64,000 nt of DNA from positions 1 through 64,000 of the forward strand of contig CADCIP010000018.1 in NCBI GenBank assembly GCA_902801485.1, in the 5' to 3' direction. The DNA comes from an uncultured Bacteroidales bacterium (GTDB lineage: Bacteria > Bacteroidota > Bacteroidia > Bacteroidales > Bacteroidaceae). The notes beneath the pieces are model-generated. The model was given only the letters and a program-made list of their open reading frames with translations. It was not told the DNA's origin and searched no databases. Position 1 is the stretch's first letter. Every line of letters begins with the position of its first letter. Below, piece after piece: positions 1-64,000 of this stretch. Position numbers and translations under genes: made by a program.

Positions 1-87
1 ATTGCAAGCAAGAGGAAATTCTGTGGATGGAACGAGGAAACCAGGGACATTGTCCTAGGCATCAAAAAGCAATGTCAAAACTATTGA
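1..87 (+). CDS. Possible 3' end of a gene cut by the window edge
   Basis: Frame 1 is open from the first base to a TGA at 85-87 and encodes 28 residues ending GIKKQCQNY. The run is too short to assign a family or to be sure it is coding. It lies on the same strand as the HU-like gene that follows, with about 100 bp of non-coding sequence between. Confidence 0.25.
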   Translation: MASKRKFCGWNEETRDIVLGIKKQCQNY

Positions 88-118
88 GCGTCTGCCCTGT
101 GCAGAAATATCATTCTCT

Positions 119-159
119 CTTGAAAAATTCCTGTATTCTCTGGAAAATATATATATTTG
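119..159 (+). promoter_or_regulatory. Hybrid promoter of the HU-like gene
   Basis: The stretch carries ATTCTCTGGAAA, which matches the left part of the island's recurrent 30-bp element (copy at 605), followed by a TA repeat that ends in a perfect Bacteroidetes -7 box TATATTTG at 152-159. It combines features of the island element and of an ordinary promoter. The ATG at 196 lies 36 bp downstream. Confidence 0.5.
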
Positions 160-195
160 CATCAAAATTCAACAAACGTAAACATTCAGAATATT

Positions 196-588
196 ATGAA
201 ATATAGAATCAAAAAGGAGACCAAGCCTACATTACCTACATTCGGCAAGTATAAGGCTGTTGCTGTACATGATAAAACCATTGATAGCAGACAAATCCTG
301 GAGGAAACAGCCCAACGTATGCATATCAATCAGGGAACCATTCATGGTGTTATTATGTGTTTGGCGGAAGTCGTCAACAATCATCTGCGCGAGGGCGACC
401 GTGTTCGTCTTCCTGACTGGGGTATGATGAAGCTGGAAATTGAGAGCGAGAAGGTTGATGACCCTAAGAGTTTTCGTGCCAAAAAGCACATTCGTGGTGT
501 CCGCCTTCATTTCCTGCCCCAAAGCTACGAAGGCACTCAGGAACTCTACGAAGGCATCACTTTTGAGAAGGACAAATATTCCACCTAA
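196..588 (+). CDS. HU/IHF-like DNA-binding protein
   Basis: A 130-aa protein of the HU-fold family found in Bacteroidetes, about 40 residues longer than classical HU. The N-terminal half has the helical pattern of the HU dimerisation arm (ILEETAQRMHINQGTIHGVI), followed by GDRVRLPDWGMMKLEIES, which corresponds to the HU beta segment. The likely role is DNA bending or nucleoid structuring; this rests on the family, not on a test. An open frame extends upstream to a TTG at 157, but that codon lies inside the -7 box, so the ATG at 196 (MKYRIKK) is the better start. It is the first gene of the + strand island and could be an architectural factor for the shared promoters. It differs from the 87-aa housekeeping HU at 48.1 kb. 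Confidence 0.75.
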   Translation: MKYRIKKETKPTLPTFGKYKAVAVHDKTIDSRQILEETAQRMHINQGTIHGVIMCLAEVVNNHLREGDRVRLPDWGMMKLEIESEKVDDPKSFRAKKHIRGVRLHFLPQSYEGTQELYEGITFEKDKYST

Positions 589-604
589 TTTTTTCCCCAA
601 TCTT

Positions 605-634
605 TTGAATTTCTCTGGAAATTTGACTATATTA
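605..634 (+). promoter_or_regulatory. Island 30-bp promoter element, copy B
   Basis: TTGAATTTCTCTGG then AAATTTGACTATATTA. A TTGAAT hexamer and a TATATT hexamer are 17 bp apart. It ends 55 bp before the ATG at 689. It aligns base for base with the copy at 2223. Confidence 0.7.
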
Positions 635-688
635 GAAAGGAATAATTACAAAACCAAATAAAACAAAGATAAATAAAAAAGTTTAGAT

Positions 689-2032
689 ATGCATATCAAT
701 GAAGTAGAAAGAATCCTCAAGGATTCTATTGATGGAAAAGAAAAACAGTACGAGGTCAAAAGATATTGTGACCACATCTGTTGCGAGTCTGATTTTGTGT
801 TGCTTTATGACGGTATGGAATTTGCCTATATCAAATTTGACGAAAAAGGTAACATGAAAAAGAAGCAAATGAATATCCATGAAGAGAAAATGGGTACTGC
901 TTCTTTCTATATTGTCATCAAAGATTCTGACGAGTTTATTCCTATTGACCTGCCTTGTAAGGTATATCCAAGGAATAATATGAATACTGTATTTGAATGT
1001 TCGACAGACAACTTGCTGCAAAAACTATGTGATTATCGCTCAACCCAATACACTCCATTGAATATAGAGAAAGTTGCCGAGTTTTTCGAAAAGACCCTTT
1101 CTTCCTTGATAAGAGGAAGGATGCAGGCGTTTATGTCAAAAATAAGAGAAGAAACAAACCTTGCGGACGTCATTGAGGACCATGATACTTATTTTATGCT
1201 TACTCCAAAATATGAGCGTCTGTTTTTTTGCTCACTGCTTGGCAGTACATCTGGAGCACCTAAAAGAGTATGTAGATATACTAGTTTGTCATCGTTATTC
1301 CGCATGCTCTCGGAAGCAAAACAGAGTATGTGTAGTACCATATGTATGAACGATAAAACCGAAAATGACTATTCTATCAAGTATATAAGCGATGCAGTAC
1401 CATTATCGAATGTTATTCAGAGAATGGAAGCCAGATCACCTAAGACAGATGCCCAATCTATGAGTTTTATTCTTTCTGGGAGCAGGATGGGGAAAAAAGA
1501 TGACCTTAATATGTGGAGACTTTATGGTGATGACTCCAAAGGTGTTTGTCTTTGGTATGAAATCGAGGACATGCCCGATAACTTTTTCCTTTCAAGAGTA
1601 AGCTACGCAAAGAATGAAACCCATGCAGAGTTAGCCTATCTTGCCAGCAAGATGGGTAGGGCGGTTTGTGGCAGGAATTTCGAGGTTCGCAACCTGAATA
1701 GTTGGCTACACTTTTTCAAACCTGCGGAATACGCTATAGAAGAGGAAATACGATTGTTATATGAGATGCCCGATGTGAATATGCTTGAATCACTCTATGG
1801 CAAATGGATATTGAATTCAGATAATGGTATCATCGCTCCTGTCGTAAGTTTCTCTGTTGATAAAAAGAACTGCCAATTCCCCTTGGTATTAAGCCGAATC
1901 ATTTTAGGTCCCAATCTGCGAGAACGTAACATAAACATAGAGCAACTGCGCTTAATGATAAAAAACAAGCAGATTAAAGTGGCAGACGATTTTGAAATTG
2001 CGTTTTCAACTATAGAAAGTTATCGGAAATGA
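689..2032 (+). CDS. DUF2971 domain protein
   Basis: A 447-aa protein. The C-terminal half (about residues 195-440) matches DUF2971: an RYTSLSSLFRML opening followed by MNDKTEND, then the hallmark MWRLYGDDSKGVCLWYEI near residue 273, then a FKPAEYAIEEEIRLLYE segment. The N-terminal about 190 residues are not recognised. DUF2971 has no established activity, though such proteins are often found in bacterial defence neighbourhoods (general knowledge, not shown here). The start ATG follows an AT-rich leader behind island element B. A possible 46-aa ORF begins 10 bp after the stop and would be co-transcribed. Confidence 0.7.
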   Translation: MHINEVERILKDSIDGKEKQYEVKRYCDHICCESDFVLLYDGMEFAYIKFDEKGNMKKKQMNIHEEKMGTASFYIVIKDSDEFIPIDLPCKVYPRNNMNTVFECSTDNLLQKLCDYRSTQYTPLNIEKVAEFFEKTLSSLIRGRMQAFMSKIREETNLADVIEDHDTYFMLTPKYERLFFCSLLGSTSGAPKRVCRYTSLSSLFRMLSEAKQSMCSTICMNDKTENDYSIKYISDAVPLSNVIQRMEARSPKTDAQSMSFILSGSRMGKKDDLNMWRLYGDDSKGVCLWYEIEDMPDNFFLSRVSYAKNETHAELAYLASKMGRAVCGRNFEVRNLNSWLHFFKPAEYAIEEEIRLLYEMPDVNMLESLYGKWILNSDNGIIAPVVSFSVDKKNCQFPLVLSRIILGPNLRERNINIEQLRLMIKNKQIKVADDFEIAFSTIESYRK

Positions 2033-2042
2033 TTACTTGCTG

Positions 2043-2183
2043 ATGGACGGTGATACAGCAAGCGATACCAGTCTGATAGAACCCGCCGACAAGAAATGGC
2101 TGATGGAATTGGTTGAGAAGCGCAGGTTAAAACGCGAAGAGGACTGGGGCAGTGAGAATGATGTCGATGAGTTGCCACGTTAA
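2043..2183 (+). CDS. Small charged ORF after the DUF2971 gene
   Basis: Encodes 46 residues (MDGDTASDTSLIEPADKK to NDVDELPR), rich in acidic and basic residues, with a helical stretch WLMELVEKRRLKREEDW. It begins 10 bp after the stop of the DUF2971 gene and ends before the next promoter element. The tight spacing and lack of stops suggest a translated small protein. No family is recognised. It could also be a degraded remnant. Confidence 0.4.
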   Translation: MDGDTASDTSLIEPADKKWLMELVEKRRLKREEDWGSENDVDELPR

Positions 2184-2222
2184 AAGTATCTTTTTGTCAC
2201 CATAAACAAGTTGCTGTGATTT

Positions 2223-2252
2223 TTGAATTTCTCTGGCAAAGTGACTATATTA
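2223..2252 (+). promoter_or_regulatory. Island 30-bp promoter element, copy C
   Basis: TTGAATTTCTCTGG then CAAAGTGACTATATTA. It matches the consensus at almost every position. It lies 113 bp before the truncated DUF2779 start at 2366, so it probably once drove that gene and may now drive the gene at 2478. Confidence 0.7.
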
Positions 2253-2365
2253 GGAAAGAATGAACTGAAAATGGGTGGGTAATACAAATTATTATCTCCT
2301 AATAGCGATACTTTCAAAAATAATACCTAATTTTGGAACGAAATGAAACCTTAGAAACTAAATCC

Positions 2366-2459
2366 ATGAAAGGACTATCTAAATCACGTTATACAGCTTT
2401 TTGTCAATGTCCCAAGAACCTCTGGGCTGAAGGTCTATAAACTAGAAGAAACAATCTAA
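2366..2459 (+). pseudogene. Truncated N-terminus of a DUF2779-type protein
   Basis: The ATG at 2366 opens MKGLSKSRYTAFCQCPKNLW, which resembles the LSKSR...QCPKxLW start of DUF2779 proteins. These carry a Cas4-like PD-(D/E)XK domain with an Fe-S cluster cysteine in this motif. The frame then breaks: one extra G in the CTCTGGG run gives a stop at 2438-2440. Without that base it would read LWLKVYKLEETI and stop at 2457-2459. No further homologous sequence follows, so both a frameshift and a large deletion occurred. The family assignment rests on about 30 residues. Confidence 0.5.
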
Positions 2460-2477
2460 ACGAAATATAACCTCGCG

Positions 2478-2975
2478 ATGTATAGGCAATCGCAAAGACG
2501 GAATATGTTAATAATCAACAAAACTGTTTACTTTGAGTCTGATGCTGAATTTGAAGATTTCAGCATCGCCCCATATATCACCATTGAGCAAGGTGCCACA
2601 TCTGTTCCGGATGGAGATTATTCAGATTTATATAAGCAGTATCTTGCAGAAGGAAAATCATTTGTCATAATGGATGAGGATTCTATTATATATAAACGAC
2701 AAGTTGTCTGTAAAAGAGTTCCACTCAAGATGGATGGCAGCCCCATCAGACGTGATGATTGTCTTGTTCAATTACGTGTAAAGAATCTTGAGCCATGGTT
2801 TGATGATATGCTTATGCCTGAGGATTTGGATCCCCAAGAAAGAGAAGCCATTACCAAACTTATTAACAATAATCCTCAAGTGACATATAAACAGATTGCT
2901 GAGACTTTGAACACAAGTGAGGAAGAAGCCCTTGGCATCTTTAAATGGTGGCAAAAAAAAGGAATAATAAAATAA
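2478..2975 (+). CDS. Hypothetical protein with a possible C-terminal helix-turn-helix
   Basis: 165 residues as read from the ATG at 2478; an ATG at 2505 (MLIINKTVYFESD) gives 156 residues and looks more like a natural start. The last 45 residues (EREAITKLINNNPQVTYKQIAETLNTSEEEALGIFKWWQKKGIIK, split here as one segment at about 121-165) have the spacing of a winged helix-turn-helix: a helix, a turn after NNNPQVTY, then IAETLNTS and a basic end. If so, this is one of few candidate DNA-binding regulators in the island. The N-terminal part is not recognised. It follows the DUF2779 remnant. Confidence 0.6.
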   Translation: MYRQSQRRNMLIINKTVYFESDAEFEDFSIAPYITIEQGATSVPDGDYSDLYKQYLAEGKSFVIMDEDSIIYKRQVVCKRVPLKMDGSPIRRDDCLVQLRVKNLEPWFDDMLMPEDLDPQEREAITKLINNNPQVTYKQIAETLNTSEEEALGIFKWWQKKGIIK

Positions 2976-3117
2976 AAAATGGGAAACCATGTAGAATAAA
3001 AAAACGTTATGGCAATTAATGTTTTTTGTCTTTCTTTAAATTATTCAAAAGAAAATGCTATATTTATAGGCAAAAAGCAAAAATTAACTCTCAAGGAATC
3101 GTGTCAGCTATTAAGAT

Positions 3118-3300
3118 ATGGAAGCCATTGGTATCTTACTTCTTCTCATCCTTGCTTTTGTGTTCTTTGGCCTAGCAGGTTGGGTACTGAAAGCATTGGG
3201 TGTTGTGTTTGACTTTCTCCAGGAGGGGTGCTCCACCAGTTTCGGTTGCCTTTTCTGGGTTTTTGTTGCAATTTTGATACTAATTGGATTGGCTATGTAG
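3118..3300 (+). CDS. Small hydrophobic membrane protein
   Basis: 60 residues with two clear membrane segments: residues 4-23 (IGILLLLILAFVFFGLAGWV) and about 42-59 (FGCLFWVFVAILILIGLA), separated by a short loop with two cysteines. No family is recognised. An overlapping frame at 3009-3212 is less credible because it lacks a coherent composition. It lies between the 2478 gene and element D with no promoter of the island type, so it may be part of the preceding transcript. Confidence 0.55.
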   Translation: MEAIGILLLLILAFVFFGLAGWVLKALGVVFDFLQEGCSTSFGCLFWVFVAILILIGLAM

Positions 3301-3320
3301 AAAAATAATGAACGACTTCT

Positions 3321-3350
3321 TTGAATTTTCCTTGCTAAGTGACTATATTA
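3321..3350 (+). promoter_or_regulatory. Island 30-bp promoter element, copy D
   Basis: TTGAATTTTCCTTGCT then AAGTGACTATATTA. It ends 26 bp before the ATG at 3377. Confidence 0.7.
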
Positions 3351-3376
3351 TTGTATAACGTTTAAAACCAGACAAT

Positions 3377-4204
3377 ATGAACACAAACATTGAAAGACTG
3401 AGCCAGATGCTCAAAAGGCATTCCCACTTCTGGACAGAAGCCTTCAAGGACGAGGAAACAGGCGAAGATGTGTCTATAGAAAGAAGGGATATTCTCGACC
3501 CTGACCTCTCCGATGAAGAGCGGCAACTCATTAAAGCTATTGCTGCGGACATTCCCAACCTAACAGATGACGAACTCCATCAATTCAGGGAAGATATAAT
3601 GCCTTTCGACAGTGAGACGATAGACCTGATATACATTGAACGTGTTCGGCGAGGAGAAGAAAGTCTGGCTGAATCTATCGAGGATGTGCCTACGTTGCGA
3701 GTACTCTGCGACAAGGGGAACCGTTGGGCTGCCTATGCTCTGTTCCAAAAATACTATTTGGGCGATGAGAAGCAGGGCATCTTCATCAACAGGCAGAAAG
3801 CCAAGGGATACTACGACTTGGCTGGTGAAATTCCTTATAAAGACAAATGGGACGACAGCGATGACCCAGGCGAACCTAATCCCGGCACCTACGAGTATGT
3901 CCTCACAGGCAATGCCACAAGTCTTGATGCCGTGGAAACTCTCATCCGCGACCTCTGCAAGCGCTTTGGAATACCGGAGAACGAGGAGGACGGACTGGGT
4001 CTCTATGTGCCCCAACGCGCACTGATGAAAGTGCTTGTAGGCAGCGATACGGAATATTATCGCGGCAACATTCTTTATCTGAACCGCGAAGCACCCGACC
4101 GCCTCGTCATTACTTCAGAAGCTGACAATGGCGATCCACTACTCTATGCTCTCCGCCAAGCATATACGAACCTGGATGTTGAGATAAAGAAAACGGAATG
4201 GTAA
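3377..4204 (+). CDS. Sel1-repeat-like hypothetical protein
   Basis: 275 residues, acidic. Residues about 109-150 (LRVLCDKGNRWAAYALFQKYY through KAKGYYDLA) fit one Sel1/TPR-like helical repeat, a protein-binding scaffold. The flanking regions are not recognised. The last third has a YVPQRALMKVLVGSDTEYYRGNILYLN segment of unknown meaning. The gene stands alone between elements D and E, so it is a single-gene unit of the regulon. A role as a binding partner of one of the island ATPases is possible but is inference only. Confidence 0.65.
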   Translation: MNTNIERLSQMLKRHSHFWTEAFKDEETGEDVSIERRDILDPDLSDEERQLIKAIAADIPNLTDDELHQFREDIMPFDSETIDLIYIERVRRGEESLAESIEDVPTLRVLCDKGNRWAAYALFQKYYLGDEKQGIFINRQKAKGYYDLAGEIPYKDKWDDSDDPGEPNPGTYEYVLTGNATSLDAVETLIRDLCKRFGIPENEEDGLGLYVPQRALMKVLVGSDTEYYRGNILYLNREAPDRLVITSEADNGDPLLYALRQAYTNLDVEIKKTEW

Positions 4205-4243
4205 ATCCTATCTTCGTATATGAGTAAAAAAAAGAAGTAAACT

Positions 4244-4273
4244 TTGAATTTTCAGACAGATGTGACTATATTA
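4244..4273 (+). promoter_or_regulatory. Island 30-bp promoter element, copy E
   Basis: TTGAATTTTCAGACAG then ATGTGACTATATTA. It ends 29 bp before the ATG of the nuclease gene at 4303. Confidence 0.7.
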
Positions 4274-4302
4274 TAAATATAAACCCGAAAACAAAGAAAA
4301 TC

Positions 4303-5712
4303 ATGGAAACAACAAACCATTTTAAGTACAACATTATTGAAATAGCCAACAAGATTGAAGGGCAGAGGAATAAATCTAAGCATCAATTGCCGTACAATGT
4401 GTTTACCATGTGGGGAATGAGCGAAAACGATCATACGAAGTTGCTACTGGCATTACTTCGTTACCAAGACTCGACTGGACGCTACCCTCTACTGAATAGT
4501 TTCCTGAACAGATTCACAAAAGGGCGTGACAAAATGATTCACTATCAGAACCCTTCGGATGTTATTATTCGCTTCAATCCACGATATGACAAGGATGATA
4601 AACACAGTTTCATTGACGGACTCATCATGTTTTCCGCACAAGGAAAGCGAATAGCCATCATCATGGAGAACAAGATTTTTGATGCTCCCGACCAAAAGGA
4701 CCAAATACGCCGCTATATAACCCACATGACAACTGAAGAGCATATTGCATTGGAAAATGTATGGGTGTTATATATTACCGGAACAGGTACGAAGGAAATT
4801 GATGAATGCAGTTATCATCCAAATGAAGAGTCTGAAGCAACAAATATCGGCCGACGCTTTATCACTCTTACTTATTACGAGGATATCATAGAATGGCTGA
4901 AGCAGGATGTCCTTGAGCATCGCATTTACCCGGAATCACTGGCAAGTATCGTTCGCGCATACGTTGAGTCTCTGGAGAAGGATATCTTTTGCGAAGACAA
5001 AACAGATGCGTGGCGAAAAGACATGCTGTGCAATATTTTAATAGGCTCAGGACATCTCAATGTGAATAAGATGACCGACCGCGATTTCGACTGTCTCTAT
5101 TCTTTCCGCGATTCTGTACAAGAGGTACGCAATGAAATGGCTAAAACTAATAGGGATGAAAAAGATATTCGTGCTGTTGATAATCTGTATGGAGTAATAA
5201 GAGACCTTATCCATGATATAGAGCAACAGGCCTTTGGCGAATTTGAAAGAATCAGTACAGAGATTCTGAACAGCTGGTGGAAGAAAGAACTGAAGAAGTA
5301 TAAGGGAGCACAATGGATTGCCAAGCATCGTGGCCTACGTAGTGACAAAGGATTTGTACAGATAGGTCTTTCCGCAGAATGGGGTACGGCTCATTTGGAA
5401 TGGATTCCCATCAGTGCAAAAAGAATGTGCCTCGGAAATGAATATCAATTGGAATTGCATATTGAAAACGACAAGGCTCTTGCTGACAAATGGCGCAAGG
5501 AACTGAATAGCAATGCCATTTTGCTGCCAGCAAATAACTGCGAAAAAGTAAAAGCTGGCACCAGCAGGCTGCTTCGCTATAAGTTTCAGACTTCAAAACC
5601 AATTGCGAAGATGAGCAAAAAGGAATTGACAGAATTCCTAACTGGAGTTTATACCAAAGAATTGAATTATTGCTGCAGAATGCTTGTTGAGCATTTCAAT
5701 GATTACAAATGA
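4303..5712 (+). CDS. PD-(D/E)XK nuclease family protein
   Basis: 469 residues. The catalytic core matches the PDDEXK_4 family: D105 in FIDGLIMF, then IIMENKIFDAPDQKDQIRRY with E122-x-K124, and a downstream Q and Y in the QIRRY helix typical of the family. The N-terminus has a helical lead with GMSENDHTKLLLALL, the same position where family members carry their S/N-E-xxHS-type motif. The C-terminal 200 residues are not recognised and could bind a substrate or partner. Predicted activity is metal-dependent DNA cleavage. Many relatives are defence nucleases, but the target here is unknown. It is followed by a 77-aa coiled-coil protein, probably in the same transcript. Confidence 0.75.
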   Translation: METTNHFKYNIIEIANKIEGQRNKSKHQLPYNVFTMWGMSENDHTKLLLALLRYQDSTGRYPLLNSFLNRFTKGRDKMIHYQNPSDVIIRFNPRYDKDDKHSFIDGLIMFSAQGKRIAIIMENKIFDAPDQKDQIRRYITHMTTEEHIALENVWVLYITGTGTKEIDECSYHPNEESEATNIGRRFITLTYYEDIIEWLKQDVLEHRIYPESLASIVRAYVESLEKDIFCEDKTDAWRKDMLCNILIGSGHLNVNKMTDRDFDCLYSFRDSVQEVRNEMAKTNRDEKDIRAVDNLYGVIRDLIHDIEQQAFGEFERISTEILNSWWKKELKKYKGAQWIAKHRGLRSDKGFVQIGLSAEWGTAHLEWIPISAKRMCLGNEYQLELHIENDKALADKWRKELNSNAILLPANNCEKVKAGTSRLLRYKFQTSKPIAKMSKKELTEFLTGVYTKELNYCCRMLVEHFNDYK

Positions 5713-5783
5713 ATATATTAGATGTCTCTTCAGAGTGTTTATAATTAATTCTTGTAATTGGTTTAGTAGTAAAATAGTAGGTG

Positions 5784-6017
5784 ATGACTATAGAGCAGAT
5801 TCGGCAGCAAGCCCACGATATGCGAAAGGCTGCAAAGGAATTGCAACGGAAGATGCAGGAGGTGACTGATCCTGAGGAACGGAAGCAACTGGCTCGCAGA
5901 GTGAACGAACTGTTCGTAGAGGCAAGTTCCTTGAGGGACGAGGCCAAGCATCACCATTACTGGGATGAAAGCATCGAAAGGGACTTCCGTTGTATAGAAA
6001 CCGATTTGGAGGATTAA
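5784..6017 (+). CDS. Small coiled-coil protein
   Basis: 77 residues, almost wholly helical and charged, with heptad-like spacing (IRQQAHDMRKAAKELQRKMQ, then ELFVEASSLRDEAKHHHYWD). A GTG at 5781 immediately precedes the ATG; the ATG is preferred. It lies 71 bp after the nuclease stop without an island element between, so it may be the nuclease's operon partner. No family is recognised. Confidence 0.55.
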   Translation: MTIEQIRQQAHDMRKAAKELQRKMQEVTDPEERKQLARRVNELFVEASSLRDEAKHHHYWDESIERDFRCIETDLED

Positions 6018-6049
6018 TTGAGATTAAATTTTCCGAAGTAATTATATTA
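6018..6049 (+). promoter_or_regulatory. Island promoter element, divergent copy F
   Basis: AAATTTTCCG and TATATTATTA are recognisable, but GTGAC is replaced by GTAAT and the spacing is irregular. It ends 25 bp before the ATG at 6075, the same distance as the well-conserved copies. Confidence 0.45.
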
Positions 6050-6074
6050 TTAACAATCCTAAAAACAAACTATT

Positions 6075-6485
6075 ATGGAATTGACTATTGATTCTAAAAA
6101 GTTTATCAACCAGGTTGACGAACTTTACCAAGTGGCGCTCAATGAGACGGCTTCACTTCTGAAGAACAATCCGAATGGTAGCTACATCGCCGTCCCGGAA
6201 TGGGAGGATGAAGTGGACACCAGAGATTGGAACGACGTGCCCATAGCAATTTGGGCTGTAGGTCTGAATAGCGACGGTCATATTTGCGTCAAAGCCTGTG
6301 TCATGAACGTTGGTTACGGCTATTCTGGTGATGAATTCTCCAATGACTGGGAAGACATCACAGAGCACAAGATTGAAGCTACGTGCTATCCGGAGCTCTT
6401 CCGTTTCGTTGCAGAGAACTTAGACAAAGCTACAACGAAGGAAGAAGCCGACAAAGTCAAGTTGGATGAAGAAGATGAAGATTGA
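6075..6485 (+). CDS. Acidic hypothetical protein
   Basis: 136 residues with a strongly acidic tail (DKVKLDEEDED). The central part alternates strands (IAIWAVGLNSDGHICVKACV, then a Gly/Tyr-rich turn VGYGYSGDEF). No family is recognised. It is the first gene of the longest island operon candidate (6075 to 11157), but a strong hairpin with a T-run separates it from the next gene, so downstream expression may be attenuated. Confidence 0.6.
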   Translation: MELTIDSKKFINQVDELYQVALNETASLLKNNPNGSYIAVPEWEDEVDTRDWNDVPIAIWAVGLNSDGHICVKACVMNVGYGYSGDEFSNDWEDITEHKIEATCYPELFRFVAENLDKATTKEEADKVKLDEEDED

Positions 6486-6549
6486 CAACGTGGCGTTGTA
6501 ATAACGAACATCAAAGAACCAGTCGTGGAAAGCTCCGAATAAGCGAGAG

Positions 6550-6683
6550 CAGAGTGAAGCATGCTTCGACTCTGCCGAGCATGAGGAACTTCGACCAAAG
6601 GTCAAAGCTCTTCCTATAGAGCCGGAGGCTGGCAGGCATCTTTCTCATCCTGTAGTAGAAAGGTCTTGGGATGCCATTTTTTT
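6550..6683 (+). terminator. Structured intercistronic region with terminator-like hairpin
   Basis: Between the genes at 6075 and 6691 lie a near-perfect hairpin at 6550-6574 (CAGAGTGAAGCATGC with its complement TTCGACTCTG) and a second stem in which GGCATCTTTCT at 6635-6645 pairs with AGAAAG (6657-6662) and GATGCC (6670-6675). The second stem is followed by ATTTTTTTG. This looks like an intrinsic terminator or attenuator placed 7 bp before the next start codon. Confidence 0.5.
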
Positions 6684-6690
6684 GAATACT

Positions 6691-6972
6691 ATGCAAGACT
6701 GGAACAAATACGTCGAAAGACCTTATCAAGAAGTTCTTGAAGAACTGAAGGCAGAAGGTTATCAGGTGGTGAGTGATGGCCTCATTGCCTGTTATAGGAA
6801 TGTCGATCTGCAAAAAAGCGACTTAAAAATCCGGCTGGTGTGTGCGTCATTCGATATGGATGACTTTGATGAGAAACTTAACGATAAAGAGAGAACCTAC
6901 AAGTTGGACGATGTCGATTGGTACACGTTTGAAATCCATGATGAAGAAGGGAATTTATTAACTGATGATTGA
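6691..6972 (+). CDS. Small acidic hypothetical protein
   Basis: 93 residues from the ATG at 6691 (MQDWNKYVERPYQEVLEE). A TTG at 6682 is open in frame but lies in the T-run of the upstream hairpin. The protein is acidic and predicted alpha/beta, ending EEGNLLTDD. Its stop codon nearly abuts the next ATG at 6975, so the two are translationally linked. No family is recognised. Confidence 0.55.
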   Translation: MQDWNKYVERPYQEVLEELKAEGYQVVSDGLIACYRNVDLQKSDLKIRLVCASFDMDDFDEKLNDKERTYKLDDVDWYTFEIHDEEGNLLTDD

Positions 6973-6974
6973 AC

Positions 6975-8627
6975 ATGACAACATTTAACGAATATTGGAA
7001 AGAAAAGGCGCAGAAGCGACGCAAGTCGTGGGCAGCAAAGGCCAAACGTTTTGCTGAAAGGCATATGCAGTTGGCGGCTATCCGAAACGAGATTGTCTAT
7101 GGCCACATAAAAAGAGAAGAGGTGCGCAGCCTTAGGGATAAGCATCGGACTGTTCAGAATCCCATAGCAAGATGGGATTCTAATATGCACTTCTCCTTTT
7201 CAGAACAGGGACTTCGTGAGGCCATGCAAGCAGAGGGTGCCGATGTCAGTTCTTTAACGATGACGATAATCAAGAAAAATATAGTTGGTCAACAACCACA
7301 TGAAATATCATACGGAGACATACTTGACGTTGCCAGCAATCGTCGTGATTTATATGAAAAGTATACTGATTTGGAAACCTGCACCATCAACTACCGAGAA
7401 GTAACGATGGTTATCTACCGCTATACTTATCAGCAGCAGCCTTTTGCCCTGTATGAATTCGTGCCTTGCAAGCAACTGTGCATCGATAATTTTAGAATGG
7501 AGGAGACAAGTTTCAGCACCATGAACATTGCAACTTTCCTGATGGAAATGGCTGCTGAGTACGAGTTGCGGCAGGAGGAACTGAACTACCACGCTAAGAA
7601 ACTGAAACTTCGGACGATGGATGCTGCCCTCACCGACGATATAAGCTTCGAACTTTGGGATGACAAAAAGTTGGAAAAGAAGGTTGCGGAATATGTCAGT
7701 AAGGACTACCCTGTAGAGAAGATGCTTGAGTTGGTGCTCCGCCCGTGGAAGCAGGCCATCACAAAGTTCTTTCATGCTATCACAGAGCAAGAGATTCAAA
7801 ACGCAACAGAGAAATTTAGTGTTTATTCCCTGCGCAGCAATTTTCCGCACTATACCCAAAATGTGCTGCAACCATACTTCAACAAACAAGGTTTGCAAGA
7901 AGTGAAGATGTGGAAACCATATGAAAAGAGTTCAGATTGTTACATAGAATACCAAGGTTATCTGGCAAAATATAACGCTTGGGATGTCGCATTTTATCCG
8001 AATGCACATTATTCTATGTGCTGCTTTTATGGGGAGTTGAATAATACAACTCCCTTGCGTGCCCTTGCCTATTATCTGCAGAAGATGCCTGAAATCAGTA
8101 AGAAGACAGACGAGGTGGTGATAAAAGTTATGCACCTCATTGACGGACTGATGCAGCAAAAGAACGAGAATTATCGCAAGAATGTAGAAATTCTGGACAC
8201 CTTGGCTGCTCAGCATAAGGAAATGCCTGTTGGCAAAATGATGAAGTTCTTACGGTGGAACGCTGGGCGGTTCATCAATCCTAAGCCTAAGGGCAATTTG
8301 TATTTCTCTATTTCTACGATAAAGGTGGTCGGAGAAACGTCTTTCAGTTTCGTGCGGAAAGATGTGCTCCAAAGTTATAGCATGGTCAACGGACAATTAA
8401 CAGTAACATATAAAGATGAAGTCATAGAGAGATGGTTGGATGCAGACTGTCAGAACGTATATGTAGCAGACCCAGTTACAACTGATTACGACGAATGGGT
8501 GAAAAATCATCGGAAGGGAATGTTTGCGGACACCTGGTCGTGGTCTGTACAAAATTTCCTGTGTGATTATTCTCCGCGGGATTCTAAACCTTCCCTCTCA
8601 ATTGATTTCATTGAACAAAAATTATAG
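6975..8627 (+). CDS. Large hypothetical partner of the MoxR/VWA pair
   Basis: 550 residues from the ATG at 6975. A TTG two codons earlier overlaps the previous stop. The N-terminus is basic and helical (KEKAQKRRKSWAAKAKRFAE); the remainder is mixed alpha/beta, rich in Tyr and Trp near the end (TWSWSVQNFLCDYSP). No domain is recognised. The stop lies 5 bp before the MoxR-like ATPase start, so the two are certainly one transcript. MoxR and VWA pairs usually work with a third, variable protein that is remodelled or acts as effector; this protein occupies that position, which is inference from context only. Confidence 0.7.
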   Translation: MTTFNEYWKEKAQKRRKSWAAKAKRFAERHMQLAAIRNEIVYGHIKREEVRSLRDKHRTVQNPIARWDSNMHFSFSEQGLREAMQAEGADVSSLTMTIIKKNIVGQQPHEISYGDILDVASNRRDLYEKYTDLETCTINYREVTMVIYRYTYQQQPFALYEFVPCKQLCIDNFRMEETSFSTMNIATFLMEMAAEYELRQEELNYHAKKLKLRTMDAALTDDISFELWDDKKLEKKVAEYVSKDYPVEKMLELVLRPWKQAITKFFHAITEQEIQNATEKFSVYSLRSNFPHYTQNVLQPYFNKQGLQEVKMWKPYEKSSDCYIEYQGYLAKYNAWDVAFYPNAHYSMCCFYGELNNTTPLRALAYYLQKMPEISKKTDEVVIKVMHLIDGLMQQKNENYRKNVEILDTLAAQHKEMPVGKMMKFLRWNAGRFINPKPKGNLYFSISTIKVVGETSFSFVRKDVLQSYSMVNGQLTVTYKDEVIERWLDADCQNVYVADPVTTDYDEWVKNHRKGMFADTWSWSVQNFLCDYSPRDSKPSLSIDFIEQKL

Positions 8628-8632
8628 TTATT

Positions 8633-9697
8633 ATGGCAATAGCAATCAACACTAAAGAACTGGAGACCCTCCTGGAGGTGACTCCTTCGTGGCAAAATAT
8701 CATGCTGGCAGGCCGACATGGCATCGGCAAGTCGCAGATTCTGACAAACTATTTTGAATCGAGAGGCATGCGCGTCGTAGCCCTGTTCCTGGGACAGATG
8801 AGTGACCCCGGCGACCTGCTGGGTTTGCCCAATAAGGACGAGGCGACGGGCAAGACGACCTTCATGCCACCTTATTGGTTCCCTGTCGATGGACAACCTG
8901 TTGTGCTGTTCTTGGACGAGTTGAACCGCGCTCGTCCAGAGATTCTGCAGACGGTGATGGACCTCGTGCTCAACCGCAAGTTGGCAGGGCGCATGCTGCC
9001 TGAGGGCAGTCGCATCATCTCTGCCTGCAACGACGGCGACGAGTACCAGTTGACAGACCTTGATCCAGCCCTCGTTTCGCGTTTCAACATCTACACTTTC
9101 CGCCCATCTGTGGAGGAATGGCTGCTGTGGGCAACGCGCAAGGGATTGGACGAGCGTGTCATCAACTTCATCCAAGCCAATCCCGAACTGCTTGACCGCA
9201 GCGGTGACACCAAGGAGGAGCAGGGACTGGAGAAAGACCCCGACCGACGGGCTTGGGAGAAAGTGGCACGTGCGATGGAGAACATTCCCAATCCGATGCC
9301 TGTGCATCAGAAGATTATTGCAGGCATCGTGGGTGTACAGGCTGCTGCCAGGCTGTTCCTCTCGTTCCAAAAGGAACTTGTCACACCGCAGGAGCTGCTC
9401 ACCAATTTCAAGAGCGTCAAACGACAGCTGGACAAGTATCAGTTGCATCAGTTCTCATTGGTGAACGATGCCCTTTGCCGTTTCTTCGAGACCGACCAAG
9501 CTGATACGATGGAGCGCACACTGGTTCGCGAAAACCTGAAAGCCTATCACGACTATCTGGCCAAGAACCATCGCGAAGCATACGCCCACTTTGTGTCACT
9601 CATCGACGGTACGGGCTACAAGCAGATGCTCTTGCTCATCAACAAGGAACTGCCTGAGACCTATAAGCAAGTCATTGAGTTCATCCAGTCGCTATGA
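8633..9697 (+). CDS. MoxR-type AAA+ ATPase
   Basis: 354 residues. Walker A is GRHGIGKS at residues 27-34, Walker B VVLFLDE at 90-96 followed by LNRARPEI, a sensor-1 segment IISACNDGDEYQLTDLDPALVSRF with the arginine finger. These place it in the dynein-related/MoxR branch (AAA_5). Such ATPases act as chaperones that remodel partners bound by VWA proteins. Its stop overlaps the start of the DUF2201/VWA gene (ATG at 9694 inside the last codons), a strong sign of a functional pair. The composition here is more GC-rich than in the SNF2 operon. Confidence 0.85.
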   Translation: MAIAINTKELETLLEVTPSWQNIMLAGRHGIGKSQILTNYFESRGMRVVALFLGQMSDPGDLLGLPNKDEATGKTTFMPPYWFPVDGQPVVLFLDELNRARPEILQTVMDLVLNRKLAGRMLPEGSRIISACNDGDEYQLTDLDPALVSRFNIYTFRPSVEEWLLWATRKGLDERVINFIQANPELLDRSGDTKEEQGLEKDPDRRAWEKVARAMENIPNPMPVHQKIIAGIVGVQAAARLFLSFQKELVTPQELLTNFKSVKRQLDKYQLHQFSLVNDALCRFFETDQADTMERTLVRENLKAYHDYLAKNHREAYAHFVSLIDGTGYKQMLLLINKELPETYKQVIEFIQSL

Positions 9698-11157
9698 GTA
9701 CACTTGAGCGCATACAACAAGAGGTGGAGCAGTGGTTTCTGACCGAACCGCTGTTTTTCACCGTCTATTGTTCGCACCGGCTGACCATCAATCCCAATAT
9801 GTTGTGCGCCCTGCGCTCTGGACAGGGGCGTATTGAATACAACCCGGAACTGATCGACCCGATGACCGACCAACAGTTGAGGGCTTTGATGAGCGTGGAG
9901 ATAATACGCATCCTGCTGAAGCATCCCTACTCCCGTCAGCCGCTGGGTTGTCCTGGCATGGTTCTGAAGATGGCGAGCGACATGGTCATTGCGCCTGCCT
10001 ATAATCTGACATGGGCAGGTCTGACACATCCCCACGAATTCGGTTTGCCCACAGGACAGCACTTCGAGTGGTATGCCAACCGACTGAGCGCGATGGGAAT
10101 CCACATGGATGGACCAGCACCCAGCGAAGGAGATTCATGTGCCGATGGCGAGGCAGGTGAAGGCGGCGCAACTTCTTCTTCAGAACCTTCTGAGAAGCAA
10201 AACGAGGATTCGGCAGGTGGTAGCAGTGGCGAAAATAAAGAGCAAAACGAGCAGGGAGAGAATGCAGAAGAGGCATTGTCCGGTGGAGCTGATTCTGAAG
10301 AAAGCAACGAAACCGCTGTGCCTATCGAAGGTCAGGGAGGAATGCCTTCCTCTGACGAACAAGAAGCGGCCGGCGTAGGCGGCACTTCATCGTCATCAGG
10401 AAGTTCGCAGGCAACTCTCAATTCTCTTCCGCCTGCGCCTAAACGAAGCGAAGAACTCTCAACTCTCGACTCTGCCCCGTCTTCCGACTATACATCTTTG
10501 TGGGAAGAGGATGCTTTCATGGGTCAGCAGATTACGGATATCATCCATAGCACCACGCAATGGGGAAGTCTGCCAGGAGGGATGGTGGAACTCATCCAGA
10601 AAGCCGCCGAAGGTAAGATTGACTATCGCAATGCCCTGCGTGCTTTCCGCAGTTCCATCCTATCGCAGAAGCGACACCTCACCCGCATGTATCCCAGCCG
10701 CCGCTTTGGTTTCGAACAGATGGGCAGCCGATATGAGTTCACCACCCGCCTGCTGGTGGCCATCGACACCAGCGGGTCGGTAGGTTCAGATGAGTTAGGA
10801 CGTTACTACCGTATCATCACCACCTTCTTCAAATATGGCATCCAAGAGATTGATGTGCTGATGTTCGATTTCGATGTACAGGGAGAACCCGTTACCCTGA
10901 AAGAGGCACAGAAGAACAAGCAGACATTTGAGGTGAAAGGGCGCGGCGGAACAAACTTCCAGGCTCCAATCAATTATGTGGCAGAGCACCCCGGTTATGA
11001 CGGCCTCATCATCATGACTGATGGTTATGGCCCCGTTCCCTCTGTGCCTGCCTTTCTGAAAACAAAACTCCTTTGGGTTATCGACAACGAGCCATCCTAC
11101 AAACAACATTACAATGCGCTGCGCAAGACGGGGCGTGTCTGTCTAATCGAACTTTAA
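9694..11157 (+). CDS. DUF2201-like/VWA protein, MoxR partner
   Basis: 487 residues. The N-terminal part (about 1-145) matches DUF2201, a putative metallopeptidase domain; the usual HExxH is not intact (SVEIIRILLKHP near residue 68), so catalysis is doubtful. Residues about 150-270 are a Gly/Glu/Ser-rich linker that includes peptide encoded by AACTCTC-type repeats (near 10413 and 10450). The C-terminal third is a VWA-like domain with the metal site D358-T-S-G-S362 in LVAIDTSGSVG and a later TDGYG. Together with the upstream ATPase it forms a classic MoxR-VWA pair. Confidence 0.8.
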   Translation: MSTLERIQQEVEQWFLTEPLFFTVYCSHRLTINPNMLCALRSGQGRIEYNPELIDPMTDQQLRALMSVEIIRILLKHPYSRQPLGCPGMVLKMASDMVIAPAYNLTWAGLTHPHEFGLPTGQHFEWYANRLSAMGIHMDGPAPSEGDSCADGEAGEGGATSSSEPSEKQNEDSAGGSSGENKEQNEQGENAEEALSGGADSEESNETAVPIEGQGGMPSSDEQEAAGVGGTSSSSGSSQATLNSLPPAPKRSEELSTLDSAPSSDYTSLWEEDAFMGQQITDIIHSTTQWGSLPGGMVELIQKAAEGKIDYRNALRAFRSSILSQKRHLTRMYPSRRFGFEQMGSRYEFTTRLLVAIDTSGSVGSDELGRYYRIITTFFKYGIQEIDVLMFDFDVQGEPVTLKEAQKNKQTFEVKGRGGTNFQAPINYVAEHPGYDGLIIMTDGYGPVPSVPAFLKTKLLWVIDNEPSYKQHYNALRKTGRVCLIEL

Positions 11158-11204
11158 GAAATGAACTAGAACTATGCCAGCAGATAGATAAATTTGCTGA
11201 ATCC

Positions 11205-11234
11205 TTGAATTTTTGACAAGACATTACTATATTA
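11205..11234 (+). promoter_or_regulatory. Island 30-bp promoter element, copy G
   Basis: TTGAATTTTTGACAAG then ACATTACTATATTA. GTGAC is changed to ATTAC, while both hexamers and the 17-bp spacing are kept. It ends 29 bp before the ATG at 11264. Confidence 0.6.
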
Positions 11235-11263
11235 CGATAAACATTAATTGAAAATGTAAGATT

Positions 11264-11716
11264 ATGGCAAACATTTTCATTACCAATTACGTCATCGAAG
11301 GTGAGAAAAAAGAACTCGATGCACTGTACGAGACAATGAAGAAACTCCAGGGTCAAAACCTCGGACAGATGGTTGAATCCTTGGGTAAAAACCCCGATGA
11401 AGTTATGTGTCGTGGAGAATGGGCTGACTTGGAACGCCAAGGTGACACCCTGCGCATGACCTTCGAGACGGCTTGGACACCTTGCTACGAGGTGACTAAT
11501 CTTCTGAAGGTCACCTATCCATCTCTCCGTATTTATTACAAAGCCGAAGAACCTGGCTGCGAAGTTTATCTCAAAAACGATGCAGAGGGCAAGTACTTCC
11601 CTGAGACAGAAGCCGATGGCCATCCTTTCGACCTGATGACAGAAGAAAGCGAGCAAGAACAAATCCGCCTCATCCGCGCTATTAAGGAAGGGAAAATCAA
11701 GTTGGAGCCTGTATAG
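11264..11716 (+). CDS. DUF1281/Api92-like ferredoxin-fold protein
   Basis: 150 residues. The segment RMTFETAWTPCYEVTNLL followed by SLRIYYKAEEPGCEVY resembles the phage Api92-like family, in which an F-x-TAWSPP-like motif precedes a strand and an EPG turn. Members occur in phages and mobile elements; function is unknown. It is a single-gene unit behind element G. The C-terminal tail is acidic, then helical (EQEQIRLIRAIKEGKIKLEP). The family call is moderate because it is based on motif memory. Confidence 0.55.
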   Translation: MANIFITNYVIEGEKKELDALYETMKKLQGQNLGQMVESLGKNPDEVMCRGEWADLERQGDTLRMTFETAWTPCYEVTNLLKVTYPSLRIYYKAEEPGCEVYLKNDAEGKYFPETEADGHPFDLMTEESEQEQIRLIRAIKEGKIKLEPV

Positions 11717-11761
11717 TCCTCAGTTTCATGGGGACTAAAAGTCTTAGAGGGGTTCTCTTAT

Positions 11762-11840
11762 TTTGAGAATTTTGTTTGGTAGATTTGAGAATTTTGAAAA
11801 TAACTTTTGAGAATTTTGTTTGGCAGATTTGAGAATTTTG
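11762..11840 (+). repeat. Operator-like array: TTTGAGAATTTTG x4 at 22-bp period
   Basis: Four exact copies of TTTGAGAATTTTG begin at 11762, 11784, 11806 and 11828, each 22 bp apart, close to two helical turns, so all face the same side of the DNA. The last copy ends 2 bp before a -7 box and lies between the -33 and -7 elements. This is the layout of a cooperative repressor-binding array. Confidence 0.75.
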
Positions 11841-11850
11841 TATACCTTTG
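11819..11850 (+). promoter_or_regulatory. Canonical Bacteroidetes promoter of the DUF4143 ATPase
   Basis: TTTG at 11819-11822, a 20-bp spacer, then TACCTTTG at 11843-11850. The ATG at 11872 is 21 bp further on. It is clearly different from the island element used by the neighbours. Confidence 0.7.
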
Positions 11851-11871
11851 CAAACAGAAAATCAATATGTT

Positions 11872-13059
11872 ATGTATAAAAGAACTCAATTTAGAGAATT
11901 GGAATCGAGGATAGCTGAGACGAGAAACATAATTCAAGTGATTTCAGGACCCCGTCAAGTTGGTAAATCCACAATGGTTAAGCAAGTGCTTCAGGAAACC
12001 AGCATTCCCTACATGTTTGTAAGTGCCGACAATGTAGACCATGCGAACACTACTTGGATTGGTGAGATGTGGGAGACCGCAAGAGCACGCATGAAGGTGG
12101 CACAAACAAAAGAGTTTCTTCTTGTTATTGATGAGGTACACAAAATTGATAACTGGAGTGAAGCCGTCAAGAAAGAATGGGATGAAGACACGTTCAACGA
12201 CCTAAATCTGAAAGTCGTCATTCTGGGTTCATCAAGACTGCTGCTAAAAGACGGTTTGACAGAATCATTAGCAGGCCGTTATGAACTGATCAGGATGCCA
12301 CATTGGAGTTTTGCAGAGATGCATGAGGCTTTCGATATTGACGTTGATCAATATATTTATTATGGCGGTTATCCTGGTGGTGCGATGTATATAAAGGACG
12401 AGCGCCGATGGCGCAAATACATTAAGGATAGTATAGTTGCACCTGCAATTGAAAAAGACGTATTGAGGACAAAAGTTATTTATAAGCCAGCATTGATGAA
12501 ACAACTGTTTAAACTTGGCTGCGCCTATTCTGGGGAAGAACTCTCGCTGAACAAGATGTTGGGTCAACTTCAGGATGCCGGCAATGTTACTACATTGGCG
12601 AGTTATTTAACAACTCTCGATGAATCAAGGTTGTTATGCGGATTGAAGAAATACGCTTCAGATAATGCCCGCAAATATAATTCTGTCCCAAAGCTGATGG
12701 TTTACAACACGGCTCTTTTTTCTGTTCAGAGTGGCATGACTTTTCAGAAGGCATACGCTACCCCTAAACTTTGGGGTCGATGGGTGGAGAGCATAATCGG
12801 CGCACATCTTCTGAATCAAGCAGATGAATATGACTACAGACTTTATTATTGGAGAGTGAGAGGCGATGAGGTGGATTTTATCATCGAATACAACAGGCAG
12901 TGCATTGCAATCGAAGTCAAGAGTGGCAGACGAACCAGCAACAATGGTCTTGCTTTGTTTCAGGAGCAGTTCCATCCCGTCCATTCTTTTGTAGTTGGTT
13001 CTGGCGGGGTTCCTATTGATGAATTTCTCAGATGGGATATCGGTAATCTTCTGGATTGA
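11872..13059 (+). CDS. AAA_14/DUF4143 ATPase
   Basis: 395 residues from ATG 11872; the longer frame to a TTG at 11848 overlaps the -7 box and is not used. Walker A is ISGPRQVGKSTMV near residues 24-36, Walker B FLLVIDEVHKI, followed by a sensor segment LGSSRLLLKDGLTESLAGR. The C-terminal DUF4143 domain includes the nuclease-like VDFIIEYNRQCIAIEVKSGR, with D, E and K placed as in PD-(D/E)XK folds. These proteins are common and mobile in Bacteroidetes and their function is not settled. It has its own promoter and operator array, so it looks like a passenger inserted into the island between the units starting at 11264 and 13154. Confidence 0.85.
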   Translation: MYKRTQFRELESRIAETRNIIQVISGPRQVGKSTMVKQVLQETSIPYMFVSADNVDHANTTWIGEMWETARARMKVAQTKEFLLVIDEVHKIDNWSEAVKKEWDEDTFNDLNLKVVILGSSRLLLKDGLTESLAGRYELIRMPHWSFAEMHEAFDIDVDQYIYYGGYPGGAMYIKDERRWRKYIKDSIVAPAIEKDVLRTKVIYKPALMKQLFKLGCAYSGEELSLNKMLGQLQDAGNVTTLASYLTTLDESRLLCGLKKYASDNARKYNSVPKLMVYNTALFSVQSGMTFQKAYATPKLWGRWVESIIGAHLLNQADEYDYRLYYWRVRGDEVDFIIEYNRQCIAIEVKSGRRTSNNGLALFQEQFHPVHSFVVGSGGVPIDEFLRWDIGNLLD

Positions 13060-13089
13060 TAGAATTCCTCTCACAAAGTGACTATGTAA
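13060..13089 (+). promoter_or_regulatory. Island 30-bp promoter element, copy H
   Basis: TAGAATTCCTCTCAC then AAAGTGACTATGTAA. It keeps the GTGACTAT core, with two changes in the -10-like part. It lies directly after the stop of the DUF4143 gene and 64 bp before the SNF2 gene. Confidence 0.55.
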
Positions 13090-13153
13090 AGTAACGCGGA
13101 TAATATACTGACAACAGAATAAAGATAACAACAAGGAAAACTACAATGCCCAA

Positions 13154-16100
13154 ATGAAGACATCAGGTAGTCAGAATATAGAACAATACTCGGCTCTTTC
13201 ACAAAATGAGCTCAGGTTGTTGTGCTTTTTGGCTTATTATGGGGAGGTGAAGCCAGAAGGTAAGGCTGCTTGTGCATATCGCAAATTATACGGCATCTCA
13301 CAGCAGGACTATGATAATGATGCTTGGCATCTGATGGAGGCTGGTTTTCTAAGCACAAAGTCATACATTAAGCCAGAAAAACGTCTTGATGTACTTTTGT
13401 ACCTTTATAGAAATCGGAAATGGACCACATCCTTTAAAACAATAGAACCCCACGGAAAATCAAACTCTGCAGAATATCTGTGGAAGATTGCTCAATTATT
13501 GGCAAAAGACGACTTTGCAGGAGCATCTAAGGTTACTCGTCCGTATGTAGGTATAGGATATAAACAGTTTAACCTGTTTAAGTATATCCAGGAACAATTA
13601 TTGGGTGATGCACGTTACATCAAGTTGCTCAATGATCCTGAAATGATGACTATGGTTGATGAATACCTGCGTGAGAAATTCATGAATGATGAATTGGATG
13701 ACGAGACACTGGGGTTATTATCTAAGGCCATTCCTAAAACCCATAAATATCATGATGAGTTGATTGATGAGATATCTGCTTACAGATATTTTCAAACAGG
13801 AATAGCACAAGTTTCTTTAGGTAAACCAACTATGTGGTCTATGGCTGTAGAAGGAATGCAGTTTGCCTATGATGGCCAATTGGAAGAGTCATTACAAAGA
13901 TTTAATACGGCATTGAAACTGTCAAAGACAAATAAAAATGCATTCCCTTCAGATATCTTTAACTATGTTTATGGCATTGTAATATGCAGGCTCAAAAGAA
14001 AATATCCGAACGAGAACTTCTATCTGCAATGCTTTGAGGCATATTCACAGTCAAAGGCACTCCGTTTGGGAAATGAAAATTTCATGATGCGCATTCTCCT
14101 TGACAATATGGATAAAGATGCTGTTCAAGCTAAGAATGACATAAAGAACAGAACAGGCTATATCTTAAACAGTCATCATGAAATACTATACCAGACATGG
14201 GCCTTACTGCTATTCCGTTATTTCGATATAGAGGCTCCAGACATTACCGTTCAACATTCTGCGGCATTCTTCCAACACGAATTGTCAAATTACCAATCCA
14301 ACGCAAAGGTAAAAGATTTTTTTGACAGTAAACCATTGATAAGTTCTTTGCGCAAGAAACAAGCCTGGGAATTATTACTGACAGATATTTCAGAACGAGT
14401 TTCAAAAGAGAACAAGGACACTGAGAAACGATTGGTGTACTACATGAAGGGGAAAAGCCTTCATGCTATTGTTGAACAGACAAGAAAAGAGGGTGGAGAA
14501 TGGTGCAACGGAAGGCTTCTTTCCCGTTCGCAGATGATTGAAGGTGGATATGATAATATGGACAGTGCCGATGTGGCAATTGCCACACAACTAGCTAAAC
14601 CATCAGAGGAAAATGCTTCTGATGCTGATATTATTGTTCCAATATTAGGAGGAACAGACAGGCTCCTATGTGGCAATTATTATGAAGGCAAATCTGTTCC
14701 GATGGAGGTTTCAAAGGAAAGCCCATATCTTGAGTTTAAAGGGGAAGGGGCGCATATAAAAATCTCTTCAAATGTAACACTGGATGCTTCTGGTAGGGTA
14801 CGTCATCACATTGTGAGGATGGACTCTCCAACTCATTTTACGATGATAACCATCAATGCACTTCAGCGTGACATTTTGAAACGTTTCATTCAGATGAGAT
14901 TCTTACCATCATCTGCATTGATTAGTTTAACTAAAGCCATAGATAGCCTAAAAGGAATCATTGATGTAAGAGCGCTACTTCCAGAGCCATCTGTTAATAC
15001 CGCAGTCCCAGGCAAGGGTATTCTTGGAGTCAGAATAACACCCGAAAAACAATCCTATCTGGTCAAAGTTTCTGCCACAGGAATGGAAGACGGCCTCTCA
15101 CGTTTTGTTCCAGCTGAAGGTGAGAGTGTTGTCTATGATGAAGTGGATGGTTTAACTCATTGTGTTCATCGAGACCTAACCAAAGAGTACGAAAACTTCT
15201 GCATGTTAAATACAGTATTAAGCGATGTTGCTCAGGCAGACGTGTTAAAGTCTAATGAATACAGAATCTGGTCGTTAGAAGGTTTGCTACATGTATTGTC
15301 ATTCGTTTTTGACAATAAAGACAGATTCTTTATGGAATGGCCCGAGGGGATAGCAATCAAACTTAAAGGCAATGTAAAAGATGCTGATATTGACATCGCT
15401 GTTCAAAGCGATATGGATTGGTTTAAAGTTGAAGGAGAGGCCAGGATTGCCGGTACTATATACTCGTTAGAAGAACTCATCAATATGTGTAGCACAAGTA
15501 CCATTGAAGGGTTCATCAGATTAAATGATGAAGAGTATGTGCGTATAAGCGAGAAGTTAAAAAGACATATTGCTATGATAGAGTCTCTCACCAGGAAGGA
15601 CGGCAAAAAGAGACATGTATCAAAATATTCCATTGGTGCATTGGCTAATACTATTGATGAGCTGAGACTGAAGACAGATGGCAATTACACAAAGTTCATG
15701 GAGAAGACAAAGGCGGCCTATGCCATCAATCCAGAAATACCCTCTAGCATCAATGCCACACTACGCGATTACCAGAAGGAAGGCTTCAGGTGGATGTGTA
15801 GGTTAGATGCATGGGGAGCTGGTGCATGTCTGGCTGATGATATGGGATTGGGTAAAACCATTCAAGCGTTGACTTTCCTAACCTATAAAGGAAAAAATGG
15901 GGCATCTCTTGTTGTGGCTCCAAAGTCCGTAGTAATGAACTGGGGGGCTGAGGCATCGCGTTTCGCACCACAACTAAATGTAATTATCCTGAACAATGTA
16001 ACAGAGAGGGAATCTGTTATTGAAAAAGCCGGAGTCAATGACTTGATAATATGCACATACGGTTTATTGGTGACAGAGTCAGTCGTAATAACAAGGAAAG

Positions 16101-17143
16101 AGTGGAATGTAGTATGTCTGGACGAATCGCATCAAATCAAGAACCGGAACACAATAGCTTCACAAACGGCTATGGATATTAAGTCAGCTAGTCGGTTAAT
16201 CCTAACAGGAACGCCTCTGCAAAATAACCTGAGTGAATTATGGAACCAATTCCAATTCATTAATCCAGGACTTCTGGGTCCATGGCCCCGTTTTCGTGAC
16301 TGCTTCATGATTCCCGCCTTGGACAATGAGCATAAACTGTTATTGAAGGAAATTACACAGCCATTCATACTTAGAAGAACTAAACAGGATGTGCTTAACG
16401 AACTACCAGAGAAACTTGTCCATACACATTATGTGGAAATGACCGACAAGGAAGCGGAAACCTACGAAGAGATGCGACGCCTCCTTGAAATTAAATTCAA
16501 GCAGAATAAGAACCGGGCAGAAAGAGCTGAAGCAAAAAAACTCGACCTGAATTTCTTCTCGGAGCTGATGAAACTGCGTCAGTCCGCTTGTTCTATGCGA
16601 CTTATTTACAACAGATGGGCAGAGCAATCATCTAAGATTGATACATTGACGCAAATACTCGAAAATATCACGCAAGTTCACGAGAACAATATTCTTATCT
16701 TCAGCCAGTTTACAAGTTTCCTTGAGTTGATTAAGCCAGAACTGAAAAAGCGTAATATGGATTATTTGTACTTAGACGGCCAGACACCATTGGAGAAACG
16801 GAAGGAGATTGTTACCAAATTCCAAACAGGACACTGTAAACTATTCCTTTCCAGTCTGAAAGCAGGCGGTTTGGGGCTAAACCTAACAGCTGCCAATTAT
16901 GTCATTCTGCTTGATCCCTGGTGGAATCCTGCGATAGAAAACCAAGCAATGGATAGAGCTCACAGATTAGGACAGAAACGGGTTGTCTCTGTTATCAGGC
17001 TAATTACAAGCAATACGATAGAAGAGAAAATTCTCCGACTGCATGAGACAAAACAAAACTTGTCAGATGACATCCTTGAAGGCACAGGCGAGAGCTATAA
17101 ACTCACATACGAAGATGTTATGGATATGGTGACACCATTTTAA
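13154..17143 (+). CDS. SNF2-family helicase-like ATPase
   Basis: 1329 residues. The SNF2 motor occupies about residues 870-1320: motif I DDMGLGKT near 894, motif II LDESHQIKN near 988 (DESH), LTGTPLQNNLSELWNQF, and in the C-terminal lobe FSSLKAGGLGLNLT-type motif V (LSSLKAGGLGLNLTAA) and motif VI QAMDRAHRLGQ near 1266. The N-terminal 850 residues are helical and partly repeat-like (possible TPR), then a DUF-type linker; there is no clear SWIM zinc finger. SNF2 enzymes translocate on double-stranded DNA and move bound proteins. It heads a three-gene operon with the RavA- and ViaA-like genes, 18 bp apart. This grouping is what is unusual about it. Confidence 0.9.
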   Translation: MKTSGSQNIEQYSALSQNELRLLCFLAYYGEVKPEGKAACAYRKLYGISQQDYDNDAWHLMEAGFLSTKSYIKPEKRLDVLLYLYRNRKWTTSFKTIEPHGKSNSAEYLWKIAQLLAKDDFAGASKVTRPYVGIGYKQFNLFKYIQEQLLGDARYIKLLNDPEMMTMVDEYLREKFMNDELDDETLGLLSKAIPKTHKYHDELIDEISAYRYFQTGIAQVSLGKPTMWSMAVEGMQFAYDGQLEESLQRFNTALKLSKTNKNAFPSDIFNYVYGIVICRLKRKYPNENFYLQCFEAYSQSKALRLGNENFMMRILLDNMDKDAVQAKNDIKNRTGYILNSHHEILYQTWALLLFRYFDIEAPDITVQHSAAFFQHELSNYQSNAKVKDFFDSKPLISSLRKKQAWELLLTDISERVSKENKDTEKRLVYYMKGKSLHAIVEQTRKEGGEWCNGRLLSRSQMIEGGYDNMDSADVAIATQLAKPSEENASDADIIVPILGGTDRLLCGNYYEGKSVPMEVSKESPYLEFKGEGAHIKISSNVTLDASGRVRHHIVRMDSPTHFTMITINALQRDILKRFIQMRFLPSSALISLTKAIDSLKGIIDVRALLPEPSVNTAVPGKGILGVRITPEKQSYLVKVSATGMEDGLSRFVPAEGESVVYDEVDGLTHCVHRDLTKEYENFCMLNTVLSDVAQADVLKSNEYRIWSLEGLLHVLSFVFDNKDRFFMEWPEGIAIKLKGNVKDADIDIAVQSDMDWFKVEGEARIAGTIYSLEELINMCSTSTIEGFIRLNDEEYVRISEKLKRHIAMIESLTRKDGKKRHVSKYSIGALANTIDELRLKTDGNYTKFMEKTKAAYAINPEIPSSINATLRDYQKEGFRWMCRLDAWGAGACLADDMGLGKTIQALTFLTYKGKNGASLVVAPKSVVMNWGAEASRFAPQLNVIILNNVTERESVIEKAGVNDLIICTYGLLVTESVVITRKEWNVVCLDESHQIKNRNTIASQTAMDIKSASRLILTGTPLQNNLSELWNQFQFINPGLLGPWPRFRDCFMIPALDNEHKLLLKEITQPFILRRTKQDVLNELPEKLVHTHYVEMTDKEAETYEEMRRLLEIKFKQNKNRAERAEAKKLDLNFFSELMKLRQSACSMRLIYNRWAEQSSKIDTLTQILENITQVHENNILIFSQFTSFLELIKPELKKRNMDYLYLDGQTPLEKRKEIVTKFQTGHCKLFLSSLKAGGLGLNLTAANYVILLDPWWNPAIENQAMDRAHRLGQKRVVSVIRLITSNTIEEKILRLHETKQNLSDDILEGTGESYKLTYEDVMDMVTPF

Positions 17144-17161
17144 TTGAAAAGCCAAGCAAAT

Positions 17162-18571
17162 ATGAAAGATAAAATAGAGAAACTATTAAATGCCTTGTCG
17201 AAAGGGGCATTCGAACGCGAGGAAATAATTTCACTTGCATTACTCAGCGCTCTATCTGGGGAGTCCATCTTCCTGCTAGGACTACCTGGTGTAGGTAAGA
17301 GTATGATAGCAAGAAGGCTGAAAATGGCTTTTAAGAATAGCCAGAGTTTTGAGTATCTGATGAGCCGTTTTTCTACACCAGATGAGATATTCGGACCAGT
17401 CAGTATCAGCAAGCTCAAGGATAAAGACACTTATGAGAGAGTTGTTGATGGTTACCTTCCTACAGCAGATGTCGTTTTTCTGGATGAGATATGGAAAGCT
17501 GGCCCAGCAATTCAGAATTCGCTGCTAACCGTACTTAATGAGAAGGTTTTCCGTAACGGCAAACAGGAAATAGCACTGCCGTTGAAAACTGTTATATCAG
17601 CCTCTAATGAACTTCCTGCAGAAGGAGAAGGGCTTGAAGCCTTGTGGGACCGTTTCCTCATTAGATATGTTGTAAAGCCAATAGAAGACAAATCTAACTT
17701 TATCAGTCTGATTAGTGATCAATTGGAAACGTGTGAGATTGCGGAAAATCTAAAGTTCACAAAAAAGGATTTGCAAGAGATCCAAAAAGGTTCCAATCAT
17801 ATAAAATTAACTTGGGAAATAAGCGAACTCATGTTCGCTATTAGGAAAACCCTGACAGATGAACGGAACAATATGAACGAATCGGTGGATGTCACCCAGT
17901 CAGATATTGTAGACCCACCGTATGTATCTGACCGACGATGGCGTAAAATCGTTAGTGTTCTTCGCACTTGTGCATATTTAAACGGAAGAGACAAAGTTAA
18001 TGCTTCTGACTGCGTTCTACTGATTCACATGCTTTGGGATAATGATGAGCAGATATATTCTGTCAAGAAGTTGGTAGCTCAGGCAATTACTCAGAACATG
18101 AAGCATTTCCACGTTGATGTAATGAGTAAAATTGAAGGACAGAAATTCACCAAACCGGTGGGGGAACCTATCTTGCCAGATGGGAAGCACTATATATTTA
18201 TAGTAGGTGACGAGGATGTCAAAATCAGTAAGAGTGACTATGAAAGCTTGTCTGAAAAGAATAGGTATGGAGTAATGTCAGATGACGGCATTTTGTTGCT
18301 TTGTGATGATCCGACAGGACTTAGCGTAAGAAAATCGGAGGATGGACTTATTATAAACTCATATAAATATCCGTTAAAAAGAGACTCTAATTTGCGCACA
18401 GGCTCTGTTAAAGGCATGATTGACACTGTTAAGACAGAAGTTGACGCTTTAGAGAGCGAACTTAAGGAACAAGTCAACGACAATCTGTTCCTCGGTTCGT
18501 ATGAACAATATCATTTTCTGAGGAAAGCATTTGTTGATATGAAGAACAACTTCTCCAAGAAAGGGTACTAA
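17162..18571 (+). CDS. ravA: RavA-like MoxR AAA+ ATPase
   Basis: 469 residues from ATG 17162; the frame opens at a TTG at 17144, but the ATG has better context. Walker A GLPGVGKS at residues 40-47, then ARRLKMAFKNSQSFEYLMSR, FSTPDEIFGPVSI, Walker B VVFLDEIWKAGPAIQNSLL from about 104 and ASNELPAEGEGLEALWDRF. These stretches follow E. coli RavA closely. RavA forms hexamers and works with the VWA protein ViaA. The C-terminal third is less conserved and would correspond to the partner-binding region. The next gene starts directly after its stop codon. In Enterobacteria this pair acts on respiratory complexes and LdcI; here it is linked to a SNF2 motor instead, so its target probably differs. Confidence 0.85.
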   Translation: MKDKIEKLLNALSKGAFEREEIISLALLSALSGESIFLLGLPGVGKSMIARRLKMAFKNSQSFEYLMSRFSTPDEIFGPVSISKLKDKDTYERVVDGYLPTADVVFLDEIWKAGPAIQNSLLTVLNEKVFRNGKQEIALPLKTVISASNELPAEGEGLEALWDRFLIRYVVKPIEDKSNFISLISDQLETCEIAENLKFTKKDLQEIQKGSNHIKLTWEISELMFAIRKTLTDERNNMNESVDVTQSDIVDPPYVSDRRWRKIVSVLRTCAYLNGRDKVNASDCVLLIHMLWDNDEQIYSVKKLVAQAITQNMKHFHVDVMSKIEGQKFTKPVGEPILPDGKHYIFIVGDEDVKISKSDYESLSEKNRYGVMSDDGILLLCDDPTGLSVRKSEDGLIINSYKYPLKRDSNLRTGSVKGMIDTVKTEVDALESELKEQVNDNLFLGSYEQYHFLRKAFVDMKNNFSKKGY

Positions 18572-20059
18572 ATGAAATATTCGACTCTCATAAGAAGGCT
18601 TCTTCAGGCTTCCGAAGAATCAAAGTGGCGCCGAAAGGATGTTGCTGAGATTCTGCGCGAACGCTGTGTAGACGGAGCTGACCCTATCAGGCAAGCTCTA
18701 ATGAATGCTGTGTGTGACCCTAGGTTTAAGTTACATGTTGGTGTATTGAAAGATTGGAAAAAGAAAGCCCAAGTGTTTCTGGAAGAATGTTCAGAAAAAC
18801 TGAAGTCCATACAAAATCTAACCGAGGATGTAGCTTATGAGGAGATGGATGAGATGCTGAACAGATGGTTACGTATGGCCATGGAAGAAGCCCGACTTGC
18901 TGACGGAAATGGAATAAAATTCATAATGGTACCCAAAGGTGAAAGTGGCAAAAGCTACATTCGAATGAGAGAAGCTATCGAAGAATATGTAAATGGAGAC
19001 GAAGATGACAAGCAGGAAAAGGCTGGAGAGGATGATGAAGAAGAACTGACATGGAATAGCAAAGCATCTGATGATAAAGAGAAGGAAGAAAAGGAAGAGG
19101 AGGAAGGTACAACAATAGACACTGATTATGACTTGGATGGAGAAGAAGAAGTTGTTGAGGAAAATCTGAAATCGATTTCAAAAGGTTGGAGAAAGAACCA
19201 TAAAGTAATAGAAAACCATTTTTTTACCAAGGTTCCACCATCGCTTATCAAATTAGCCAAACTGATAGGAAGGTCTGGTGATGGGATAATGGAATCAGGG
19301 GGAACTTTCTTTACTGCATCAAAAAGTGATATTGGTGGAATAACAACTGGGGATGACCTTAACAGTCTTCTTCCTTCTGAACTAGCGTTGCTATCAGAAC
19401 CAAGTACTCAGGCCCTTTTTTATAAAAACTATGCAACAAAACGATTACAGGTTTTCTCATCTATGTCGCACGAATCAAATGGAAAGAAACACAGAGATGG
19501 GCCAATTATAATATGTATGGATGCTAGCGGTTCAATGGAGGGTATACCTGTAATAGTTGCAAAAGCCATTACAATTGCTCTCTGTATCATAGCTCAGAGA
19601 AGGAGGCGACGTGTTCTCGTGATCAAATATTCAAATAGTCATGAGATGTTCACACTGCGCAATATTGAACAACAACGGAAAGAGCTAATATCGTTCTTAA
19701 GTACAGCAGAACTAGCCGGAAACAACGAAAACAGTCTGTTTCAATGGTTATTCAATGAAGTGATGCCTAATGAACGAGATTATAATTGTGCAGACATTCT
19801 TTGCATCTCTGATTTCGGTTGGACGCCTATAGAAGAAGATACAATGGAGTTTATAAAAAAAGAAAAAGCAAAAGGAGTTGTGTTTTATGGCCTAAATATT
19901 GCAGACGATAATGAAGCAGATGAACATTTTGGATATCATAACATCTTTAAAACTGAGCACCGTAATGGAACCCCAGAAGATGTTTGCGATTCCCTTTGGG
20001 AATTCAAGAACGGAGCTTGTTACAAAGTGAATCGGTCGGATAGTACAATGGTACGTTGA
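18572..20059 (+). CDS. viaA: ViaA-like VWA protein
   Basis: 495 residues, close to E. coli ViaA (483). The VWA domain starts near residue 310 (GPIIICMDASGSMEGIPV) with the metal site D317-x-S-x-S321, followed by ITIALCIIAQRRRRRVLVIK and DILCISDFGW. Between residues 145 and 200 is a very acidic low-complexity linker of Asp/Glu/Lys. The N-terminal helical part is specific to the ViaA family. It is immediately adjacent to the RavA-like gene (ATG follows the TAA), as in ravA-viaA operons elsewhere. Confidence 0.85.
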   Translation: MKYSTLIRRLLQASEESKWRRKDVAEILRERCVDGADPIRQALMNAVCDPRFKLHVGVLKDWKKKAQVFLEECSEKLKSIQNLTEDVAYEEMDEMLNRWLRMAMEEARLADGNGIKFIMVPKGESGKSYIRMREAIEEYVNGDEDDKQEKAGEDDEEELTWNSKASDDKEKEEKEEEEGTTIDTDYDLDGEEEVVEENLKSISKGWRKNHKVIENHFFTKVPPSLIKLAKLIGRSGDGIMESGGTFFTASKSDIGGITTGDDLNSLLPSELALLSEPSTQALFYKNYATKRLQVFSSMSHESNGKKHRDGPIIICMDASGSMEGIPVIVAKAITIALCIIAQRRRRRVLVIKYSNSHEMFTLRNIEQQRKELISFLSTAELAGNNENSLFQWLFNEVMPNERDYNCADILCISDFGWTPIEEDTMEFIKKEKAKGVVFYGLNIADDNEADEHFGYHNIFKTEHRNGTPEDVCDSLWEFKNGACYKVNRSDSTMVR

Positions 20060-20105
20060 TGATTTCTATGAAAACTTCGAATCATGAAAAAAGTTGCCTT
20101 GATTT

Positions 20106-20136
20106 TTGAAATTTCCCTCGTGAAGTGACTATATTG
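20106..20136 (+). promoter_or_regulatory. Island promoter element, copy I
   Basis: TTGAAATTTCCCTCG then TGAAGTGACTATATTG. One extra A makes it 31 bp. It ends 43 bp before the ATG at 20180. Confidence 0.65.
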
Positions 20137-20179
20137 TGCTTGTTATGAATGTAAAAAGAAAAAGATTCGAAGAAAACAG

Positions 20180-20485
20180 ATGAATTACAACGATATTAAG
20201 AAAAAAATGTTCGTCAGAGAACTTCATATGAGAGAGTATTATAACGAGGAAATAGACGATTACAATACTGCATTCTCTTTCGTAGTTGACTTTGACAGGA
20301 AACGATACACTGTAGGTGAATTGTTCTGTGACTGCATCTACTCTATTGATGAAGTAGAACGATACATTGTAAAGTATCTGATGGCAAGGACTGAGCACGA
20401 TGAATCGAAGTTATATTGGCAGATGGTTGAAAATAGCCAGCTAAACAAAGAAACAGAAAAGATAACAAAAATACAAGATGAATAA
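20180..20485 (+). CDS. Small hypothetical protein
   Basis: 101 residues, predicted beta then helical, with an EVERYIVKYLMARTEH helix and a charged C-terminus. No family is recognised. Its 3' end overlaps the next gene by 8 bp, so the two are co-translated. It follows island element I. Confidence 0.6.
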   Translation: MNYNDIKKKMFVRELHMREYYNEEIDDYNTAFSFVVDFDRKRYTVGELFCDCIYSIDEVERYIVKYLMARTEHDESKLYWQMVENSQLNKETEKITKIQDE

Positions 20486-21197
20486 ATCAAGCAATAAGAA
20501 GAAAGAAGAGATTTTGGCTCTCATCATCAGGTCGTTTCCGATCTATGAGGTGCAGCAGATTTGTATTGACAGTCATCGTTACCCTCGAAGGCGAAACAGG
20601 CTGCAACGCGTTGGACTCTTCCAGACGAAGGAAGGTGCAAAGGGAGCCATGCATGAATACATTAAGCACGAAAAGAAGTGCTGCGAGACGTGGGGAGGGA
20701 ATTACTATGCCGACTGCCTCGGATACTTCATAGACGAGGTTCCTGTTTTTAACCGGTTCTATAAAATCATCGATGACAAGCGGCCGAACAAGTGTTATTC
20801 TTATACCGCAGATGGTGAATTGAATGACTGTGCCGCTTTGGATGAGTTTGGATGGTATCGTGATCGTAAGGTGAAGGACATCCGTTTCAAGGAAGGCGAC
20901 ATCGTGGAGATTCTTGGTTTTGACTATTCAGAATTGGCCATTGTGTCAGCTCCGCCGCCATCGAAAGAGGTTTATAAGCAATTAGCAAAGCGAGCAAAGG
21001 AACTTCATCCCAAGCAGTCGTTCTTCATGGACGAGAGTGATGACTGCTACCTTGTCTATACCCTTGGCGAAGGCGACACGCACGAGCACGTTCTCTGTTT
21101 TAATGTTTTCCGTCCAACTCGACCTGTCCCTGCTAAAATTGCTACCCAATTGAAGGAAAAGCTGGAAGAGATGAAAAAAACTTATGGTGAACTTTAA
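20478..21197 (+). CDS. Hypothetical protein
   Basis: 239 residues with a basic start (MNKSSNKKKEEILALIIRSF). It has an aromatic and cysteine-rich middle (KKCCETWGGNYYADCLGYFI) and an acidic C-terminal half with an FKEGDIVEILGFD strand pair. No family is recognised. It overlaps the upstream 101-aa gene and is followed within a few bases by island element J. Confidence 0.6.
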   Translation: MNKSSNKKKEEILALIIRSFPIYEVQQICIDSHRYPRRRNRLQRVGLFQTKEGAKGAMHEYIKHEKKCCETWGGNYYADCLGYFIDEVPVFNRFYKIIDDKRPNKCYSYTADGELNDCAALDEFGWYRDRKVKDIRFKEGDIVEILGFDYSELAIVSAPPPSKEVYKQLAKRAKELHPKQSFFMDESDDCYLVYTLGEGDTHEHVLCFNVFRPTRPVPAKIATQLKEKLEEMKKTYGEL

Positions 21198-21223
21198 ATT
21201 TTTCTGGTGAGGTGACTATATTG
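21194..21223 (+). promoter_or_regulatory. Island 30-bp promoter element, copy J
   Basis: TTAAATTTTTCTGG then TGAGGTGACTATATTG. It begins inside the last codons of the preceding gene and ends 25 bp before the ATG at 21249. Confidence 0.7.
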
Positions 21224-21248
21224 TATTCGTAACGTAAAAAGAACGATT

Positions 21249-21461
21249 ATGAATACAACAAAAATCACTTTCAATTCTCTTCCTCAGTTTAGAAATTTCT
21301 TGAACCTTCTTAAAACCAAAAGAGTTACAAACATTAATTCTAACCATTCCTATCCTTACTCTATTACTTTTACCACCAAAACCTCCAAACAAACCAACAA
21401 CCTTCTAAAACACTTACATCTTTCACCCATCCAACCCACCTCTTACGCTCTAGCAGCGTAG
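21249..21461 (+). CDS. 70-aa protein ending in ssrA-like YALAA, over a G-free tract
   Basis: The protein is rich in Thr, Asn, Ser, Lys and Leu and ends TSYALAA. YALAA is the ending of tmRNA (ssrA) tags that target proteins to ClpXP. From 21325 to 21446 the coding strand contains no G at all (122 nt), and the whole gene holds very few. Right after the stop is a run of seven G. The start ATG is 25 bp after island element J, so it is expressed as its own unit. No family is recognised. The protein may be short-lived by design, or the RNA itself may be the active product. Confidence 0.6.
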   Translation: MNTTKITFNSLPQFRNFLNLLKTKRVTNINSNHSYPYSITFTTKTSKQTNNLLKHLHLSPIQPTSYALAA

Positions 21462-21497
21462 TGGGGGGGTATGCTATTTAAATCAAAGAGAAAGTAA

Positions 21498-21878
21498 ATG
21501 AAAATACCCGTTATTATGGATTATACAAGGAGTTACCTTATAGATCGATTAAATCATAAAGAACTGCAGGTAGGCGATTTGGTTTATTACCTATCTAAAA
21601 CCTCACGTTATGCTATCAAGAAATCAACCATTGTAGCAAAGAAAGAGATTCCATTTAACCATCATACCCGTCCGCTAGGCGGTTGCAGATTGACATTGGC
21701 AGATGGTACTGTACATGAGTACGATGATATTTTCGATTCCAAAAAGAAAGCTCTGGAATATATTGTTGCTGATCTGAAGTGCAGTCTGGCTCACCATCGC
21801 ATGGGACTTCAGACAACTCTGCAAAGAATAGCAGAAGATGAGCGATTATTAGCCTTATTTGAAAAAAAGTTACCCTGA
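21498..21878 (+). CDS. Hypothetical protein
   Basis: 126 residues with a beta-rich middle (LQVGDLVYYLSKT, then GGCRLTLADGTVHEYDDIF) suggesting a small barrel, and a helical C-terminus. No family is recognised. It starts 36 bp after the YALAA gene with no island element between, so it is probably in the same transcript. An RBS-like GAGAAAG precedes the ATG. Confidence 0.6.
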   Translation: MKIPVIMDYTRSYLIDRLNHKELQVGDLVYYLSKTSRYAIKKSTIVAKKEIPFNHHTRPLGGCRLTLADGTVHEYDDIFDSKKKALEYIVADLKCSLAHHRMGLQTTLQRIAEDERLLALFEKKLP

Positions 21879-21881
21879 TGA

Positions 21882-21911
21882 TTAAATTTTCTTGGTGCTT
21901 GTTCTATATTA
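21882..21911 (+). promoter_or_regulatory. Island 30-bp promoter element, copy K
   Basis: TTAAATTTTCTTGG then TGCTTGTTCTATATTA. GTGAC is lost, but both hexamers and the 17-bp spacing remain. It lies 119 bp before the AAA ATPase gene. Confidence 0.55.
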
Positions 21912-22030
21912 ACAATAGTTTCGGCTGTTGGAAATATATTTGGTATCGTCCATTATAACTTCCATGAGCCTGGCGAATTAACTACCATTTTAAATTCTAT
22001 TTTTACTTCCAATAGTTAAAATAAATAATT

Positions 22031-23704
22031 ATGCCAAAGAAGATAGAAACAAAAGTCGTGAAAAGAACGAAAGTTGAGAAAGAAATGACGCTGCTGCGGG
22101 CCATTGAGCGCGTTGTGGAGGTGTCGAAGGACTCAAAACTGAAGGCTGAAGCCAAAGCAGAAATGGCAGAAGAAGTAAAGTATCTGGCAGAACGCTATGG
22201 CATCACAGAACGTCAAGCAATCCTCTTCTGCGTCTGCATGGAAAAAGGGCCTCGTCGTGTAGATTTTGATGATCTGGCAAATTTCCTTGATGTAAGCAAC
22301 ATCCGCATCTTGAGCTATGCAAGCGACATCGATGCATTGGTAAGACGTCGACTGCTTCGTTATCGCGATGCGAAGGATGAGGACTGTTTCGACGTGCCTC
22401 AACCTGTCATCAAAGCCTTGAAGCACAACGAGGTCTATAAAATGCCCAGCCGTACAAACCTGGATTGTGCCACATTGTTCGAGGTGATTGGACAGTTCTT
22501 CGAAGATCTCGACGACGATGCCATCACGCCCAAAGACCTTTATGACGAGTTCAAGATTCTCTTCAAAGAGAACCCGCAGATTGGTTTTGTCAAGCAAATT
22601 AATGAGATTGGACATCTGCGCTTAGAAGACATGTTGCTGCTGCTTTTCTTCTGTCATCGGCTGGTCAACAATGACGATGATGACATCCGTTTCGGTCAGA
22701 TGGAAGACTGCTTCTTGAATCAGGCAAACTACATCTATGCCAAAGGTATGCTTCGTAGTGGCGAACACCCATTGATGCAAAAGAAGCTAATCGAACATCG
22801 TTGCGAGGACGGCATTGCCGACACTTCCCGCTACAAACTGACAGAGCAGACAAAGCGGACACTCTTGGAAGAGATGAAGATTAACGCTACGGAAGAGAAA
22901 TTAGCAGACGTCATTAAAGCGAAGGACTTGAAAGCAAAGAAGATGTTCTATGTAGAAGAGAACCAAAGGCAAGTAAGCGAACTGCAATCGTTCTTCTTGC
23001 CCGAGAACTACCAGAAGATTCGCGAACGAATGGAGAAAACTGGCTTCAGAACGGGTTTCGCTTGTCTCTTCTATGGAGGTCCAGGCACAGGTAAGACAGA
23101 GACGGTTTATCAGTTGGCCCGTGAGACTGGTCGCGACATCATGGTCGTAGATGTACCGCAAATCAAGAGCAAATGGGTGGGCGACTCCGAGAAGAACATC
23201 AAAGCCCTCTTCGACCGTTATCGTGAGCTGGTGAAGAAAGCCAGGCAGACCCCAATCCTACTCTTCAACGAGGCAGACGCTATTATCGGAATCCGCAAGC
23301 AAGGAGCCCAGAATGCAGTGGATAAAATGGAGAACTCCATACAGAACATCATCCTGCAAGAGATGGAAATGCTGGACGGCATTATGATTGCAACTACCAA
23401 TTTGACGCAGAACTTAGACAAAGCCTTCGAGCGTCGCTTCCTCTATAAGATTAAGTTCGAGAAGCCGACGGTTGAGGCCCGTGTTCTAATATGGCACTCG
23501 ATGATACCAGAACTGAACGATATGGATGCCAAGACGCTGGCTGCAAAATACGATTTCAGCGGTGGACAGATAGAGAACATCGCCCGACACTACACCATCG
23601 ACAGCATCCTGCACGATGCCAAGGAAGACAAACTTGCCATGCTCATCAACCATTGCGATAACGAACGGGTGGACGATAACAGCAAAAGACGCATCGGATT
23701 TTGA
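22031..23704 (+). CDS. Classical AAA ATPase with a helical N-terminal region
   Basis: 557 residues. The AAA module sits at about 330-500: Walker A GGPGTGKT at 349-356, Walker B ILLFNEADAI at 409-418 (Asn in place of the usual Asp before Glu), sensor 1 MIATTNLTQNLDKAFERRF with the arginine fingers. The N-terminal 330 residues are helical and may bind substrate; there is a basic start (MPKKIETKVVKRTKVEK). No protease or membrane segment is present, so it is a remodelling ATPase, not FtsH. It has an island element upstream and is the last gene of the island. Its relation to the two MoxR/VWA modules is unknown. Confidence 0.8.
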   Translation: MPKKIETKVVKRTKVEKEMTLLRAIERVVEVSKDSKLKAEAKAEMAEEVKYLAERYGITERQAILFCVCMEKGPRRVDFDDLANFLDVSNIRILSYASDIDALVRRRLLRYRDAKDEDCFDVPQPVIKALKHNEVYKMPSRTNLDCATLFEVIGQFFEDLDDDAITPKDLYDEFKILFKENPQIGFVKQINEIGHLRLEDMLLLLFFCHRLVNNDDDDIRFGQMEDCFLNQANYIYAKGMLRSGEHPLMQKKLIEHRCEDGIADTSRYKLTEQTKRTLLEEMKINATEEKLADVIKAKDLKAKKMFYVEENQRQVSELQSFFLPENYQKIRERMEKTGFRTGFACLFYGGPGTGKTETVYQLARETGRDIMVVDVPQIKSKWVGDSEKNIKALFDRYRELVKKARQTPILLFNEADAIIGIRKQGAQNAVDKMENSIQNIILQEMEMLDGIMIATTNLTQNLDKAFERRFLYKIKFEKPTVEARVLIWHSMIPELNDMDAKTLAAKYDFSGGQIENIARHYTIDSILHDAKEDKLAMLINHCDNERVDDNSKRRIGF

Positions 23705-23795
23705 CTTGCTTGTTTGCGAAGATTTTCCAGGTTGATTCTCTTTGCAGGCATAATCTTACGGCTTACAGTTTACAGTTTCGTATTCCAATTTTTCT

Positions 23796-23821
23796 GGTAT
23801 ACAGTATACAGTATACAGTTT
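23796..23821 (+). repeat. Left arm of a perfect 26-bp inverted repeat
   Basis: GGTATACAGTATACAG followed by TATACAGTTT. The exact reverse complement occurs at 24276-24301, 454 bp away. The unit is itself built from a repeated GTATACA. Confidence 0.8.
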
Positions 23822-23900
23822 CGGTTTTAACGATGACAGTTTCCAAAAATCAATTTTGGATACAGATACAGAATACAGTTTTATTTTGGCGTTGACAGTT

Positions 23901-23922
23901 GACAGTTGACAGTTGACAGTTT
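23901..23922 (+). repeat. TTGACAG tandem repeat
   Basis: About four consecutive copies of the 7-mer TTGACAG, one of several 7-mer families found between genes in this window. Confidence 0.6.
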
Positions 23923-24275
23923 TGTTTTTCAACTTATTGACAGAACGCACATTGGCCCCAACACTCTACTAACTATCTAATACATACTATTATATAATAT
24001 ATATATATTATATAATATTATAATAATATAATAATAGTATAATAATAATAAATAGCCATAATCAATAAGAGCAATTGTCTGATTATGTTTTGTTTTCGGA
24101 AACTGTCAAGGCTGCGATTAAGCTTTGCGCAGAGTCCAAGCTTGTTTGGGCTATGCCATGGCGTAGCAGGCTCGACACAACCTAAACTGTCAACTGAAGA
24201 AACTGAAGACGAAAAGTGCTTCGGAAAAACTGTATTCTGTATTCTGTATCCCGAATTCCTGAATTTGCTAAACAG

Positions 24276-24301
24276 AAACTGTATACTGTATACTGTATAC
24301 C
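24276..24301 (-). repeat. Right arm of the perfect 26-bp inverted repeat
   Basis: AAACTGTATACTGTATA followed by CTGTATACC, the exact reverse complement of 23796-23821. The sequence between the arms includes the A/T-only tract. Confidence 0.8.
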
Positions 24302-24401
24302 GATTCTTAAACTGTAATACTGTAAGAACTGTAAGATGATAAGGAAAAGTCTTGACAAGCCGAAAACTGCTAAATGGAAAGAGAAAGGCTCAAGCGTTGA
24401 A

Positions 24402-24448
24402 AAATTTTTGCTGCCACACGTGGCGGCAAAAATTTCTACGTGTGGCAG
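24402..24448. repeat. Two overlapping, mutually exclusive hairpins
   Basis: AAATTTTTGC at 24402-24411 can pair with GCAAAAATTT at 24426-24435, and CTGCCACACGT at 24411-24421 with ACGTGTGGCAG at 24438-24448. The two pairings cannot coexist fully. A degraded relative (ATTTTTACTGCC...) occurs near 58027. Confidence 0.55.
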
Positions 24449-24559
24449 TAAATTTTCTCTAACTGGGCAATAAAAACAAAGAGAAAGTTAAGGATGGAAA
24501 ATGTTTTACATCGCATCTTCCCGTTCATCAACAATAAAACTCCCTGATGAAAAAACTGC

Positions 24560-25192
24560 TTAGTCTTTCACCCTTATGAGCGTCAGACCGTCGCGGAGGG
24601 GCAGAATAACCTTTTCTACCCGGTCGTCTTTGGCTACCAGTTCGTTGAAAGCCTGTACACCTTGGGTCTGCAGGTCGCTTTCGCGAGGGTGTTCCTCCAG
24701 GACGTGACCGTACCAGAGGGTATTGTCGGCAATGATAAAGCCGCCCTTACGCATGCGGGGAAGTATCATCTGATAATAATCTGTGTACTGGCGCTTGTCG
24801 GCATCGATAAATGCAAGATCCCATGTTACGTCCATCTGCGGCACCAGTTCGAGGGCATCGCCTATATGAAGATGCAACTTGTGGGCATACTTACTGCCGT
24901 CGAACCACTTGCGGATAAAATCCTCCTGTTCATCGAAGATCTCGAAGGTATGCAGCTGGGCTCCTTCCTCCAGCCCCTCGGCCATACTGAGGGCGCTGTA
25001 TCCGCTGAATGTACCCAACTCCAGCACCATGCGGGGACGAATCATCTGCACCAGCATCTTCAGCAAACGGCCTTGCAGATGTCCGCTTGCCATCTGGCCA
25101 TAAGACAGCCTGAGCTGTGTATCGCGCCACAGCTCATGCAGATATTCTCCCTCGGCATCAATATGATGCAGTATGTAATCGTCTAAATCCAT
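24560..25192 (-). CDS. Class I SAM-dependent O-methyltransferase
   Basis: 210 residues, the usual size of the catechol/caffeoyl-CoA-type O-methyltransferase family. SAM motif I is VLELGTFSGYSAL near residue 56. The metal-binding acidic motif is LAFIDADKRQY, followed by GGFIIADNTLWYG. The substrate is unknown; many bacterial relatives act on hydroxylated aromatics. It lies about 130 bp downstream of aroQ on the same strand, but repeats separate them. Confidence 0.85.
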   Translation of the reverse strand: MDLDDYILHHIDAEGEYLHELWRDTQLRLSYGQMASGHLQGRLLKMLVQMIRPRMVLELGTFSGYSALSMAEGLEEGAQLHTFEIFDEQEDFIRKWFDGSKYAHKLHLHIGDALELVPQMDVTWDLAFIDADKRQYTDYYQMILPRMRKGGFIIADNTLWYGHVLEEHPRESDLQTQGVQAFNELVAKDDRVEKVILPLRDGLTLIRVKD

Positions 25193-25196
25193 CTCT

Positions 25197-25322
25197 TGAG
25201 AGTTTAAAGTTTAAAGTCAGTTCAACTAGTTTAGAGTTGATGGTTAATTCTTTATTTAATCTTTGAACTATCAACTATCAACTGTCAACTGTCTCTAATC
25301 TCTCAACTCTAATCTCTCAACT
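25197..25322. repeat. 7-mer intergenic repeats between the O-methyltransferase and aroQ
   Basis: Runs related to TTTAAAG/TTTAGAG and then CAACTAT/CAACTGT/CTCTAAT/CTCAACT. The two halves are partly inverted and could fold together. Confidence 0.6.
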
Positions 25323-25760
25323 TTATTCTTCGGATGACGATGCCTTGTCTATCAGCGCTTCGATGGCCAGGCGGTAACTGTCGAGTCCAAAGCCCATGAT
25401 AACACCCAGACAGCCCGGGCTGATGAGGCTCTTGCGACGGAAATCTTCGCGCTGGTGAACATTGGTGATGTGTACTTCGACGGCAGGCGTGCTAACGCTC
25501 TTCAGGGCATCCAGAATGGCTACGCTGGTATGTGTGTAGGCACCTGCGTTCAGTACAATTCCATCGCGGTCGAATCCCACCTCCTGAATCTTGTTGATGA
25601 TTTCACCTTCCAGATTACTCTGGTAATAGTCGATGCGTACTTGTGGAAAGCGTGTGCGCAAATCCTTCAGGTAATCTGCCCAAGCGCGTTTCCCGTAAAT
25701 CTCCGGTTCGCGAACGCCCAATAAATTCAAGTTAGGGCCGTTAATAATTTGTATTCTCAT
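25323..25760 (-). CDS. aroQ: 3-dehydroquinate dehydratase, type II
   Basis: 145 residues, the full length for the type II enzyme, which dehydrates 3-dehydroquinate in the shikimate pathway as a dodecamer. It shows INGPNLNLLGVREPEIYG at the start, the LNAGAYTHTSVAILDAL segment and the catalytic His region EVHITNVHQREDFR. It is divergent from xerD; the intergenic region carries a -7 box for each direction. Confidence 0.92.
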   Translation of the reverse strand: MRIQIINGPNLNLLGVREPEIYGKRAWADYLKDLRTRFPQVRIDYYQSNLEGEIINKIQEVGFDRDGIVLNAGAYTHTSVAILDALKSVSTPAVEVHITNVHQREDFRRKSLISPGCLGVIMGFGLDSYRLAIEALIDKASSSEE

Positions 25761-25770
25761 AAATATTATG

Positions 25771-25792
25771 TACTTTTGTCGCTACAAAGATA
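25771..25792. promoter_or_regulatory. Divergent aroQ and xerD promoters
   Basis: On the + strand TACTTTTG at 25771-25778 is the -7 box toward xerD. On the - strand TATCTTTG (25792-25785) is the -7 box toward aroQ. The boxes are close together, so the two promoters overlap. Confidence 0.6.
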
Positions 25793-25850
25793 GAAAAAAT
25801 AGCATTACAAGTGCGTTTTATTATGCAAATTTAATCTAAACAACGGGATT

Positions 25851-26780
25851 TTGAGTTATCAGTTCACTAATACAGGTGCTATTTCCCCTCAGATTCTGAG
25901 GCGTTACATGCAATATCTGCGCTTGGAGCGCTCATACACTGGCAACACGCTGGATGCCTATGTGCGTGATTTGCAGAAGCTCTTGAACTACTATGCCGAT
26001 GTGGGCATTGACTTTCGCCATGTGACCCTTGAACAACTTGACCATTTCTCGGGTATGTTACAGGATTTGGGTGTTCAGCCACGTAGTGTGGCACGTATCC
26101 TGAGTGGTGTGCGTTCTTTCTATCGGTTTCTGGTTTTAGAAAAGGAGATTGAAACCGACCCTACGGAGTTGCTGGAAAATCCGCAGATAGGTAAACATCT
26201 GCCAGAGGTGCTGAGCATTCAGGAGATTGATGCCATCGAAGCGGTCATTGATAAAAGCAAACCGCAGGGGGTACGTGACAATGCCATTATAGAAATGCTT
26301 TACAGTTGTGGTTTGCGCATCAGCGAACTGTGTAACCTGAAGATGAGCGAGCTGTTCCTGGAGGAAGGGTATATCCGTGTTCACGGCAAAGGACGTAAGG
26401 AAAGGCTGGTTCCCATAGGTGAACAGGCCATAGAGAAACTCCGCCAATGGTTTGTGGTTAAGGTAATGGTAAAGGCCAAACCCGGACATGAGGATTATGT
26501 GTTTATCAGTACTAAGCGTGGCACCAAACTGAGTCGCATCACGCTCTTTGTATATATAAAGGATTATGCTCAGCAGGCGGGAATCCAGAAGAATATCAGT
26601 CCGCATACCTTCCGACACAGCTTTGCTACTCATCTCCTGGAGGGCGGTGCCAATCTTCGTGCCATACAAGCGATGCTCGGACACGAGGATATCTCCACCA
26701 CTGAGATTTACATGCACATCGACCGTTCCCATCTCCGACAGGAAATCCTGGAGCATCATCCCAGAAATATCAGACGCTGA
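25851..26780 (+). CDS. xerD: Tyrosine recombinase XerD
   Basis: 309 residues. It has the core-binding SAM-like domain (QYLRLERSYTGNTLDAYVRDL) and the catalytic domain with the RHRY residues: R in CGLRISELC, HTFRHSFATHLLEGG, then LGHEDISTTEIYMHI with the nucleophilic Tyr. It resolves chromosome dimers at dif with XerC. The start appears to be TTG at 25851: the next ATG (25908) would remove conserved N-terminal residues and the upstream ATG is out of frame. It looks like the housekeeping copy and not an integrase of the island. Confidence 0.88.
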   Translation: MSYQFTNTGAISPQILRRYMQYLRLERSYTGNTLDAYVRDLQKLLNYYADVGIDFRHVTLEQLDHFSGMLQDLGVQPRSVARILSGVRSFYRFLVLEKEIETDPTELLENPQIGKHLPEVLSIQEIDAIEAVIDKSKPQGVRDNAIIEMLYSCGLRISELCNLKMSELFLEEGYIRVHGKGRKERLVPIGEQAIEKLRQWFVVKVMVKAKPGHEDYVFISTKRGTKLSRITLFVYIKDYAQQAGIQKNISPHTFRHSFATHLLEGGANLRAIQAMLGHEDISTTEIYMHIDRSHLRQEILEHHPRNIRR

Positions 26781-26806
26781 GGCCCGGGGTTTGTCGGGAG
26801 GATGTG

Positions 26807-27439
26807 TTAAAGAACTGTAGAAAACATTTGCCGGTAGGCTTCTACCTTCTTGTCGAAAGAGAGAGGGTACGCCCGGGAGGAAGATGGCAGGCGATAAAGT
26901 CTCATCTCTTTGCTCTTCCCGAAGGGAAAAGGTATTGGAACAGATGTGTTGACCTTGGGGATGGCTGGAATGCCTAATGTGGAGCAGATGGTTTCGGTAG
27001 CTTTCTCGCCTGTGGTAACTATAATACGAAGACGGGGCAGTTGTTCTAAAAGAACGTGAATGTCGGTCGGCTCTACTACCTCCAGAAACTTATCCGAGGC
27101 ATTGTCCTGTAAGCGTCTGACAGCCATGGAGGTGTCGAAGAAAGCAAGTCCTTTTTCGTTACAGAACGCAATAATTTCATCTACTTTGAAACGCTTATTT
27201 TCCAAGTCCACAAAATGGTTCTTATCTGCGAAGAAGATCTGTCCTTCAATACGCCAGTGATCGTTGATGAAATTGGGGTAGTAGAAGTCTATGCACCATC
27301 GTTTGCGCTGGGGAGGAAAACTACCCAGAAAGAGCACCTTTGCCTTATCCGGCAGGAAAGGACGGAGCGGATGATACTCCACCCCGTCCTTGCTCCGTGC
27401 GATATTCTCTGTATTCAGATAGGAAGGTGCCATATACAT
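26807..27439 (-). CDS. Uracil-DNA glycosylase superfamily protein
   Basis: 210 residues. The motif VLFLGSFPPQRKRWCIDFYYP corresponds to motif 1 of the UDG superfamily (GxxPG-like water-activating loop), and RLPSSSRAYP near the end corresponds to the DNA-intercalating HPSSSN-like motif. Such proteins excise uracil or deaminated bases. It sits 21 bp after sodB and may be the last gene of the rubrerythrin-sodB transcript, which would join oxidative defence with base repair. Confidence 0.75.
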   Translation of the reverse strand: MYMAPSYLNTENIARSKDGVEYHPLRPFLPDKAKVLFLGSFPPQRKRWCIDFYYPNFINDHWRIEGQIFFADKNHFVDLENKRFKVDEIIAFCNEKGLAFFDTSMAVRRLQDNASDKFLEVVEPTDIHVLLEQLPRLRIIVTTGEKATETICSTLGIPAIPKVNTSVPIPFPFGKSKEMRLYRLPSSSRAYPLSFDKKVEAYRQMFSTVL

Positions 27440-27460
27440 TATGCCTGCTTCTTCCGTTTT

Positions 27461-28045
27461 TTAGAGATACCGCTTTTCTATAACATCCCAGTCGATAATC
27501 TGCCATAGGGCAGACAGATGGTCGGGGCGCCGGTTCTGATAGTCCAGATAGTAAGCGTGTTCCCAAACGTCGAATGTCAGAAGTGGCTTTAAACCTTTCT
27601 GTACGGGATTGGCAGCATTTGTTTCCTGGGTGATGACGAGTTTTCCCTCTTTATCAGCGGAGAGCCATACCCAACCGGAACCGAACAGCGTAGCTCCGGC
27701 TTTCTGGAATGCCTCCTTGAAAGCAGTAAAAGAATCGAAATCGCGTTCGATGGCTTCAGCCAGTTTACCCGCAGGTTCTGTCTTCGCCGGCTTTTCGGAA
27801 AACTGTCCAAAGTACAATTCGTGATTCAGAATCTGTCCTGCATTATTCAAGATACCTCCCGTTGCCTTGCATACAATTTCTATAAGTGTGGCCTCCTCGA
27901 AACCGCTACCGGGCAACAATGCATTCAGGTTGTTTACGTATGCTGCCAGATGTTTCCCGTGATGGAAGTCTATGGTTTCGCGGCTGATTACGGGATTCAG
28001 GGCATCTGCCTCGAACGGCAGTGCCATTAACGAAAATTTATTCAT
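27461..28045 (-). CDS. sodB: Superoxide dismutase, Fe/Mn family
   Basis: 194 residues from ATG 28045 (MNKFSLMALPFEADALNP). The frame is open further upstream, but that part overlaps rubrerythrin. Metal ligands are seen in DFHHGKHLAAYV, ILNHELYFGQF and DVWEHAYYLDYQNRR. GSGWVWLS carries the usual Gly/Trp set. It removes superoxide in the cytosol. It lies 5 bp downstream of the rubrerythrin gene, clearly in the same transcript. Confidence 0.92.
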   Translation of the reverse strand: MNKFSLMALPFEADALNPVISRETIDFHHGKHLAAYVNNLNALLPGSGFEEATLIEIVCKATGGILNNAGQILNHELYFGQFSEKPAKTEPAGKLAEAIERDFDSFTAFKEAFQKAGATLFGSGWVWLSADKEGKLVITQETNAANPVQKGLKPLLTFDVWEHAYYLDYQNRRPDHLSALWQIIDWDVIEKRYL

Positions 28046-28050
28046 AATTA

Positions 28051-28593
28051 TCAGTAGTTTTCCGGTTTTATCTGGAAATAACTTTGGGGATGATCGCAGG
28101 TGGGGCATACTTCGGGAGCCTTTTTCCCGATAACAATGTGGCCACAGTTGGCACATTGCCAGATGACGTCACCTTCACGGGAGAACACGACAGCATCTTC
28201 TAAGTTCTTCAGCAGCTTGCGGTAACGTTCCTCATGATGCTTTTCAATGGCTCCTACCAGTTCAAACTTCTGGGCAATTTCCTCGAAACCCTCTTCGCGA
28301 GCTTCTTTTGCCATGCGGGCATACATATCAGTCCATTCGAAGTTCTCGCCATTGGCAGCATCGGCCAAATTTGCCTTGGTGTCGCTCACACTGCCGCCAT
28401 TCAGGTACTTATACCACATCTTGGCATGTTCCTTCTCGTTTGCCGCTGTCTCCTCGAAAATGGCAGCAATCTGTACGTAGCCATCTTTTTTTGCACGTGA
28501 AGCAAAGTAACTGTACTTGTTTCGTGCCATACTCTCACCGGCAAATGCCTCCTTGAGGTTTTGCTCGGTCTTTGTACCTTTCAGTTCTTTCAT
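28051..28593 (-). CDS. rbr: Rubrerythrin
   Basis: 180 residues. The diiron domain has the EESMARNKY-type motif ([11 protein letters not shown]), [14 protein letters not shown] and [11 protein letters not shown]; the C-terminal rubredoxin domain has CANC and CPTC separated by 12 residues. It reduces hydrogen peroxide in anaerobes with electrons from NADH via rubredoxin-like carriers. It is the first gene of the operon rbr-sodB-(UDG). Confidence 0.93.
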
Positions 28594-28630
28594 CGGTTTA
28601 ACTTAGTGGTTAATAATGTTGTTTCGGCGT

Positions 28631-28661
28631 CAAAAATAAAAACTTTTATCCATTCAGCAAA
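28631..28661 (-). promoter_or_regulatory. Promoter of rbr-sodB
   Basis: On the - strand a TTTG -33 element at 28661-28658, a 19-bp spacer, then a TATTTTTG -7 box at 28638-28631. It is a textbook Bacteroidetes promoter. Confidence 0.7.
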
Positions 28662-28785
28662 GAAAAGTTTGTTTCTTTTTCATTCTTTTGCAAAATTTAA
28701 GCAGTGGGATTTTGCAACAGCGTGTTTTTAATCGGTGGTTACAAAAAAATATATGAAAGTTCTTTCTCATTTCCCGATTTTTTTA

Positions 28786-28793
28786 TACCTTCG
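28786..28793 (+). promoter_or_regulatory. -7 box of the aminotransferase gene
   Basis: TACCTTCG, a one-base variant of TAnnTTTG, 27 bp before the ATG at 28821. Confidence 0.5.
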
Positions 28794-28820
28794 CAAGCAA
28801 ATTGTATTAAAAATAAGGAA

Positions 28821-30137
28821 ATGACTGACAAATTGACTCCTATAAAGAAAGAAATTGTGGATGGTCTGATTGCCAAACTGGGCATTCAGGACTTTGCCAA
28901 GGCTACCATTCGCGAGGTGAAGCAGGTGGCTGCGATGGCAGAAAAAGAAAGTGGTGTGGAATTCATAAAAATGGAGATGGGCATTCCTGGCCTGCCTGCC
29001 GCTAAGGTGGGTGTGGATGCCCAGATTAAGGCGTTGCAGGATGGCATCGCTCATTCGTACCCCGACATTCAGGGTTATCCCGAACTGAAACGGCAAGCAT
29101 CTCGTTTCGTGAAGGCTTTCATTGGTGTGGATATCGCTCCGGAGGGTTGCGTACCCGTTACCGGGTCTATGCAGGGAACGTTTGCTTCGTTTCTGACTTG
29201 CTCTCAGGCCGACAGAAAGAAGGACACAGTACTGTTTATCGATCCAGGCTTTCCTGTTCAGAAGATGCAGCTGCAGGTGCAGGGCGTGAAATACGAGACT
29301 TTTGACGTCTATGACTTCCGCGGTGATAAACTGCGTGGCAAGTTAGAGAGCTACCTGAAGAAGGGCAACATCTGTGCCATTGTCTATTCGAACCCGAACA
29401 ACCCATCCTGGGTATGTCTTACCGAGCAGGAGTTACGGATTATTGGTGAGTTGGCTACGCAGTACGACTGTATCATTATGGAAGACTTGGCTTACTTCGC
29501 TATGGACTTCCGCCAGGACCTGAGTATTCCTTTCGAGCCTCCCTATCAGCCTACCGTTGCCCGTTATACCGATAATTATATGTTGCTTATCAGCGGTTCT
29601 AAGGCATTCAGCTATGCCGGTGAGCGTATTGGCGTGGTGTGCATCAGCGACAAGTTGTTCCACCGTCACTACGAAGATCTGGCTGCACGTTACGAGGGCC
29701 TCCCCTTCGGACTGGTGTTCAGTACACGTATGCTGTATGCCTTGTCTTCTGGAACCAGTCATTCTGCACAATATGCGCTGGCAGAAATGTTCCGTGCTGC
29801 CTGTGACGGCGAATACCGTTTCCGCGATGAAGTAAAGGTGTATGGCGAGCGAGCCAGAAAGTTAAAGGAGATTTTCTGCCGTCACGGTTTCTATGTTGTT
29901 TATGATAAGGACGGCGACCAGCCTGTGGCCGACGGATTCTACTTTACCATTGGCTATCCGGGTATGACCAGCGGACAGTTGGCTCAGGAACTGATGTACT
30001 ATGGTGTCAGTGCCATCTGCCTGATTACTACGGGTTCGCATCAGGAGGGATTACGCGTCTGTACCTCGTTCATCGGAGATCATCAGTACGAACAACTGGA
30101 GGAGCGAATGGCAATCTTTGAAAAGAACAACCCATAA
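28821..30137 (+). CDS. Pyridoxal phosphate aminotransferase, class I/II
   Basis: 438 residues from ATG 28821 (MTDKLTPIKKEIVD); the upstream open frame overlaps the promoter. The fold type I signature is complete: NPNNPSWV, MEDLAYFAMD and the PLP lysine in LISGSKAFSYAGERIG. It transfers amino groups between amino acids and 2-oxo acids. The specificity is not evident; the neighbourhood (PaaK-type ligases, an ACT protein, and iorAB at 41-43 kb) would suit an aromatic substrate, which is inference. Confidence 0.85.
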   Translation: MTDKLTPIKKEIVDGLIAKLGIQDFAKATIREVKQVAAMAEKESGVEFIKMEMGIPGLPAAKVGVDAQIKALQDGIAHSYPDIQGYPELKRQASRFVKAFIGVDIAPEGCVPVTGSMQGTFASFLTCSQADRKKDTVLFIDPGFPVQKMQLQVQGVKYETFDVYDFRGDKLRGKLESYLKKGNICAIVYSNPNNPSWVCLTEQELRIIGELATQYDCIIMEDLAYFAMDFRQDLSIPFEPPYQPTVARYTDNYMLLISGSKAFSYAGERIGVVCISDKLFHRHYEDLAARYEGLPFGLVFSTRMLYALSSGTSHSAQYALAEMFRAACDGEYRFRDEVKVYGERARKLKEIFCRHGFYVVYDKDGDQPVADGFYFTIGYPGMTSGQLAQELMYYGVSAICLITTGSHQEGLRVCTSFIGDHQYEQLEERMAIFEKNNP

Positions 30138-30186
30138 GCTCCATTAGCCTTATGTGGCTTATTATTTACCAATAATTATAAAAAAA

Positions 30187-31293
30187 ATGAAAAAGAAAAA
30201 ATTTTTCGTGAAAGCTACGCTGGCTGTTGCTTTAGCTATCTTCAGCAGCACAGCCGCCATGGGACAAGAAACAGTGAAAGACTCCACCAAGACATCCTTT
30301 TTGGAAAAGAAATGGGTGAAGGAGCTCACCAGTCGTATTAAACTTCATGGTTACGCCCAAGGCGGTTACAACTATACCCACAACGCTGCCGGCAACACCA
30401 ACACCTTTGAACTGAAACGTGTTCTCTTCTGGGCAGATGCCCAAATTACCGACCGTTGGTCGTTTCTCTTCATGCACGACTTCTCGAGTGTCGTACAGGA
30501 ATACTACACAGACTTTCGCATTACCAAGAATAAGGCCCTTACCGTCAGGGTCGGCCAGTTCAAGAATGGTCTGTCACTCGAGAACCCCCTTTCCCCCACT
30601 GCTATGGAAGCCATTGATGTCTATTCCGAAGGAGTTACCTACCTGACAGGTTGTGGTAGCGACCCCTTGATGGGCGTTCAGTATGGCCGTGACCTGGGTC
30701 TCTCTCTGTTCGGTGAGATAAACAACGGCAAGTTGCGCTATGAGCTGGACGTAATGAACGGACAGGGTATCAATAAGAAGGACGGTAATAACTTTAAGGA
30801 TTTTATTCTTCGTCTGGAATATCGCCCCGTTACGGGCTTGAACCTGGTAGCAACCGGACAGATTGGACGAGGACACAATATCCTTACCGACGGTAAGACT
30901 TCGGTCTATAATCCGGCTATCCAGAACGGAGAAGACTACAAGCGTAACCGTTGGACTTTAGGTTTTGACTATAAAAGCAAGGCGTTTAATGCTCACGGCG
31001 AGTATTTGGAAGGCTACGATGGCGATGTGACCAGCCGAGGCGGCTATCTGACAGGTGCTGTGCCCTTGGGTACTCCGAAGGTAGAGTTTGTGGGCAGCTA
31101 CGACTTCTTCAACTATAATACATCATTGGGAATGGACCAGCACAAGGCTATTGCCGGATTCCAGTATTGGTTCTATAAGAAGTGCCGTGTCCAGGTGCAA
31201 TATGTTTACAAGAGCGCCTACGTGGCCAACAACACATTCATCAAGGACAACTCTCACGCCATAATGTGTCAGCTCCAGGTGAGATTTAATTAA
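30187..31293 (+). CDS. Outer-membrane porin, OprO/OprP-like
   Basis: 368 residues from ATG 30187, with a signal peptide (MKKKKFFVKATLAVALAIFS, cleavage near AMGQE). The body is built of alternating amphipathic strands ending in the aromatic-rich MCQLQVRFN expected for the last beta strand. It resembles the phosphate-selective porin family (RIKLHGYAQGGYNYTHN). It probably forms a diffusion channel. It lies 49 bp after the aminotransferase, perhaps in one transcript. Confidence 0.75.
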   Translation: MKKKKFFVKATLAVALAIFSSTAAMGQETVKDSTKTSFLEKKWVKELTSRIKLHGYAQGGYNYTHNAAGNTNTFELKRVLFWADAQITDRWSFLFMHDFSSVVQEYYTDFRITKNKALTVRVGQFKNGLSLENPLSPTAMEAIDVYSEGVTYLTGCGSDPLMGVQYGRDLGLSLFGEINNGKLRYELDVMNGQGINKKDGNNFKDFILRLEYRPVTGLNLVATGQIGRGHNILTDGKTSVYNPAIQNGEDYKRNRWTLGFDYKSKAFNAHGEYLEGYDGDVTSRGGYLTGAVPLGTPKVEFVGSYDFFNYNTSLGMDQHKAIAGFQYWFYKKCRVQVQYVYKSAYVANNTFIKDNSHAIMCQLQVRFN

Positions 31294-31310
31294 AGCCCCC
31301 CTGAGGGAGT

Positions 31311-31350
31311 GATTTAAAGTTTAGAGTTTAGAGTTTAGAGTTTAGAGTTT
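31311..31350 (+). repeat. TTTAGAG tandem repeat
   Basis: Consecutive GTTTAGA units (about five) downstream of the porin gene, next to a short CCCCCCTGAGGG piece that looks like a fragment of the REP-like family. Confidence 0.65.
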
Positions 31351-31399
31351 TCTCTAACCGCTAACCCTTAACCGCTAACCAATTTGATTTTAAGTTATT

Positions 31400-32926
31400 A
31401 TGATAATAAAAGTTCTTTTAACAATAGTGTTCTTGGCCATCATGATTGGTGTTGGCCTTTATAGTCGTAAACAGGCAAGTAGTGTAGAAGGCTTTGTGTT
31501 AGGTGGCCGTTCGGTAGGTCCCTGGTTGTCAGCTTTTGCCTTTGGTACCAGTTATTTCTCTGCTGTGGTTTTTGTGGGCTATGCAGGACAGTTCGGATGG
31601 AGATACGGCCTTTCGTCTGCTTGGATAGGTATTGGCAATGCTATTATCGGATCGCTCTTGGCCTGGCTCATATTGGGAAAGCGTACAAAACTGATGACCC
31701 AGCATATAGAGAGTTGTACGATGCCTGATTTCTTTGGTACCCGTTTTAGTGACCAAGGTTTACGCGTGGCAGCCTCCATCATCGCCTTCGTATTTTTGAT
31801 TCCTTATACAGCAGGTGTTTACAGCGGCATCTCCAGGCTTTTCGAGATGGGCTTTAATATTCCCTACGAATATTGCGTGGTTATCATGTCGGCCCTTACT
31901 GCCGTTTATGTTATCCTAGGCGGTTACAAGGCAACGGCCATGAACGACTTTATTCAGGGAATTATCATGCTCTTTGGTATTGTAGCTGTAATTTTCGCAG
32001 TGCTCTCTGCACAGGGAGGACTGTCAGAGGCTGTCAACAAGTTGGCACAGCTCCCTGCCGATGGTGCTACGGAACCAGGCAGCGGTATGTTTGCCACATG
32101 GTTCGGTCCCGATCCTTGGGGACTGGTAGGCGTAATAGTCCTGACGTCGCTCGGTACGATGGGATTGCCCCAAATGGTCGGTAAGTTCTACAGCATTACC
32201 GACGAAAGTGCTATTAAGCGTGGAACCATTATCAGTACAATCTTTGCCTTCATCGTGGCTGGCGGTTGCTACTTCCTGGGTGGTTTCGGTCGTCTGTACG
32301 ACCCAGTAATAGGTGCCAACGGCAAGATTGCCTTCGATTCCATAGTGCCCGCAATGCTGGTAACCCTTCCTGATGTGCTTATCGCCCTCGTGGTGCTATT
32401 GGTACTCTCTGCTTCAATGTCCACGCTGGCTTCGCTGGTACTGACTTCCAGCTCAACCATGACCCTGGACCTTATCTATCGTGACAAGAAATCTTTGCCT
32501 GGCGAGGTGGAGGAAGGCAGTATTGATGATCTCGTATCAGAAAAAGTCGAGCGCCGTAAGGTTGTTGTTATGCGTGTACTCATAGTGTTCTTTATCGTCA
32601 TTTCTCTGATGATAGCCCTGAATCCTCCTACCTTTATTGCTCAGTTGATGGGTATCTCTTGGGGTGCATTGGCAGGCGCTTTCCTGGCACCCTTTATGCT
32701 GGGTCTGTACTGGCGCAGGACAACAACGGCCAGCGTATGGGCTTGCTTCATCTGGGGTGTTGGTGTTACGGTGCTGAATATGTTGCTGGGTAATCCCTTC
32801 AGCCCCATAAACTGCGGAGCCGTAGCAATGTTGGGTGGCTTCCCTGTTGTGCTGCTGGTTAGTCTCTTTACGCCCCAGTTGCCTAAGAGCAATGTAGACC
32901 GTATGTTCCAGTGCTATGAGAAATAG
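31400..32926 (+). CDS. Sodium:solute symporter (SSS family)
   Basis: 508 residues with about 13 hydrophobic segments. The start IGVGLYSRKQASSVEGFVLGGRSVGPWLSAF is typical for SSS family members, and GTSYFSAVVFVGYAGQFGW and ILGGYKATAMNDFIQGII are family motifs. It couples substrate uptake to sodium. The substrate cannot be read from the sequence; its position before the two arylacetate-CoA ligase genes suggests an organic acid. Confidence 0.85.
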   Translation: MIIKVLLTIVFLAIMIGVGLYSRKQASSVEGFVLGGRSVGPWLSAFAFGTSYFSAVVFVGYAGQFGWRYGLSSAWIGIGNAIIGSLLAWLILGKRTKLMTQHIESCTMPDFFGTRFSDQGLRVAASIIAFVFLIPYTAGVYSGISRLFEMGFNIPYEYCVVIMSALTAVYVILGGYKATAMNDFIQGIIMLFGIVAVIFAVLSAQGGLSEAVNKLAQLPADGATEPGSGMFATWFGPDPWGLVGVIVLTSLGTMGLPQMVGKFYSITDESAIKRGTIISTIFAFIVAGGCYFLGGFGRLYDPVIGANGKIAFDSIVPAMLVTLPDVLIALVVLLVLSASMSTLASLVLTSSSTMTLDLIYRDKKSLPGEVEEGSIDDLVSEKVERRKVVVMRVLIVFFIVISLMIALNPPTFIAQLMGISWGALAGAFLAPFMLGLYWRRTTTASVWACFIWGVGVTVLNMLLGNPFSPINCGAVAMLGGFPVVLLVSLFTPQLPKSNVDRMFQCYEK

Positions 32927-32959
32927 TTTAAGAAGTTTAAGAGTTTAAGATATAAAATA

Positions 32960-32991
32960 TTTGTCCGAACGCAGATTTTGTTGTACATTTG
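32960..32991 (+). promoter_or_regulatory. Promoter of the PaaK genes
   Basis: TTTG at 32960-32963, a 20-bp spacer, TACATTTG at 32984-32991, then the ATG at 33024. Confidence 0.7.
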
Positions 32992-33023
32992 CATGGGACA
33001 AAAAACCTAAATAACAGTAATTC

Positions 33024-34331
33024 ATGATTTGGAATCCTAATAAAGAGTGCATGAGTCGCGACGAGATGAGCGCGCTGCAAGGAAAACGCTTGCATAAAAT
33101 TGTGGAGTATGTTTACCACAATGTGCCTTTCTATCGCAACAAATTGCAAGAAATGGATATCCGTCCAGATGATATTCAGACCATCGAGGATATTCGCAAA
33201 CTTCCCTTCACTACGAAGAAGGACCTTAGAGATAACTATCCGTTTGGACTACAAGCTGCTCCACAGAGCGAAATCATTCGCATTCACGCTTCCAGCGGTA
33301 CAACCGGTAACCCCACTATTGTAGGATATACCCGTAAGGACATTGGTGTATGGAGTGAATGTATGGCCCGCTGTCTGACAGCCTATGGCGTAACTCGCGA
33401 TGATATTTTCTCTGTTGCCTACGGTTATGGACTTTTTACAGGTGGTTTGGGAGCACATTATGGTGTGGAGCATATAGGTGCTTCTGTTATTCCTGCAGGG
33501 ACAGGTAATACAGAGAAGCACTTGAAGCTAATTCGTGACTTGGGCATCACAGGTTTGGCCTGTACGCCGTCCTACGCCCTGTATCTGGCAGAGACGATGG
33601 ACAAATTAGGTATTCGCAAGGAAGACCTTAAATTGCGCGTAGGTGCCTTCGGTGCTGAGCCTTGGACAGAAAGTATGCGTCAGGAGATAGAAGCTCGTCT
33701 GGGGCTGAAAGGCTTTAATATTTATGGGCTTTCCGAGGTTATGGGGCCCAGTGTGAGCTACGAATGTCAGATGCAGAACGGATCTCACATTTGTGAGGAC
33801 CACTTCTATCCCGAAATCATTAATCCCGTAACGTTAGAGACCTTGCCTGCCGGACAGACAGGGGAGCTGGTATTCACAACGCTTACCAAGGAGGGTATGC
33901 CTGTGTTGCGCTACCGTACCCGTGACCTTTGTACCTTGTTGCCCGGTACTTGCGATTGTGGTCGTACTGAGGTTCGCATGGGTCGTATTCAGGGACGTTC
34001 AGATGATATGCTCATCATTCGCGGTATTAACGTATTCCCGTCTCAGGTGGAGAGTGTTGTACTCTCTCTGCCAGAGTTTGCTCCCCATTATCTGCTTGTC
34101 GTGGATCGTGTCAACAACCTCGATACTTTGCAGGTTCAAGTGGAATTGCGTCAGGAGGTATTCACCTCTACCTTCGATACACCAGCCGCTGTTGACGAAT
34201 TGGAGAAACGTCTCGCTGCCAAGTTGAAGAGTGTTCTGAGCATCGCTGCTAAAGTACAGCTGAAAGCTCCGGGGACCATTGAACGTAGTCAGGGCAAGAG
34301 TGCCCACGTTATAGATAAGAGAAAATTGTAA
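33024..34331 (+). CDS. paaK: Phenylacetate-CoA ligase family protein 1
   Basis: 435 residues, full length for PaaK. The adenylate-forming signature is HASSGTTGNPTIVGYT, with YGLSEVMGPSVSYEC and the C-terminal RSDDMLIIRGINVFPSQVE. The enzyme makes aryl-CoA from an arylacetate, ATP and CoA. A second paralogue follows 65 bp downstream. In anaerobes such ligases work together with indolepyruvate oxidoreductase; iorAB is present at 41-43 kb. Confidence 0.9.
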   Translation: MIWNPNKECMSRDEMSALQGKRLHKIVEYVYHNVPFYRNKLQEMDIRPDDIQTIEDIRKLPFTTKKDLRDNYPFGLQAAPQSEIIRIHASSGTTGNPTIVGYTRKDIGVWSECMARCLTAYGVTRDDIFSVAYGYGLFTGGLGAHYGVEHIGASVIPAGTGNTEKHLKLIRDLGITGLACTPSYALYLAETMDKLGIRKEDLKLRVGAFGAEPWTESMRQEIEARLGLKGFNIYGLSEVMGPSVSYECQMQNGSHICEDHFYPEIINPVTLETLPAGQTGELVFTTLTKEGMPVLRYRTRDLCTLLPGTCDCGRTEVRMGRIQGRSDDMLIIRGINVFPSQVESVVLSLPEFAPHYLLVVDRVNNLDTLQVQVELRQEVFTSTFDTPAAVDELEKRLAAKLKSVLSIAAKVQLKAPGTIERSQGKSAHVIDKRKL

Positions 34332-34396
34332 CCCAACTTCTCTCTTCCCCGGAGGGAGGGAGATATATACATGAAAACAACGTAATATATTAATTA

Positions 34397-35704
34397 ATGT
34401 ATTCAAATTATTTTAATCCAGAAGTAGAAACTCTTTCCCGCTCAGAGATTGAGGCATTGCAGTTGGAACGCCTTCAGAAGACGGTGCATCACTGCATGAA
34501 CAATGAATTCTATCGGAAGAAGTTTGCCGAAACGGGCATCACGCCCGATGATATCAAGACGTTGGCTGATGTTCGCAAACTGCCTTTTACTACTAAACAG
34601 GACCTGCGTGACACCTATCCTTTTGGTATGTGTTGCGTGCCCATGAAGGATTGTGTGCGTCTGCATTCTTCCAGCGGAACAACGGGTAATCCTACCGTTA
34701 TCCTCCATACCAAAAAGGACCTTGACGAGTGGGCCAACCAGGTAGCACGTAACCTCTGGATGGTGGGCCTTCGTCCCGATGATGTTTTTCAGAACTCAAG
34801 TGGTTATGGTATGTTCACCGGTGGCCTGGGATTCCAGTACGGAGCCGAGAAACTTGGCATGTTGACGATTCCTGCCGCTGCTGGTAACTCTCTGCGCCAG
34901 ATTAAGTTCATCAAAGATTTTGGTACCACTGCCATCCATGCTATTCCCAGCTATGTTACCCGTCTTTACGAGGTAATGAAGGAAGAAGGCGTAGATCCAC
35001 GCCGTGATACCAAACTGAAGGTGCTGGCTATTGGTGCAGAACCTCACAGCGAAGAACAGCGCAAGCGCATCGAGGAGATGATGGGTGTGAAGGCCTATAA
35101 CTCCTTTGGTATGAGTGAGATGTGCGGACCTGGCGTAGGTTTCGAATGTCCGGAACAGAATGGTATGCACTTCTGGGAGGACTATTACATTGTGGAGATT
35201 GTTGACCCCGAAACTTTGGAGCCTGTACCCGATGGTGAGATTGGCGAGTTGGTGCTCACAACCCTTTGCCGTGAGGCCATGCCTCTGTTGCGTTATCGTA
35301 CCCGTGACCTTACTCGTATTCTGGGTCGTACTTGCCCCTGTGGACGCAACCATATTCGTATCGACCGTATGCGTGGTCGTTCGGATGATATGATTGTGCT
35401 CCGTGGAGTAAATATCTTCCCCATTCAGATTGAGAAGATTCTCATGAAGTTCCCCGAAGTGGGCACCAACTACCTCATTACGCTGACTACTGAGGACAAT
35501 AACGACCAGATGACCGTTGAGGTTGAGGTCAATGAGGGAACTGACGACTTTGCCAAGTTGAAAGCGCTCTCGGAGGAGCTTCGCCATCAGTTGGGCGATG
35601 AAATCCTTTTGAAGCCCCGCGTTCGCCTCGTCTCGAAAGGTTCGCTGCCCGTCAGCGAGGGCAAGGCTGTCCGCGTAGTAGATAAGAGAAAGGTATATCA
35701 ATAA
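34397..35704 (+). CDS. paaK: Phenylacetate-CoA ligase family protein 2
   Basis: 435 residues, the same length as its neighbour and clearly a paralogue: HSSSGTTGNPTVILHT, YNSFGMSEMCGPGVGFEC and RSDDMIVLRGVNIFPIQIE. The two differ throughout, so the duplication is old and the substrates may differ, for example phenyl- versus indole- or hydroxyphenylacetate. An ACT protein follows 25 bp later. Confidence 0.9.
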   Translation: MYSNYFNPEVETLSRSEIEALQLERLQKTVHHCMNNEFYRKKFAETGITPDDIKTLADVRKLPFTTKQDLRDTYPFGMCCVPMKDCVRLHSSSGTTGNPTVILHTKKDLDEWANQVARNLWMVGLRPDDVFQNSSGYGMFTGGLGFQYGAEKLGMLTIPAAAGNSLRQIKFIKDFGTTAIHAIPSYVTRLYEVMKEEGVDPRRDTKLKVLAIGAEPHSEEQRKRIEEMMGVKAYNSFGMSEMCGPGVGFECPEQNGMHFWEDYYIVEIVDPETLEPVPDGEIGELVLTTLCREAMPLLRYRTRDLTRILGRTCPCGRNHIRIDRMRGRSDDMIVLRGVNIFPIQIEKILMKFPEVGTNYLITLTTEDNNDQMTVEVEVNEGTDDFAKLKALSEELRHQLGDEILLKPRVRLVSKGSLPVSEGKAVRVVDKRKVYQ

Positions 35705-35729
35705 CTTATAAACTATAAATTTTACTAAT

Positions 35730-36158
35730 ATGACAATCCCTCAACTATCCATTTTTATTGAGAACCGTTCCGGTACTCTTATCAAGGTTCTTGATGCCTT
35801 GAAGGAAGCAAATATTCAGATTGTAGCCTCCACTATTGCAGATACTGCAGAGTACGGTATTTATCGTCTTATATGCAGCGAGCCTATGCGTGCTTGCGAA
35901 GAGTTGAAAAAGGCGAATGTGGCAGTTGCTCTCAGTGATGTTTTCGCTATCGAGATAGACGACCAGCCCGGGCGTGCTGCGGAGGCTGTTAAGCTTTTCA
36001 GCGAGGCAGGCATTAGCATTACCTATATGTATTCGTTCCTGTTACGCGGAAAGGGCGTTCTTATCTTCCGCACCGATGACGGAGAAAAAGCCGCTAAAGT
36101 TATTAAGGACAATAACCTTAAGAGTATCGATGAGGCAGCCCTTGCTTTGTGGGCATAA
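35730..36158 (+). CDS. ACT-domain protein
   Basis: 142 residues built of two ACT domains: IPQLSIFIENRSGTLIKVLDAL at the start and VFAIEIDDQPGRAAEAVKLF near residue 73. ACT domains bind amino acids and regulate. Proteins of this size next to phenylacetate-CoA ligase genes are common in anaerobes. It may sense aromatic amino acids for the ligases; this is inferred from position. Confidence 0.85.
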   Translation: MTIPQLSIFIENRSGTLIKVLDALKEANIQIVASTIADTAEYGIYRLICSEPMRACEELKKANVAVALSDVFAIEIDDQPGRAAEAVKLFSEAGISITYMYSFLLRGKGVLIFRTDDGEKAAKVIKDNNLKSIDEAALALWA

Positions 36159-36170
36159 TCAACTTTTTGC

Positions 36171-37478
36171 GTGCAGAAGAAAGTAAGAAAGAAGAAACGC
36201 AGACTTAAGAAGAGTGTCAAGCGCGGCTGCCTGGGGATAATTATATTCCTGCTGTTGCTGGCACTCTTCTTACTCGTCAGGTGTACTCCAGCCAAAGATT
36301 TTCTGTTTGGTAGTGGCGAACCGGACGAGGAGGAGATAGTAGAACCGGACAGCGTGGATATGGTGATTGCCGACAATCTGGAACACCTTATCCGTCGGTC
36401 TTCTTTAATTGATACCACAATGCTGGCGGTAGATATATACGACCTTACCCGTGGTTGTTATGTCTATGAGTATCATAGTCACCGCAGAATGATTCCGGCT
36501 TCCTGCATGAAACTGCTTACTGGCGTCAGGGCGCTAAAACAACTTGGCACAGACCATCAGTACAATAGCTATGAGTATGTTTTAGGCACGGTGAGGCGCG
36601 ATACACTTTATGGCGATTTACTCCTTCAGATGGACGACGACCCTCTTTTGCTTTCCTTTGATGAATTTTCCCAAGCGGTTAAATATCGGGGTATCAGTCA
36701 TATAAAAGGGAAAGTCATCTTTGATCTTCTGCGGACAGACACTTTACGGCCACATCATACCGCCCAGCCATACGATATTACTTATAAGCAGGTCCCTTTA
36801 TTGATGAAAGGTGCTCCGCGAGTAAGAAGTGAGTTTCTGGCATCTCTTAGGGCTGCTGGCGTTACTTACGAGCGGGATACCCTTCTTTTTAATATGCCGC
36901 TCAAGGCAAATGCTGAGTTGATCTATCAGTTCCAAACGCCTTTGCGGGAAGTTTTGAAACCTATGCTCATCAACAGCAGCAACGTAAAAGCTGAGTGTGT
37001 TCTATACCATATCATACATGCGCAGGACCGAATGGCAGAACCGGATACTTGTCTGCAAATGTCTGCCCTTGATTTTGTACAATCAGAGGGTATCTACGAT
37101 AGAATGGCCGATTTTGTCGTGAATGATGGCAGCGGCCTTTCTCCCGAGAACAGACTGACAGCTGACTTTCTGGTACAGCTGATGATATATGCCTATAAGC
37201 AACCAGAGATAAAAGATATTCTTATAGATGAGAGTTTGGCTACACCGGCTCATCCTGTACGGCATGGATCTTTGTTAGGCCGCATGTCGGCTCCATGCTT
37301 TAGAGACCGAATCTTCTGCAAGACAGGCACGCTGGTTTCTTATGCGTCTTCTTCACTTACGGGTTATGCGCATCACATAAACGGAAGGTGGTTTGCCTTC
37401 AGTATCATCAACAATAATTCTCCGGTATATGATGCTAGAGAGTTTCAGGATGCCGTTTGCCGCGTTTTGGTAGAGTGA
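36171..37478 (+). CDS. dacB: D-alanyl-D-alanine carboxypeptidase, PBP4 (S13) family
   Basis: 435 residues from a GTG start at 36171. A basic N-terminus is followed by one membrane segment (GIIIFLLLLALFLLV). Catalytic motifs: S111-C-M-K114 in PASCMKLL, S269-S-N271 in INSSNVKAE, K384-T-G in CKTGTLVSYAS. It trims or cleaves peptidoglycan crosslinks in the periplasm. It is convergent with, and overlaps by 34 bp, the small Cys-rich gene. Confidence 0.88.
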   Translation: MQKKVRKKKRRLKKSVKRGCLGIIIFLLLLALFLLVRCTPAKDFLFGSGEPDEEEIVEPDSVDMVIADNLEHLIRRSSLIDTTMLAVDIYDLTRGCYVYEYHSHRRMIPASCMKLLTGVRALKQLGTDHQYNSYEYVLGTVRRDTLYGDLLLQMDDDPLLLSFDEFSQAVKYRGISHIKGKVIFDLLRTDTLRPHHTAQPYDITYKQVPLLMKGAPRVRSEFLASLRAAGVTYERDTLLFNMPLKANAELIYQFQTPLREVLKPMLINSSNVKAECVLYHIIHAQDRMAEPDTCLQMSALDFVQSEGIYDRMADFVVNDGSGLSPENRLTADFLVQLMIYAYKQPEIKDILIDESLATPAHPVRHGSLLGRMSAPCFRDRIFCKTGTLVSYASSSLTGYAHHINGRWFAFSIINNNSPVYDAREFQDAVCRVLVE

Positions 37479-37609
37479 CAACTCTCACAATCACACTTGC
37501 ATCCGCACCCCTCGCATTCAGAACAATGCGGTTTCTTCAGATACTGACGTAGCGCAAGGGCTGCTACTATCACTATCACGGCCAAAAGAAGGATACTCTG
37601 TATATTCAT
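37445..37609 (-). CDS. FeoB-associated Cys-rich membrane protein
   Basis: 54 residues: a single N-terminal membrane segment (ILLLAVIVIVAALAL), a short basic stretch, then eight cysteines in the last half arranged C-x2-C-x2-C-x-C-x-C-x-C-x2-C (HCSECEGCGCKCDCESC). It lies 115 bp downstream of feoB on the same strand, the usual place for this family, which is thought to help FeoB. Its 3' end overlaps the end of the PBP4 gene on the other strand. Confidence 0.8.
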   Translation of the reverse strand: MNIQSILLLAVIVIVAALALRQYLKKPHCSECEGCGCKCDCESCHSTKTRQTAS

Positions 37610-37613
37610 TTAT

Positions 37614-37660
37614 AAGTTTACAGTTTACGGTTTATAGTTTACGGTTTACAGTTGAGCAGT
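37614..37660 (+). repeat. TTTACAG/TTTACGG 7-mer repeats
   Basis: Tandem variants of GTTTACAG lie between feoB and the Cys-rich gene. Confidence 0.55.
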
Positions 37661-37685
37661 TATCGAAATTCTCAATGTTCAACAA

Positions 37686-37718
37686 AATTCTCCTCCTCCT
37701 CGGGGGAGGTTGGGAGGG
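37686..37718 (-). repeat. REP-like G/C-rich element at the 3' end of feoB
   Basis: CCTCCTCCTCGGGGGAGG followed by TTGGGAGGGGG and TTTTT. It belongs to a dispersed family in this window (31.3, 34.3, 39.9, 41.9, 42.9 and 58.1 kb). Here it sits just beyond the feoB stop and could act as a hairpin terminator. Confidence 0.55.
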
Positions 37719-37724
37719 GGCTTT

Positions 37725-40094
37725 TTATACTACCAGATGTACCAAGAATGCTACTATCCAAGCTATGAGGCATTGTCCCGTCATAATAAGCAAGGCCCAT
37801 TTCCCGCCTAATTCTCGGCGTATGGTAGCTATTGCTGCTACACAAGGGGTATAGAGCAGACAGAACACCAACAGTGTAAAGGCTGTTCCTGTCGAAAGCA
37901 CTTCTGTAATACTTGCACCGGCAAATAGGGTGCTAAGGGTGCTGACTACCACTTCTTTGGCCAAGAAACCACTAACAAGAGAGGTTACAATGCGCCAGTC
38001 TCCACATCCCAACGGACTAAATAGGGGAGCTACAATGTTTGCCATTTGTGCCAACATACTTTCTGACTCCATTCCGGACTGTACCATCTGAAGGTGAAAG
38101 TCGAAAGTTTGCAGAAACCAGATAACGATGCTGGCCAAGAATATAATGGTAAAGGCTCGCTGCAGGAAATCCTTGGCTTTCTCCCAAAGTAGTCTGGCAA
38201 CATTTATTGGTACAGGCATACGGTAATTGGGGAGTTCCATCACGAAAGGAACAGCTTCGCCTCTGAACAGTGTACGTTTAAGTATTAACGCCACAACAAT
38301 ACCTGTAAAGATACCTATTATATATAAGCCTGCCATCACCCATCCTGCATGTTTTGGAAAGAAGGCTGCAGCAAAAAAAGCGTAAATGGGAATCTTGGCC
38401 GTACAGCTCATAAAGGGAGTAAGCATAATGGTAAGACGGCGGTCTCGTTCGCTGGGAAGGGTACGGCTGGCCATCACACTGGGAACAGAACAACCGAAAC
38501 CTATCAGCAAGGGCACTATACTACGCCCTGAAAGTCCCAACTTACGAAGTAGTTTATCCATCACAAAGGCAATACGCGCCATGTAACCGCTGTCCTCCAG
38601 CATACTCAGGCAGAAGAATAGTATGATGATAAGTGGGAGGAAAACCAATACAGTTCCTACACCGCTATAGATGCCGTCGATGATAAGCGAATGTATGGGG
38701 GGAGCAATATTCCATGCAGTAAGCGTCTGGTCGGAAAGTTCTGTAAACTTTTCAATTCCTTCTTCTAAAAGTTCCTGCATCCAAGCACCCACACTGCTAA
38801 AGGTAAGATAGAATACCAATGCCATTATGGCCAGGAATGTAGGAATGGCGGTAAAACGACCGGTTAAGATACGGTCGATACGACGACTCCGTTTCTGCTC
38901 CTTGCTTTCATGCGGACGCAGAACAGTTTGCTCACATACTTGATTGATAAAGCTGAAACGCATATCGGCCATTGCGGCACAACGGTCCAGACCTCTTTCT
39001 TCCTCCATCTGTTGCAGAATATGCTCGATGGTTTCCTGCTCGTTTTGCGTAAGTCCCAAAGCCTTGATAATCAGCGGGTCACTCTCTATAAGTTTGCTGG
39101 CAGCAAAGCGGAGGGGAATTTCTGCCTTCAGAGCGTGGTCTTCTATGAAATGCATGATGGCATGCAGACAACGGTGAACGGCTCCTCCATGATCATAAGG
39201 ACTACAAAAGTCCTGTCGGCCTGGCCCTTCCTGATAACGGGCTACGTGAATGGCGTGCTTCACCACCTCATCGACACCTTCATTCTTCATGGCACTGATG
39301 GGGATGACGGGAATACCCAACAGGCGTTCCATCTTGTTGATTCGGACGGTTCCACCGTTGTTTTTCATCTCGTCCATCATGTTCAAAGCCAGTACCATAG
39401 GGATATTCAGTTCCATCAACTGCATCGTCAGGTAAAGGCTTCGCTCTATGCAAGTGGTGTCTATGATGTTAATGATGCCTTTTGGGTGAGTTTCAAGGAT
39501 AAACTGACGACTTACAATCTCCTCGCTGGTATATGGACTTAGGCTATAAATGCCAGGAAGGTCGGTAACAAGTGTGTTGGGATATCCTTTGATAACGCCA
39601 TCTTTACGATCAACTGTTACCCCGGGAAAATTGCCTACATGCTGACGGCTACCAGTTAGTTGATTAAAGAGAGTTGTTTTTCCGCAATTCTGGTTGCCAA
39701 CTAAAGCAAAGGTGAGCTGACTACTTGCAGGTAAGGCGTCAGGATGAGGTTGTGAAGGGTCGTGATATCTGGGGCCATCCTCACCCAATCCAGGGTGCTC
39801 AACAGGATTTTCCCTTTTTTCTTCTTGGGTAGCAGAATTGTCTGCAGAACTTCCCCAAAGGGGGAGCGGAGAGGGGGCCTCAATCTCTATCTGCTCGGCA
39901 TCAGCAAGGCGGAGCGTGAGTTCATAACCATGAATACGCAATTCCATAGGGTCGCCCATGGGTGCAAACTTTTGCAGCACTACTTCTGCACCGGGTATCA
40001 CTCCCATGTCTAAGAAATGCTGTCGCAAGGCACCTGTTCCGCCCACATGGGTAACTACAGCCCGTTGTCCTATTTTCAAATCTCGAAGCGTCAT
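37725..40094 (-). CDS. feoB: Ferrous iron transporter FeoA-FeoB fusion
   Basis: 789 residues. FeoA (SH3-like) spans residues 1-72 (MTLRDLKIGQRAVVTHVGG). A linker of about 55 residues follows that includes peptide encoded by a REP-like element (SPLPLWGSSADNS). FeoB starts at about 128 with the G-protein motif GNQNCGKT at 133-140, then NFPGVTV, DLPGIYSL and the NMMDE G4-like motif. The C-terminal part has about ten membrane helices with the Gate motifs (IGFGCSVPSVMASR). It imports Fe(II) under anaerobiosis. The fused form is usual in Bacteroidetes. Confidence 0.92.
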   Translation of the reverse strand: MTLRDLKIGQRAVVTHVGGTGALRQHFLDMGVIPGAEVVLQKFAPMGDPMELRIHGYELTLRLADAEQIEIEAPSPLPLWGSSADNSATQEEKRENPVEHPGLGEDGPRYHDPSQPHPDALPASSQLTFALVGNQNCGKTTLFNQLTGSRQHVGNFPGVTVDRKDGVIKGYPNTLVTDLPGIYSLSPYTSEEIVSRQFILETHPKGIINIIDTTCIERSLYLTMQLMELNIPMVLALNMMDEMKNNGGTVRINKMERLLGIPVIPISAMKNEGVDEVVKHAIHVARYQEGPGRQDFCSPYDHGGAVHRCLHAIMHFIEDHALKAEIPLRFAASKLIESDPLIIKALGLTQNEQETIEHILQQMEEERGLDRCAAMADMRFSFINQVCEQTVLRPHESKEQKRSRRIDRILTGRFTAIPTFLAIMALVFYLTFSSVGAWMQELLEEGIEKFTELSDQTLTAWNIAPPIHSLIIDGIYSGVGTVLVFLPLIIILFFCLSMLEDSGYMARIAFVMDKLLRKLGLSGRSIVPLLIGFGCSVPSVMASRTLPSERDRRLTIMLTPFMSCTAKIPIYAFFAAAFFPKHAGWVMAGLYIIGIFTGIVVALILKRTLFRGEAVPFVMELPNYRMPVPINVARLLWEKAKDFLQRAFTIIFLASIVIWFLQTFDFHLQMVQSGMESESMLAQMANIVAPLFSPLGCGDWRIVTSLVSGFLAKEVVVSTLSTLFAGASITEVLSTGTAFTLLVFCLLYTPCVAAIATIRRELGGKWALLIMTGQCLIAWIVAFLVHLVV

Positions 40095-40125
40095 AGTATT
40101 CGAATGCGAATCTCCTTTCTGTGTG

Positions 40126-40133
40126 CAAAGTTA
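40126..40133 (-). promoter_or_regulatory. -7 box of feoB
   Basis: TAACTTTG on the - strand, 31 bp before the feoB start, followed by an AAAGGAG ribosome-binding site. Confidence 0.6.
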
Positions 40134-40373
40134 CACATTTTTCTATAAAGAAATGCCTTGATAAGCTAATGAAATTTATCTGTCAAAGCTAAAGATACCT
40201 AAAAACAGGTAATCCTTGTTGATTATCCGACCTTTAAAAAGTCCCGTTAGATATAATTGTCCGTAACACTTTCAACAGACTATAGCCCTTCGCTTCATAA
40301 TAAATTGAGCAAGAAAGAAACATGAATGACACAAAAAAAAGGTCTTTTTTATGTTTATGTGTTTATTTTTTTG

Positions 40374-40381
40374 TACCTTCG
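40374..40381 (+). promoter_or_regulatory. -7 box of the nitrilase-iorAB operon
   Basis: TACCTTCG, 23 bp before the GTG at 40405. Confidence 0.5.
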
Positions 40382-40404
40382 CACTCTGAAATAGGTATTT
40401 TATT

Positions 40405-41166
40405 GTGAAGGTAAGCGCGATACAACATGACATTGTGTGGGGAAATCCCGCAGAAAACAGACTCCGGTTGCAGCAGCAAATAGAAGCTCATCCGGGGGCT
40501 GATTTGTATGTGCTTACGGAAATGTGGTCCACAGGCTTTGCAACAAATCCTGAGGGTGTGGCCGAGCACGATGAGGCTTCTCTCCAATGGATGAAGGATA
40601 TGGCCGTACAACAGCAGGCAGCCATTGCCGGAAGCCTTGCAATGGAGCAAGATGGCAGCTTCCATAACAGGCTGTACTTTGTGAAACCGGACGGAGAGGT
40701 TGATTACTACGATAAGCGCCACCTTTTCTCTTATGGTGGCGAGGATAAGTATTATTCATCTGGAGCTGAGCGCGTTGTGGTGGAATGGAAAGGGGTCCGT
40801 TTCCTGCTGACTGTATGCTACGATCTGCGATTCCCCGTATGGATGCGTTGGCGCGATGACTATGATGCCATTATCTGTGTAGCCAACTGGCCAACCGTAC
40901 GTATTGATTCCTGGCAAACCCTGCTACGTGCAAGGGCCATAGAGAATCTGTGCTATGTGGTGGGTGTAAATCGAGTCGGAAAAGATCCCAATTGTGATTA
41001 TTGTGGCTGCTCGGCTATCATCAATCCGTACGGACAGACGATAGCAGCATGTGAGAGGGACAGGGAATGTAGTATAGAAGCTGCTTTCGATATGGAAAAG
41101 CTGAATAGCTACAGAGCAAAGTTTCCTGCACTTAAAGAGAAAGATAAATTTGAAATAACAGAATAA
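40405..41166 (+). CDS. Nitrilase-family amidohydrolase (YafV-like omega-amidase)
   Basis: 253 residues from a GTG start. The catalytic triad is visible: E in LYVLTEMWSTGF, K in DKRHLFSYGGE, C in VCYDLRFPVWMR. YafV/NIT2-like enzymes hydrolyse omega-amides of 2-oxo acids such as 2-oxoglutaramate, left by glutamine transaminases. Its stop abuts the iorA start, so it shares that operon and fits with oxo-acid metabolism. Confidence 0.8.
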   Translation: MKVSAIQHDIVWGNPAENRLRLQQQIEAHPGADLYVLTEMWSTGFATNPEGVAEHDEASLQWMKDMAVQQQAAIAGSLAMEQDGSFHNRLYFVKPDGEVDYYDKRHLFSYGGEDKYYSSGAERVVVEWKGVRFLLTVCYDLRFPVWMRWRDDYDAIICVANWPTVRIDSWQTLLRARAIENLCYVVGVNRVGKDPNCDYCGCSAIINPYGQTIAACERDRECSIEAAFDMEKLNSYRAKFPALKEKDKFEITE

Positions 41167-42837
<1,671 letters not shown>

Positions 42838-42872
42838 TAATGATAATGTAATAAAACAAGTAACTGCATATT

Positions 42873-43511
42873 TTGAAGAATATGAATAACAGCATTTTAA
42901 CTCCCCGCCCTACAAGGGAGGGGAAAGGGGGAGGGTCCTTCAAGTGTGATATCATCCTTTGTGGTGTGGGCGGACAAGGAATCCTCTCGATAGCCACCAT
43001 CATTGGCGAAGCAGCCATGAATGAGAACCTATATATCAAGCAGGCCGAAGTACACGGCATGAGTCAGCGAGGTGGTGATGTGCAGTCGAACCTGCGTATC
43101 AGCAGCAATCCCATAGCTAGCGACCTGATTTCCAAAGGCGGAGCAGACGTTATCATCTCTATGGAACCTATGGAAGCCTTGCGCTATCTGCCCTATCTGA
43201 ATAAGGAAGGCTGGATCATCACCTCCAGCGCTCCTTTCATAAACATTCCCAATTATCCTGACCTTGAGGATATCAAGGCAGAGTTGGCTAAGCTGCCCCA
43301 CGTAATTGCCATCGATATAGAGCAGATTGCCAAAGACAATCAGGTACCCCGCTCAGCGAATGTCATCCTGTTGGGTGCTGCACAGAAGGCCATTGGTATA
43401 GAGTACGATAAGATTGAGGCAGCCATCCGTCGCGTTTTTGTTCGAAAGGGTGAAGCCGTAGTTGAAGCCAACATCAAAGCATTGGCTTTAGGAAAGGCCG
43501 CTCAGAAATAA
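42873..43511 (+). CDS. iorB: Indolepyruvate:ferredoxin oxidoreductase, beta subunit
   Basis: 212 residues. It has the gamma-type POR/IOR domain: CDIILCGVGGQGILSIATII, then KQAEVHGMSQRGGDVQSNLR. The first codons (ILTPRPTREGKGGGS) are encoded by a REP-like element, so the ancestral start may be nearer to residue 20. It is the partner of iorA, 35 bp downstream. Confidence 0.88.
   Translation: MKNMNNSILTPRPTREGKGGGSFKCDIILCGVGGQGILSIATIIGEAAMNENLYIKQAEVHGMSQRGGDVQSNLRISSNPIASDLISKGGADVIISMEPMEALRYLPYLNKEGWIITSSAPFINIPNYPDLEDIKAELAKLPHVIAIDIEQIAKDNQVPRSANVILLGAAQKAIGIEYDKIEAAIRRVFVRKGEAVVEANIKALALGKAAQK
42900..42935 (+). repeat. REP-like element at the 5' end of iorB
   Basis: CTCCCCGCCCTACAAGG then GAGGGGAAAGGGGGAGG, in frame as TPRPTREGKGGG. 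It is a near-identical inverted copy of the element in iorA. Confidence 0.7.
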
Positions 43512-43530
43512 TCGGAAATTGTAGATAGTT

Positions 43531-43578
43531 AAAAAATGGGCAATGGATGAGAAGAATGCATCCTCGCCCACTTTTTTA
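43531..43578 (+). terminator. Terminator of the nitrilase-iorAB operon
   Basis: TGGGC and GGATG pair with CATCC and GCCCA, and are followed by TTTTTT, 20 bp after the iorB stop. A second, weaker hairpin (CCTGCT/AGCAGG) lies near 43595. Confidence 0.75.
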
Positions 43579-43719
43579 ACATGGGGTGGGTTTACCTGCT
43601 GTAGTAGCAGGCATGTAGCGGGTTTTTATATAGAAACAAGCGTAACAGTGGAGTAAAACATCAAATTACTTTTGTTCGGAAAAGTCCAAATAAATTTGGT
43701 TATTCTCATGCTTATTTGT

Positions 43720-43727
43720 ACCTTTGC
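43720..43727 (+). promoter_or_regulatory. -7 box of the TPR lipoprotein gene
   Basis: TACCTTTG, 27 bp before the ATG at 43755. Confidence 0.65.
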
Positions 43728-43754
43728 AGCAAAATTTCAAAAAGTCAAAATAAT

Positions 43755-45443
43755 ATGCAAAAATCACAGATTGTTTTGATGACAGCAACTGTTGTAGCAT
43801 TGTCATCATGTAGTAAGCTTGGAAAGCTCAGTTCAGATAACTTTGCCGTAACACCTACTCCTCTTGAGGTGGTAGGTGGTCAGGTTCCAGCAACGATCAA
43901 CGGAACCTTCCCCGTTAAGTATATGAAGAAAAAAGCAGTAGTGACTGTAACTCCCGTATTAAAGTATCAAGGTGGTGAGGCTGAAGGTCAGAGCGTAACC
44001 TTCCAGGGTGAGAAGGTGGAAGGTAATGCCACTACTATCCAGTACAAGGTTGGTGGAACTTATACGATGAAAACCAACTTTGCCTATATAGAACCTATGC
44101 TCTCCAGCGAGTTGTATGCTCGCTTTGATGCCAAGTTGGGTAAAAAGACTGTTTCTGTTCCCGAGGTTAAGATTGGTTATGGTGTGCTGGCTACAGCTCA
44201 GTTGTTGAACCGTTGCAGCATGAATGGTGCTACAGCTCCTGATGCTTATCAGCGTATTATTGCTCAGAAACAAGAGGCTAACATTAAGTTTCTTATCAAT
44301 CAGGCCAACCTTCGCGCTAGCGAGTTGAATAGCGTAAGCATCAAGGATTTAGGCAAAATCTTAAAGGAGATTAACGACAATGCAGAGACACGTGCTTTAC
44401 AAAACATAGAAGTAAGCGCCTATGCTAGTCCCGATGGCAGATATGAACTGAACGAGAAGTTGGCTGAGAAGCGACAGAACGTCAGCAGTGACTATTTAAA
44501 AGGTGAGCTGAAGAAGATTCAGATGAAAGCTGATGTAGATACCAAATACACAGCCGAGGACTGGGACGGTTTCCAGGAACTCATATCCAAGAGCAACTTG
44601 CAGGATAAGGAGATTATCCTCCGTGTCCTTTCTATGTATCAGGAGCCCGAAGAGCGTGAGCAGCAGATAAGCAACATGAGCGAAGTTTATACCGACATTA
44701 AGGAGAGTATCCTCCCAGAGTTGCGTCGTGCTCGTCTGATTGTTAATTACGAGGTTATCGGTCGTTCCGATCAGCAGATTCTGGATCAGTTCCAGCAGGA
44801 TCCCAGCAAGCTTAGCGTAGAGGAAATGGTTTATGGAGCCAACAAACTCACTAAGAACGAAGGTGAGCGCAAGCAGTGGAACGAGGCGATTGCCAAGCAG
44901 TTCCCCAGCGACTATCGTGCTTTGAACAATATGGCACAGCAGGCAATTGCGGAGGGCAATACAGCTGCTGCCGACAACTACCTGAAGCAGGCTGCTAATG
45001 TTAGCAAGAATGCTCCCGAGGTGAATACCAATCTGGCTCTCTTGGCTCTCCGAAGTGGTGATGTGAACACTGCAGAAACCTATCTGGCTAAGGGTAGTGG
45101 TTCTGATACTTTTAAGGAAGTGTTTGGTAACCTGAATATCGCTAAGGGTAACTATACGCAAGCTGCTTCTGACTTGGCAGGCGTTAACACAAATAGCGCA
45201 GCTTTGGCCCAGATTCTTGCAAAGGACTATACCAGCGCAAAGAAGACCTTGGAGGCCATCAAGAATGCAGATGCCATCACCAGTTACTTGCAAGCAGTCC
45301 TTGCTGCCCGTACAGGAGATGCTAACACCTTGGCTACAGCTCTCAGAAGCGCTATACAGCAAGACGGCACTTTAGCTGCACGCGCAGCCAACGATCTGGA
45401 GTTCATTAAGTACGCTTCTACTATAAAGAGCATCATTAAGTAG
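43755..45443 (+). CDS. Lipoprotein with OmpA-like and TPR regions
   Basis: 562 residues from ATG 43755. The lipobox is LSSC (residues about 16-19). The N-terminal part is beta-rich and alternates. Near residue 220, IEVSAYASPDGRYELNEKLAEKRQ is an OmpA-C-like peptidoglycan-binding segment. The last 200 residues are TPR-like (DYRALNNMAQQAIAEGNTAAADNY, then NLALLALRSGDVNTAETYL). It probably sits in the outer membrane, anchored to the wall. No specific pathway is known. Confidence 0.8.
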   Translation: MQKSQIVLMTATVVALSSCSKLGKLSSDNFAVTPTPLEVVGGQVPATINGTFPVKYMKKKAVVTVTPVLKYQGGEAEGQSVTFQGEKVEGNATTIQYKVGGTYTMKTNFAYIEPMLSSELYARFDAKLGKKTVSVPEVKIGYGVLATAQLLNRCSMNGATAPDAYQRIIAQKQEANIKFLINQANLRASELNSVSIKDLGKILKEINDNAETRALQNIEVSAYASPDGRYELNEKLAEKRQNVSSDYLKGELKKIQMKADVDTKYTAEDWDGFQELISKSNLQDKEIILRVLSMYQEPEEREQQISNMSEVYTDIKESILPELRRARLIVNYEVIGRSDQQILDQFQQDPSKLSVEEMVYGANKLTKNEGERKQWNEAIAKQFPSDYRALNNMAQQAIAEGNTAAADNYLKQAANVSKNAPEVNTNLALLALRSGDVNTAETYLAKGSGSDTFKEVFGNLNIAKGNYTQAASDLAGVNTNSAALAQILAKDYTSAKKTLEAIKNADAITSYLQAVLAARTGDANTLATALRSAIQQDGTLAARAANDLEFIKYASTIKSIIK

Positions 45444-45489
45444 TTGAGTAGTTGAGAGTTGAACATTGGACATTATCAGTTTAAGGAAA

Positions 45490-46539
45490 ATGAGAACAAA
45501 AGCCTTTCTTTATCTTTTAATGTTCAGTGTTCAATTTTTAATGTTCAGTTCTTGTACAGGCAGTTCTGATTCTGTTACGATTACAGGAAATTTTGAACAC
45601 CTCGAGCAAGCTGAGTTTTATATCTACAGTCCCAGTGGGGCTATAGACCGATTGGATACCATCAAGATTCAGGAGGGAGAATTCGAATACACGGCAAAGA
45701 TAGAGGGCGAAGCCATCTTTTGCCTTATGTATCCCAATTTCTCAGAACTTACTATCTTTGCCCGACCAGGCGACGAAATAGAGATAGAAGGCGATGCACA
45801 GAACCTGAATGGTGTAGATGTCGATGGGTCAGATGATAACGAGGTCTATACCGAGTTCCGTGAGGATATTACCGACCTTTCCCCCGTTAGGACGCTTGAT
45901 ATAGCGCATGATTATATACTCAAATATCCCAAGTTGGCAGTCAGCAAGTATCTGTTTCAAACTTATTTCTTGCAGGCTGACAGTTTGGAAGAGAATATCG
46001 TTACCGATATTTACGATAGCCTTTGCCGTGCTAACCCCGATGATATTGCGCTTAGTAAGCTATCCCGTCAGGTCAAAGCCTATGGCGCATTGAGCGAGGG
46101 GAGGTTGCTTCCTGATTTTAAGCTTCAAACCCGCACCTCAGTTTTTAGCGGTGAAGAAGCCAGGGAAATAACAGCCAAGGAATTCAAGGGAGCATACTTG
46201 CTCATAGCTTTTTGGAGTAGTTGGAAGAGTGGCTCCCAAAGTGCGCTGTATCGAGTAAGGCGATTTCGCCGAGAGATGAAAGAAAAGGGCTTGGAGGTAA
46301 ATGCCATCAGTTACAGTTTAGACTGTGATAATAGAGAACTGGCAAGAATAGAACGTGCAGACAGTGTTGATTATTATAGTTTCTGCGATTTCCTGTCCTT
46401 CAATAGTCCCTTGATTCAGCAATGGGGCATCACAGACCTACCTTATTTCGTCTTGGTTGGCCCCGACCAGAAAATTATAGCCTCCGGCTCTGACTGGCAA
46501 AAAGATATGGAACCGAAAGTAAATAAAGTATGCTTGTAA
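45490..46539 (+). CDS. Thioredoxin-fold lipoprotein without the CxxC motif
   Basis: 349 residues from ATG 45490. The lipobox is FSSC. A DUF4369-like N-terminal domain ([18 protein letters not shown]) is followed by a thioredoxin/AhpC-TSA-like fold ([34 protein letters not shown]). The position of the catalytic WCxxC is WKSGS, so it cannot act as a disulfide reductase. It overlaps the start of yifB by 10 bp. Confidence 0.8.
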
Positions 46540-48068
46540 AAGTATATGGCGCAACTGTGCAAGGGCTACAGGCAGTGGCTGTAACCATCGAGGTTAATGC
46601 TACACGTGGCTGTAGATTTGTTATGGTTGGTCTTCCCGATAGTGCTGTCAAGGAAAGTCATGAGCGTATTATGGCAGCCATTGAAAACAGTGGCTTTAGA
46701 TTTCCGACACGACAGATTACCGTAAATTTAGCACCTGCTGACGTTCGTAAAGAAGGGTCAGGCCTGGACCTTCCTTTGGCCGTAGGTATTCTGGCCACAG
46801 AAGGCGAGGTAGATCTGAATCTGTTGAACCGATATATGATGGTGGGCGAGTTGAGCCTGGACGGCTCGCTTATGCCAATAAAAGGTGCTTTGCCTATAGC
46901 GATAAAGGCGCGAGAGATGGGTTATGAAGGCCTTTTTGTTCCAGAAGAAAACATCAGAGAAGCAGCAGTAGTCAATAAACTTAAGGTTTACGGCGTTAGG
47001 CATATCAATCAGGTAATAGGTCATCTTAACGGCGCGCATCCCTTAGAGCCTACCGTTATTAATACGCGTGCTGAATTTTATGCTCAGCAGAATGAATTCG
47101 AGTTGGATTTTGCTGATGTTAAAGGGCAGGAACATGTAAAGAGGGCTATGGAAATAGCTGCGGCTGGCGGCCATAACCTTATTATGATAGGTCCTCCTGG
47201 TAGCGGTAAAAGTATGATGGCCAAGCGTTTGCCTGGCATCTTACCCCCCTTGTCGTTGCAAGAGAGTTTAGAAACAACACAGATTCATTCTGTTGCCGGC
47301 AAACTGCCGGGTAATTGTTCACTAATAGCCCACCGTCCGTTCCGAGCCCCTCATCATACCGTATCGCAGGTGGCTTTGGTAGGTGGTGGCTCGAATCCAC
47401 AACCCGGCGAGATTAGCCTGGCTCACAATGGTGTGCTTTTCTGCGACGAACTTCCTGAGTTTCAGAGAAGTACATTGGAAGTGCTTCGTCAGCCGTTGGA
47501 AGACAGGGTTATAAATATTTCCCGAGCCAAGTATAGCATTTCCTATCCTTGCTCTTTTATGTTTGTGGCAAGCATGAACCCTTGTCCCTGCGGCTATTAC
47601 AATCATCCTACAAAGCAATGCTGCTGTACGCCCGGGCAGATAGTAAGGTATCTGAACAAGATTTCTGGTCCTCTGCTTGACCGTATAGATATACAATGCG
47701 AGATAACGCCTCTCTCGTTCGAGGAACTCAGCCGGACGGCTCCGGGCGAGAGCAGTGCGACTATCCGCGAGCGAGTAGTACGTGCCCGGAAGATTCAGGA
47801 AGAGAGGTTTAAGGATGAACCTGGTGTTCACTGCAATGCCCAGATGACAAGCAGACTCATGCACCGTTATGCCGAACCGGCTCCTGAGGATATGGATATG
47901 CTGCGCGAGGCCATGAACCGTCTGCAACTTTCGGCGCGTGCCTACGACCGTATACTTAGAGTAGCACGCACCATTGCCGACCTCGAAGGTTCTGAACATA
48001 TTCAGACCCATCATCTGCAGGAGGCTATCGGATACCGCAATCTGGACAGAAGCTCCTGGGGGGAATAG
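46530..48068 (+). CDS. comM: YifB/ComM-family AAA ATPase (Mg-chelatase-like)
   Basis: 512 residues. A ChlI-like N-terminal domain ([29 protein letters not shown]) precedes the AAA module with Walker A GPPGSGKS near residue 221 and [20 protein letters not shown], then the C-terminal [19 protein letters not shown]. Relatives act as helicases that promote branch migration in DNA uptake. It is translationally coupled to the upstream gene. Confidence 0.9.
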
Positions 48069-48084
48069 AATGCTAACATAAAAA

Positions 48085-48121
48085 AGCGCGCCGCTCGATT
48101 TGAGACGGTGCGCTAATTTTT
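48085..48121. terminator. Bidirectional terminator between yifB and HU
   Basis: AGCGCGCCGCTC pairs with GAGACGGTGCGCT around a short loop; A-run before and T-run after serve both convergent genes. Confidence 0.75.
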
Positions 48122-48139
48122 ATTTGCAAGATGTGAGGA

Positions 48140-48403
48140 TTAGAACTTCAGGTCTGCACCTGCCTTGAATTTAACAACCTTCTTTGCGGGGATGTTAATG
48201 GCTTTCTTGGTAAGAACATTGATACCCTTACGAGCAGCACGCTTTGCTACAGAGAATGTACCAAAACCGATGAGAACAACCTTGTCGTCCTTCTTTACTG
48301 CACCAGTGATAGCATCCAAAGTAGCCTCGAGAGCCTTCTTTGCATCAACTTTACTCAAACCTGCGCCTTCGGCAATTTTTGCAACCAAATCAGTCTTGTT
48401 CAT
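48140..48403 (-). CDS. hup: HU-family DNA-binding protein
   Basis: 87 residues, the normal length. MNKTDLVAKIAEGAGLSKVDAKKALEA and GFGTFSVAKRAARKGINV with the DNA-binding arm follow the family. It is the main nucleoid protein of this kind and differs from the longer HU-like protein of the island. Confidence 0.93.
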   Translation of the reverse strand: MNKTDLVAKIAEGAGLSKVDAKKALEATLDAITGAVKKDDKVVLIGFGTFSVAKRAARKGINVLTKKAINIPAKKVVKFKAGADLKF

Positions 48404-48456
48404 GATTTTGTGTTTTTAGATGTTTATAAATCAGTTAATATCAATTATTTCTAACA

Positions 48457-48488
48457 CAAAAATAGGGAATCTTGCCATACAACCCAAG
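48457..48488 (-). promoter_or_regulatory. Promoter of hup
   Basis: On the - strand CTTG (48488-48485), a 20-bp spacer, then TATTTTTG (48464-48457). The leader to the start is about 50 bp. Confidence 0.6.
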
Positions 48489-48569
48489 TTTTTTTGTAAA
48501 AAAATGCAAGAAAAAGCGAAAATTACGCTTTTCGGAAGGGAAGAGGAGTTCTCTTTTGTATTATTTTTG

Positions 48570-48577
48570 TATTTTTG
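48570..48577 (+). promoter_or_regulatory. -7 box of the rhomboid gene
   Basis: TATTTTTG, 25 bp before the ATG at 48603. Confidence 0.6.
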
Positions 48578-48602
48578 CGCCATATTTAAGAATTTTCTGT
48601 TT

Positions 48603-49553
48603 ATGAATAATATGCCTCCAGTAACAAAGAACCTGCTCATCATAAACGTGCTGTTTTTTGCAGCAAGATGGGCTGCAGCACTTCCTGCCTATGGTATTGA
48701 CTTGGATGATGTGCTTGGCTTGCACTTCTTTTTAGCCAGTCACTTCTATTTCTATCAGATATTTACCTATATGTTCATGCATGCAAGCTTCGCGCATCTG
48801 TTTTTTAATATGTTTGCTGTTTGGATGTTCGGACGTATCATGGAGCAGACGATGGGCAGTAAACGCTTTCTGTTCTATTACCTGACTTGCGGACTTGGTG
48901 CTGGTCTGATGCAGGAGCTGGTACAGTTTGCCAACTATTGGATCGAAGGCTTGAATGCTTACGAGCAGGTGAATATAGCTGGTACGCTGGTTCCCATGGG
49001 AGAATTTTTGAACCGTTGGACTACGGTTGGTGCCAGTGGTGCTGTGTATGGTATCCTGTTGTCTTTTGGTATGACGTTTCCAAACGAGCGTCTGTTTATC
49101 TTCCCGTTGCCTGTACCTATTAAGGCTAAATATTTTGTGGTAGGCTATGCGGTTATTGAGTTGTTGTCAGCTTTAGGCAGACCCGGCGATGGCGTCGCCC
49201 ACTTTGCCCATTTGGGTGGTATGCTTGTGGGGTTGCTATTGCTGTTGTATTGGCGCAATGGAGGTGGACGAAATGGAAATCGTCATAACAATTATTACGA
49301 CCGTGACTATTACGATCATGGACAAGGTGGTGGCTTTAATTTCCGACAGTGGTTTGCCAAAATGTTTGAGAAGAAGAAACCAGACATAAAGGTTACATGG
49401 GGCAGCAAGTATGAGAAGGATTTCGCCTACCGCCAAAAAAAACAAGAGGATGAGGAAGAACTGAACCGCATATTAGATAAGGTAAAGAAAAGCGGGTATT
49501 CCAATCTGACAGACGAAGAGAAACGTCGTCTGTTTGATATGAGCCAAAAATAA
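48603..49553 (+). CDS. Rhomboid-family intramembrane serine protease
   Basis: 316 residues from ATG 48603; the longer frame runs through the promoter. Catalytic Ser lies in TTVGASGAVYGIL and His in VAHFAHLGGMLVG; HASFAHLFFNMFAVW is the usual HxxxN segment. Six membrane helices are followed by a soluble tail rich in Asn and Tyr and then basic residues with a helical end (NRILDKVKKSGYSNLTDEEK). It cleaves membrane proteins within the bilayer. Confidence 0.9.
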   Translation: MNNMPPVTKNLLIINVLFFAARWAAALPAYGIDLDDVLGLHFFLASHFYFYQIFTYMFMHASFAHLFFNMFAVWMFGRIMEQTMGSKRFLFYYLTCGLGAGLMQELVQFANYWIEGLNAYEQVNIAGTLVPMGEFLNRWTTVGASGAVYGILLSFGMTFPNERLFIFPLPVPIKAKYFVVGYAVIELLSALGRPGDGVAHFAHLGGMLVGLLLLLYWRNGGGRNGNRHNNYYDRDYYDHGQGGGFNFRQWFAKMFEKKKPDIKVTWGSKYEKDFAYRQKKQEDEEELNRILDKVKKSGYSNLTDEEKRRLFDMSQK

Positions 49554-49555
49554 TT

Positions 49556-50638
49556 ATGTCACGAAGAGAAATAAAACACAGAGGGCTTACACGGATGCTC
49601 TCAGGTTTCTTTCTGGGGGTAAATATCTGTACTGTATTGCTATTGTGGCTCACAGTAGTCAGTACTTTTGTGTCACCCAACGAATACCCGACGTTCTCTC
49701 TACTGGGGCTTTTCTTCCCCATCTTTTTGGTCATAGATATTGCTTTCATTTTCTTTTGGCTTATCTTCCGCTTTTCTCTGGTATGGGTTCCCATTTTGGG
49801 CTTGGCGGTTGTATCAAGTTATGCCATGGATTATTGTCCCATCAACACGAAGAAATACGAATCAGACAGCGCTATCTGTGTCATTACATATAACGTGGGA
49901 GGTGTTGGAACCACCGAAGCGCAACTGCAGGTCGTAAGTTACCTCAAGTCAAAGCACCCGGATATTGTCTGTTTTCAGGAAATGTCTGGCAGTTTGATGA
50001 ATATGCCGGAATTTCTGCAGTTTGTCGATTCAATGCGTTATTATAAGGTGATAGGGACAGGGAAATATATTTTAACTCGTTTTCCTGTTATGGGAGACAC
50101 CCTGCATATAGATTATCCCACCCATCCTACGCGAGCAAACAGCAGTATGGGCTGTTGGATTCACTGTCAGGGTGACAGTCTGCTTTTGGTGAGCAACCAT
50201 CTGGAGAGCAACTCCTTGGACGAGGCCGACAAAATGGAATACAAGGGTATGATCCTGGATCCTGAACGCGAACGGGTAGAGAAAGAGAGTCGCCTGCTGA
50301 AACGTAAGTTAAGTGGTGCAGCCTATTATCGTGGTGCTCAGACAGATACCCTATGTACCCTTATAGATAAAAACAAAGAAAAAAGCATTGTTATGTGCGG
50401 TGACTTAAATGACACCCCTATCTCATATACTTACCAGCAACTGGCAAAGAGACTCGACTGTGCTTTCCGTAAAACAGGCAGAGGGGCGGGCTTTACATAT
50501 AAACGGAACGGTATATATGTGAGGATAGATCATATATTTGTTTCCAAAGACTGGCAATGCCTGAAATGCTATGTTGATGACCGGATTAGGGCTTCTGACC
50601 ACTTCCCTGTAGTCGCATATATGCAGAAAAAACACTAA
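49556..50638 (+). CDS. Endonuclease/exonuclease/phosphatase-family membrane protein
   Basis: 360 residues. Three N-terminal membrane segments come first (about residues 15-95), then the EEP domain: CVITYNVGG, VCFQEMS, LVSNHLESNSL, MCGDLNDTP and ASDHFPVVA, with all metal and catalytic residues in place. The substrate is unknown and could be a nucleic acid or a phospholipid. It starts 2 bp after the rhomboid stop and forms an operon with it. Confidence 0.85.
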   Translation: MSRREIKHRGLTRMLSGFFLGVNICTVLLLWLTVVSTFVSPNEYPTFSLLGLFFPIFLVIDIAFIFFWLIFRFSLVWVPILGLAVVSSYAMDYCPINTKKYESDSAICVITYNVGGVGTTEAQLQVVSYLKSKHPDIVCFQEMSGSLMNMPEFLQFVDSMRYYKVIGTGKYILTRFPVMGDTLHIDYPTHPTRANSSMGCWIHCQGDSLLLVSNHLESNSLDEADKMEYKGMILDPERERVEKESRLLKRKLSGAAYYRGAQTDTLCTLIDKNKEKSIVMCGDLNDTPISYTYQQLAKRLDCAFRKTGRGAGFTYKRNGIYVRIDHIFVSKDWQCLKCYVDDRIRASDHFPVVAYMQKKH

Positions 50639-50697
50639 TAATATGCCTTTAATGTATAAAATTTAGCACAAAATCTACGTCGTAAAGGAAAAATGTG

Positions 50698-50705
50698 TAT
50701 CTTTG
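50698..50705 (+). promoter_or_regulatory. -7 box of secDF
   Basis: TATCTTTG, 58 bp before the ATG at 50764. Confidence 0.65.
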
Positions 50706-50763
50706 CGCACTATTTTGTGACTGAACGAAACATATAAACAACAAAACATAATTAATTAACAAA

Positions 50764-53700
50764 ATGCAAAACAAAGGATTTGTAAAGGTTTTCGCAGTCC
50801 TGCTTACTCTGGTCTGCCTCTTTTACCTGAGTTTCTCTGTGGTTACCAACCACTTTGAAAACAAGGCCGAGAAGTTGGCACAGACAGAAGGACAGGAAGC
50901 AGCCGACCGTTATCTGGATTCCTTGCTCAACAACAAGGTGTACTGCAATGTTTGGACATTGAAGGAGTGCCGTGAAATGGGAATTGGCTTGGGTCTGGAC
51001 CTGAAGGGTGGTATGAACGTCATCCTTGAGGTAAGTGTACCTGACGTGGTAAAGGCTTTGGCTGACCACAAAGAGGAGACTGACGAAAACTTCCGCAAGG
51101 CCGTCGAGCAGGCGACCAGCGAGGCTGCAAACAGCCAGAGTGATTTTATTACCTTATTTATTAAAGACTACAAGGTCCTGGAGCCCAACAAGGCTCTGGC
51201 CGAGCTTTTTGCTACTCAGCAGTTGCGTGATAAGGTAACAACCAAGAGTTCCGACAAAGAAGTTGAAAAAGTACTCCGTGAAGAAGTAAAGAGTGCTATA
51301 GACAACTCTTACAACGTACTGCGTACCCGTATTGACCGCTTTGGTGTGGTTCAGCCTAACATTCAGGCCCTTGAGGGTCAGGAAGGCCGCATCATGGTAG
51401 AAATGCCAGGTGTAAAGGAACCCGAGCGTGTACGTAAACTTTTGCAAGGAAGTGCCAACCTGGAGTTTTGGGAGACCTACAACTCACAGGAGATTGTTCC
51501 TTTCCTTGCTACTTTGGACAGCAAATTGGCTGCCGTAATGAGCAACATGAAGGATGAGGCTCCTGCTGATTCTGCTATCGTTGCCGAAGCAACTCCCGAC
51601 ACTACAGCTGTTGATTCTGCTGCTGCAAAGAAGGATCTTGCTGCTGTTGTTGGCGGTAACGCAGAGGAGAAGGTCGAGACTGGTACCAGCGCTGCTGATA
51701 TAGAGAAGATTCGCAAGCAGCATCCCTTGCTGAGCCGTTTACAGTTGACTCAGGGCGCTTATGGTTGCGTAGTTGGTTATGCCAACAAGCGTGACATGTC
51801 TGCCATTGACGAGTTGCTGAATTCGCCTGAGGCAAAAGAAGTTCTGCCCTCTGACGTTCGTCTGAAGTGGGGCGTTAAGGGTGTTGGCGAAGGTGAGTCT
51901 TCTAACATCTATGAGCTCTATGCAATTAAGGTAACAGAACGTAACGGACGTGCTCCTTTGGAGGGTGATGTTATCACCGATGCCAAGGACGAGTTCGACC
52001 AGAACGGTCAGCCCTGCGTAAGCATGAAGATGAACGTTGACGGAGCTCGTCGTTGGGCTGCTCTTACAAAAGCCAACCTGAAGCGCAGCGTTGCTATCGT
52101 ATTGGATGATAATGTGTACAGTGCTCCTACCGTACAGAGCGAGATTACCGGTGGTAACTCACAGATTACCGGCCGTTTCACTACAGAGGATACTCGTGAC
52201 TTGGCCAACGTGCTGAAGTCTGGTAAGATGCCAGCTCCCGCCAAGATTGTGAGCGAGGAAATCGTTGGTCCCTCACTGGGTGCAGAGTCTATCCAGCAGG
52301 GTATCTTAAGCTGTATCATCGCTTTTGTAATCCTGATGATTTACATGATTGTGATGTACGGCTTCATTCCTGGTATGGTTGCTAACTGTGCCCTGTTGCT
52401 GAACCTCTTCTTTACCGTTGGTATTCTCACCAGCTTCCAGGCTGCTCTTACCATGAGCGGTATTGCCGGTATGGTACTGACATTAGGTATGGCTGTGGAC
52501 GCCAACGTGCTTATCTACGAGCGTACCAAGGAAGAGATGAAGGCTGGCAAGAAAGTACGTGAGGCTCTTTCTGCTGGTTACAGCAACGCCTTCAGTGCCA
52601 TTTTCGACTCTAACCTGACTTCTATCATCACCGCCGTTATCCTTTACTACTTTGGTACGGGACCTATCCGCGGATTTGCTACCACACTGTTCATCGGTAT
52701 CTGCGTAAGCTTCTTTACTGCTGTATTCCTGACACGTGTTGTATATTCTCAGGTTATGGCTAAGGATAAGTGGTTGAATCTGACTTTCCGCACTCCTATT
52801 GGTGATAAGATTTCTTTCCAGAACCCTGCCTTCAAGTTCATGAGCGCTTACAAGAGAAGCTTTGCTATCTTTGGCATCCTGGCTGTTATCAGCATCTGCT
52901 TTATGCTGGGTCGTGGTTTCAGCAAGAGTATCGATTTCACCGGCGGACGTAACTTCGTGGTAATGTTGGAGAACGAGGTTCAACCCGAGACCGTACGTCC
53001 TATGTTGGCTGAGGCCTTCCCCGAGAGTAACACCAGTGTTATTGCCTTGGGTACAGGCGGCAAGACCTTACGTATCTCTACTAACTACCGCATTCAGGAG
53101 GATGGCATCGAGGTGGATAGCGAAATTGAACAGAAGTTGTATGAGACGCTGAAGGCAGGTAATCTCCTTACTGCTGATCTTACATTGGAAAACTTCATCA
53201 ACCGAGATGAGCGTGCCGGCGGTTCTATCATCAGTAGCCAGAAGGTTGGTCCTTCTGTTGCCGAGGACATTACACGTGGTGCTTTCTGGAGCGTTATCCT
53301 GGCCTTCATAGCCATCTTTGCATACATCTTTGTACGTTTCCGCAACCTTGCCTTCTCACTAGGTGCTATCACCGCTTTGATTATAGACATCGTGCTGATT
53401 CTGGGTATGTATGCTATCTGGTGGGGTATCTTGCCCTTCTCACTTGAGATTGACCAGACTTTCATCGGTGCTGTGCTTACCGCTATCGGTTACTCTATCA
53501 ACGATAAGGTGGTAGTCTTCGACCGTATCCGTGAGTTTATCGGCTTGTATCCCAAGCGTGAACGTCAGGAACTCTTCAATACCTCACTGAACAGCACGTT
53601 GAATCGTACCATTAATACCTCTGTCTCTACGTTCATCGTATTGGCAGTAATCTTCTGCTTGGGTGGTGCCAGCATCCGCAGCTTCGCCTTCGCCATGATT

Positions 53701-53799
53701 CTGGGTGTTATCTTCGGTACCCTGTCTTCAATTTTCATTGCTGCTCCTACAGCCTACCTCACCATGGGTAAGACTATTAAAGAGAACGAGGAGAAGTAA
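50764..53799 (+). CDS. secDF: Protein translocase SecDF fusion
   Basis: 1011 residues. The SecD half has GIGLGLDLKGGMNVILEV at about 75-93 and the membrane motif VLTLGMAVDANVLIYERTKEE; the SecF half has SIDFTGGRNFVV and GAVLTAIGYSINDKVVVFDRIRE. Twelve membrane helices in total. An Ala/Thr/Val-rich insertion near residue 260-300 is not conserved. It uses the proton gradient to help export proteins. The fused form is usual for the phylum. Confidence 0.95.
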   Translation: MQNKGFVKVFAVLLTLVCLFYLSFSVVTNHFENKAEKLAQTEGQEAADRYLDSLLNNKVYCNVWTLKECREMGIGLGLDLKGGMNVILEVSVPDVVKALADHKEETDENFRKAVEQATSEAANSQSDFITLFIKDYKVLEPNKALAELFATQQLRDKVTTKSSDKEVEKVLREEVKSAIDNSYNVLRTRIDRFGVVQPNIQALEGQEGRIMVEMPGVKEPERVRKLLQGSANLEFWETYNSQEIVPFLATLDSKLAAVMSNMKDEAPADSAIVAEATPDTTAVDSAAAKKDLAAVVGGNAEEKVETGTSAADIEKIRKQHPLLSRLQLTQGAYGCVVGYANKRDMSAIDELLNSPEAKEVLPSDVRLKWGVKGVGEGESSNIYELYAIKVTERNGRAPLEGDVITDAKDEFDQNGQPCVSMKMNVDGARRWAALTKANLKRSVAIVLDDNVYSAPTVQSEITGGNSQITGRFTTEDTRDLANVLKSGKMPAPAKIVSEEIVGPSLGAESIQQGILSCIIAFVILMIYMIVMYGFIPGMVANCALLLNLFFTVGILTSFQAALTMSGIAGMVLTLGMAVDANVLIYERTKEEMKAGKKVREALSAGYSNAFSAIFDSNLTSIITAVILYYFGTGPIRGFATTLFIGICVSFFTAVFLTRVVYSQVMAKDKWLNLTFRTPIGDKISFQNPAFKFMSAYKRSFAIFGILAVISICFMLGRGFSKSIDFTGGRNFVVMLENEVQPETVRPMLAEAFPESNTSVIALGTGGKTLRISTNYRIQEDGIEVDSEIEQKLYETLKAGNLLTADLTLENFINRDERAGGSIISSQKVGPSVAEDITRGAFWSVILAFIAIFAYIFVRFRNLAFSLGAITALIIDIVLILGMYAIWWGILPFSLEIDQTFIGAVLTAIGYSINDKVVVFDRIREFIGLYPKRERQELFNTSLNSTLNRTINTSVSTFIVLAVIFCLGGASIRSFAFAMILGVIFGTLSSIFIAAPTAYLTMGKTIKENEEK

Positions 53800-53824
53800 A
53801 GCCCCCTCCGAATAACAATAAGAA

Positions 53825-53857
53825 AATAGGACTCAGAAATTCTGGGTCCTATTTTTT
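53825..53857. terminator. Terminator after secDF
   Basis: AATAGGACTCAGA pairs with TCTGGGTCCTATT, followed by a T-run. Confidence 0.8.
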
Positions 53858-53864
53858 ATATGGA

Positions 53865-53990
53865 TAGTTTAGAGATTACAGTTTATAGTTTAAAGTCAGT
53901 TTAATTAGTTTAGAGTAGGAAGATTAAAGTTTTTTATCCTTTAACCTTTTAATATATCATCTATCAACTCTAATCTCTAATCTCTAATCC
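53865..53990. repeat. 7-mer repeats between secDF and the sialidase gene
   Basis: TTTAGAG/TTTATAG-type units on the left and CTCTAAT/CAACTCT-type units on the right, partly inverted to each other, as at 25.2 kb. Confidence 0.55.
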
Positions 53991-56215
53991 AACTTTTTCT
54001 TCCCGTTCTGAATATAGATACTATTCTTGGGTGCTACTGGATACTTACGTCCAGCGGTATCATAAATGGCATTGTCCCTTAGGTCAAGCATAGTAACGTT
54101 GTGCATGCCGTCGGGGGTTGTTATGTTGGCCGAAACGGGATGAAAGGGCTGGTCGTCAGTGAAACTGTATTTGCCGTTGCTGGCCCACCGCAGGCTAAAG
54201 CGAACGAAGCGCATGGTGTAACCGCCAAACAGACCTTCCTCCTCGTAGTAAACACCTAAGGTTCCATCGGGAAGAACGGTAGCCGCGCTATAGGCTGAAC
54301 CGCGTGGACAGATGGTCTTGGGAGTTGCGAAGGTCACCCCTTCGTTGGTAGAGAGGGCAATTGATACATTCTGGCGGGAGGGATTGTTAGGACCGGTCTG
54401 GAAGACAATATTCCAAGGGTTTCCATCGAGTTTAGAACACCAGTACATATATTCGCCGTCACAAGCGTTTCCGTTGATGCCCGTTGTGAAGCGTGTCTGT
54501 GGGGCCTTCTTCCAAGTCATGCCATCATCAGACGTTACATTATAATAATTATAGCCGCTGGCGCGCACGCTGATAGCCAGATCTCCGTTGTTTCGCTCCA
54601 GAATCTTAGGCTCGTCGGCAGCCGTTGTACCGCTCTTTCCGCTTACATACCAGGTAAGGCCGCCATCCTTGGACATAAAGCTGTAGTAGTTCTGCGTGAC
54701 ATTATTATTGCTCCCGTCGGGTGACTCGCGGTTCACGAAAGGTGAAACCAGCGTGCCGTCGCGTTTCTGCAATCCGGCACCCGAGCCCGAGAAACCGGCC
54801 ATCCAGTTGGGGTGGGGGCTGCCGGCTGCATAGAGCTCCTTGGTGTGATCTATGGGGGCTTCCCAGGTAAGACCGCCATCATGGCTGACTATAGTCTTCC
54901 AGGCTTGTGGTTTATCGGGCGTAGAAGAAAAGAAGCCCGTGCCGTGAGGCGAGCTTGTCATAATGCCAATGATATCGCCGTTCTGCCGGTTGGTAATCAG
55001 CGACGCATCTCCGTGCCCGTAGTCGCCTCCTGTCTTGGCTGTACCCGCAACGGTGACTGGGTCGCTCCATGTGCGACCGTTATCCTCGGAATACTGTGCC
55101 ACAACATAGCAGTGTGTGGGCAGGTCGGCATTATGATTCTTTCGGTCATCGGTAAGCGCTATGAGCCGTTTGCCGTCCGCGCTGGTGCAGATAGCCGGAA
55201 TGCGGTAGTAAAGGCTTCCCTTATCCATAGGCATCAGTACACTGCTTTCTGTCAGGAAGATGGTAGCTACGTTAGCAGGATTTCCGTTTGCCTCTGCCTT
55301 TTCTTTATCGTCTATGGTGTACGATGTGATGGTAGCATCTACCGTATTACCTTCCTGTGCAGTTTCCGCAATGTCCAAGGCTATCCACAAGTAGTGTGTA
55401 CCTATTGTAAGGCTCTTGTTTCCAGTAATGGTATATGTGCCGTCTTCCGCTAAATTGCCTTCGGCAAACAGTGTTCCGTTATTCTCGCGCCATTTCATCA
55501 AATTCTCTTTATCGATAAAAAGTTCCTGGGCATTGGTGGCAAAGTAAGCCCGCACAGCTTTTACGTCCTTCAGATTGGAAGCATTAATCTTACCCGTTAC
55601 TCCTTTCAGGTTTACTACCCCCGAAAGTCCACCAATGGTAAGTGTGCTACGCAAGATGGCCACATCTGTATTGCCAATACCCGTTGTAACCTTTCCCTGC
55701 TCCACCTTAGTGACAGAAAGGTGGGCTATAGGATCTCCCTTAACAGTAACGATGAATTCTGATAGCAGCGTACCTGTATTGTCTCCCGTTATCACAAACG
55801 AGAAACTACTCACTGCCAGCCCATCTGCACTAATCCTTGTGGCAGCCGACGAAGTAATAGTCTTTGCTGAGCCGCCATCTACGGTCAGCGTCTGGTTGTT
55901 GCTCAGTGCCTTTGCCTGAAACGTGTAGCTTTCTATTTCGTAACCAGATGGTGCAGTAACGGTATAGGTCGCTTTTTTTGCGGTCCCAGAGCGCGCATCT
56001 ATGTTGTTGCCGTTCCATTGCATATTATTTGCATTAGAACGCAATGTCAGTTGCCCATTGGCGCTTGTCCACACCGAGGCCCAAGTGCCGCTCGCATTCG
56101 TGGCGGTGAATTTGCCGTTCTGCTTATCTATTGTATAAGTAACGGTTTCCTGGGCATACGCTCCGGTTAGCAACCCCAATAGAGTCAAAAAGGTAAGAAG
56201 AGCTTTCTTTTTCAT
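53984..56215 (-). CDS. nanH: Exo-alpha-sialidase (GH33)
   Basis: 743 residues with signal peptide (MKKKALLTFLTLLGLLTGAYA, cleaved near QE). An N-terminal beta-sandwich region of about 310 residues precedes the sialidase domain. There the YRIP motif (YYRIPAICTSADGKRLIAL) and Asp boxes (SEDNGRTW, SHDGGLTW, SKDGGLTW, TSDDGMTW) are clear. The C-terminus ends IYDTAGRKYPVAP...NSIYIQNGKKKLD, like secretion signals of Bacteroidetes exported proteins. It releases sialic acid from host mucins. No nan transport genes are nearby. Confidence 0.9.
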   Translation of the reverse strand: MKKKALLTFLTLLGLLTGAYAQETVTYTIDKQNGKFTATNASGTWASVWTSANGQLTLRSNANNMQWNGNNIDARSGTAKKATYTVTAPSGYEIESYTFQAKALSNNQTLTVDGGSAKTITSSAATRISADGLAVSSFSFVITGDNTGTLLSEFIVTVKGDPIAHLSVTKVEQGKVTTGIGNTDVAILRSTLTIGGLSGVVNLKGVTGKINASNLKDVKAVRAYFATNAQELFIDKENLMKWRENNGTLFAEGNLAEDGTYTITGNKSLTIGTHYLWIALDIAETAQEGNTVDATITSYTIDDKEKAEANGNPANVATIFLTESSVLMPMDKGSLYYRIPAICTSADGKRLIALTDDRKNHNADLPTHCYVVAQYSEDNGRTWSDPVTVAGTAKTGGDYGHGDASLITNRQNGDIIGIMTSSPHGTGFFSSTPDKPQAWKTIVSHDGGLTWEAPIDHTKELYAAGSPHPNWMAGFSGSGAGLQKRDGTLVSPFVNRESPDGSNNNVTQNYYSFMSKDGGLTWYVSGKSGTTAADEPKILERNNGDLAISVRASGYNYYNVTSDDGMTWKKAPQTRFTTGINGNACDGEYMYWCSKLDGNPWNIVFQTGPNNPSRQNVSIALSTNEGVTFATPKTICPRGSAYSAATVLPDGTLGVYYEEEGLFGGYTMRFVRFSLRWASNGKYSFTDDQPFHPVSANITTPDGMHNVTMLDLRDNAIYDTAGRKYPVAPKNSIYIQNGKKKLD

Positions 56216-56243
56216 GATATTCCTTGTTTTTGTTTTCTGAGTG

Positions 56244-56251
56244 CAAATATA
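56244..56251 (-). promoter_or_regulatory. -7 box of the sialidase gene
   Basis: TATATTTG on the - strand, 28 bp before the ATG at 56215. Confidence 0.6.
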
Positions 56252-56572
56252 AAGAATCCCTCACAAAAAAACGCACGAATACATAAAAAATCTAAGTTCT
56301 CGGGCAGTATTTTCAAAGAAACGAGACGCAAAATCAGCTTTATTCAGGAGGAGGGGGTAATCAACATCTTCCTTCTTCCCTCTTACATCTTACATCATCT
56401 TATTTAGGAGGAGAAAAATCAACTTGAAAAATATTTTATTTAAGCTATTTCTTGCTCGGAATCAACCTAGGTAACTATCACAAATATGATTAAAATATTG
56501 ACAAATCAAAAATGAGCTTTTGGAACCGATTCAATTTGCAACCAGCCTGTTCTCTTTATCTTGCTGAAAGAC

Positions 56573-56755
56573 TTATGATTTGTGGAACAGTGCCCTCTTC
56601 AGCCATAAGTCCATCAATGGATCTGAAATACTGTAAAACCCATCACGACGTGTTAAGATGTCTGACCGTAAGAGCGCTTTCATGGCAGACTGTGTCGCAC
56701 TGGGGGACTTCAGCCGGTGCCGTTTTGTAAAAGCACTTTTTCCTATTTTATGCAA
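56573..56755 (-). pseudogene. C-terminal remnant of an archaeal-type ATPase
   Basis: The 60 residues (RLKSPSATQSAMKALLRSDIL and DGFYSISDPLMDLWLKRALF) match the end of a family of Bacteroidetes ATPases, where a winged helix reads SALKxLxxxDLIxxxxGxYxVxDPLFxxWL. There is no ATP-binding part upstream, so it is a fragment. Confidence 0.6.
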
Positions 56756-57020
56756 ATAAAATTATTTTTTTTTAATAATCTGCATAAAACAGGTCATTTA
56801 CCTTTGCTTCATCCAGATAATCTCCATGACTTGTTCCCCTTATCTCCACGACTCATTCAGATAATCCCTTACCCCCCTAAAGGATTATCCGAACAACTCG
56901 TTAACCCTATCCGAACGAGTCATTAACCCAACCATGAACCCTTAACCATAAGTGCCCTCATACATCAGCCATTGAATAGGATGGAAGTACTGAACACATG
57001 CTCATTAAAAGAGCGAATAA

Positions 57021-57066
57021 CTCCTGGGGTCAACACGTGCAGACTCCTGGGGTCAACACGTGCAGA
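57021..57066 (+). repeat. 23-bp tandem repeat, two copies
   Basis: CTCCTGGGGTCAACA plus CGTGCAGA, repeated exactly twice, then a degraded third start (CTCCCGAGG). Confidence 0.8.
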
Positions 57067-57084
57067 CTCCCGAGGTGGAATTTA

Positions 57085-57290
57085 TTGATTATTCGCAAAA
57101 CAGGTAACACCTAACTTAAGATAGTGATTGTGCCGACAACCATCGGTGATGACAGCGTGTTACCTGTTTGCCTAACAGGTAACTAACAGGTAACACAACA
57201 CCTAACATCGGACAATTAGGATTTCGAAATTCTGATAAGTTACCTGTTAGTGAGGTGTTAGTTACCTGTTGCAACAACAGGTAAATTCAG
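57085..57290. repeat. Cluster of CAGGTAAC/GTTACCTG motifs
   Basis: At least four forward (ACAGGTAAC) and three reverse (GTTACCTGT) copies lie in about 200 bp, often joined to ACACCTAAC or GGTGTTAG. They can form a long imperfect hairpin. Confidence 0.7.
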
Positions 57291-57319
57291 GGTATATGTT
57301 AGGCTAATTTTGGTTTCTG

Positions 57320-57361
57320 TTCTCCTATGCCCTAACGGGCAAGAGATCTTGTGAATAATCT
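57320..57361 (+). repeat. Left arm of a 42-bp inverted repeat with internal hairpin
   Basis: TTCTCCTATG then CCCTAACGGG then CAAGAGATCTTGTGAATAATCT (positions 57340-57361). The inner GCCC/GGGC forms a hairpin. Confidence 0.75.
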
Positions 57362-57667
57362 GGAGCAATTTAGTTGAAAAGTGGAAGATTAAAGAAAACC
57401 GCCAAAACCCTTCTGCTCAGGCTGAGACTCCGTCTCTGATGTCGTATCTGTGTTCTTTTCCTTGTAAGCCAGGCTTCCAGATAAAAGCACCCAGCCACAC
57501 CATCAATCTCTTGTGAGATTTCAACCTAACCAGAAGAAAAACCTCTCATTTACCATTTTTCATTTACCATTTACCATTTTTGAGTTAACAAGTAAACAAG
57601 TTGTTTTTAGCCACAATATGCAGCTTTTTTAGTGGAGCGAAGCGAAACGGTGTTTTTCCTCGGAAGT

Positions 57668-57784
57668 TGTCTTATGTTGCGTAGCAATGTGTGGGGATGT
57701 CATGGCTTGTGCGGGAACTTGTTCACAGGCACAAAGCCATGAACCACCACAGAAGCTCGAAGAGCTAAGACAGTTTTTTTTTGT
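57668..57784 (+). ncRNA. Predicted structured RNA ending in a T-run
   Basis: TGTCTTA at 57668 pairs with TAAGACA at 57766, enclosing a strong stem in which CATGGCTTGTGC (57701) pairs with GCACAAAGCCATG (57729), capped by GAACTTGTTC. Nine T follow. There is no open frame here. It matches no RNA family that I can name with confidence. Confidence 0.4.
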
Positions 57785-57875
57785 TATGGCGTCAAGAGCT
57801 TGTTCTTGAAAACCATAATAAGGAAAACATCAATGGCTGACGGAGGAAGACTATGAATCAGAAACAATCAGATTT

Positions 57876-57916
57876 AGATTATTCATAAGATCTCTTGGCG
57901 GAACGCCATAGGAGAA
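57876..57916 (-). repeat. Right arm of the 42-bp inverted repeat
   Basis: Read on the - strand: TTCTCCTATG then GCGTTCCGC then CAAGAGATCTT with ATGAATAATCT. It equals the left arm outside the hairpin except for one base; inside, the stem is GGCG/CGCC instead of GCCC/GGGC. Confidence 0.75.
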
Positions 57917-58056
57917 TAAAAACACAGAAGTTTGCAGGAAATCCGAATTATCCTTACAAATTAAAAAACGGCTTAAAAGACAGTCTTTTTACTGCATAAC
58001 CATAAAAAACTTACTGGCTAGTTAGGAAATTTTTACTGCCTCGTGTGGGAGGAAAT

Positions 58057-58090
58057 GGCCCCTCTCCGACTCCCCCAAAGGGGAGAGAAT
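58057..58090. repeat. REP-like G/C-rich element
   Basis: GGCCCCTCTCCGACTCC then CCCAAAGGGGAGAG, a palindromic copy of the dispersed family; its closest relative here is the piece in the feoB linker. Confidence 0.6.
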
Positions 58091-58284
58091 TAATTTGAAA
58101 GAATATTCTTTACATTTTCAAAAGTGTGGAAAATGCTCTCATTTGCAGGTGTTAATAGAAACAAGTGCTACTATTAATAGTAAATTTTGTTAGTATTAAT
58201 AGTTGCAATATCGGCACTTACTACGCAAAGTTAATTATCTCTGCAAGAAACTTGACAAAACTTATAAGAACAGATTATTCTCTG

Positions 58285-59544
58285 TTACTTGTAGATTAGG
58301 GTGTGCAGATTTTGGGGCGAAAATACCTGTTGGGCTGTTTCCCAAAGTTGATTCGGGGTCAGTTCGTCCAATCTGTTGAACAGTTGCTGCATAGTCTGCG
58401 TGCTGCCGTAATGCAGGTAACGCTTGGCCATAGCGATGGCTAAGCTTTCGTAGTTGTCGTACGAAACAGCTATCTGACCTTTTAACTGTCTGCGGGCTGC
58501 ATTAAGCCTGTGTTCCGACATAGGGGCTTCCACCAGTTTCTGCAGTTCGCGTTCCACCAACCGAAGACAGCGTTTCACATCACCTGGATCACAGCCAAAG
58601 TAGGTGGTCCATACACCAGAGTCGGTATAACATGTGGCATTGCTCTCTACGGTATATACCAGGCCGTTGCGCTCTCGCAAGGAAAGATTGAGCAAGCTGC
58701 CCATACAAGGTCCGCCCAGCATGTTGTTGAGGAGGTAAAGATGCAGATGTCGTGGGTCGTTACCGCCAAAGCTGCGGCTGCCAATGACCACATGGGCCTG
58801 ATGCGTATCTTTCTTACGACTGATAATCTTCTCGTCCGTAGCTAAGGGGTCAGGTGAGGTGCGAGGCAGCGGCATAAGGGAATAGCTGGGATGTGACAGA
58901 TGACTGCCTGTAAGGGCTTTCTCTGCCAACCGTATTACCTTGTCGGGTTCCACATCCCCATACACAAAGAGTACCATTCTTTCGGGGCGGTACATACGGT
59001 TATGGAAGGCGTGCATGTGCTCGCTGGTAAGTTCCCGTAAGGCTGATGCTTCACCTAATATGTTACGTCCCAACGGATGGCGGGTGAAGCAAATTTCCTC
59101 GAATTCATCGTAAATAAGTTCGCTTGGCTGGTCGTTATAGCTCTCTATTTCGTCTATTACTACCTCCACTTCTTTATTCATCTCTTCCTGAAGGAAGGTG
59201 CTGTTCAGCGTAATATCCACCAGGAGGTCGATGGCCTTGGGCAGATGCTGTTTCAGGACGGAGCTGTAGAATACTGTTTCCTCTTTGCCTGTATAAGCGT
59301 TCAGGTCACCGCCAACAGATTCCAGGCAGTTGATAATCTGTCGGGCAGAGCGTCGCTGTGTCCCCTTGAAGCTCATGTGCTCAACGAAATGAGCCATACC
59401 GCTCTCGAGTGTCTGCTCGTCTCGTGTGCCTGCATCAACGGCAATGCCGCAGTAAACCACCTGAGTAGGACTGGGAGCGCAGATGATGCGTAAACCGCAC
59501 GCCAGCGTATGTGTTGTAAAGAAATTGTCTTTGCTTGTGGGCAT
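58285..59544 (-). CDS. M16-family zinc peptidase
   Basis: 419 residues from ATG 59544; the frame opens at a TTG at 59568 inside the promoter. The inverted zinc motif is H52-F-V-E55-H56 in GMAHFVEHMSFKGT, followed by NKEVEVVIDEI with the third ligand. It is similar to mitochondrial-type processing peptidases and is expected to act alone or as a dimer. It is divergent from mutS. Confidence 0.9.
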   Translation of the reverse strand: MPTSKDNFFTTHTLACGLRIICAPSPTQVVYCGIAVDAGTRDEQTLESGMAHFVEHMSFKGTQRRSARQIINCLESVGGDLNAYTGKEETVFYSSVLKQHLPKAIDLLVDITLNSTFLQEEMNKEVEVVIDEIESYNDQPSELIYDEFEEICFTRHPLGRNILGEASALRELTSEHMHAFHNRMYRPERMVLFVYGDVEPDKVIRLAEKALTGSHLSHPSYSLMPLPRTSPDPLATDEKIISRKKDTHQAHVVIGSRSFGGNDPRHLHLYLLNNMLGGPCMGSLLNLSLRERNGLVYTVESNATCYTDSGVWTTYFGCDPGDVKRCLRLVERELQKLVEAPMSEHRLNAARRQLKGQIAVSYDNYESLAIAMAKRYLHYGSTQTMQQLFNRLDELTPNQLWETAQQVFSPQNLHTLIYK

Positions 59545-59565
59545 AATGAATGTCTCTATTTTATA

Positions 59566-59646
59566 CAAAAATATGGCAATTCTGCCAAATGGGCAAGGTT
59601 TTACGGTAAACTTTACCCTTATTTCAAGGAAAAGTAATATCTTTGT
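59566..59646. promoter_or_regulatory. Divergent promoters of the M16 gene and mutS
   Basis: -7 box TATTTTTG on the - strand (59573-59566) for the peptidase and TATCTTTG on the + strand (59639-59646) for mutS. Confidence 0.65.
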
Positions 59647-59667
59647 GCAAAAGAAGACTCATAAACT

Positions 59668-62292
59668 ATGGCAAAAGAAGGGTTAACCCCCATGATGAAA
59701 CAGTTCTACGACCTGAAGGCGAAGCATCCGGATGCTTTGCTTCTGTTCAGGTGCGGCGACTTTTACGAAACATACGCAGAAGACGCTGTGATTGCGTCCG
59801 AGATTCTGGGCATTACGCTTACCCGTCGGAATAACGGAAAGGAGAATATGCCCAGTACCGAAATGGCCGGTTTTCCCCATCATGCCTTAGATACCTACCT
59901 GCCCAAGTTGGTAAGAGCGGGTAAGCGCGTAGCTATCTGCGACCAGTTGGAAGACCCTAAGTTGACCAAGACGCTGGTGAAGCGTGGTATTACCGAGCTG
60001 GTGACACCAGGTGTAGCGATGAATGATACCGTTCTTAATTACAAGGAGAACAACTTCCTGGCAGCCGTCCATTTCGGGAAAGCCTCTTGCGGCCTTTCTT
60101 TTCTGGATATCAGCACAGGCGAATTCCTGGTTGCAGAAGGTACGATAGATTATGTGGATAAGCTTTTGGGCAATTTCTCGCCCAAGGAGGTGCTGTACGA
60201 GCGTGGCAAGCAGGGAATGTTCGAAAGTTCGTTCGGTACCAAATATATTACTTTCCCTCTGGACGACTGGTGCTTTACAGAAAGTACGGCCAAGGAGAAA
60301 CTGCATAAGCATTTCGAGGTAAAGAACCTGAAGGGTTTTGGAATAGACCATCTCCATAACGGTATTGTGGCAGCAGGTGTTATCCTGCAATACCTTATTA
60401 TGACCCAGCACCTGCAGTTGAAGCATATCACCTCGCTCAGGAGAATCGAGGAAGAGCGCTTTGTCCGTTTGGACAAGTTCACCATCCGTAACCTGGAGCT
60501 GATGAACGCGATGAACGAGGACGGCATCTCCCTTCTTGATGTGATTGATAAGACGATTACTCCCATGGGTGCCCGTATGCTGCGAAGATGGATGCTTTTC
60601 CCGTTGAAGGACCCCAATAAGATCAGGGAGCGACAGGATGTGGTAGATTACCTGTTCCGGGAACCTGACGTAAGGGAGCTGGTTTCCGACCATCTGCACA
60701 GAATAGGTGACTTGGAGCGTATCATCTCGAAGGTGAACGTGGGACGTGTTTCGCCTCGTGATGTGGTTCAACTGAAGATTGCCCTGCAGAGCATAGAACC
60801 CATAAAGGCTGTCTGCGAGCAGTCCGACGATGCTGTGCTGAAGCGCATAGGTGAACAGATGAACCTATGCACCAGCATTCGCGACCGTATAGCCAAAGAG
60901 GTTCAGCCTGATCCGCCATTGATGGTGAATAAGGGAAATGTGATAGCTGAGGGCGTAAATGACGAACTCGACGAACTGCGTCGTATTGCTTATCAGGGAA
61001 AAGATTACCTGCTGCACATCCAGCAGCGCGAGATAGAGGCAACGGGCATTCAAAGCCTGAAGATAGGTTACAATAATGTGTTCGGTTATTATCTGGAGGT
61101 AAGAAACACCTATAAGGATATGGTACCTGCCGAGTGGATCCGTAAGCAGACGCTGACGCAGGCAGAGCGCTACATCACGCAGGAACTGAAGGAGTACGAG
61201 GAGAAGATTATGGGTGCAGAGGACCGGATTCTTGCGTTGGAATCGCGACTTTTCAACGAGTTGGTGGTGGCTCTTTCCGAGTTTACTCCTTCTGTCCAAG
61301 TGGATGCCAGCCTGATTGCCCAACTCGACTGTCTGCTGTCTTTTGCCGTCAGTGCCCAGGAGAATCATTATATTCGTCCTGTTGTCGATGACTCAGATGT
61401 GATAGACATTCATCAGGGCCGCCATCCGGTGATAGAGAAGCAGTTGCCTATAGGAGAACGCTATGTGGCCAACGACGTGTATATGGATACCGAGAAGCAG
61501 CAGATTATTATCATTACCGGTCCTAATATGGCTGGTAAGAGTGCATTGCTCAGACAGACGGCCCTCATAACCCTAATGGCACAGATCGGTAGTTTTGTAC
61601 CTGCCGAGAGTGCCCGAATCGGATACGTGGATAAGATTTTCACCCGTGTGGGAGCCAGCGATAATATCTCTGTTGGCGAGAGTACCTTTATGGTGGAGAT
61701 GAGCGAGGCTTCCAATATCCTGAATAATATATCTGAGAGAAGCCTGATTCTTTTCGATGAATTGGGACGTGGCACCAGTACCTACGACGGAATTTCCATC
61801 GCCTGGGCCATTGTGGAATATATTCACGAGAACAAGAAAGGTAAGGCCCGCACGCTCTTTGCTACACATTACCACGAACTGAACGAGATGGAGAAGAGCT
61901 TCCCTCGTATCAAGAATTATAATGTAAGTGTTCGCGAGGTGGACGGCAAGGTTATCTTCCTGCGTAAGTTGGAGCGTGGCGGCTCAGAGCACAGTTTCGG
62001 TATTCATGTGGCCAAGATTGCCGGTATGCCCTCCACCATTGTAAAGCGTGCCAATGTAATCCTGAAGCAGCTGGAGGACAATATGGATCATGAGAACTTA
62101 GGGAAGGGAATCGCTGCCGGACCTCAGTCGGATACAGGCGTGCAGATGAACTTCTTCCAACTCGACGATCCCGTTCTTACGCAGATAAGGGACGAGTTCC
62201 TCAATCTCGATATCAATAACCTGACTCCCATAGAAGCGCTCAATAAGCTAAACGAAATCAAACGCCTGGTAAAGGGAAACGGAAAGAAGTGA
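59668..62292 (+). CDS. mutS: DNA mismatch repair protein MutS
   Basis: 874 residues, full length. The mismatch-binding motif is [11 protein letters not shown] near residue 27 (Phe-x-Glu), Walker A GPNMAGKS at 618-625, then [14 protein letters not shown] and [12 protein letters not shown]. It recognises mismatches and starts repair with MutL. No frameshift was seen. Confidence 0.96.
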
Positions 62293-62317
62293 GAAGTGAA
62301 GGCTTGGCCGAAAAGGC

Positions 62318-62422
62318 TTATTTGAAAAGTTCTGAATGGCTGCCCAAACGGACAAGCTCAATGATGTCATGCTCCTTGTCATACCAAACTAACAGAAAGT
62401 CACCTTGAATATGACATTCCAT
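62318..62422 (-). pseudogene. C-terminal remnant of a YafQ/RelE-type toxin
   Basis: From an ATG at 62422 the frame reads MECHIQGDFLLVWYDKEH, then ELVRLGSHSELFK and a stop; this is the end of YafQ-like toxins (HxxxDxLLIY, GSHSxLF). The N-terminal about 60 residues are gone. The frame continues directly from the antitoxin stop, so the deletion removed the start of the toxin gene. The antitoxin is left alone. Confidence 0.7.
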
Positions 62423-62434
62423 ACAGCTTCTTCA

Positions 62435-62689
62435 TCACTCCTCATTCAGAATATCATCGAACATCTCATCAACGTTGCTGTAAACCTTATTGCGGTTTTT
62501 CCCCGACATAGCCTCCTTAACAGCCGCTTTAGTTACTTCGTTAGGCTCGTCATAAACAACATCCAGCAATACACTTTCCACATAGTTGTTAAGTGTACGG
62601 TTCTCACGGGCAGCATTTTGTTTAAGTCTGTCCATAAGGTCGCTTCTTAGCCGGAATGAGGCTGGTCTTCTAGTGATTGTTGTTTCCAT
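62435..62689 (-). CDS. Orphan ribbon-helix-helix antitoxin
   Basis: 84 residues from ATG 62689 (METTITRRPASFRLRSDLMD). The first 45 residues fit an RHH DNA-binding domain (ASFRLRSDLMDRLKQNAARE, NNYVESVLLDVV), the rest a toxin-binding tail. Its toxin partner downstream is truncated. It may still regulate its promoter or neutralise related toxins. Confidence 0.7.
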   Translation of the reverse strand: METTITRRPASFRLRSDLMDRLKQNAARENRTLNNYVESVLLDVVYDEPNEVTKAAVKEAMSGKNRNKVYSNVDEMFDDILNEE

Positions 62690-62925
62690 AACAGGTGTAA
62701 TTGTAATACTATTGCATGCAAAAGTAATACTTTCCTTTGATACTCCCAAGAATTATTGATTATATTCTGCGGATTATTGAAAAAACATGGCGAACTGGGG
62801 CGGACAGAAGAGAGAAGCCCAAAACGTCCTGGCTGGAGTTCAGAGATGAACTCGGATGTAGTACGTTTCTGTTGCATCGATTTGAGCATATTTAGGAAGA
62901 AATAATTAGCATAACGAGGTGCTTG

Positions 62926-63237
62926 CTAACAAAGTGCGACTTTTCCTAATCTGTCAATATCCAGTTTTACACTAATATTCATAGCCTTAAATAGTTTAAG
63001 AACAGTGGCGAAAGTAAGATTTTTGCCATTTTCAATTCTGGAAATCTGCGCTTTCTGCACACCTACCATACGACCAAGCTCTTCTTGCGTTAGATTCTGT
63101 TGTTTACGAGTCTGTTTAATTGCTGCACCAACAGCATATAATTTAAGGTCTTCTTCGTAAGCATCACGTTTAGGCGTGCCAATCTTCCCAATCAACAAAT
63201 CCTTAGATTCTTCTAATGTAATAAAATCCTTATCCAT
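62926..63237 (-). CDS. higA: HigA-type antitoxin with XRE helix-turn-helix
   Basis: 103 residues. The HTH domain is KQTRKQQNLTQEELGRMVGV followed by QKAQISRIENGKNLTFATVL. It follows the toxin gene by 1 bp, the order of HigBA systems, in which the toxin comes first. It probably represses the operon. Confidence 0.88.
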   Translation of the reverse strand: MDKDFITLEESKDLLIGKIGTPKRDAYEEDLKLYAVGAAIKQTRKQQNLTQEELGRMVGVQKAQISRIENGKNLTFATVLKLFKAMNISVKLDIDRLGKVALC

Positions 63238-63238
63238 T

Positions 63239-63595
63239 TTATTTTTCGTTTAGCTTATTCTTAAAATATATTTCTCTAATTGTTATAGCCTTGTTTATCT
63301 CTTTCTGAGGCGTTTTCTGTGTCTTTTTTACAAAACCATGTGTAGCTATCACCAAGGTGTTAACAGGTTTTGTCTTATCCCAAAAAGCCAAAACTCGATA
63401 TTTCCTCTTATTGAATAATGTTCGAAACTCCCATATATCGGTATCGGCTAGTTTTTTGAAAGCCTCTGGGTCAAGCAAAAGACTGGCCCTATCAAATGTC
63501 TGATATATCTTATCTCGTGTCTTCTCATCAAGGCCAGTAAGGAAGTCTTGGGCCTCTCTGTACAATATAACCCTAAATTTTTTCTTTAATTCCAT
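63239..63595 (-). CDS. higB: HigB/RelE-family toxin
   Basis: 118 residues. It has the RelE fold pattern: FRVILYREAQDFLTGLDEKTRDKI, then DIWEFRTLFNKRKYRVLAFW and VIATHGFVKKTQKTP. The KKTQKTP motif is typical of HigB-like toxins that cut mRNA on the ribosome. The gene appears intact. Confidence 0.88.
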   Translation of the reverse strand: MELKKKFRVILYREAQDFLTGLDEKTRDKIYQTFDRASLLLDPEAFKKLADTDIWEFRTLFNKRKYRVLAFWDKTKPVNTLVIATHGFVKKTQKTPQKEINKAITIREIYFKNKLNEK

Positions 63596-63607
63596 TTTTG
63601 CAGTATC

Positions 63608-63628
63608 GCATTTTACAATGCAAAATTA
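63608..63628 (-). promoter_or_regulatory. higBA promoter with operator palindrome
   Basis: On the - strand the -7 box TAATTTTG (63628-63621) is followed directly by the palindrome GCATT-GTAA-AATGC (63621-63608), about 12 bp before the ATG. It is a good place for autorepression. Confidence 0.6.
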
Positions 63629-64000
63629 TATGAAAGTTTCTAGATAACGAAACATTTTGCGGATATTTCCTCGTAAAGTTGTGATTTCAGAATAATAATC
63701 TTCTTTTTTTGCGGGTTATTTGCTTCTTTGCGGTTATCAGAGTCTTTAATTCCATTGTATATGAATACTCGTTTCTTATCTTGCAAAGGTACATTTTTTT
63801 TATTGAGAACAAGGCATGAAAACATTGTTTCGCGCGCAATTTAAGCAAATTTTATCTAAAATCATACTAATATAGCACCAAAAGTTTCGATAATTGAAGT
63901 TTTTTTGAGTATCTTTGCAACGCATAGTGGGCGAAATCTGCTTTGCAAAGACATATTGCTCACATCCTGCCAAATTACCACACCGAAAGGATAAAAAGAG
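63629..64000. other. Region after higBA to the window end
   Basis: No gene is supported. A - strand -7 box TACCTTTG lies at 63791-63784; the first ATG after it (63755) opens only 22 codons (MELKTLITAKKQ...) and shares the bases GGAATTAAAGA with the start of higB, so it may be a damaged duplication. A + strand box TATCTTTG at 63910-63917 points out of the window. Confidence 0.45.
63910..63917 (+). promoter_or_regulatory. -7 box of a gene beyond the window
   Basis: TATCTTTG followed by at least 83 bp of leader without a start codon in clear context. Confidence 0.5.

Follow-up and report, generated by a model that had tools for sequence, protein, structure and literature searches.

A promoter-like element shared by the defence-type genes of a Bacteroidales island and by large viral contigs

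The window is a 64-kb stretch of DNA from an uncultured Bacteroidales bacterium, and its left part holds a gene island whose own left end lies at the contig end. Island genes are interspersed with copies of an element of the form TTGAATTT-N15-TATATTA, in which a near-invariant C precedes TATATT. Genes and elements are as follows.

157..588, forward strand: HU-family DNA-binding protein (HU-HIG), 5' of the first element; Pfam PF18291, 1.8e-16
605..634, forward strand: element, 54 nt 5' of reading frame 689-2032; 31.1 bits in a second scoring, 28.6 held out
689..2032, forward strand: uncharacterised protein weakly matching the defence candidate PDC-S31; PADLOC 1.3e-6, PHROG 1762 4.5e-17
2223..2252, forward strand: element, followed by the truncated start of a DUF2779 gene (2333-2440) and by reading frame 2478-2975
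3321..3350, forward strand: element, 26 nt 5' of reading frame 3377-4204
3377..4204, forward strand: uncharacterised protein of a family recurring in element islands (cluster 9, 5 loci)
4244..4273, forward strand: element, 29 nt 5' of the PDDEXK_4 nuclease gene
4303..5712, forward strand: PD-(D/E)XK nuclease, defence candidate PDC-S26; Pfam PF14281 4.1e-14, PADLOC 9.5e-20
6018..6049, forward strand: doubtful element with two extra spacer bases, 25 nt 5' of reading frame 6075-6485; 16.4 bits in the second scoring
6075..6485, forward strand: uncharacterised protein, homologs downstream of the element in L050 and L226
6969..8627, forward strand: uncharacterised protein (cluster 10, 5 loci)
8633..9697, forward strand: MoxR-like AAA ATPase; Pfam AAA_5 9.4e-9
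9694..11157, forward strand: VWA-like / DUF2201 protein; Pfam PF09967, PF13203
11205..11234, forward strand: element, 29 nt 5' of reading frame 11264-11716
11264..11716, forward strand: DUF1281_C-like protein; Pfam 1.3e-4, slightly below the curated cut-off
11848..13059, forward strand: AAA_14 / DUF4143 protein, defence candidate PDC-S01; Pfam, PADLOC PDLC04791 3.6e-179
13060..13089, forward strand: weak element, abutting the stop of 11848-13059, 64 nt 5' of the SNF2 gene; 20.5 bits in the second scoring
13154..17143, forward strand: SNF2 helicase, DpdE/ZorD-like; Pfam, PADLOC DpdE 1.2e-133
17144..18571, forward strand: MoxR ATPase (bpMoxR); Pfam PF20030 4.9e-54
18572..20059, forward strand: VWA-like protein; Pfam VWA_2 6.6e-4, below cut-off
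20106..20136, forward strand: element with 11-nt spacer, 43 nt 5' of reading frame 20180-20485
20180..20485, forward strand: C-terminal half of a 209-aa family whose N-terminal half, sigma region 1.2-2, is absent here; homologs in L050 and L052
20478..21197, forward strand: uncharacterised protein, next after the sigma-like gene in L050, L052 and the window
21194..21223, forward strand: element whose TTAA contains the stop codon of 20478-21197, 25 nt 5' of reading frame 21249-21461
21249..21461, forward strand: small uncharacterised protein (cluster 5, 6 loci)
21498..21878, forward strand: uncharacterised protein (cluster 6, 6 loci)
21882..21911, forward strand: weak element, 119 nt 5' of the AAA ATPase gene and downstream of the stop of 21498-21878
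22031..23704, forward strand: AAA ATPase, IetA-like; Pfam AAA 3.7e-24, PADLOC IetA 4.6e-31

The original prediction had placed the element at ten positions, and element stretches are present at all of them (605, 2223, 3321, 4244, 6018, 11205, 13060, 20106, 21194 and 21882), on the same strand as the genes. The exact 30-bp spacing claimed for eight sites holds at 605, 2223, 3321, 4244, 11205, 13060, 21194 and 21882, while site 20106 has one additional base and 6018 fits only with its longer spacer. The hexamers TTGAAT and TATATT lie 17 nt apart, and the end of TATATTA is followed by a start codon within the predicted 25 to 65 nt at eight of the ten sites (6018 counted), the exceptions being 2223 and 21882. 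From the element at 2223 it is 80 nt to the truncated DUF2779 frame, which is a remnant by comparison with contig C37, and 225 nt to the next longer frame. When both strands of the 64 kb were scored with a two-block weight matrix derived from the ten sites, these took the ten top scores (17.8 to 31.6 bits; next 13.6), and top scores in six order-1 Markov copies (one strand each) ranged from 10.9 to 16.6 bits. Because the matrix had been built from the sites themselves, each was also held out in turn; nine of the ten still scored above all non-site positions of the 64 kb, with narrow margins at 13060 (14.9, the best non-site reaching 14.3) and 21882 (15.9 against 13.6). Held out, 6018 scored 12.5 bits, which two non-sites matched, so that this site is not established.

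The island genes had been predicted to serve one system, which the comparison did not bear out; what they resemble is a reshuffled collection of distinct modules, defence-type for the most part, in which duplication is seen and truncations fall immediately behind elements (20180, 2333). AAA is the commonest Pfam domain behind elements (7 of 59 downstream proteins). Altogether 120 PADLOC models (at or below 1e-5), many of them overlapping or generic AAA ATPase models, were hit by 59 of the 64 proteins behind elements, compared with 2 for 59 size-matched controls, and defence families are enriched over the genome background. The DUF1281_C-like product of 11264-11716 has an 84% identical counterpart in another genome (L061), where the element lies 32 nt upstream, and the product of 20180-20485 shares 96% and 91% identity over about 100 aa with its homologs in L050 and L052, Pfam recognising the sigma part of the L052 homolog.

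That matches would concentrate at homologous islands agrees with the wider distribution. The source genome contains 12 matches with at most three mismatches (control 1), confined to C18, which is this island, C37, where another array includes McrBC and DUF2779 genes, and C7, which has a single site; an additional doubtful match lies on C40 (E 1.4). Across the genus, the element was found in 31 of 139 genomes (78 matches against 3 in the control) and formed same-strand clusters in 12 of the 139, and in 392 genomes of the order outside the genus it stood at control level (18 against 18), so that within this sample island clusters were found in this genus only. Host elements of at least 20 bits number 89, spread over 41 loci; for 64 of them a gene on the same strand starts within 150 nt, at a median distance of 30 nt and in 39 cases at 20-36 nt. 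The element is thus a specific site that precedes several transcription units and is rare elsewhere in the genome, as expected of a regulon. Many matches before housekeeping genes would have spoken against such a regulon: in the source genome no recognised gene behind a match is a housekeeping or stress gene, most being of unassigned function, but element-like sites do lie upstream of rpoD in relatives (9 of 20 genomes at 15 bits or more and 5 of 20 at 20 bits or more, with RpoD at least 97% identical to the query). The rpoD gene of the source genome has no element-like site upstream.

In the account given of Bacteroidota promoters in PMC7366714, the phylum is described with one unusual vegetative promoter, read by sigma-ABfr and carrying TTTG at -33 and TAnnTTTG at -7, together with ECF promoters, classical sigma-70 and its boxes being absent. 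As predicted, genes to the right of 25 kb follow this ordinary pattern, with the element in none of 25 upstream regions and TTG-N19/20-TAnnTTTG in 4 of 25 (0 on the reverse strand). The element resembles the sigma-ABfr promoter in its A-rich upstream tract, its TA..TT and the position of its -33 TTG, 22-23 nt before the -7 box (23 nt from TTG to the start of TATATT in sites with a 10-nt spacer; TTG-N19/N20-TA in ordinary sites), and differs from it in the extended TTGAATTT, the almost fixed C and the TATATTA/G that stands where TAnnTTTG is expected. At ordinary genes, TG follows TTG-N19/20-TA..TT 44 times on the forward strand and 12 times on the reverse, endings that start with A show no excess (6 against 5), and the second-largest excess is that of CG (2 against 0); among 270 upstream regions of ordinary genes, none carries the long element form. 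Since the -7 box ends in TTA instead of TTTG, the vegetative holoenzyme probably reads the element poorly, and the element would represent a second promoter class. The 17-nt separation of its hexamers would also suit the classical TTGACA-N17-TATAAT read by a proteobacterial-type RpoD, but Bacteroidota are without that sigma-70 and its boxes (PMC7366714).

The element also occurs outside the island, recurring in viral contigs. A pattern chosen after contig G143 had been seen gave 53 stretches on 38 viral contigs (reversed pattern 1), and a separate search gave 10 against 1. At E 0.5, all 23 matches in G143 (410 kb), 7 of 7 in G144 and 10 of 11 in G145 lie on one strand, a few opposite-strand sites appearing in G143 at a lower matrix cut-off; G139, G141, G142 and G147 have 0-1 matches. 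Viral sites lie 20-35 nt 5' of a gene in 41 of 82 cases in one set and 35 of 72 in another, and vegetative-type promoters were found in 0 of 164 sampled upstream regions in G143 and 2 of 104 in G145. The exact island form with GTGAC has no match in the viral contigs; before CTATATTA the islands favour G-T-G/T-A and the viral sites T-T-T-A, and the spacer is one base shorter in many viral copies. Almost no homologs of island proteins were found in the viral stretches, which gives no support to the idea that the islands descend from these phages. Element-bearing viral contigs mostly show Bacteroidota-type translation signals: the share of genes preceded by Shine-Dalgarno-like sites is 0-5% in G143-G146 (9% in the host), and 6 of 39 viral loci with at least five genes are rich in such sites and hence not Bacteroidota-like, G140 having been left out for this reason. 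Sigma-70-family proteins above the Pfam cut-off occur in five of the ten viral records over 100 kb that were searched and are of three kinds, carried by G143, by G149 and G154, and by G153 and G159, the protein being identical within each pair. Of 23 viral records, G140 included, just 6 yielded sigma genes, and none was found in G144-G146, which may be fragments.

Taken together, the element is very probably a promoter, at which transcription would start, and it probably belongs to a class distinct from the vegetative one. Our tentative preference is for a non-vegetative promoter class whose phage and island copies would be read alike by a phage-supplied or phage-altered sigma with RNA polymerase; that the reader is indeed supplied by a phage is possible but somewhat less likely than not. 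Each defence-type module in the islands of the genus carries its own copy of the element, and if the same sigma reads both sets of copies, infection with such a phage would switch the island genes on. The recurrence suggests that element-fronted defence-type genes may be tied to viral infection. In its complete form, the genus would place many unrelated antiviral genes behind copies of the promoter of its large phages, to be left quiet by the vegetative sigma and activated together by the sigma of an incoming phage or by its takeover of RNA polymerase, a proposal that is unlikely to hold in every part. A second long promoter class common to accessory islands and large phages would offer a sequence handle on infection-linked genes and uncharacterised defence modules across the genus, and raises the testable idea that costly defences are kept off until needed.

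The T4-type late promoter is TATAAATA and has no -35 box, unlike the element with its conserved TTGAATTT box and TATATTA. A second, non-vegetative motif is also represented in the phylum by PM2 of Bacteroides thetaiotaomicron, which PMC7366714 describes as a near-palindrome with centres at -10 and -30 and a tie to oxidative stress; that description sets it apart from an element without evident symmetry that precedes defence-type genes. The sigma-encoding jumbo phages, which form group 2 in PMC7824862 and include a Prevotella Lak megaphage, are of large size and combine the RNA polymerase of the host with sigma factors of their own; some are phages of Bacteroidota. One G145 protein is 53% and one G146 protein 40% identical to a Lak protein, but the Lak-B1, Lak-A1 and Lak-C1 relatives of these contigs hold the element at control level only (2 against 1); no promoter sequence for sigma-encoding jumbo phages of Bacteroidota was found in the literature searched. 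Like phage-inducible chromosomal islands and jumbo-phage satellites, described as carrying defence genes and spreading in a phage-linked manner (PMC12595487), the islands carry defence-type genes. No integrase or packaging gene was recognised by Pfam among the 18 island proteins of the 20 window proteins scanned, two of which lie outside the island.

The best surviving alternative, although fairly unlikely, is that in uninfected cells the element is read by a host-encoded, genus-specific alternative sigma, or by the vegetative sigma together with an activator, that phages of the genus borrow it, and that the island genes make up an ordinary regulon. The element-like sites at rpoD of close relatives speak for a factor that uninfected cells already contain, and the confinement of island clusters to this genus within the sample, the geometry shared with vegetative promoters and the 24 sigma region-2 matches in the genome, mostly in ECF-sized frames, fit such a factor. 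However, own-genome matches fall only on the two arrays and C7, with recognised genes outside housekeeping and stress functions, and ECF promoters are not known to have this geometry. Even so read, the element would define a defence-type regulon, of which no description was found in the literature. The original prediction of one regulator or an alternative sigma factor stands as to a non-vegetative promoter class, but no regulator was found in the window, where the only sigma-related gene is the C-terminal remnant at 20180-20485, and none of the 24 region-2 matches of the genome is linked to the element.

Somewhat less probable is that the vegetative holoenzyme itself reads the element, with TTGAATTT, the fixed C and the A-tract offsetting the missing TG, and that a strong variant was spread by module duplication. 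Spacing and upstream tract do equal those of vegetative promoters, modules are duplicated in the islands, and some rpoD promoters read TTGAATTT-N15-TATATTTG, one step off the element (L100, L119). Against this, TG alone stands out at ordinary genes, whose sampled upstream regions lack the long form, and recurrence in viral contigs nearly without protein homology to the islands means that module copying fails to explain the element.

It is improbable that the islands' own sigma region 1.2-2 proteins recognise the -7 box with host RNA polymerase. Such proteins adjoin elements in L050, L052, L056, L057, L059 and L215, some directly behind one, and Sigma70_r2 occurs in 2 of 59 downstream proteins; yet no sigma part remains in the window copy, only L056 of the six retains the aromatic pair of region 2.3, similar proteins occur at six element-free loci (L207-L209, L211-L213), and no region-2 match at E 0.01 lies on C18 or C37:1-16 kb, the sole C37 match being at 44.9 kb. 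More improbable still is a cassette boundary, recombination site or operator instead of a promoter, a reading that would suit the modular islands, the truncations right behind elements and the closeness of upstream stop codons (within 60 nt in 44 of the 89 host elements and inside the element in 12) but that sits poorly with the narrow start-codon distance, the promoter-like hexamer spacing, a column profile without evident symmetry and the other genes that the element fronts in viral contigs.

All ten stretches of the original prediction, at 605, 2223, 3321, 4244, 6018, 11205, 13060, 20106, 21194 and 21882, were found as described, and under a two-block matrix built from these same ten they take the ten top scores in the 64 kb, every one on the plus strand. 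The matrix consists of two conserved blocks, TTGAATTT and 12 bases ending CTATATTA; like the gene calls and distances, it comes from simple scripts of our own, and spacers other than 10 are penalised. Nine of the ten sites outscore every non-site position when held out singly, with a narrow margin over the best non-site for 13060 and 21882, and site 6018 fails to beat all non-site positions. The window starts at base 1 of its contig (C18, 66,777 bases of a 3.6-Mb genome in 85 contigs, estimated 85% complete), so the left end of the island is out of view.

The best-supported conclusion of the analysis is that the element represents a class of promoter separate from the vegetative kind. Ordinary genes of the same genome are preceded by TTG-N19/20-TAnnTTTG(C), and an A-rich tract lies 35-42 nt upstream of the TA; the element resembles this arrangement in its TTG-to-TA distance (23 nt) and in an A-rich tract at about the same position, but differs at the end of the -7 box. 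Where a TTG stands at the right distance in 305 ordinary upstream regions, the two bases after TA..TT are TG in 44 cases on the forward strand (reverse 12) and CG in 2 (reverse 0); pairs starting with A number 6 (reverse 5). A search of 270 ordinary upstream regions gave no instance of the element's long form, and matrix scores stay below 18 bits throughout 400 kb. The absence of the long form from ordinary regions and the excess of the TG ending alone, in statistics drawn from 400-460 kb of the 3.6 Mb, are the chief ground for a separate class rather than a weak vegetative promoter. Among 89 elements of at least 20 bits in the bacteria that carry such islands (rpoD loci L066 and L068 excluded; partly non-independent, as L064 and L217 are one island in two genomes), 64 are followed within 150 nt by the start of a same-strand gene (at 20-36 nt in 39 cases); for the other 25 there is none in that range. 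In 12 of the 89, the element's opening bases contain the stop codon of the preceding gene, in keeping with the G/A variation seen at its position 3.

A scan of the whole genome, as originally proposed, places the matches on the C18 island, on an array on contig C37 and at one site on C7: allowing at most three mismatches gives 12 (7, 4 and 1, respectively; control 1). A profile search scoring 150 of 1602 candidates, whose counts are thus at-least values, yielded further, weaker matches in C18 and C37 as well as a single doubtful one in C40. The C37 array (1-16 kb) has all its elements on one strand, carries McrB/McrC, DUF2779, ATPase and beta-flower genes, and has small genes and a promoter region in common with the window. 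Near the C7 match, at most about 5 kb away, are genes that we take to be RtcB-like and PrfH-like. GC content is lower in the arrays (0.424 on C18, 0.404 on C37) than in the sampled contig remainders (0.463 and 0.484), but both values fall inside the 0.402-0.492 spanned by 20 other genomic regions. Several minor features of the two arrays are as follows.

Window 2333-2440: first 35 codons of a truncated DUF2779 gene, following the element at 2223
L018:728-2458 (C37), minus strand: longer paralog of that gene
Window 3118-3300 and 5781-6017: very small genes
L018 about 4460-4640, 4210-4443 and 2525-2758 (C37): very small genes

One kind of small gene is membrane-like with EGCSTS, and the other ends IERDFRCxETxLE; each occurs once in the window, and the latter has two copies on C37, a tandem duplication.

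Within the genus, up to two mismatches give 78 matches in 31 of 139 genomes (own included), compared with 3 for the reversed pattern, and 12 genomes, again including the own, have at least two matches on one contig and one strand. Three of the 78 lie at rpoD, the vegetative sigma factor gene (G006, G022 and G098). Elsewhere in the order, the 392 genomes examined yielded 18 matches, scattered over 16 genomes with one or two each, and the reversed control also gives 18 (a count of rows). Given this excess in the genus and the control-level order, element clusters are a trait of the genus within the sample examined. The expected concentration of hits in related islands is borne out. The islands draw on common gene families, reshuffled from one island to the next: the AAA ATPase (window 22031-23704), PDDEXK_4 nucleases, DUF2779, 70- and 126-aa proteins, MoxR/VWA pairs, AAA_14-DUF4143, McrBC and NT5C nucleotidase.

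The prediction that these genes serve one system fared less well. The scan covered 59 of the 64 proteins encoded directly behind host elements (the other five being four of 45-47 aa and one of 96 aa); together the 59 matched 120 models of the PADLOC defence set at 1e-5, against 2 for 59 size-matched ordinary proteins. The matches include seven AAA ATPases with IetA, three PDC-S26, two PtuA, one DpdE and one AbiEi; two matches from the window are PDC-S01 for the AAA_14-DUF4143 protein (3.6e-179) and DpdE for the SNF2 protein (1.2e-133). Such varied families, as model matches, point to several separate defence-type modules instead. Five homologous SNF2 loci in other Bacteroidota genomes lack the element, and a single weak match (16.6 bits) is all that three megaplasmid stretches of Prevotellaceae bearing the AAA ATPase have together, so the element does not go with those genes per se. 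The SNF2-MoxR-VWA triplet (window 13154-20059) is kept without the element in other Bacteroidales (L013, L014 and L015), where, as on C7 (L020), there is a presumably RtcB-like gene. The megaplasmid homologs of the ATPase (L186, L187 and L188) are 42-48% identical to it, and MoxR/VWA-like pairs stand nearby on two of the three.

Across 2.9 million viral contigs, the pattern TTGAATTTN{9,11}TTACTATATTA was found in 53 stretches on 38 contigs (reversed pattern, 1), an earlier variant gave 10 versus 1, and the exact island form with GTGAC gave none. All 23 profile matches of contig G143 share a strand, as do 7 of 7 and 10 of 11 in two others, match counts being at-least values for those records in which 150 of up to 624 candidates were scored. 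Matches above 22 bits number 18 in G143, 11 in G145, 5 in G144 and 4 in G146, and none in one order-2 Markov copy of each. In the sampled stretches, 41 of 82 viral sites of at least 16 bits (one of the 82 from the dropped record G140) are placed 20-35 nt before a gene. Island sites typically have GTGAC or GTTAC before TATATTA and a 10-nt spacer (84 of 89), whereas viral sites have TTTAC and often 9 nt, a comparison biased by the selection of sites with the matrix. Viral genes, like those of the host, mostly lack Shine-Dalgarno-like sites; six of 39 further viral loci are rich in them and probably belong to other hosts. G140 was rejected as support, since 17 of its 22 genes carry such sites; in it, a gene we take to be gp55-like adjoins a gp47-like one. 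The 0-1 matches each in G139, G141, G142 and G147 may be chance. One G145 protein and one G146 protein are 53% and 40% identical, respectively, to a protein of Lak megaphages; the element was expected there as well, and this expectation failed, three Lak genomes holding it at control level only. In two Lak megaphages (L228, L231 and L232), the vegetative -7 box TA..TTTG is enriched upstream of sampled genes (12 versus 2 of 85; 10 versus 2 of 72). Among the open-licence literature matches listed, no description of the element or of a Lak promoter was found.

Sigma region 2 scored above the cut-off in 6 of 23 viral records, namely G140 and the following five.

Retained viral records with sigma region 2, by size
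G143, 410 kb
G149, 376 kb
G154, 200 kb
G159, 112 kb
G153, 108 kb

G149 and G154 encode an identical sigma protein, as do G153 and G159, so the five amount to three kinds; the sigma protein of G143 has 412 aa, and the 265-aa protein of G153 and G159 aligns to host RpoD over its whole length. According to PMC7824862, there are known jumbo phages that encode sigma factors but lack a polymerase of their own. The mechanism to which we commit, from the sequence common to islands and viruses and the sigma genes in some viruses, is that a phage-borne or phage-altered sigma factor would read the element, and the genes behind it would then be infection-responsive.

Nearly as likely is that a factor of the host reads the element; in favour of this, close relatives belonging to one species group have element-like sites at rpoD. 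Sites of at least 15 bits were seen in 9 of 20 rpoD loci of this group versus 6 of 30 others, several of the latter being the vegetative box itself (in 2 of the 50 loci, no start was found). In the close relatives (L076-L095), the element-like site overlaps the vegetative rpoD promoter, its end mostly falling a few bases past the start of the TAnnTTTG box.

That sigma-region proteins encoded by the islands themselves read the element is a lead, with such proteins adjoining some islands: a 209-aa family has sigma region 1.2-2 as its N-terminal half (L050:18546-19175 and L052:8009-8638). The window copy (20180-20485), directly behind an element, is however a remnant of the C-terminal half from which the sigma part is gone, and related sigma-like proteins (169-210 aa) are found in six genomes at loci without the element (L207, L208, L209, L211, L212 and L213), possibly another mobile element. 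As for the predicted regulator or alternative sigma factor, a promoter class apart from the vegetative one is supported, and no regulator was found in the window, whose only sigma-related gene has no sigma part. At L057:8008-8778, behind an element, an NT5C 5'-nucleotidase is fused to sigma region 1.2-2; through this fusion, sigma-like and NT5C proteins fell into one group of a first protein clustering, and the statements on sigma-like genes are based on the sequences instead of that group. NT5C itself occurs in 5 of the 59 proteins behind elements.

A palindromic operator was rejected on a column profile without evident symmetry, as judged by eye, and the element as mere part of a longer duplicated stretch was rejected because flanks over 18 own-genome sites are unconserved beyond the A-rich tract and because the element also turns up in viral contigs that have next to no protein homology. 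A few C37 copies do have longer flanks in common.
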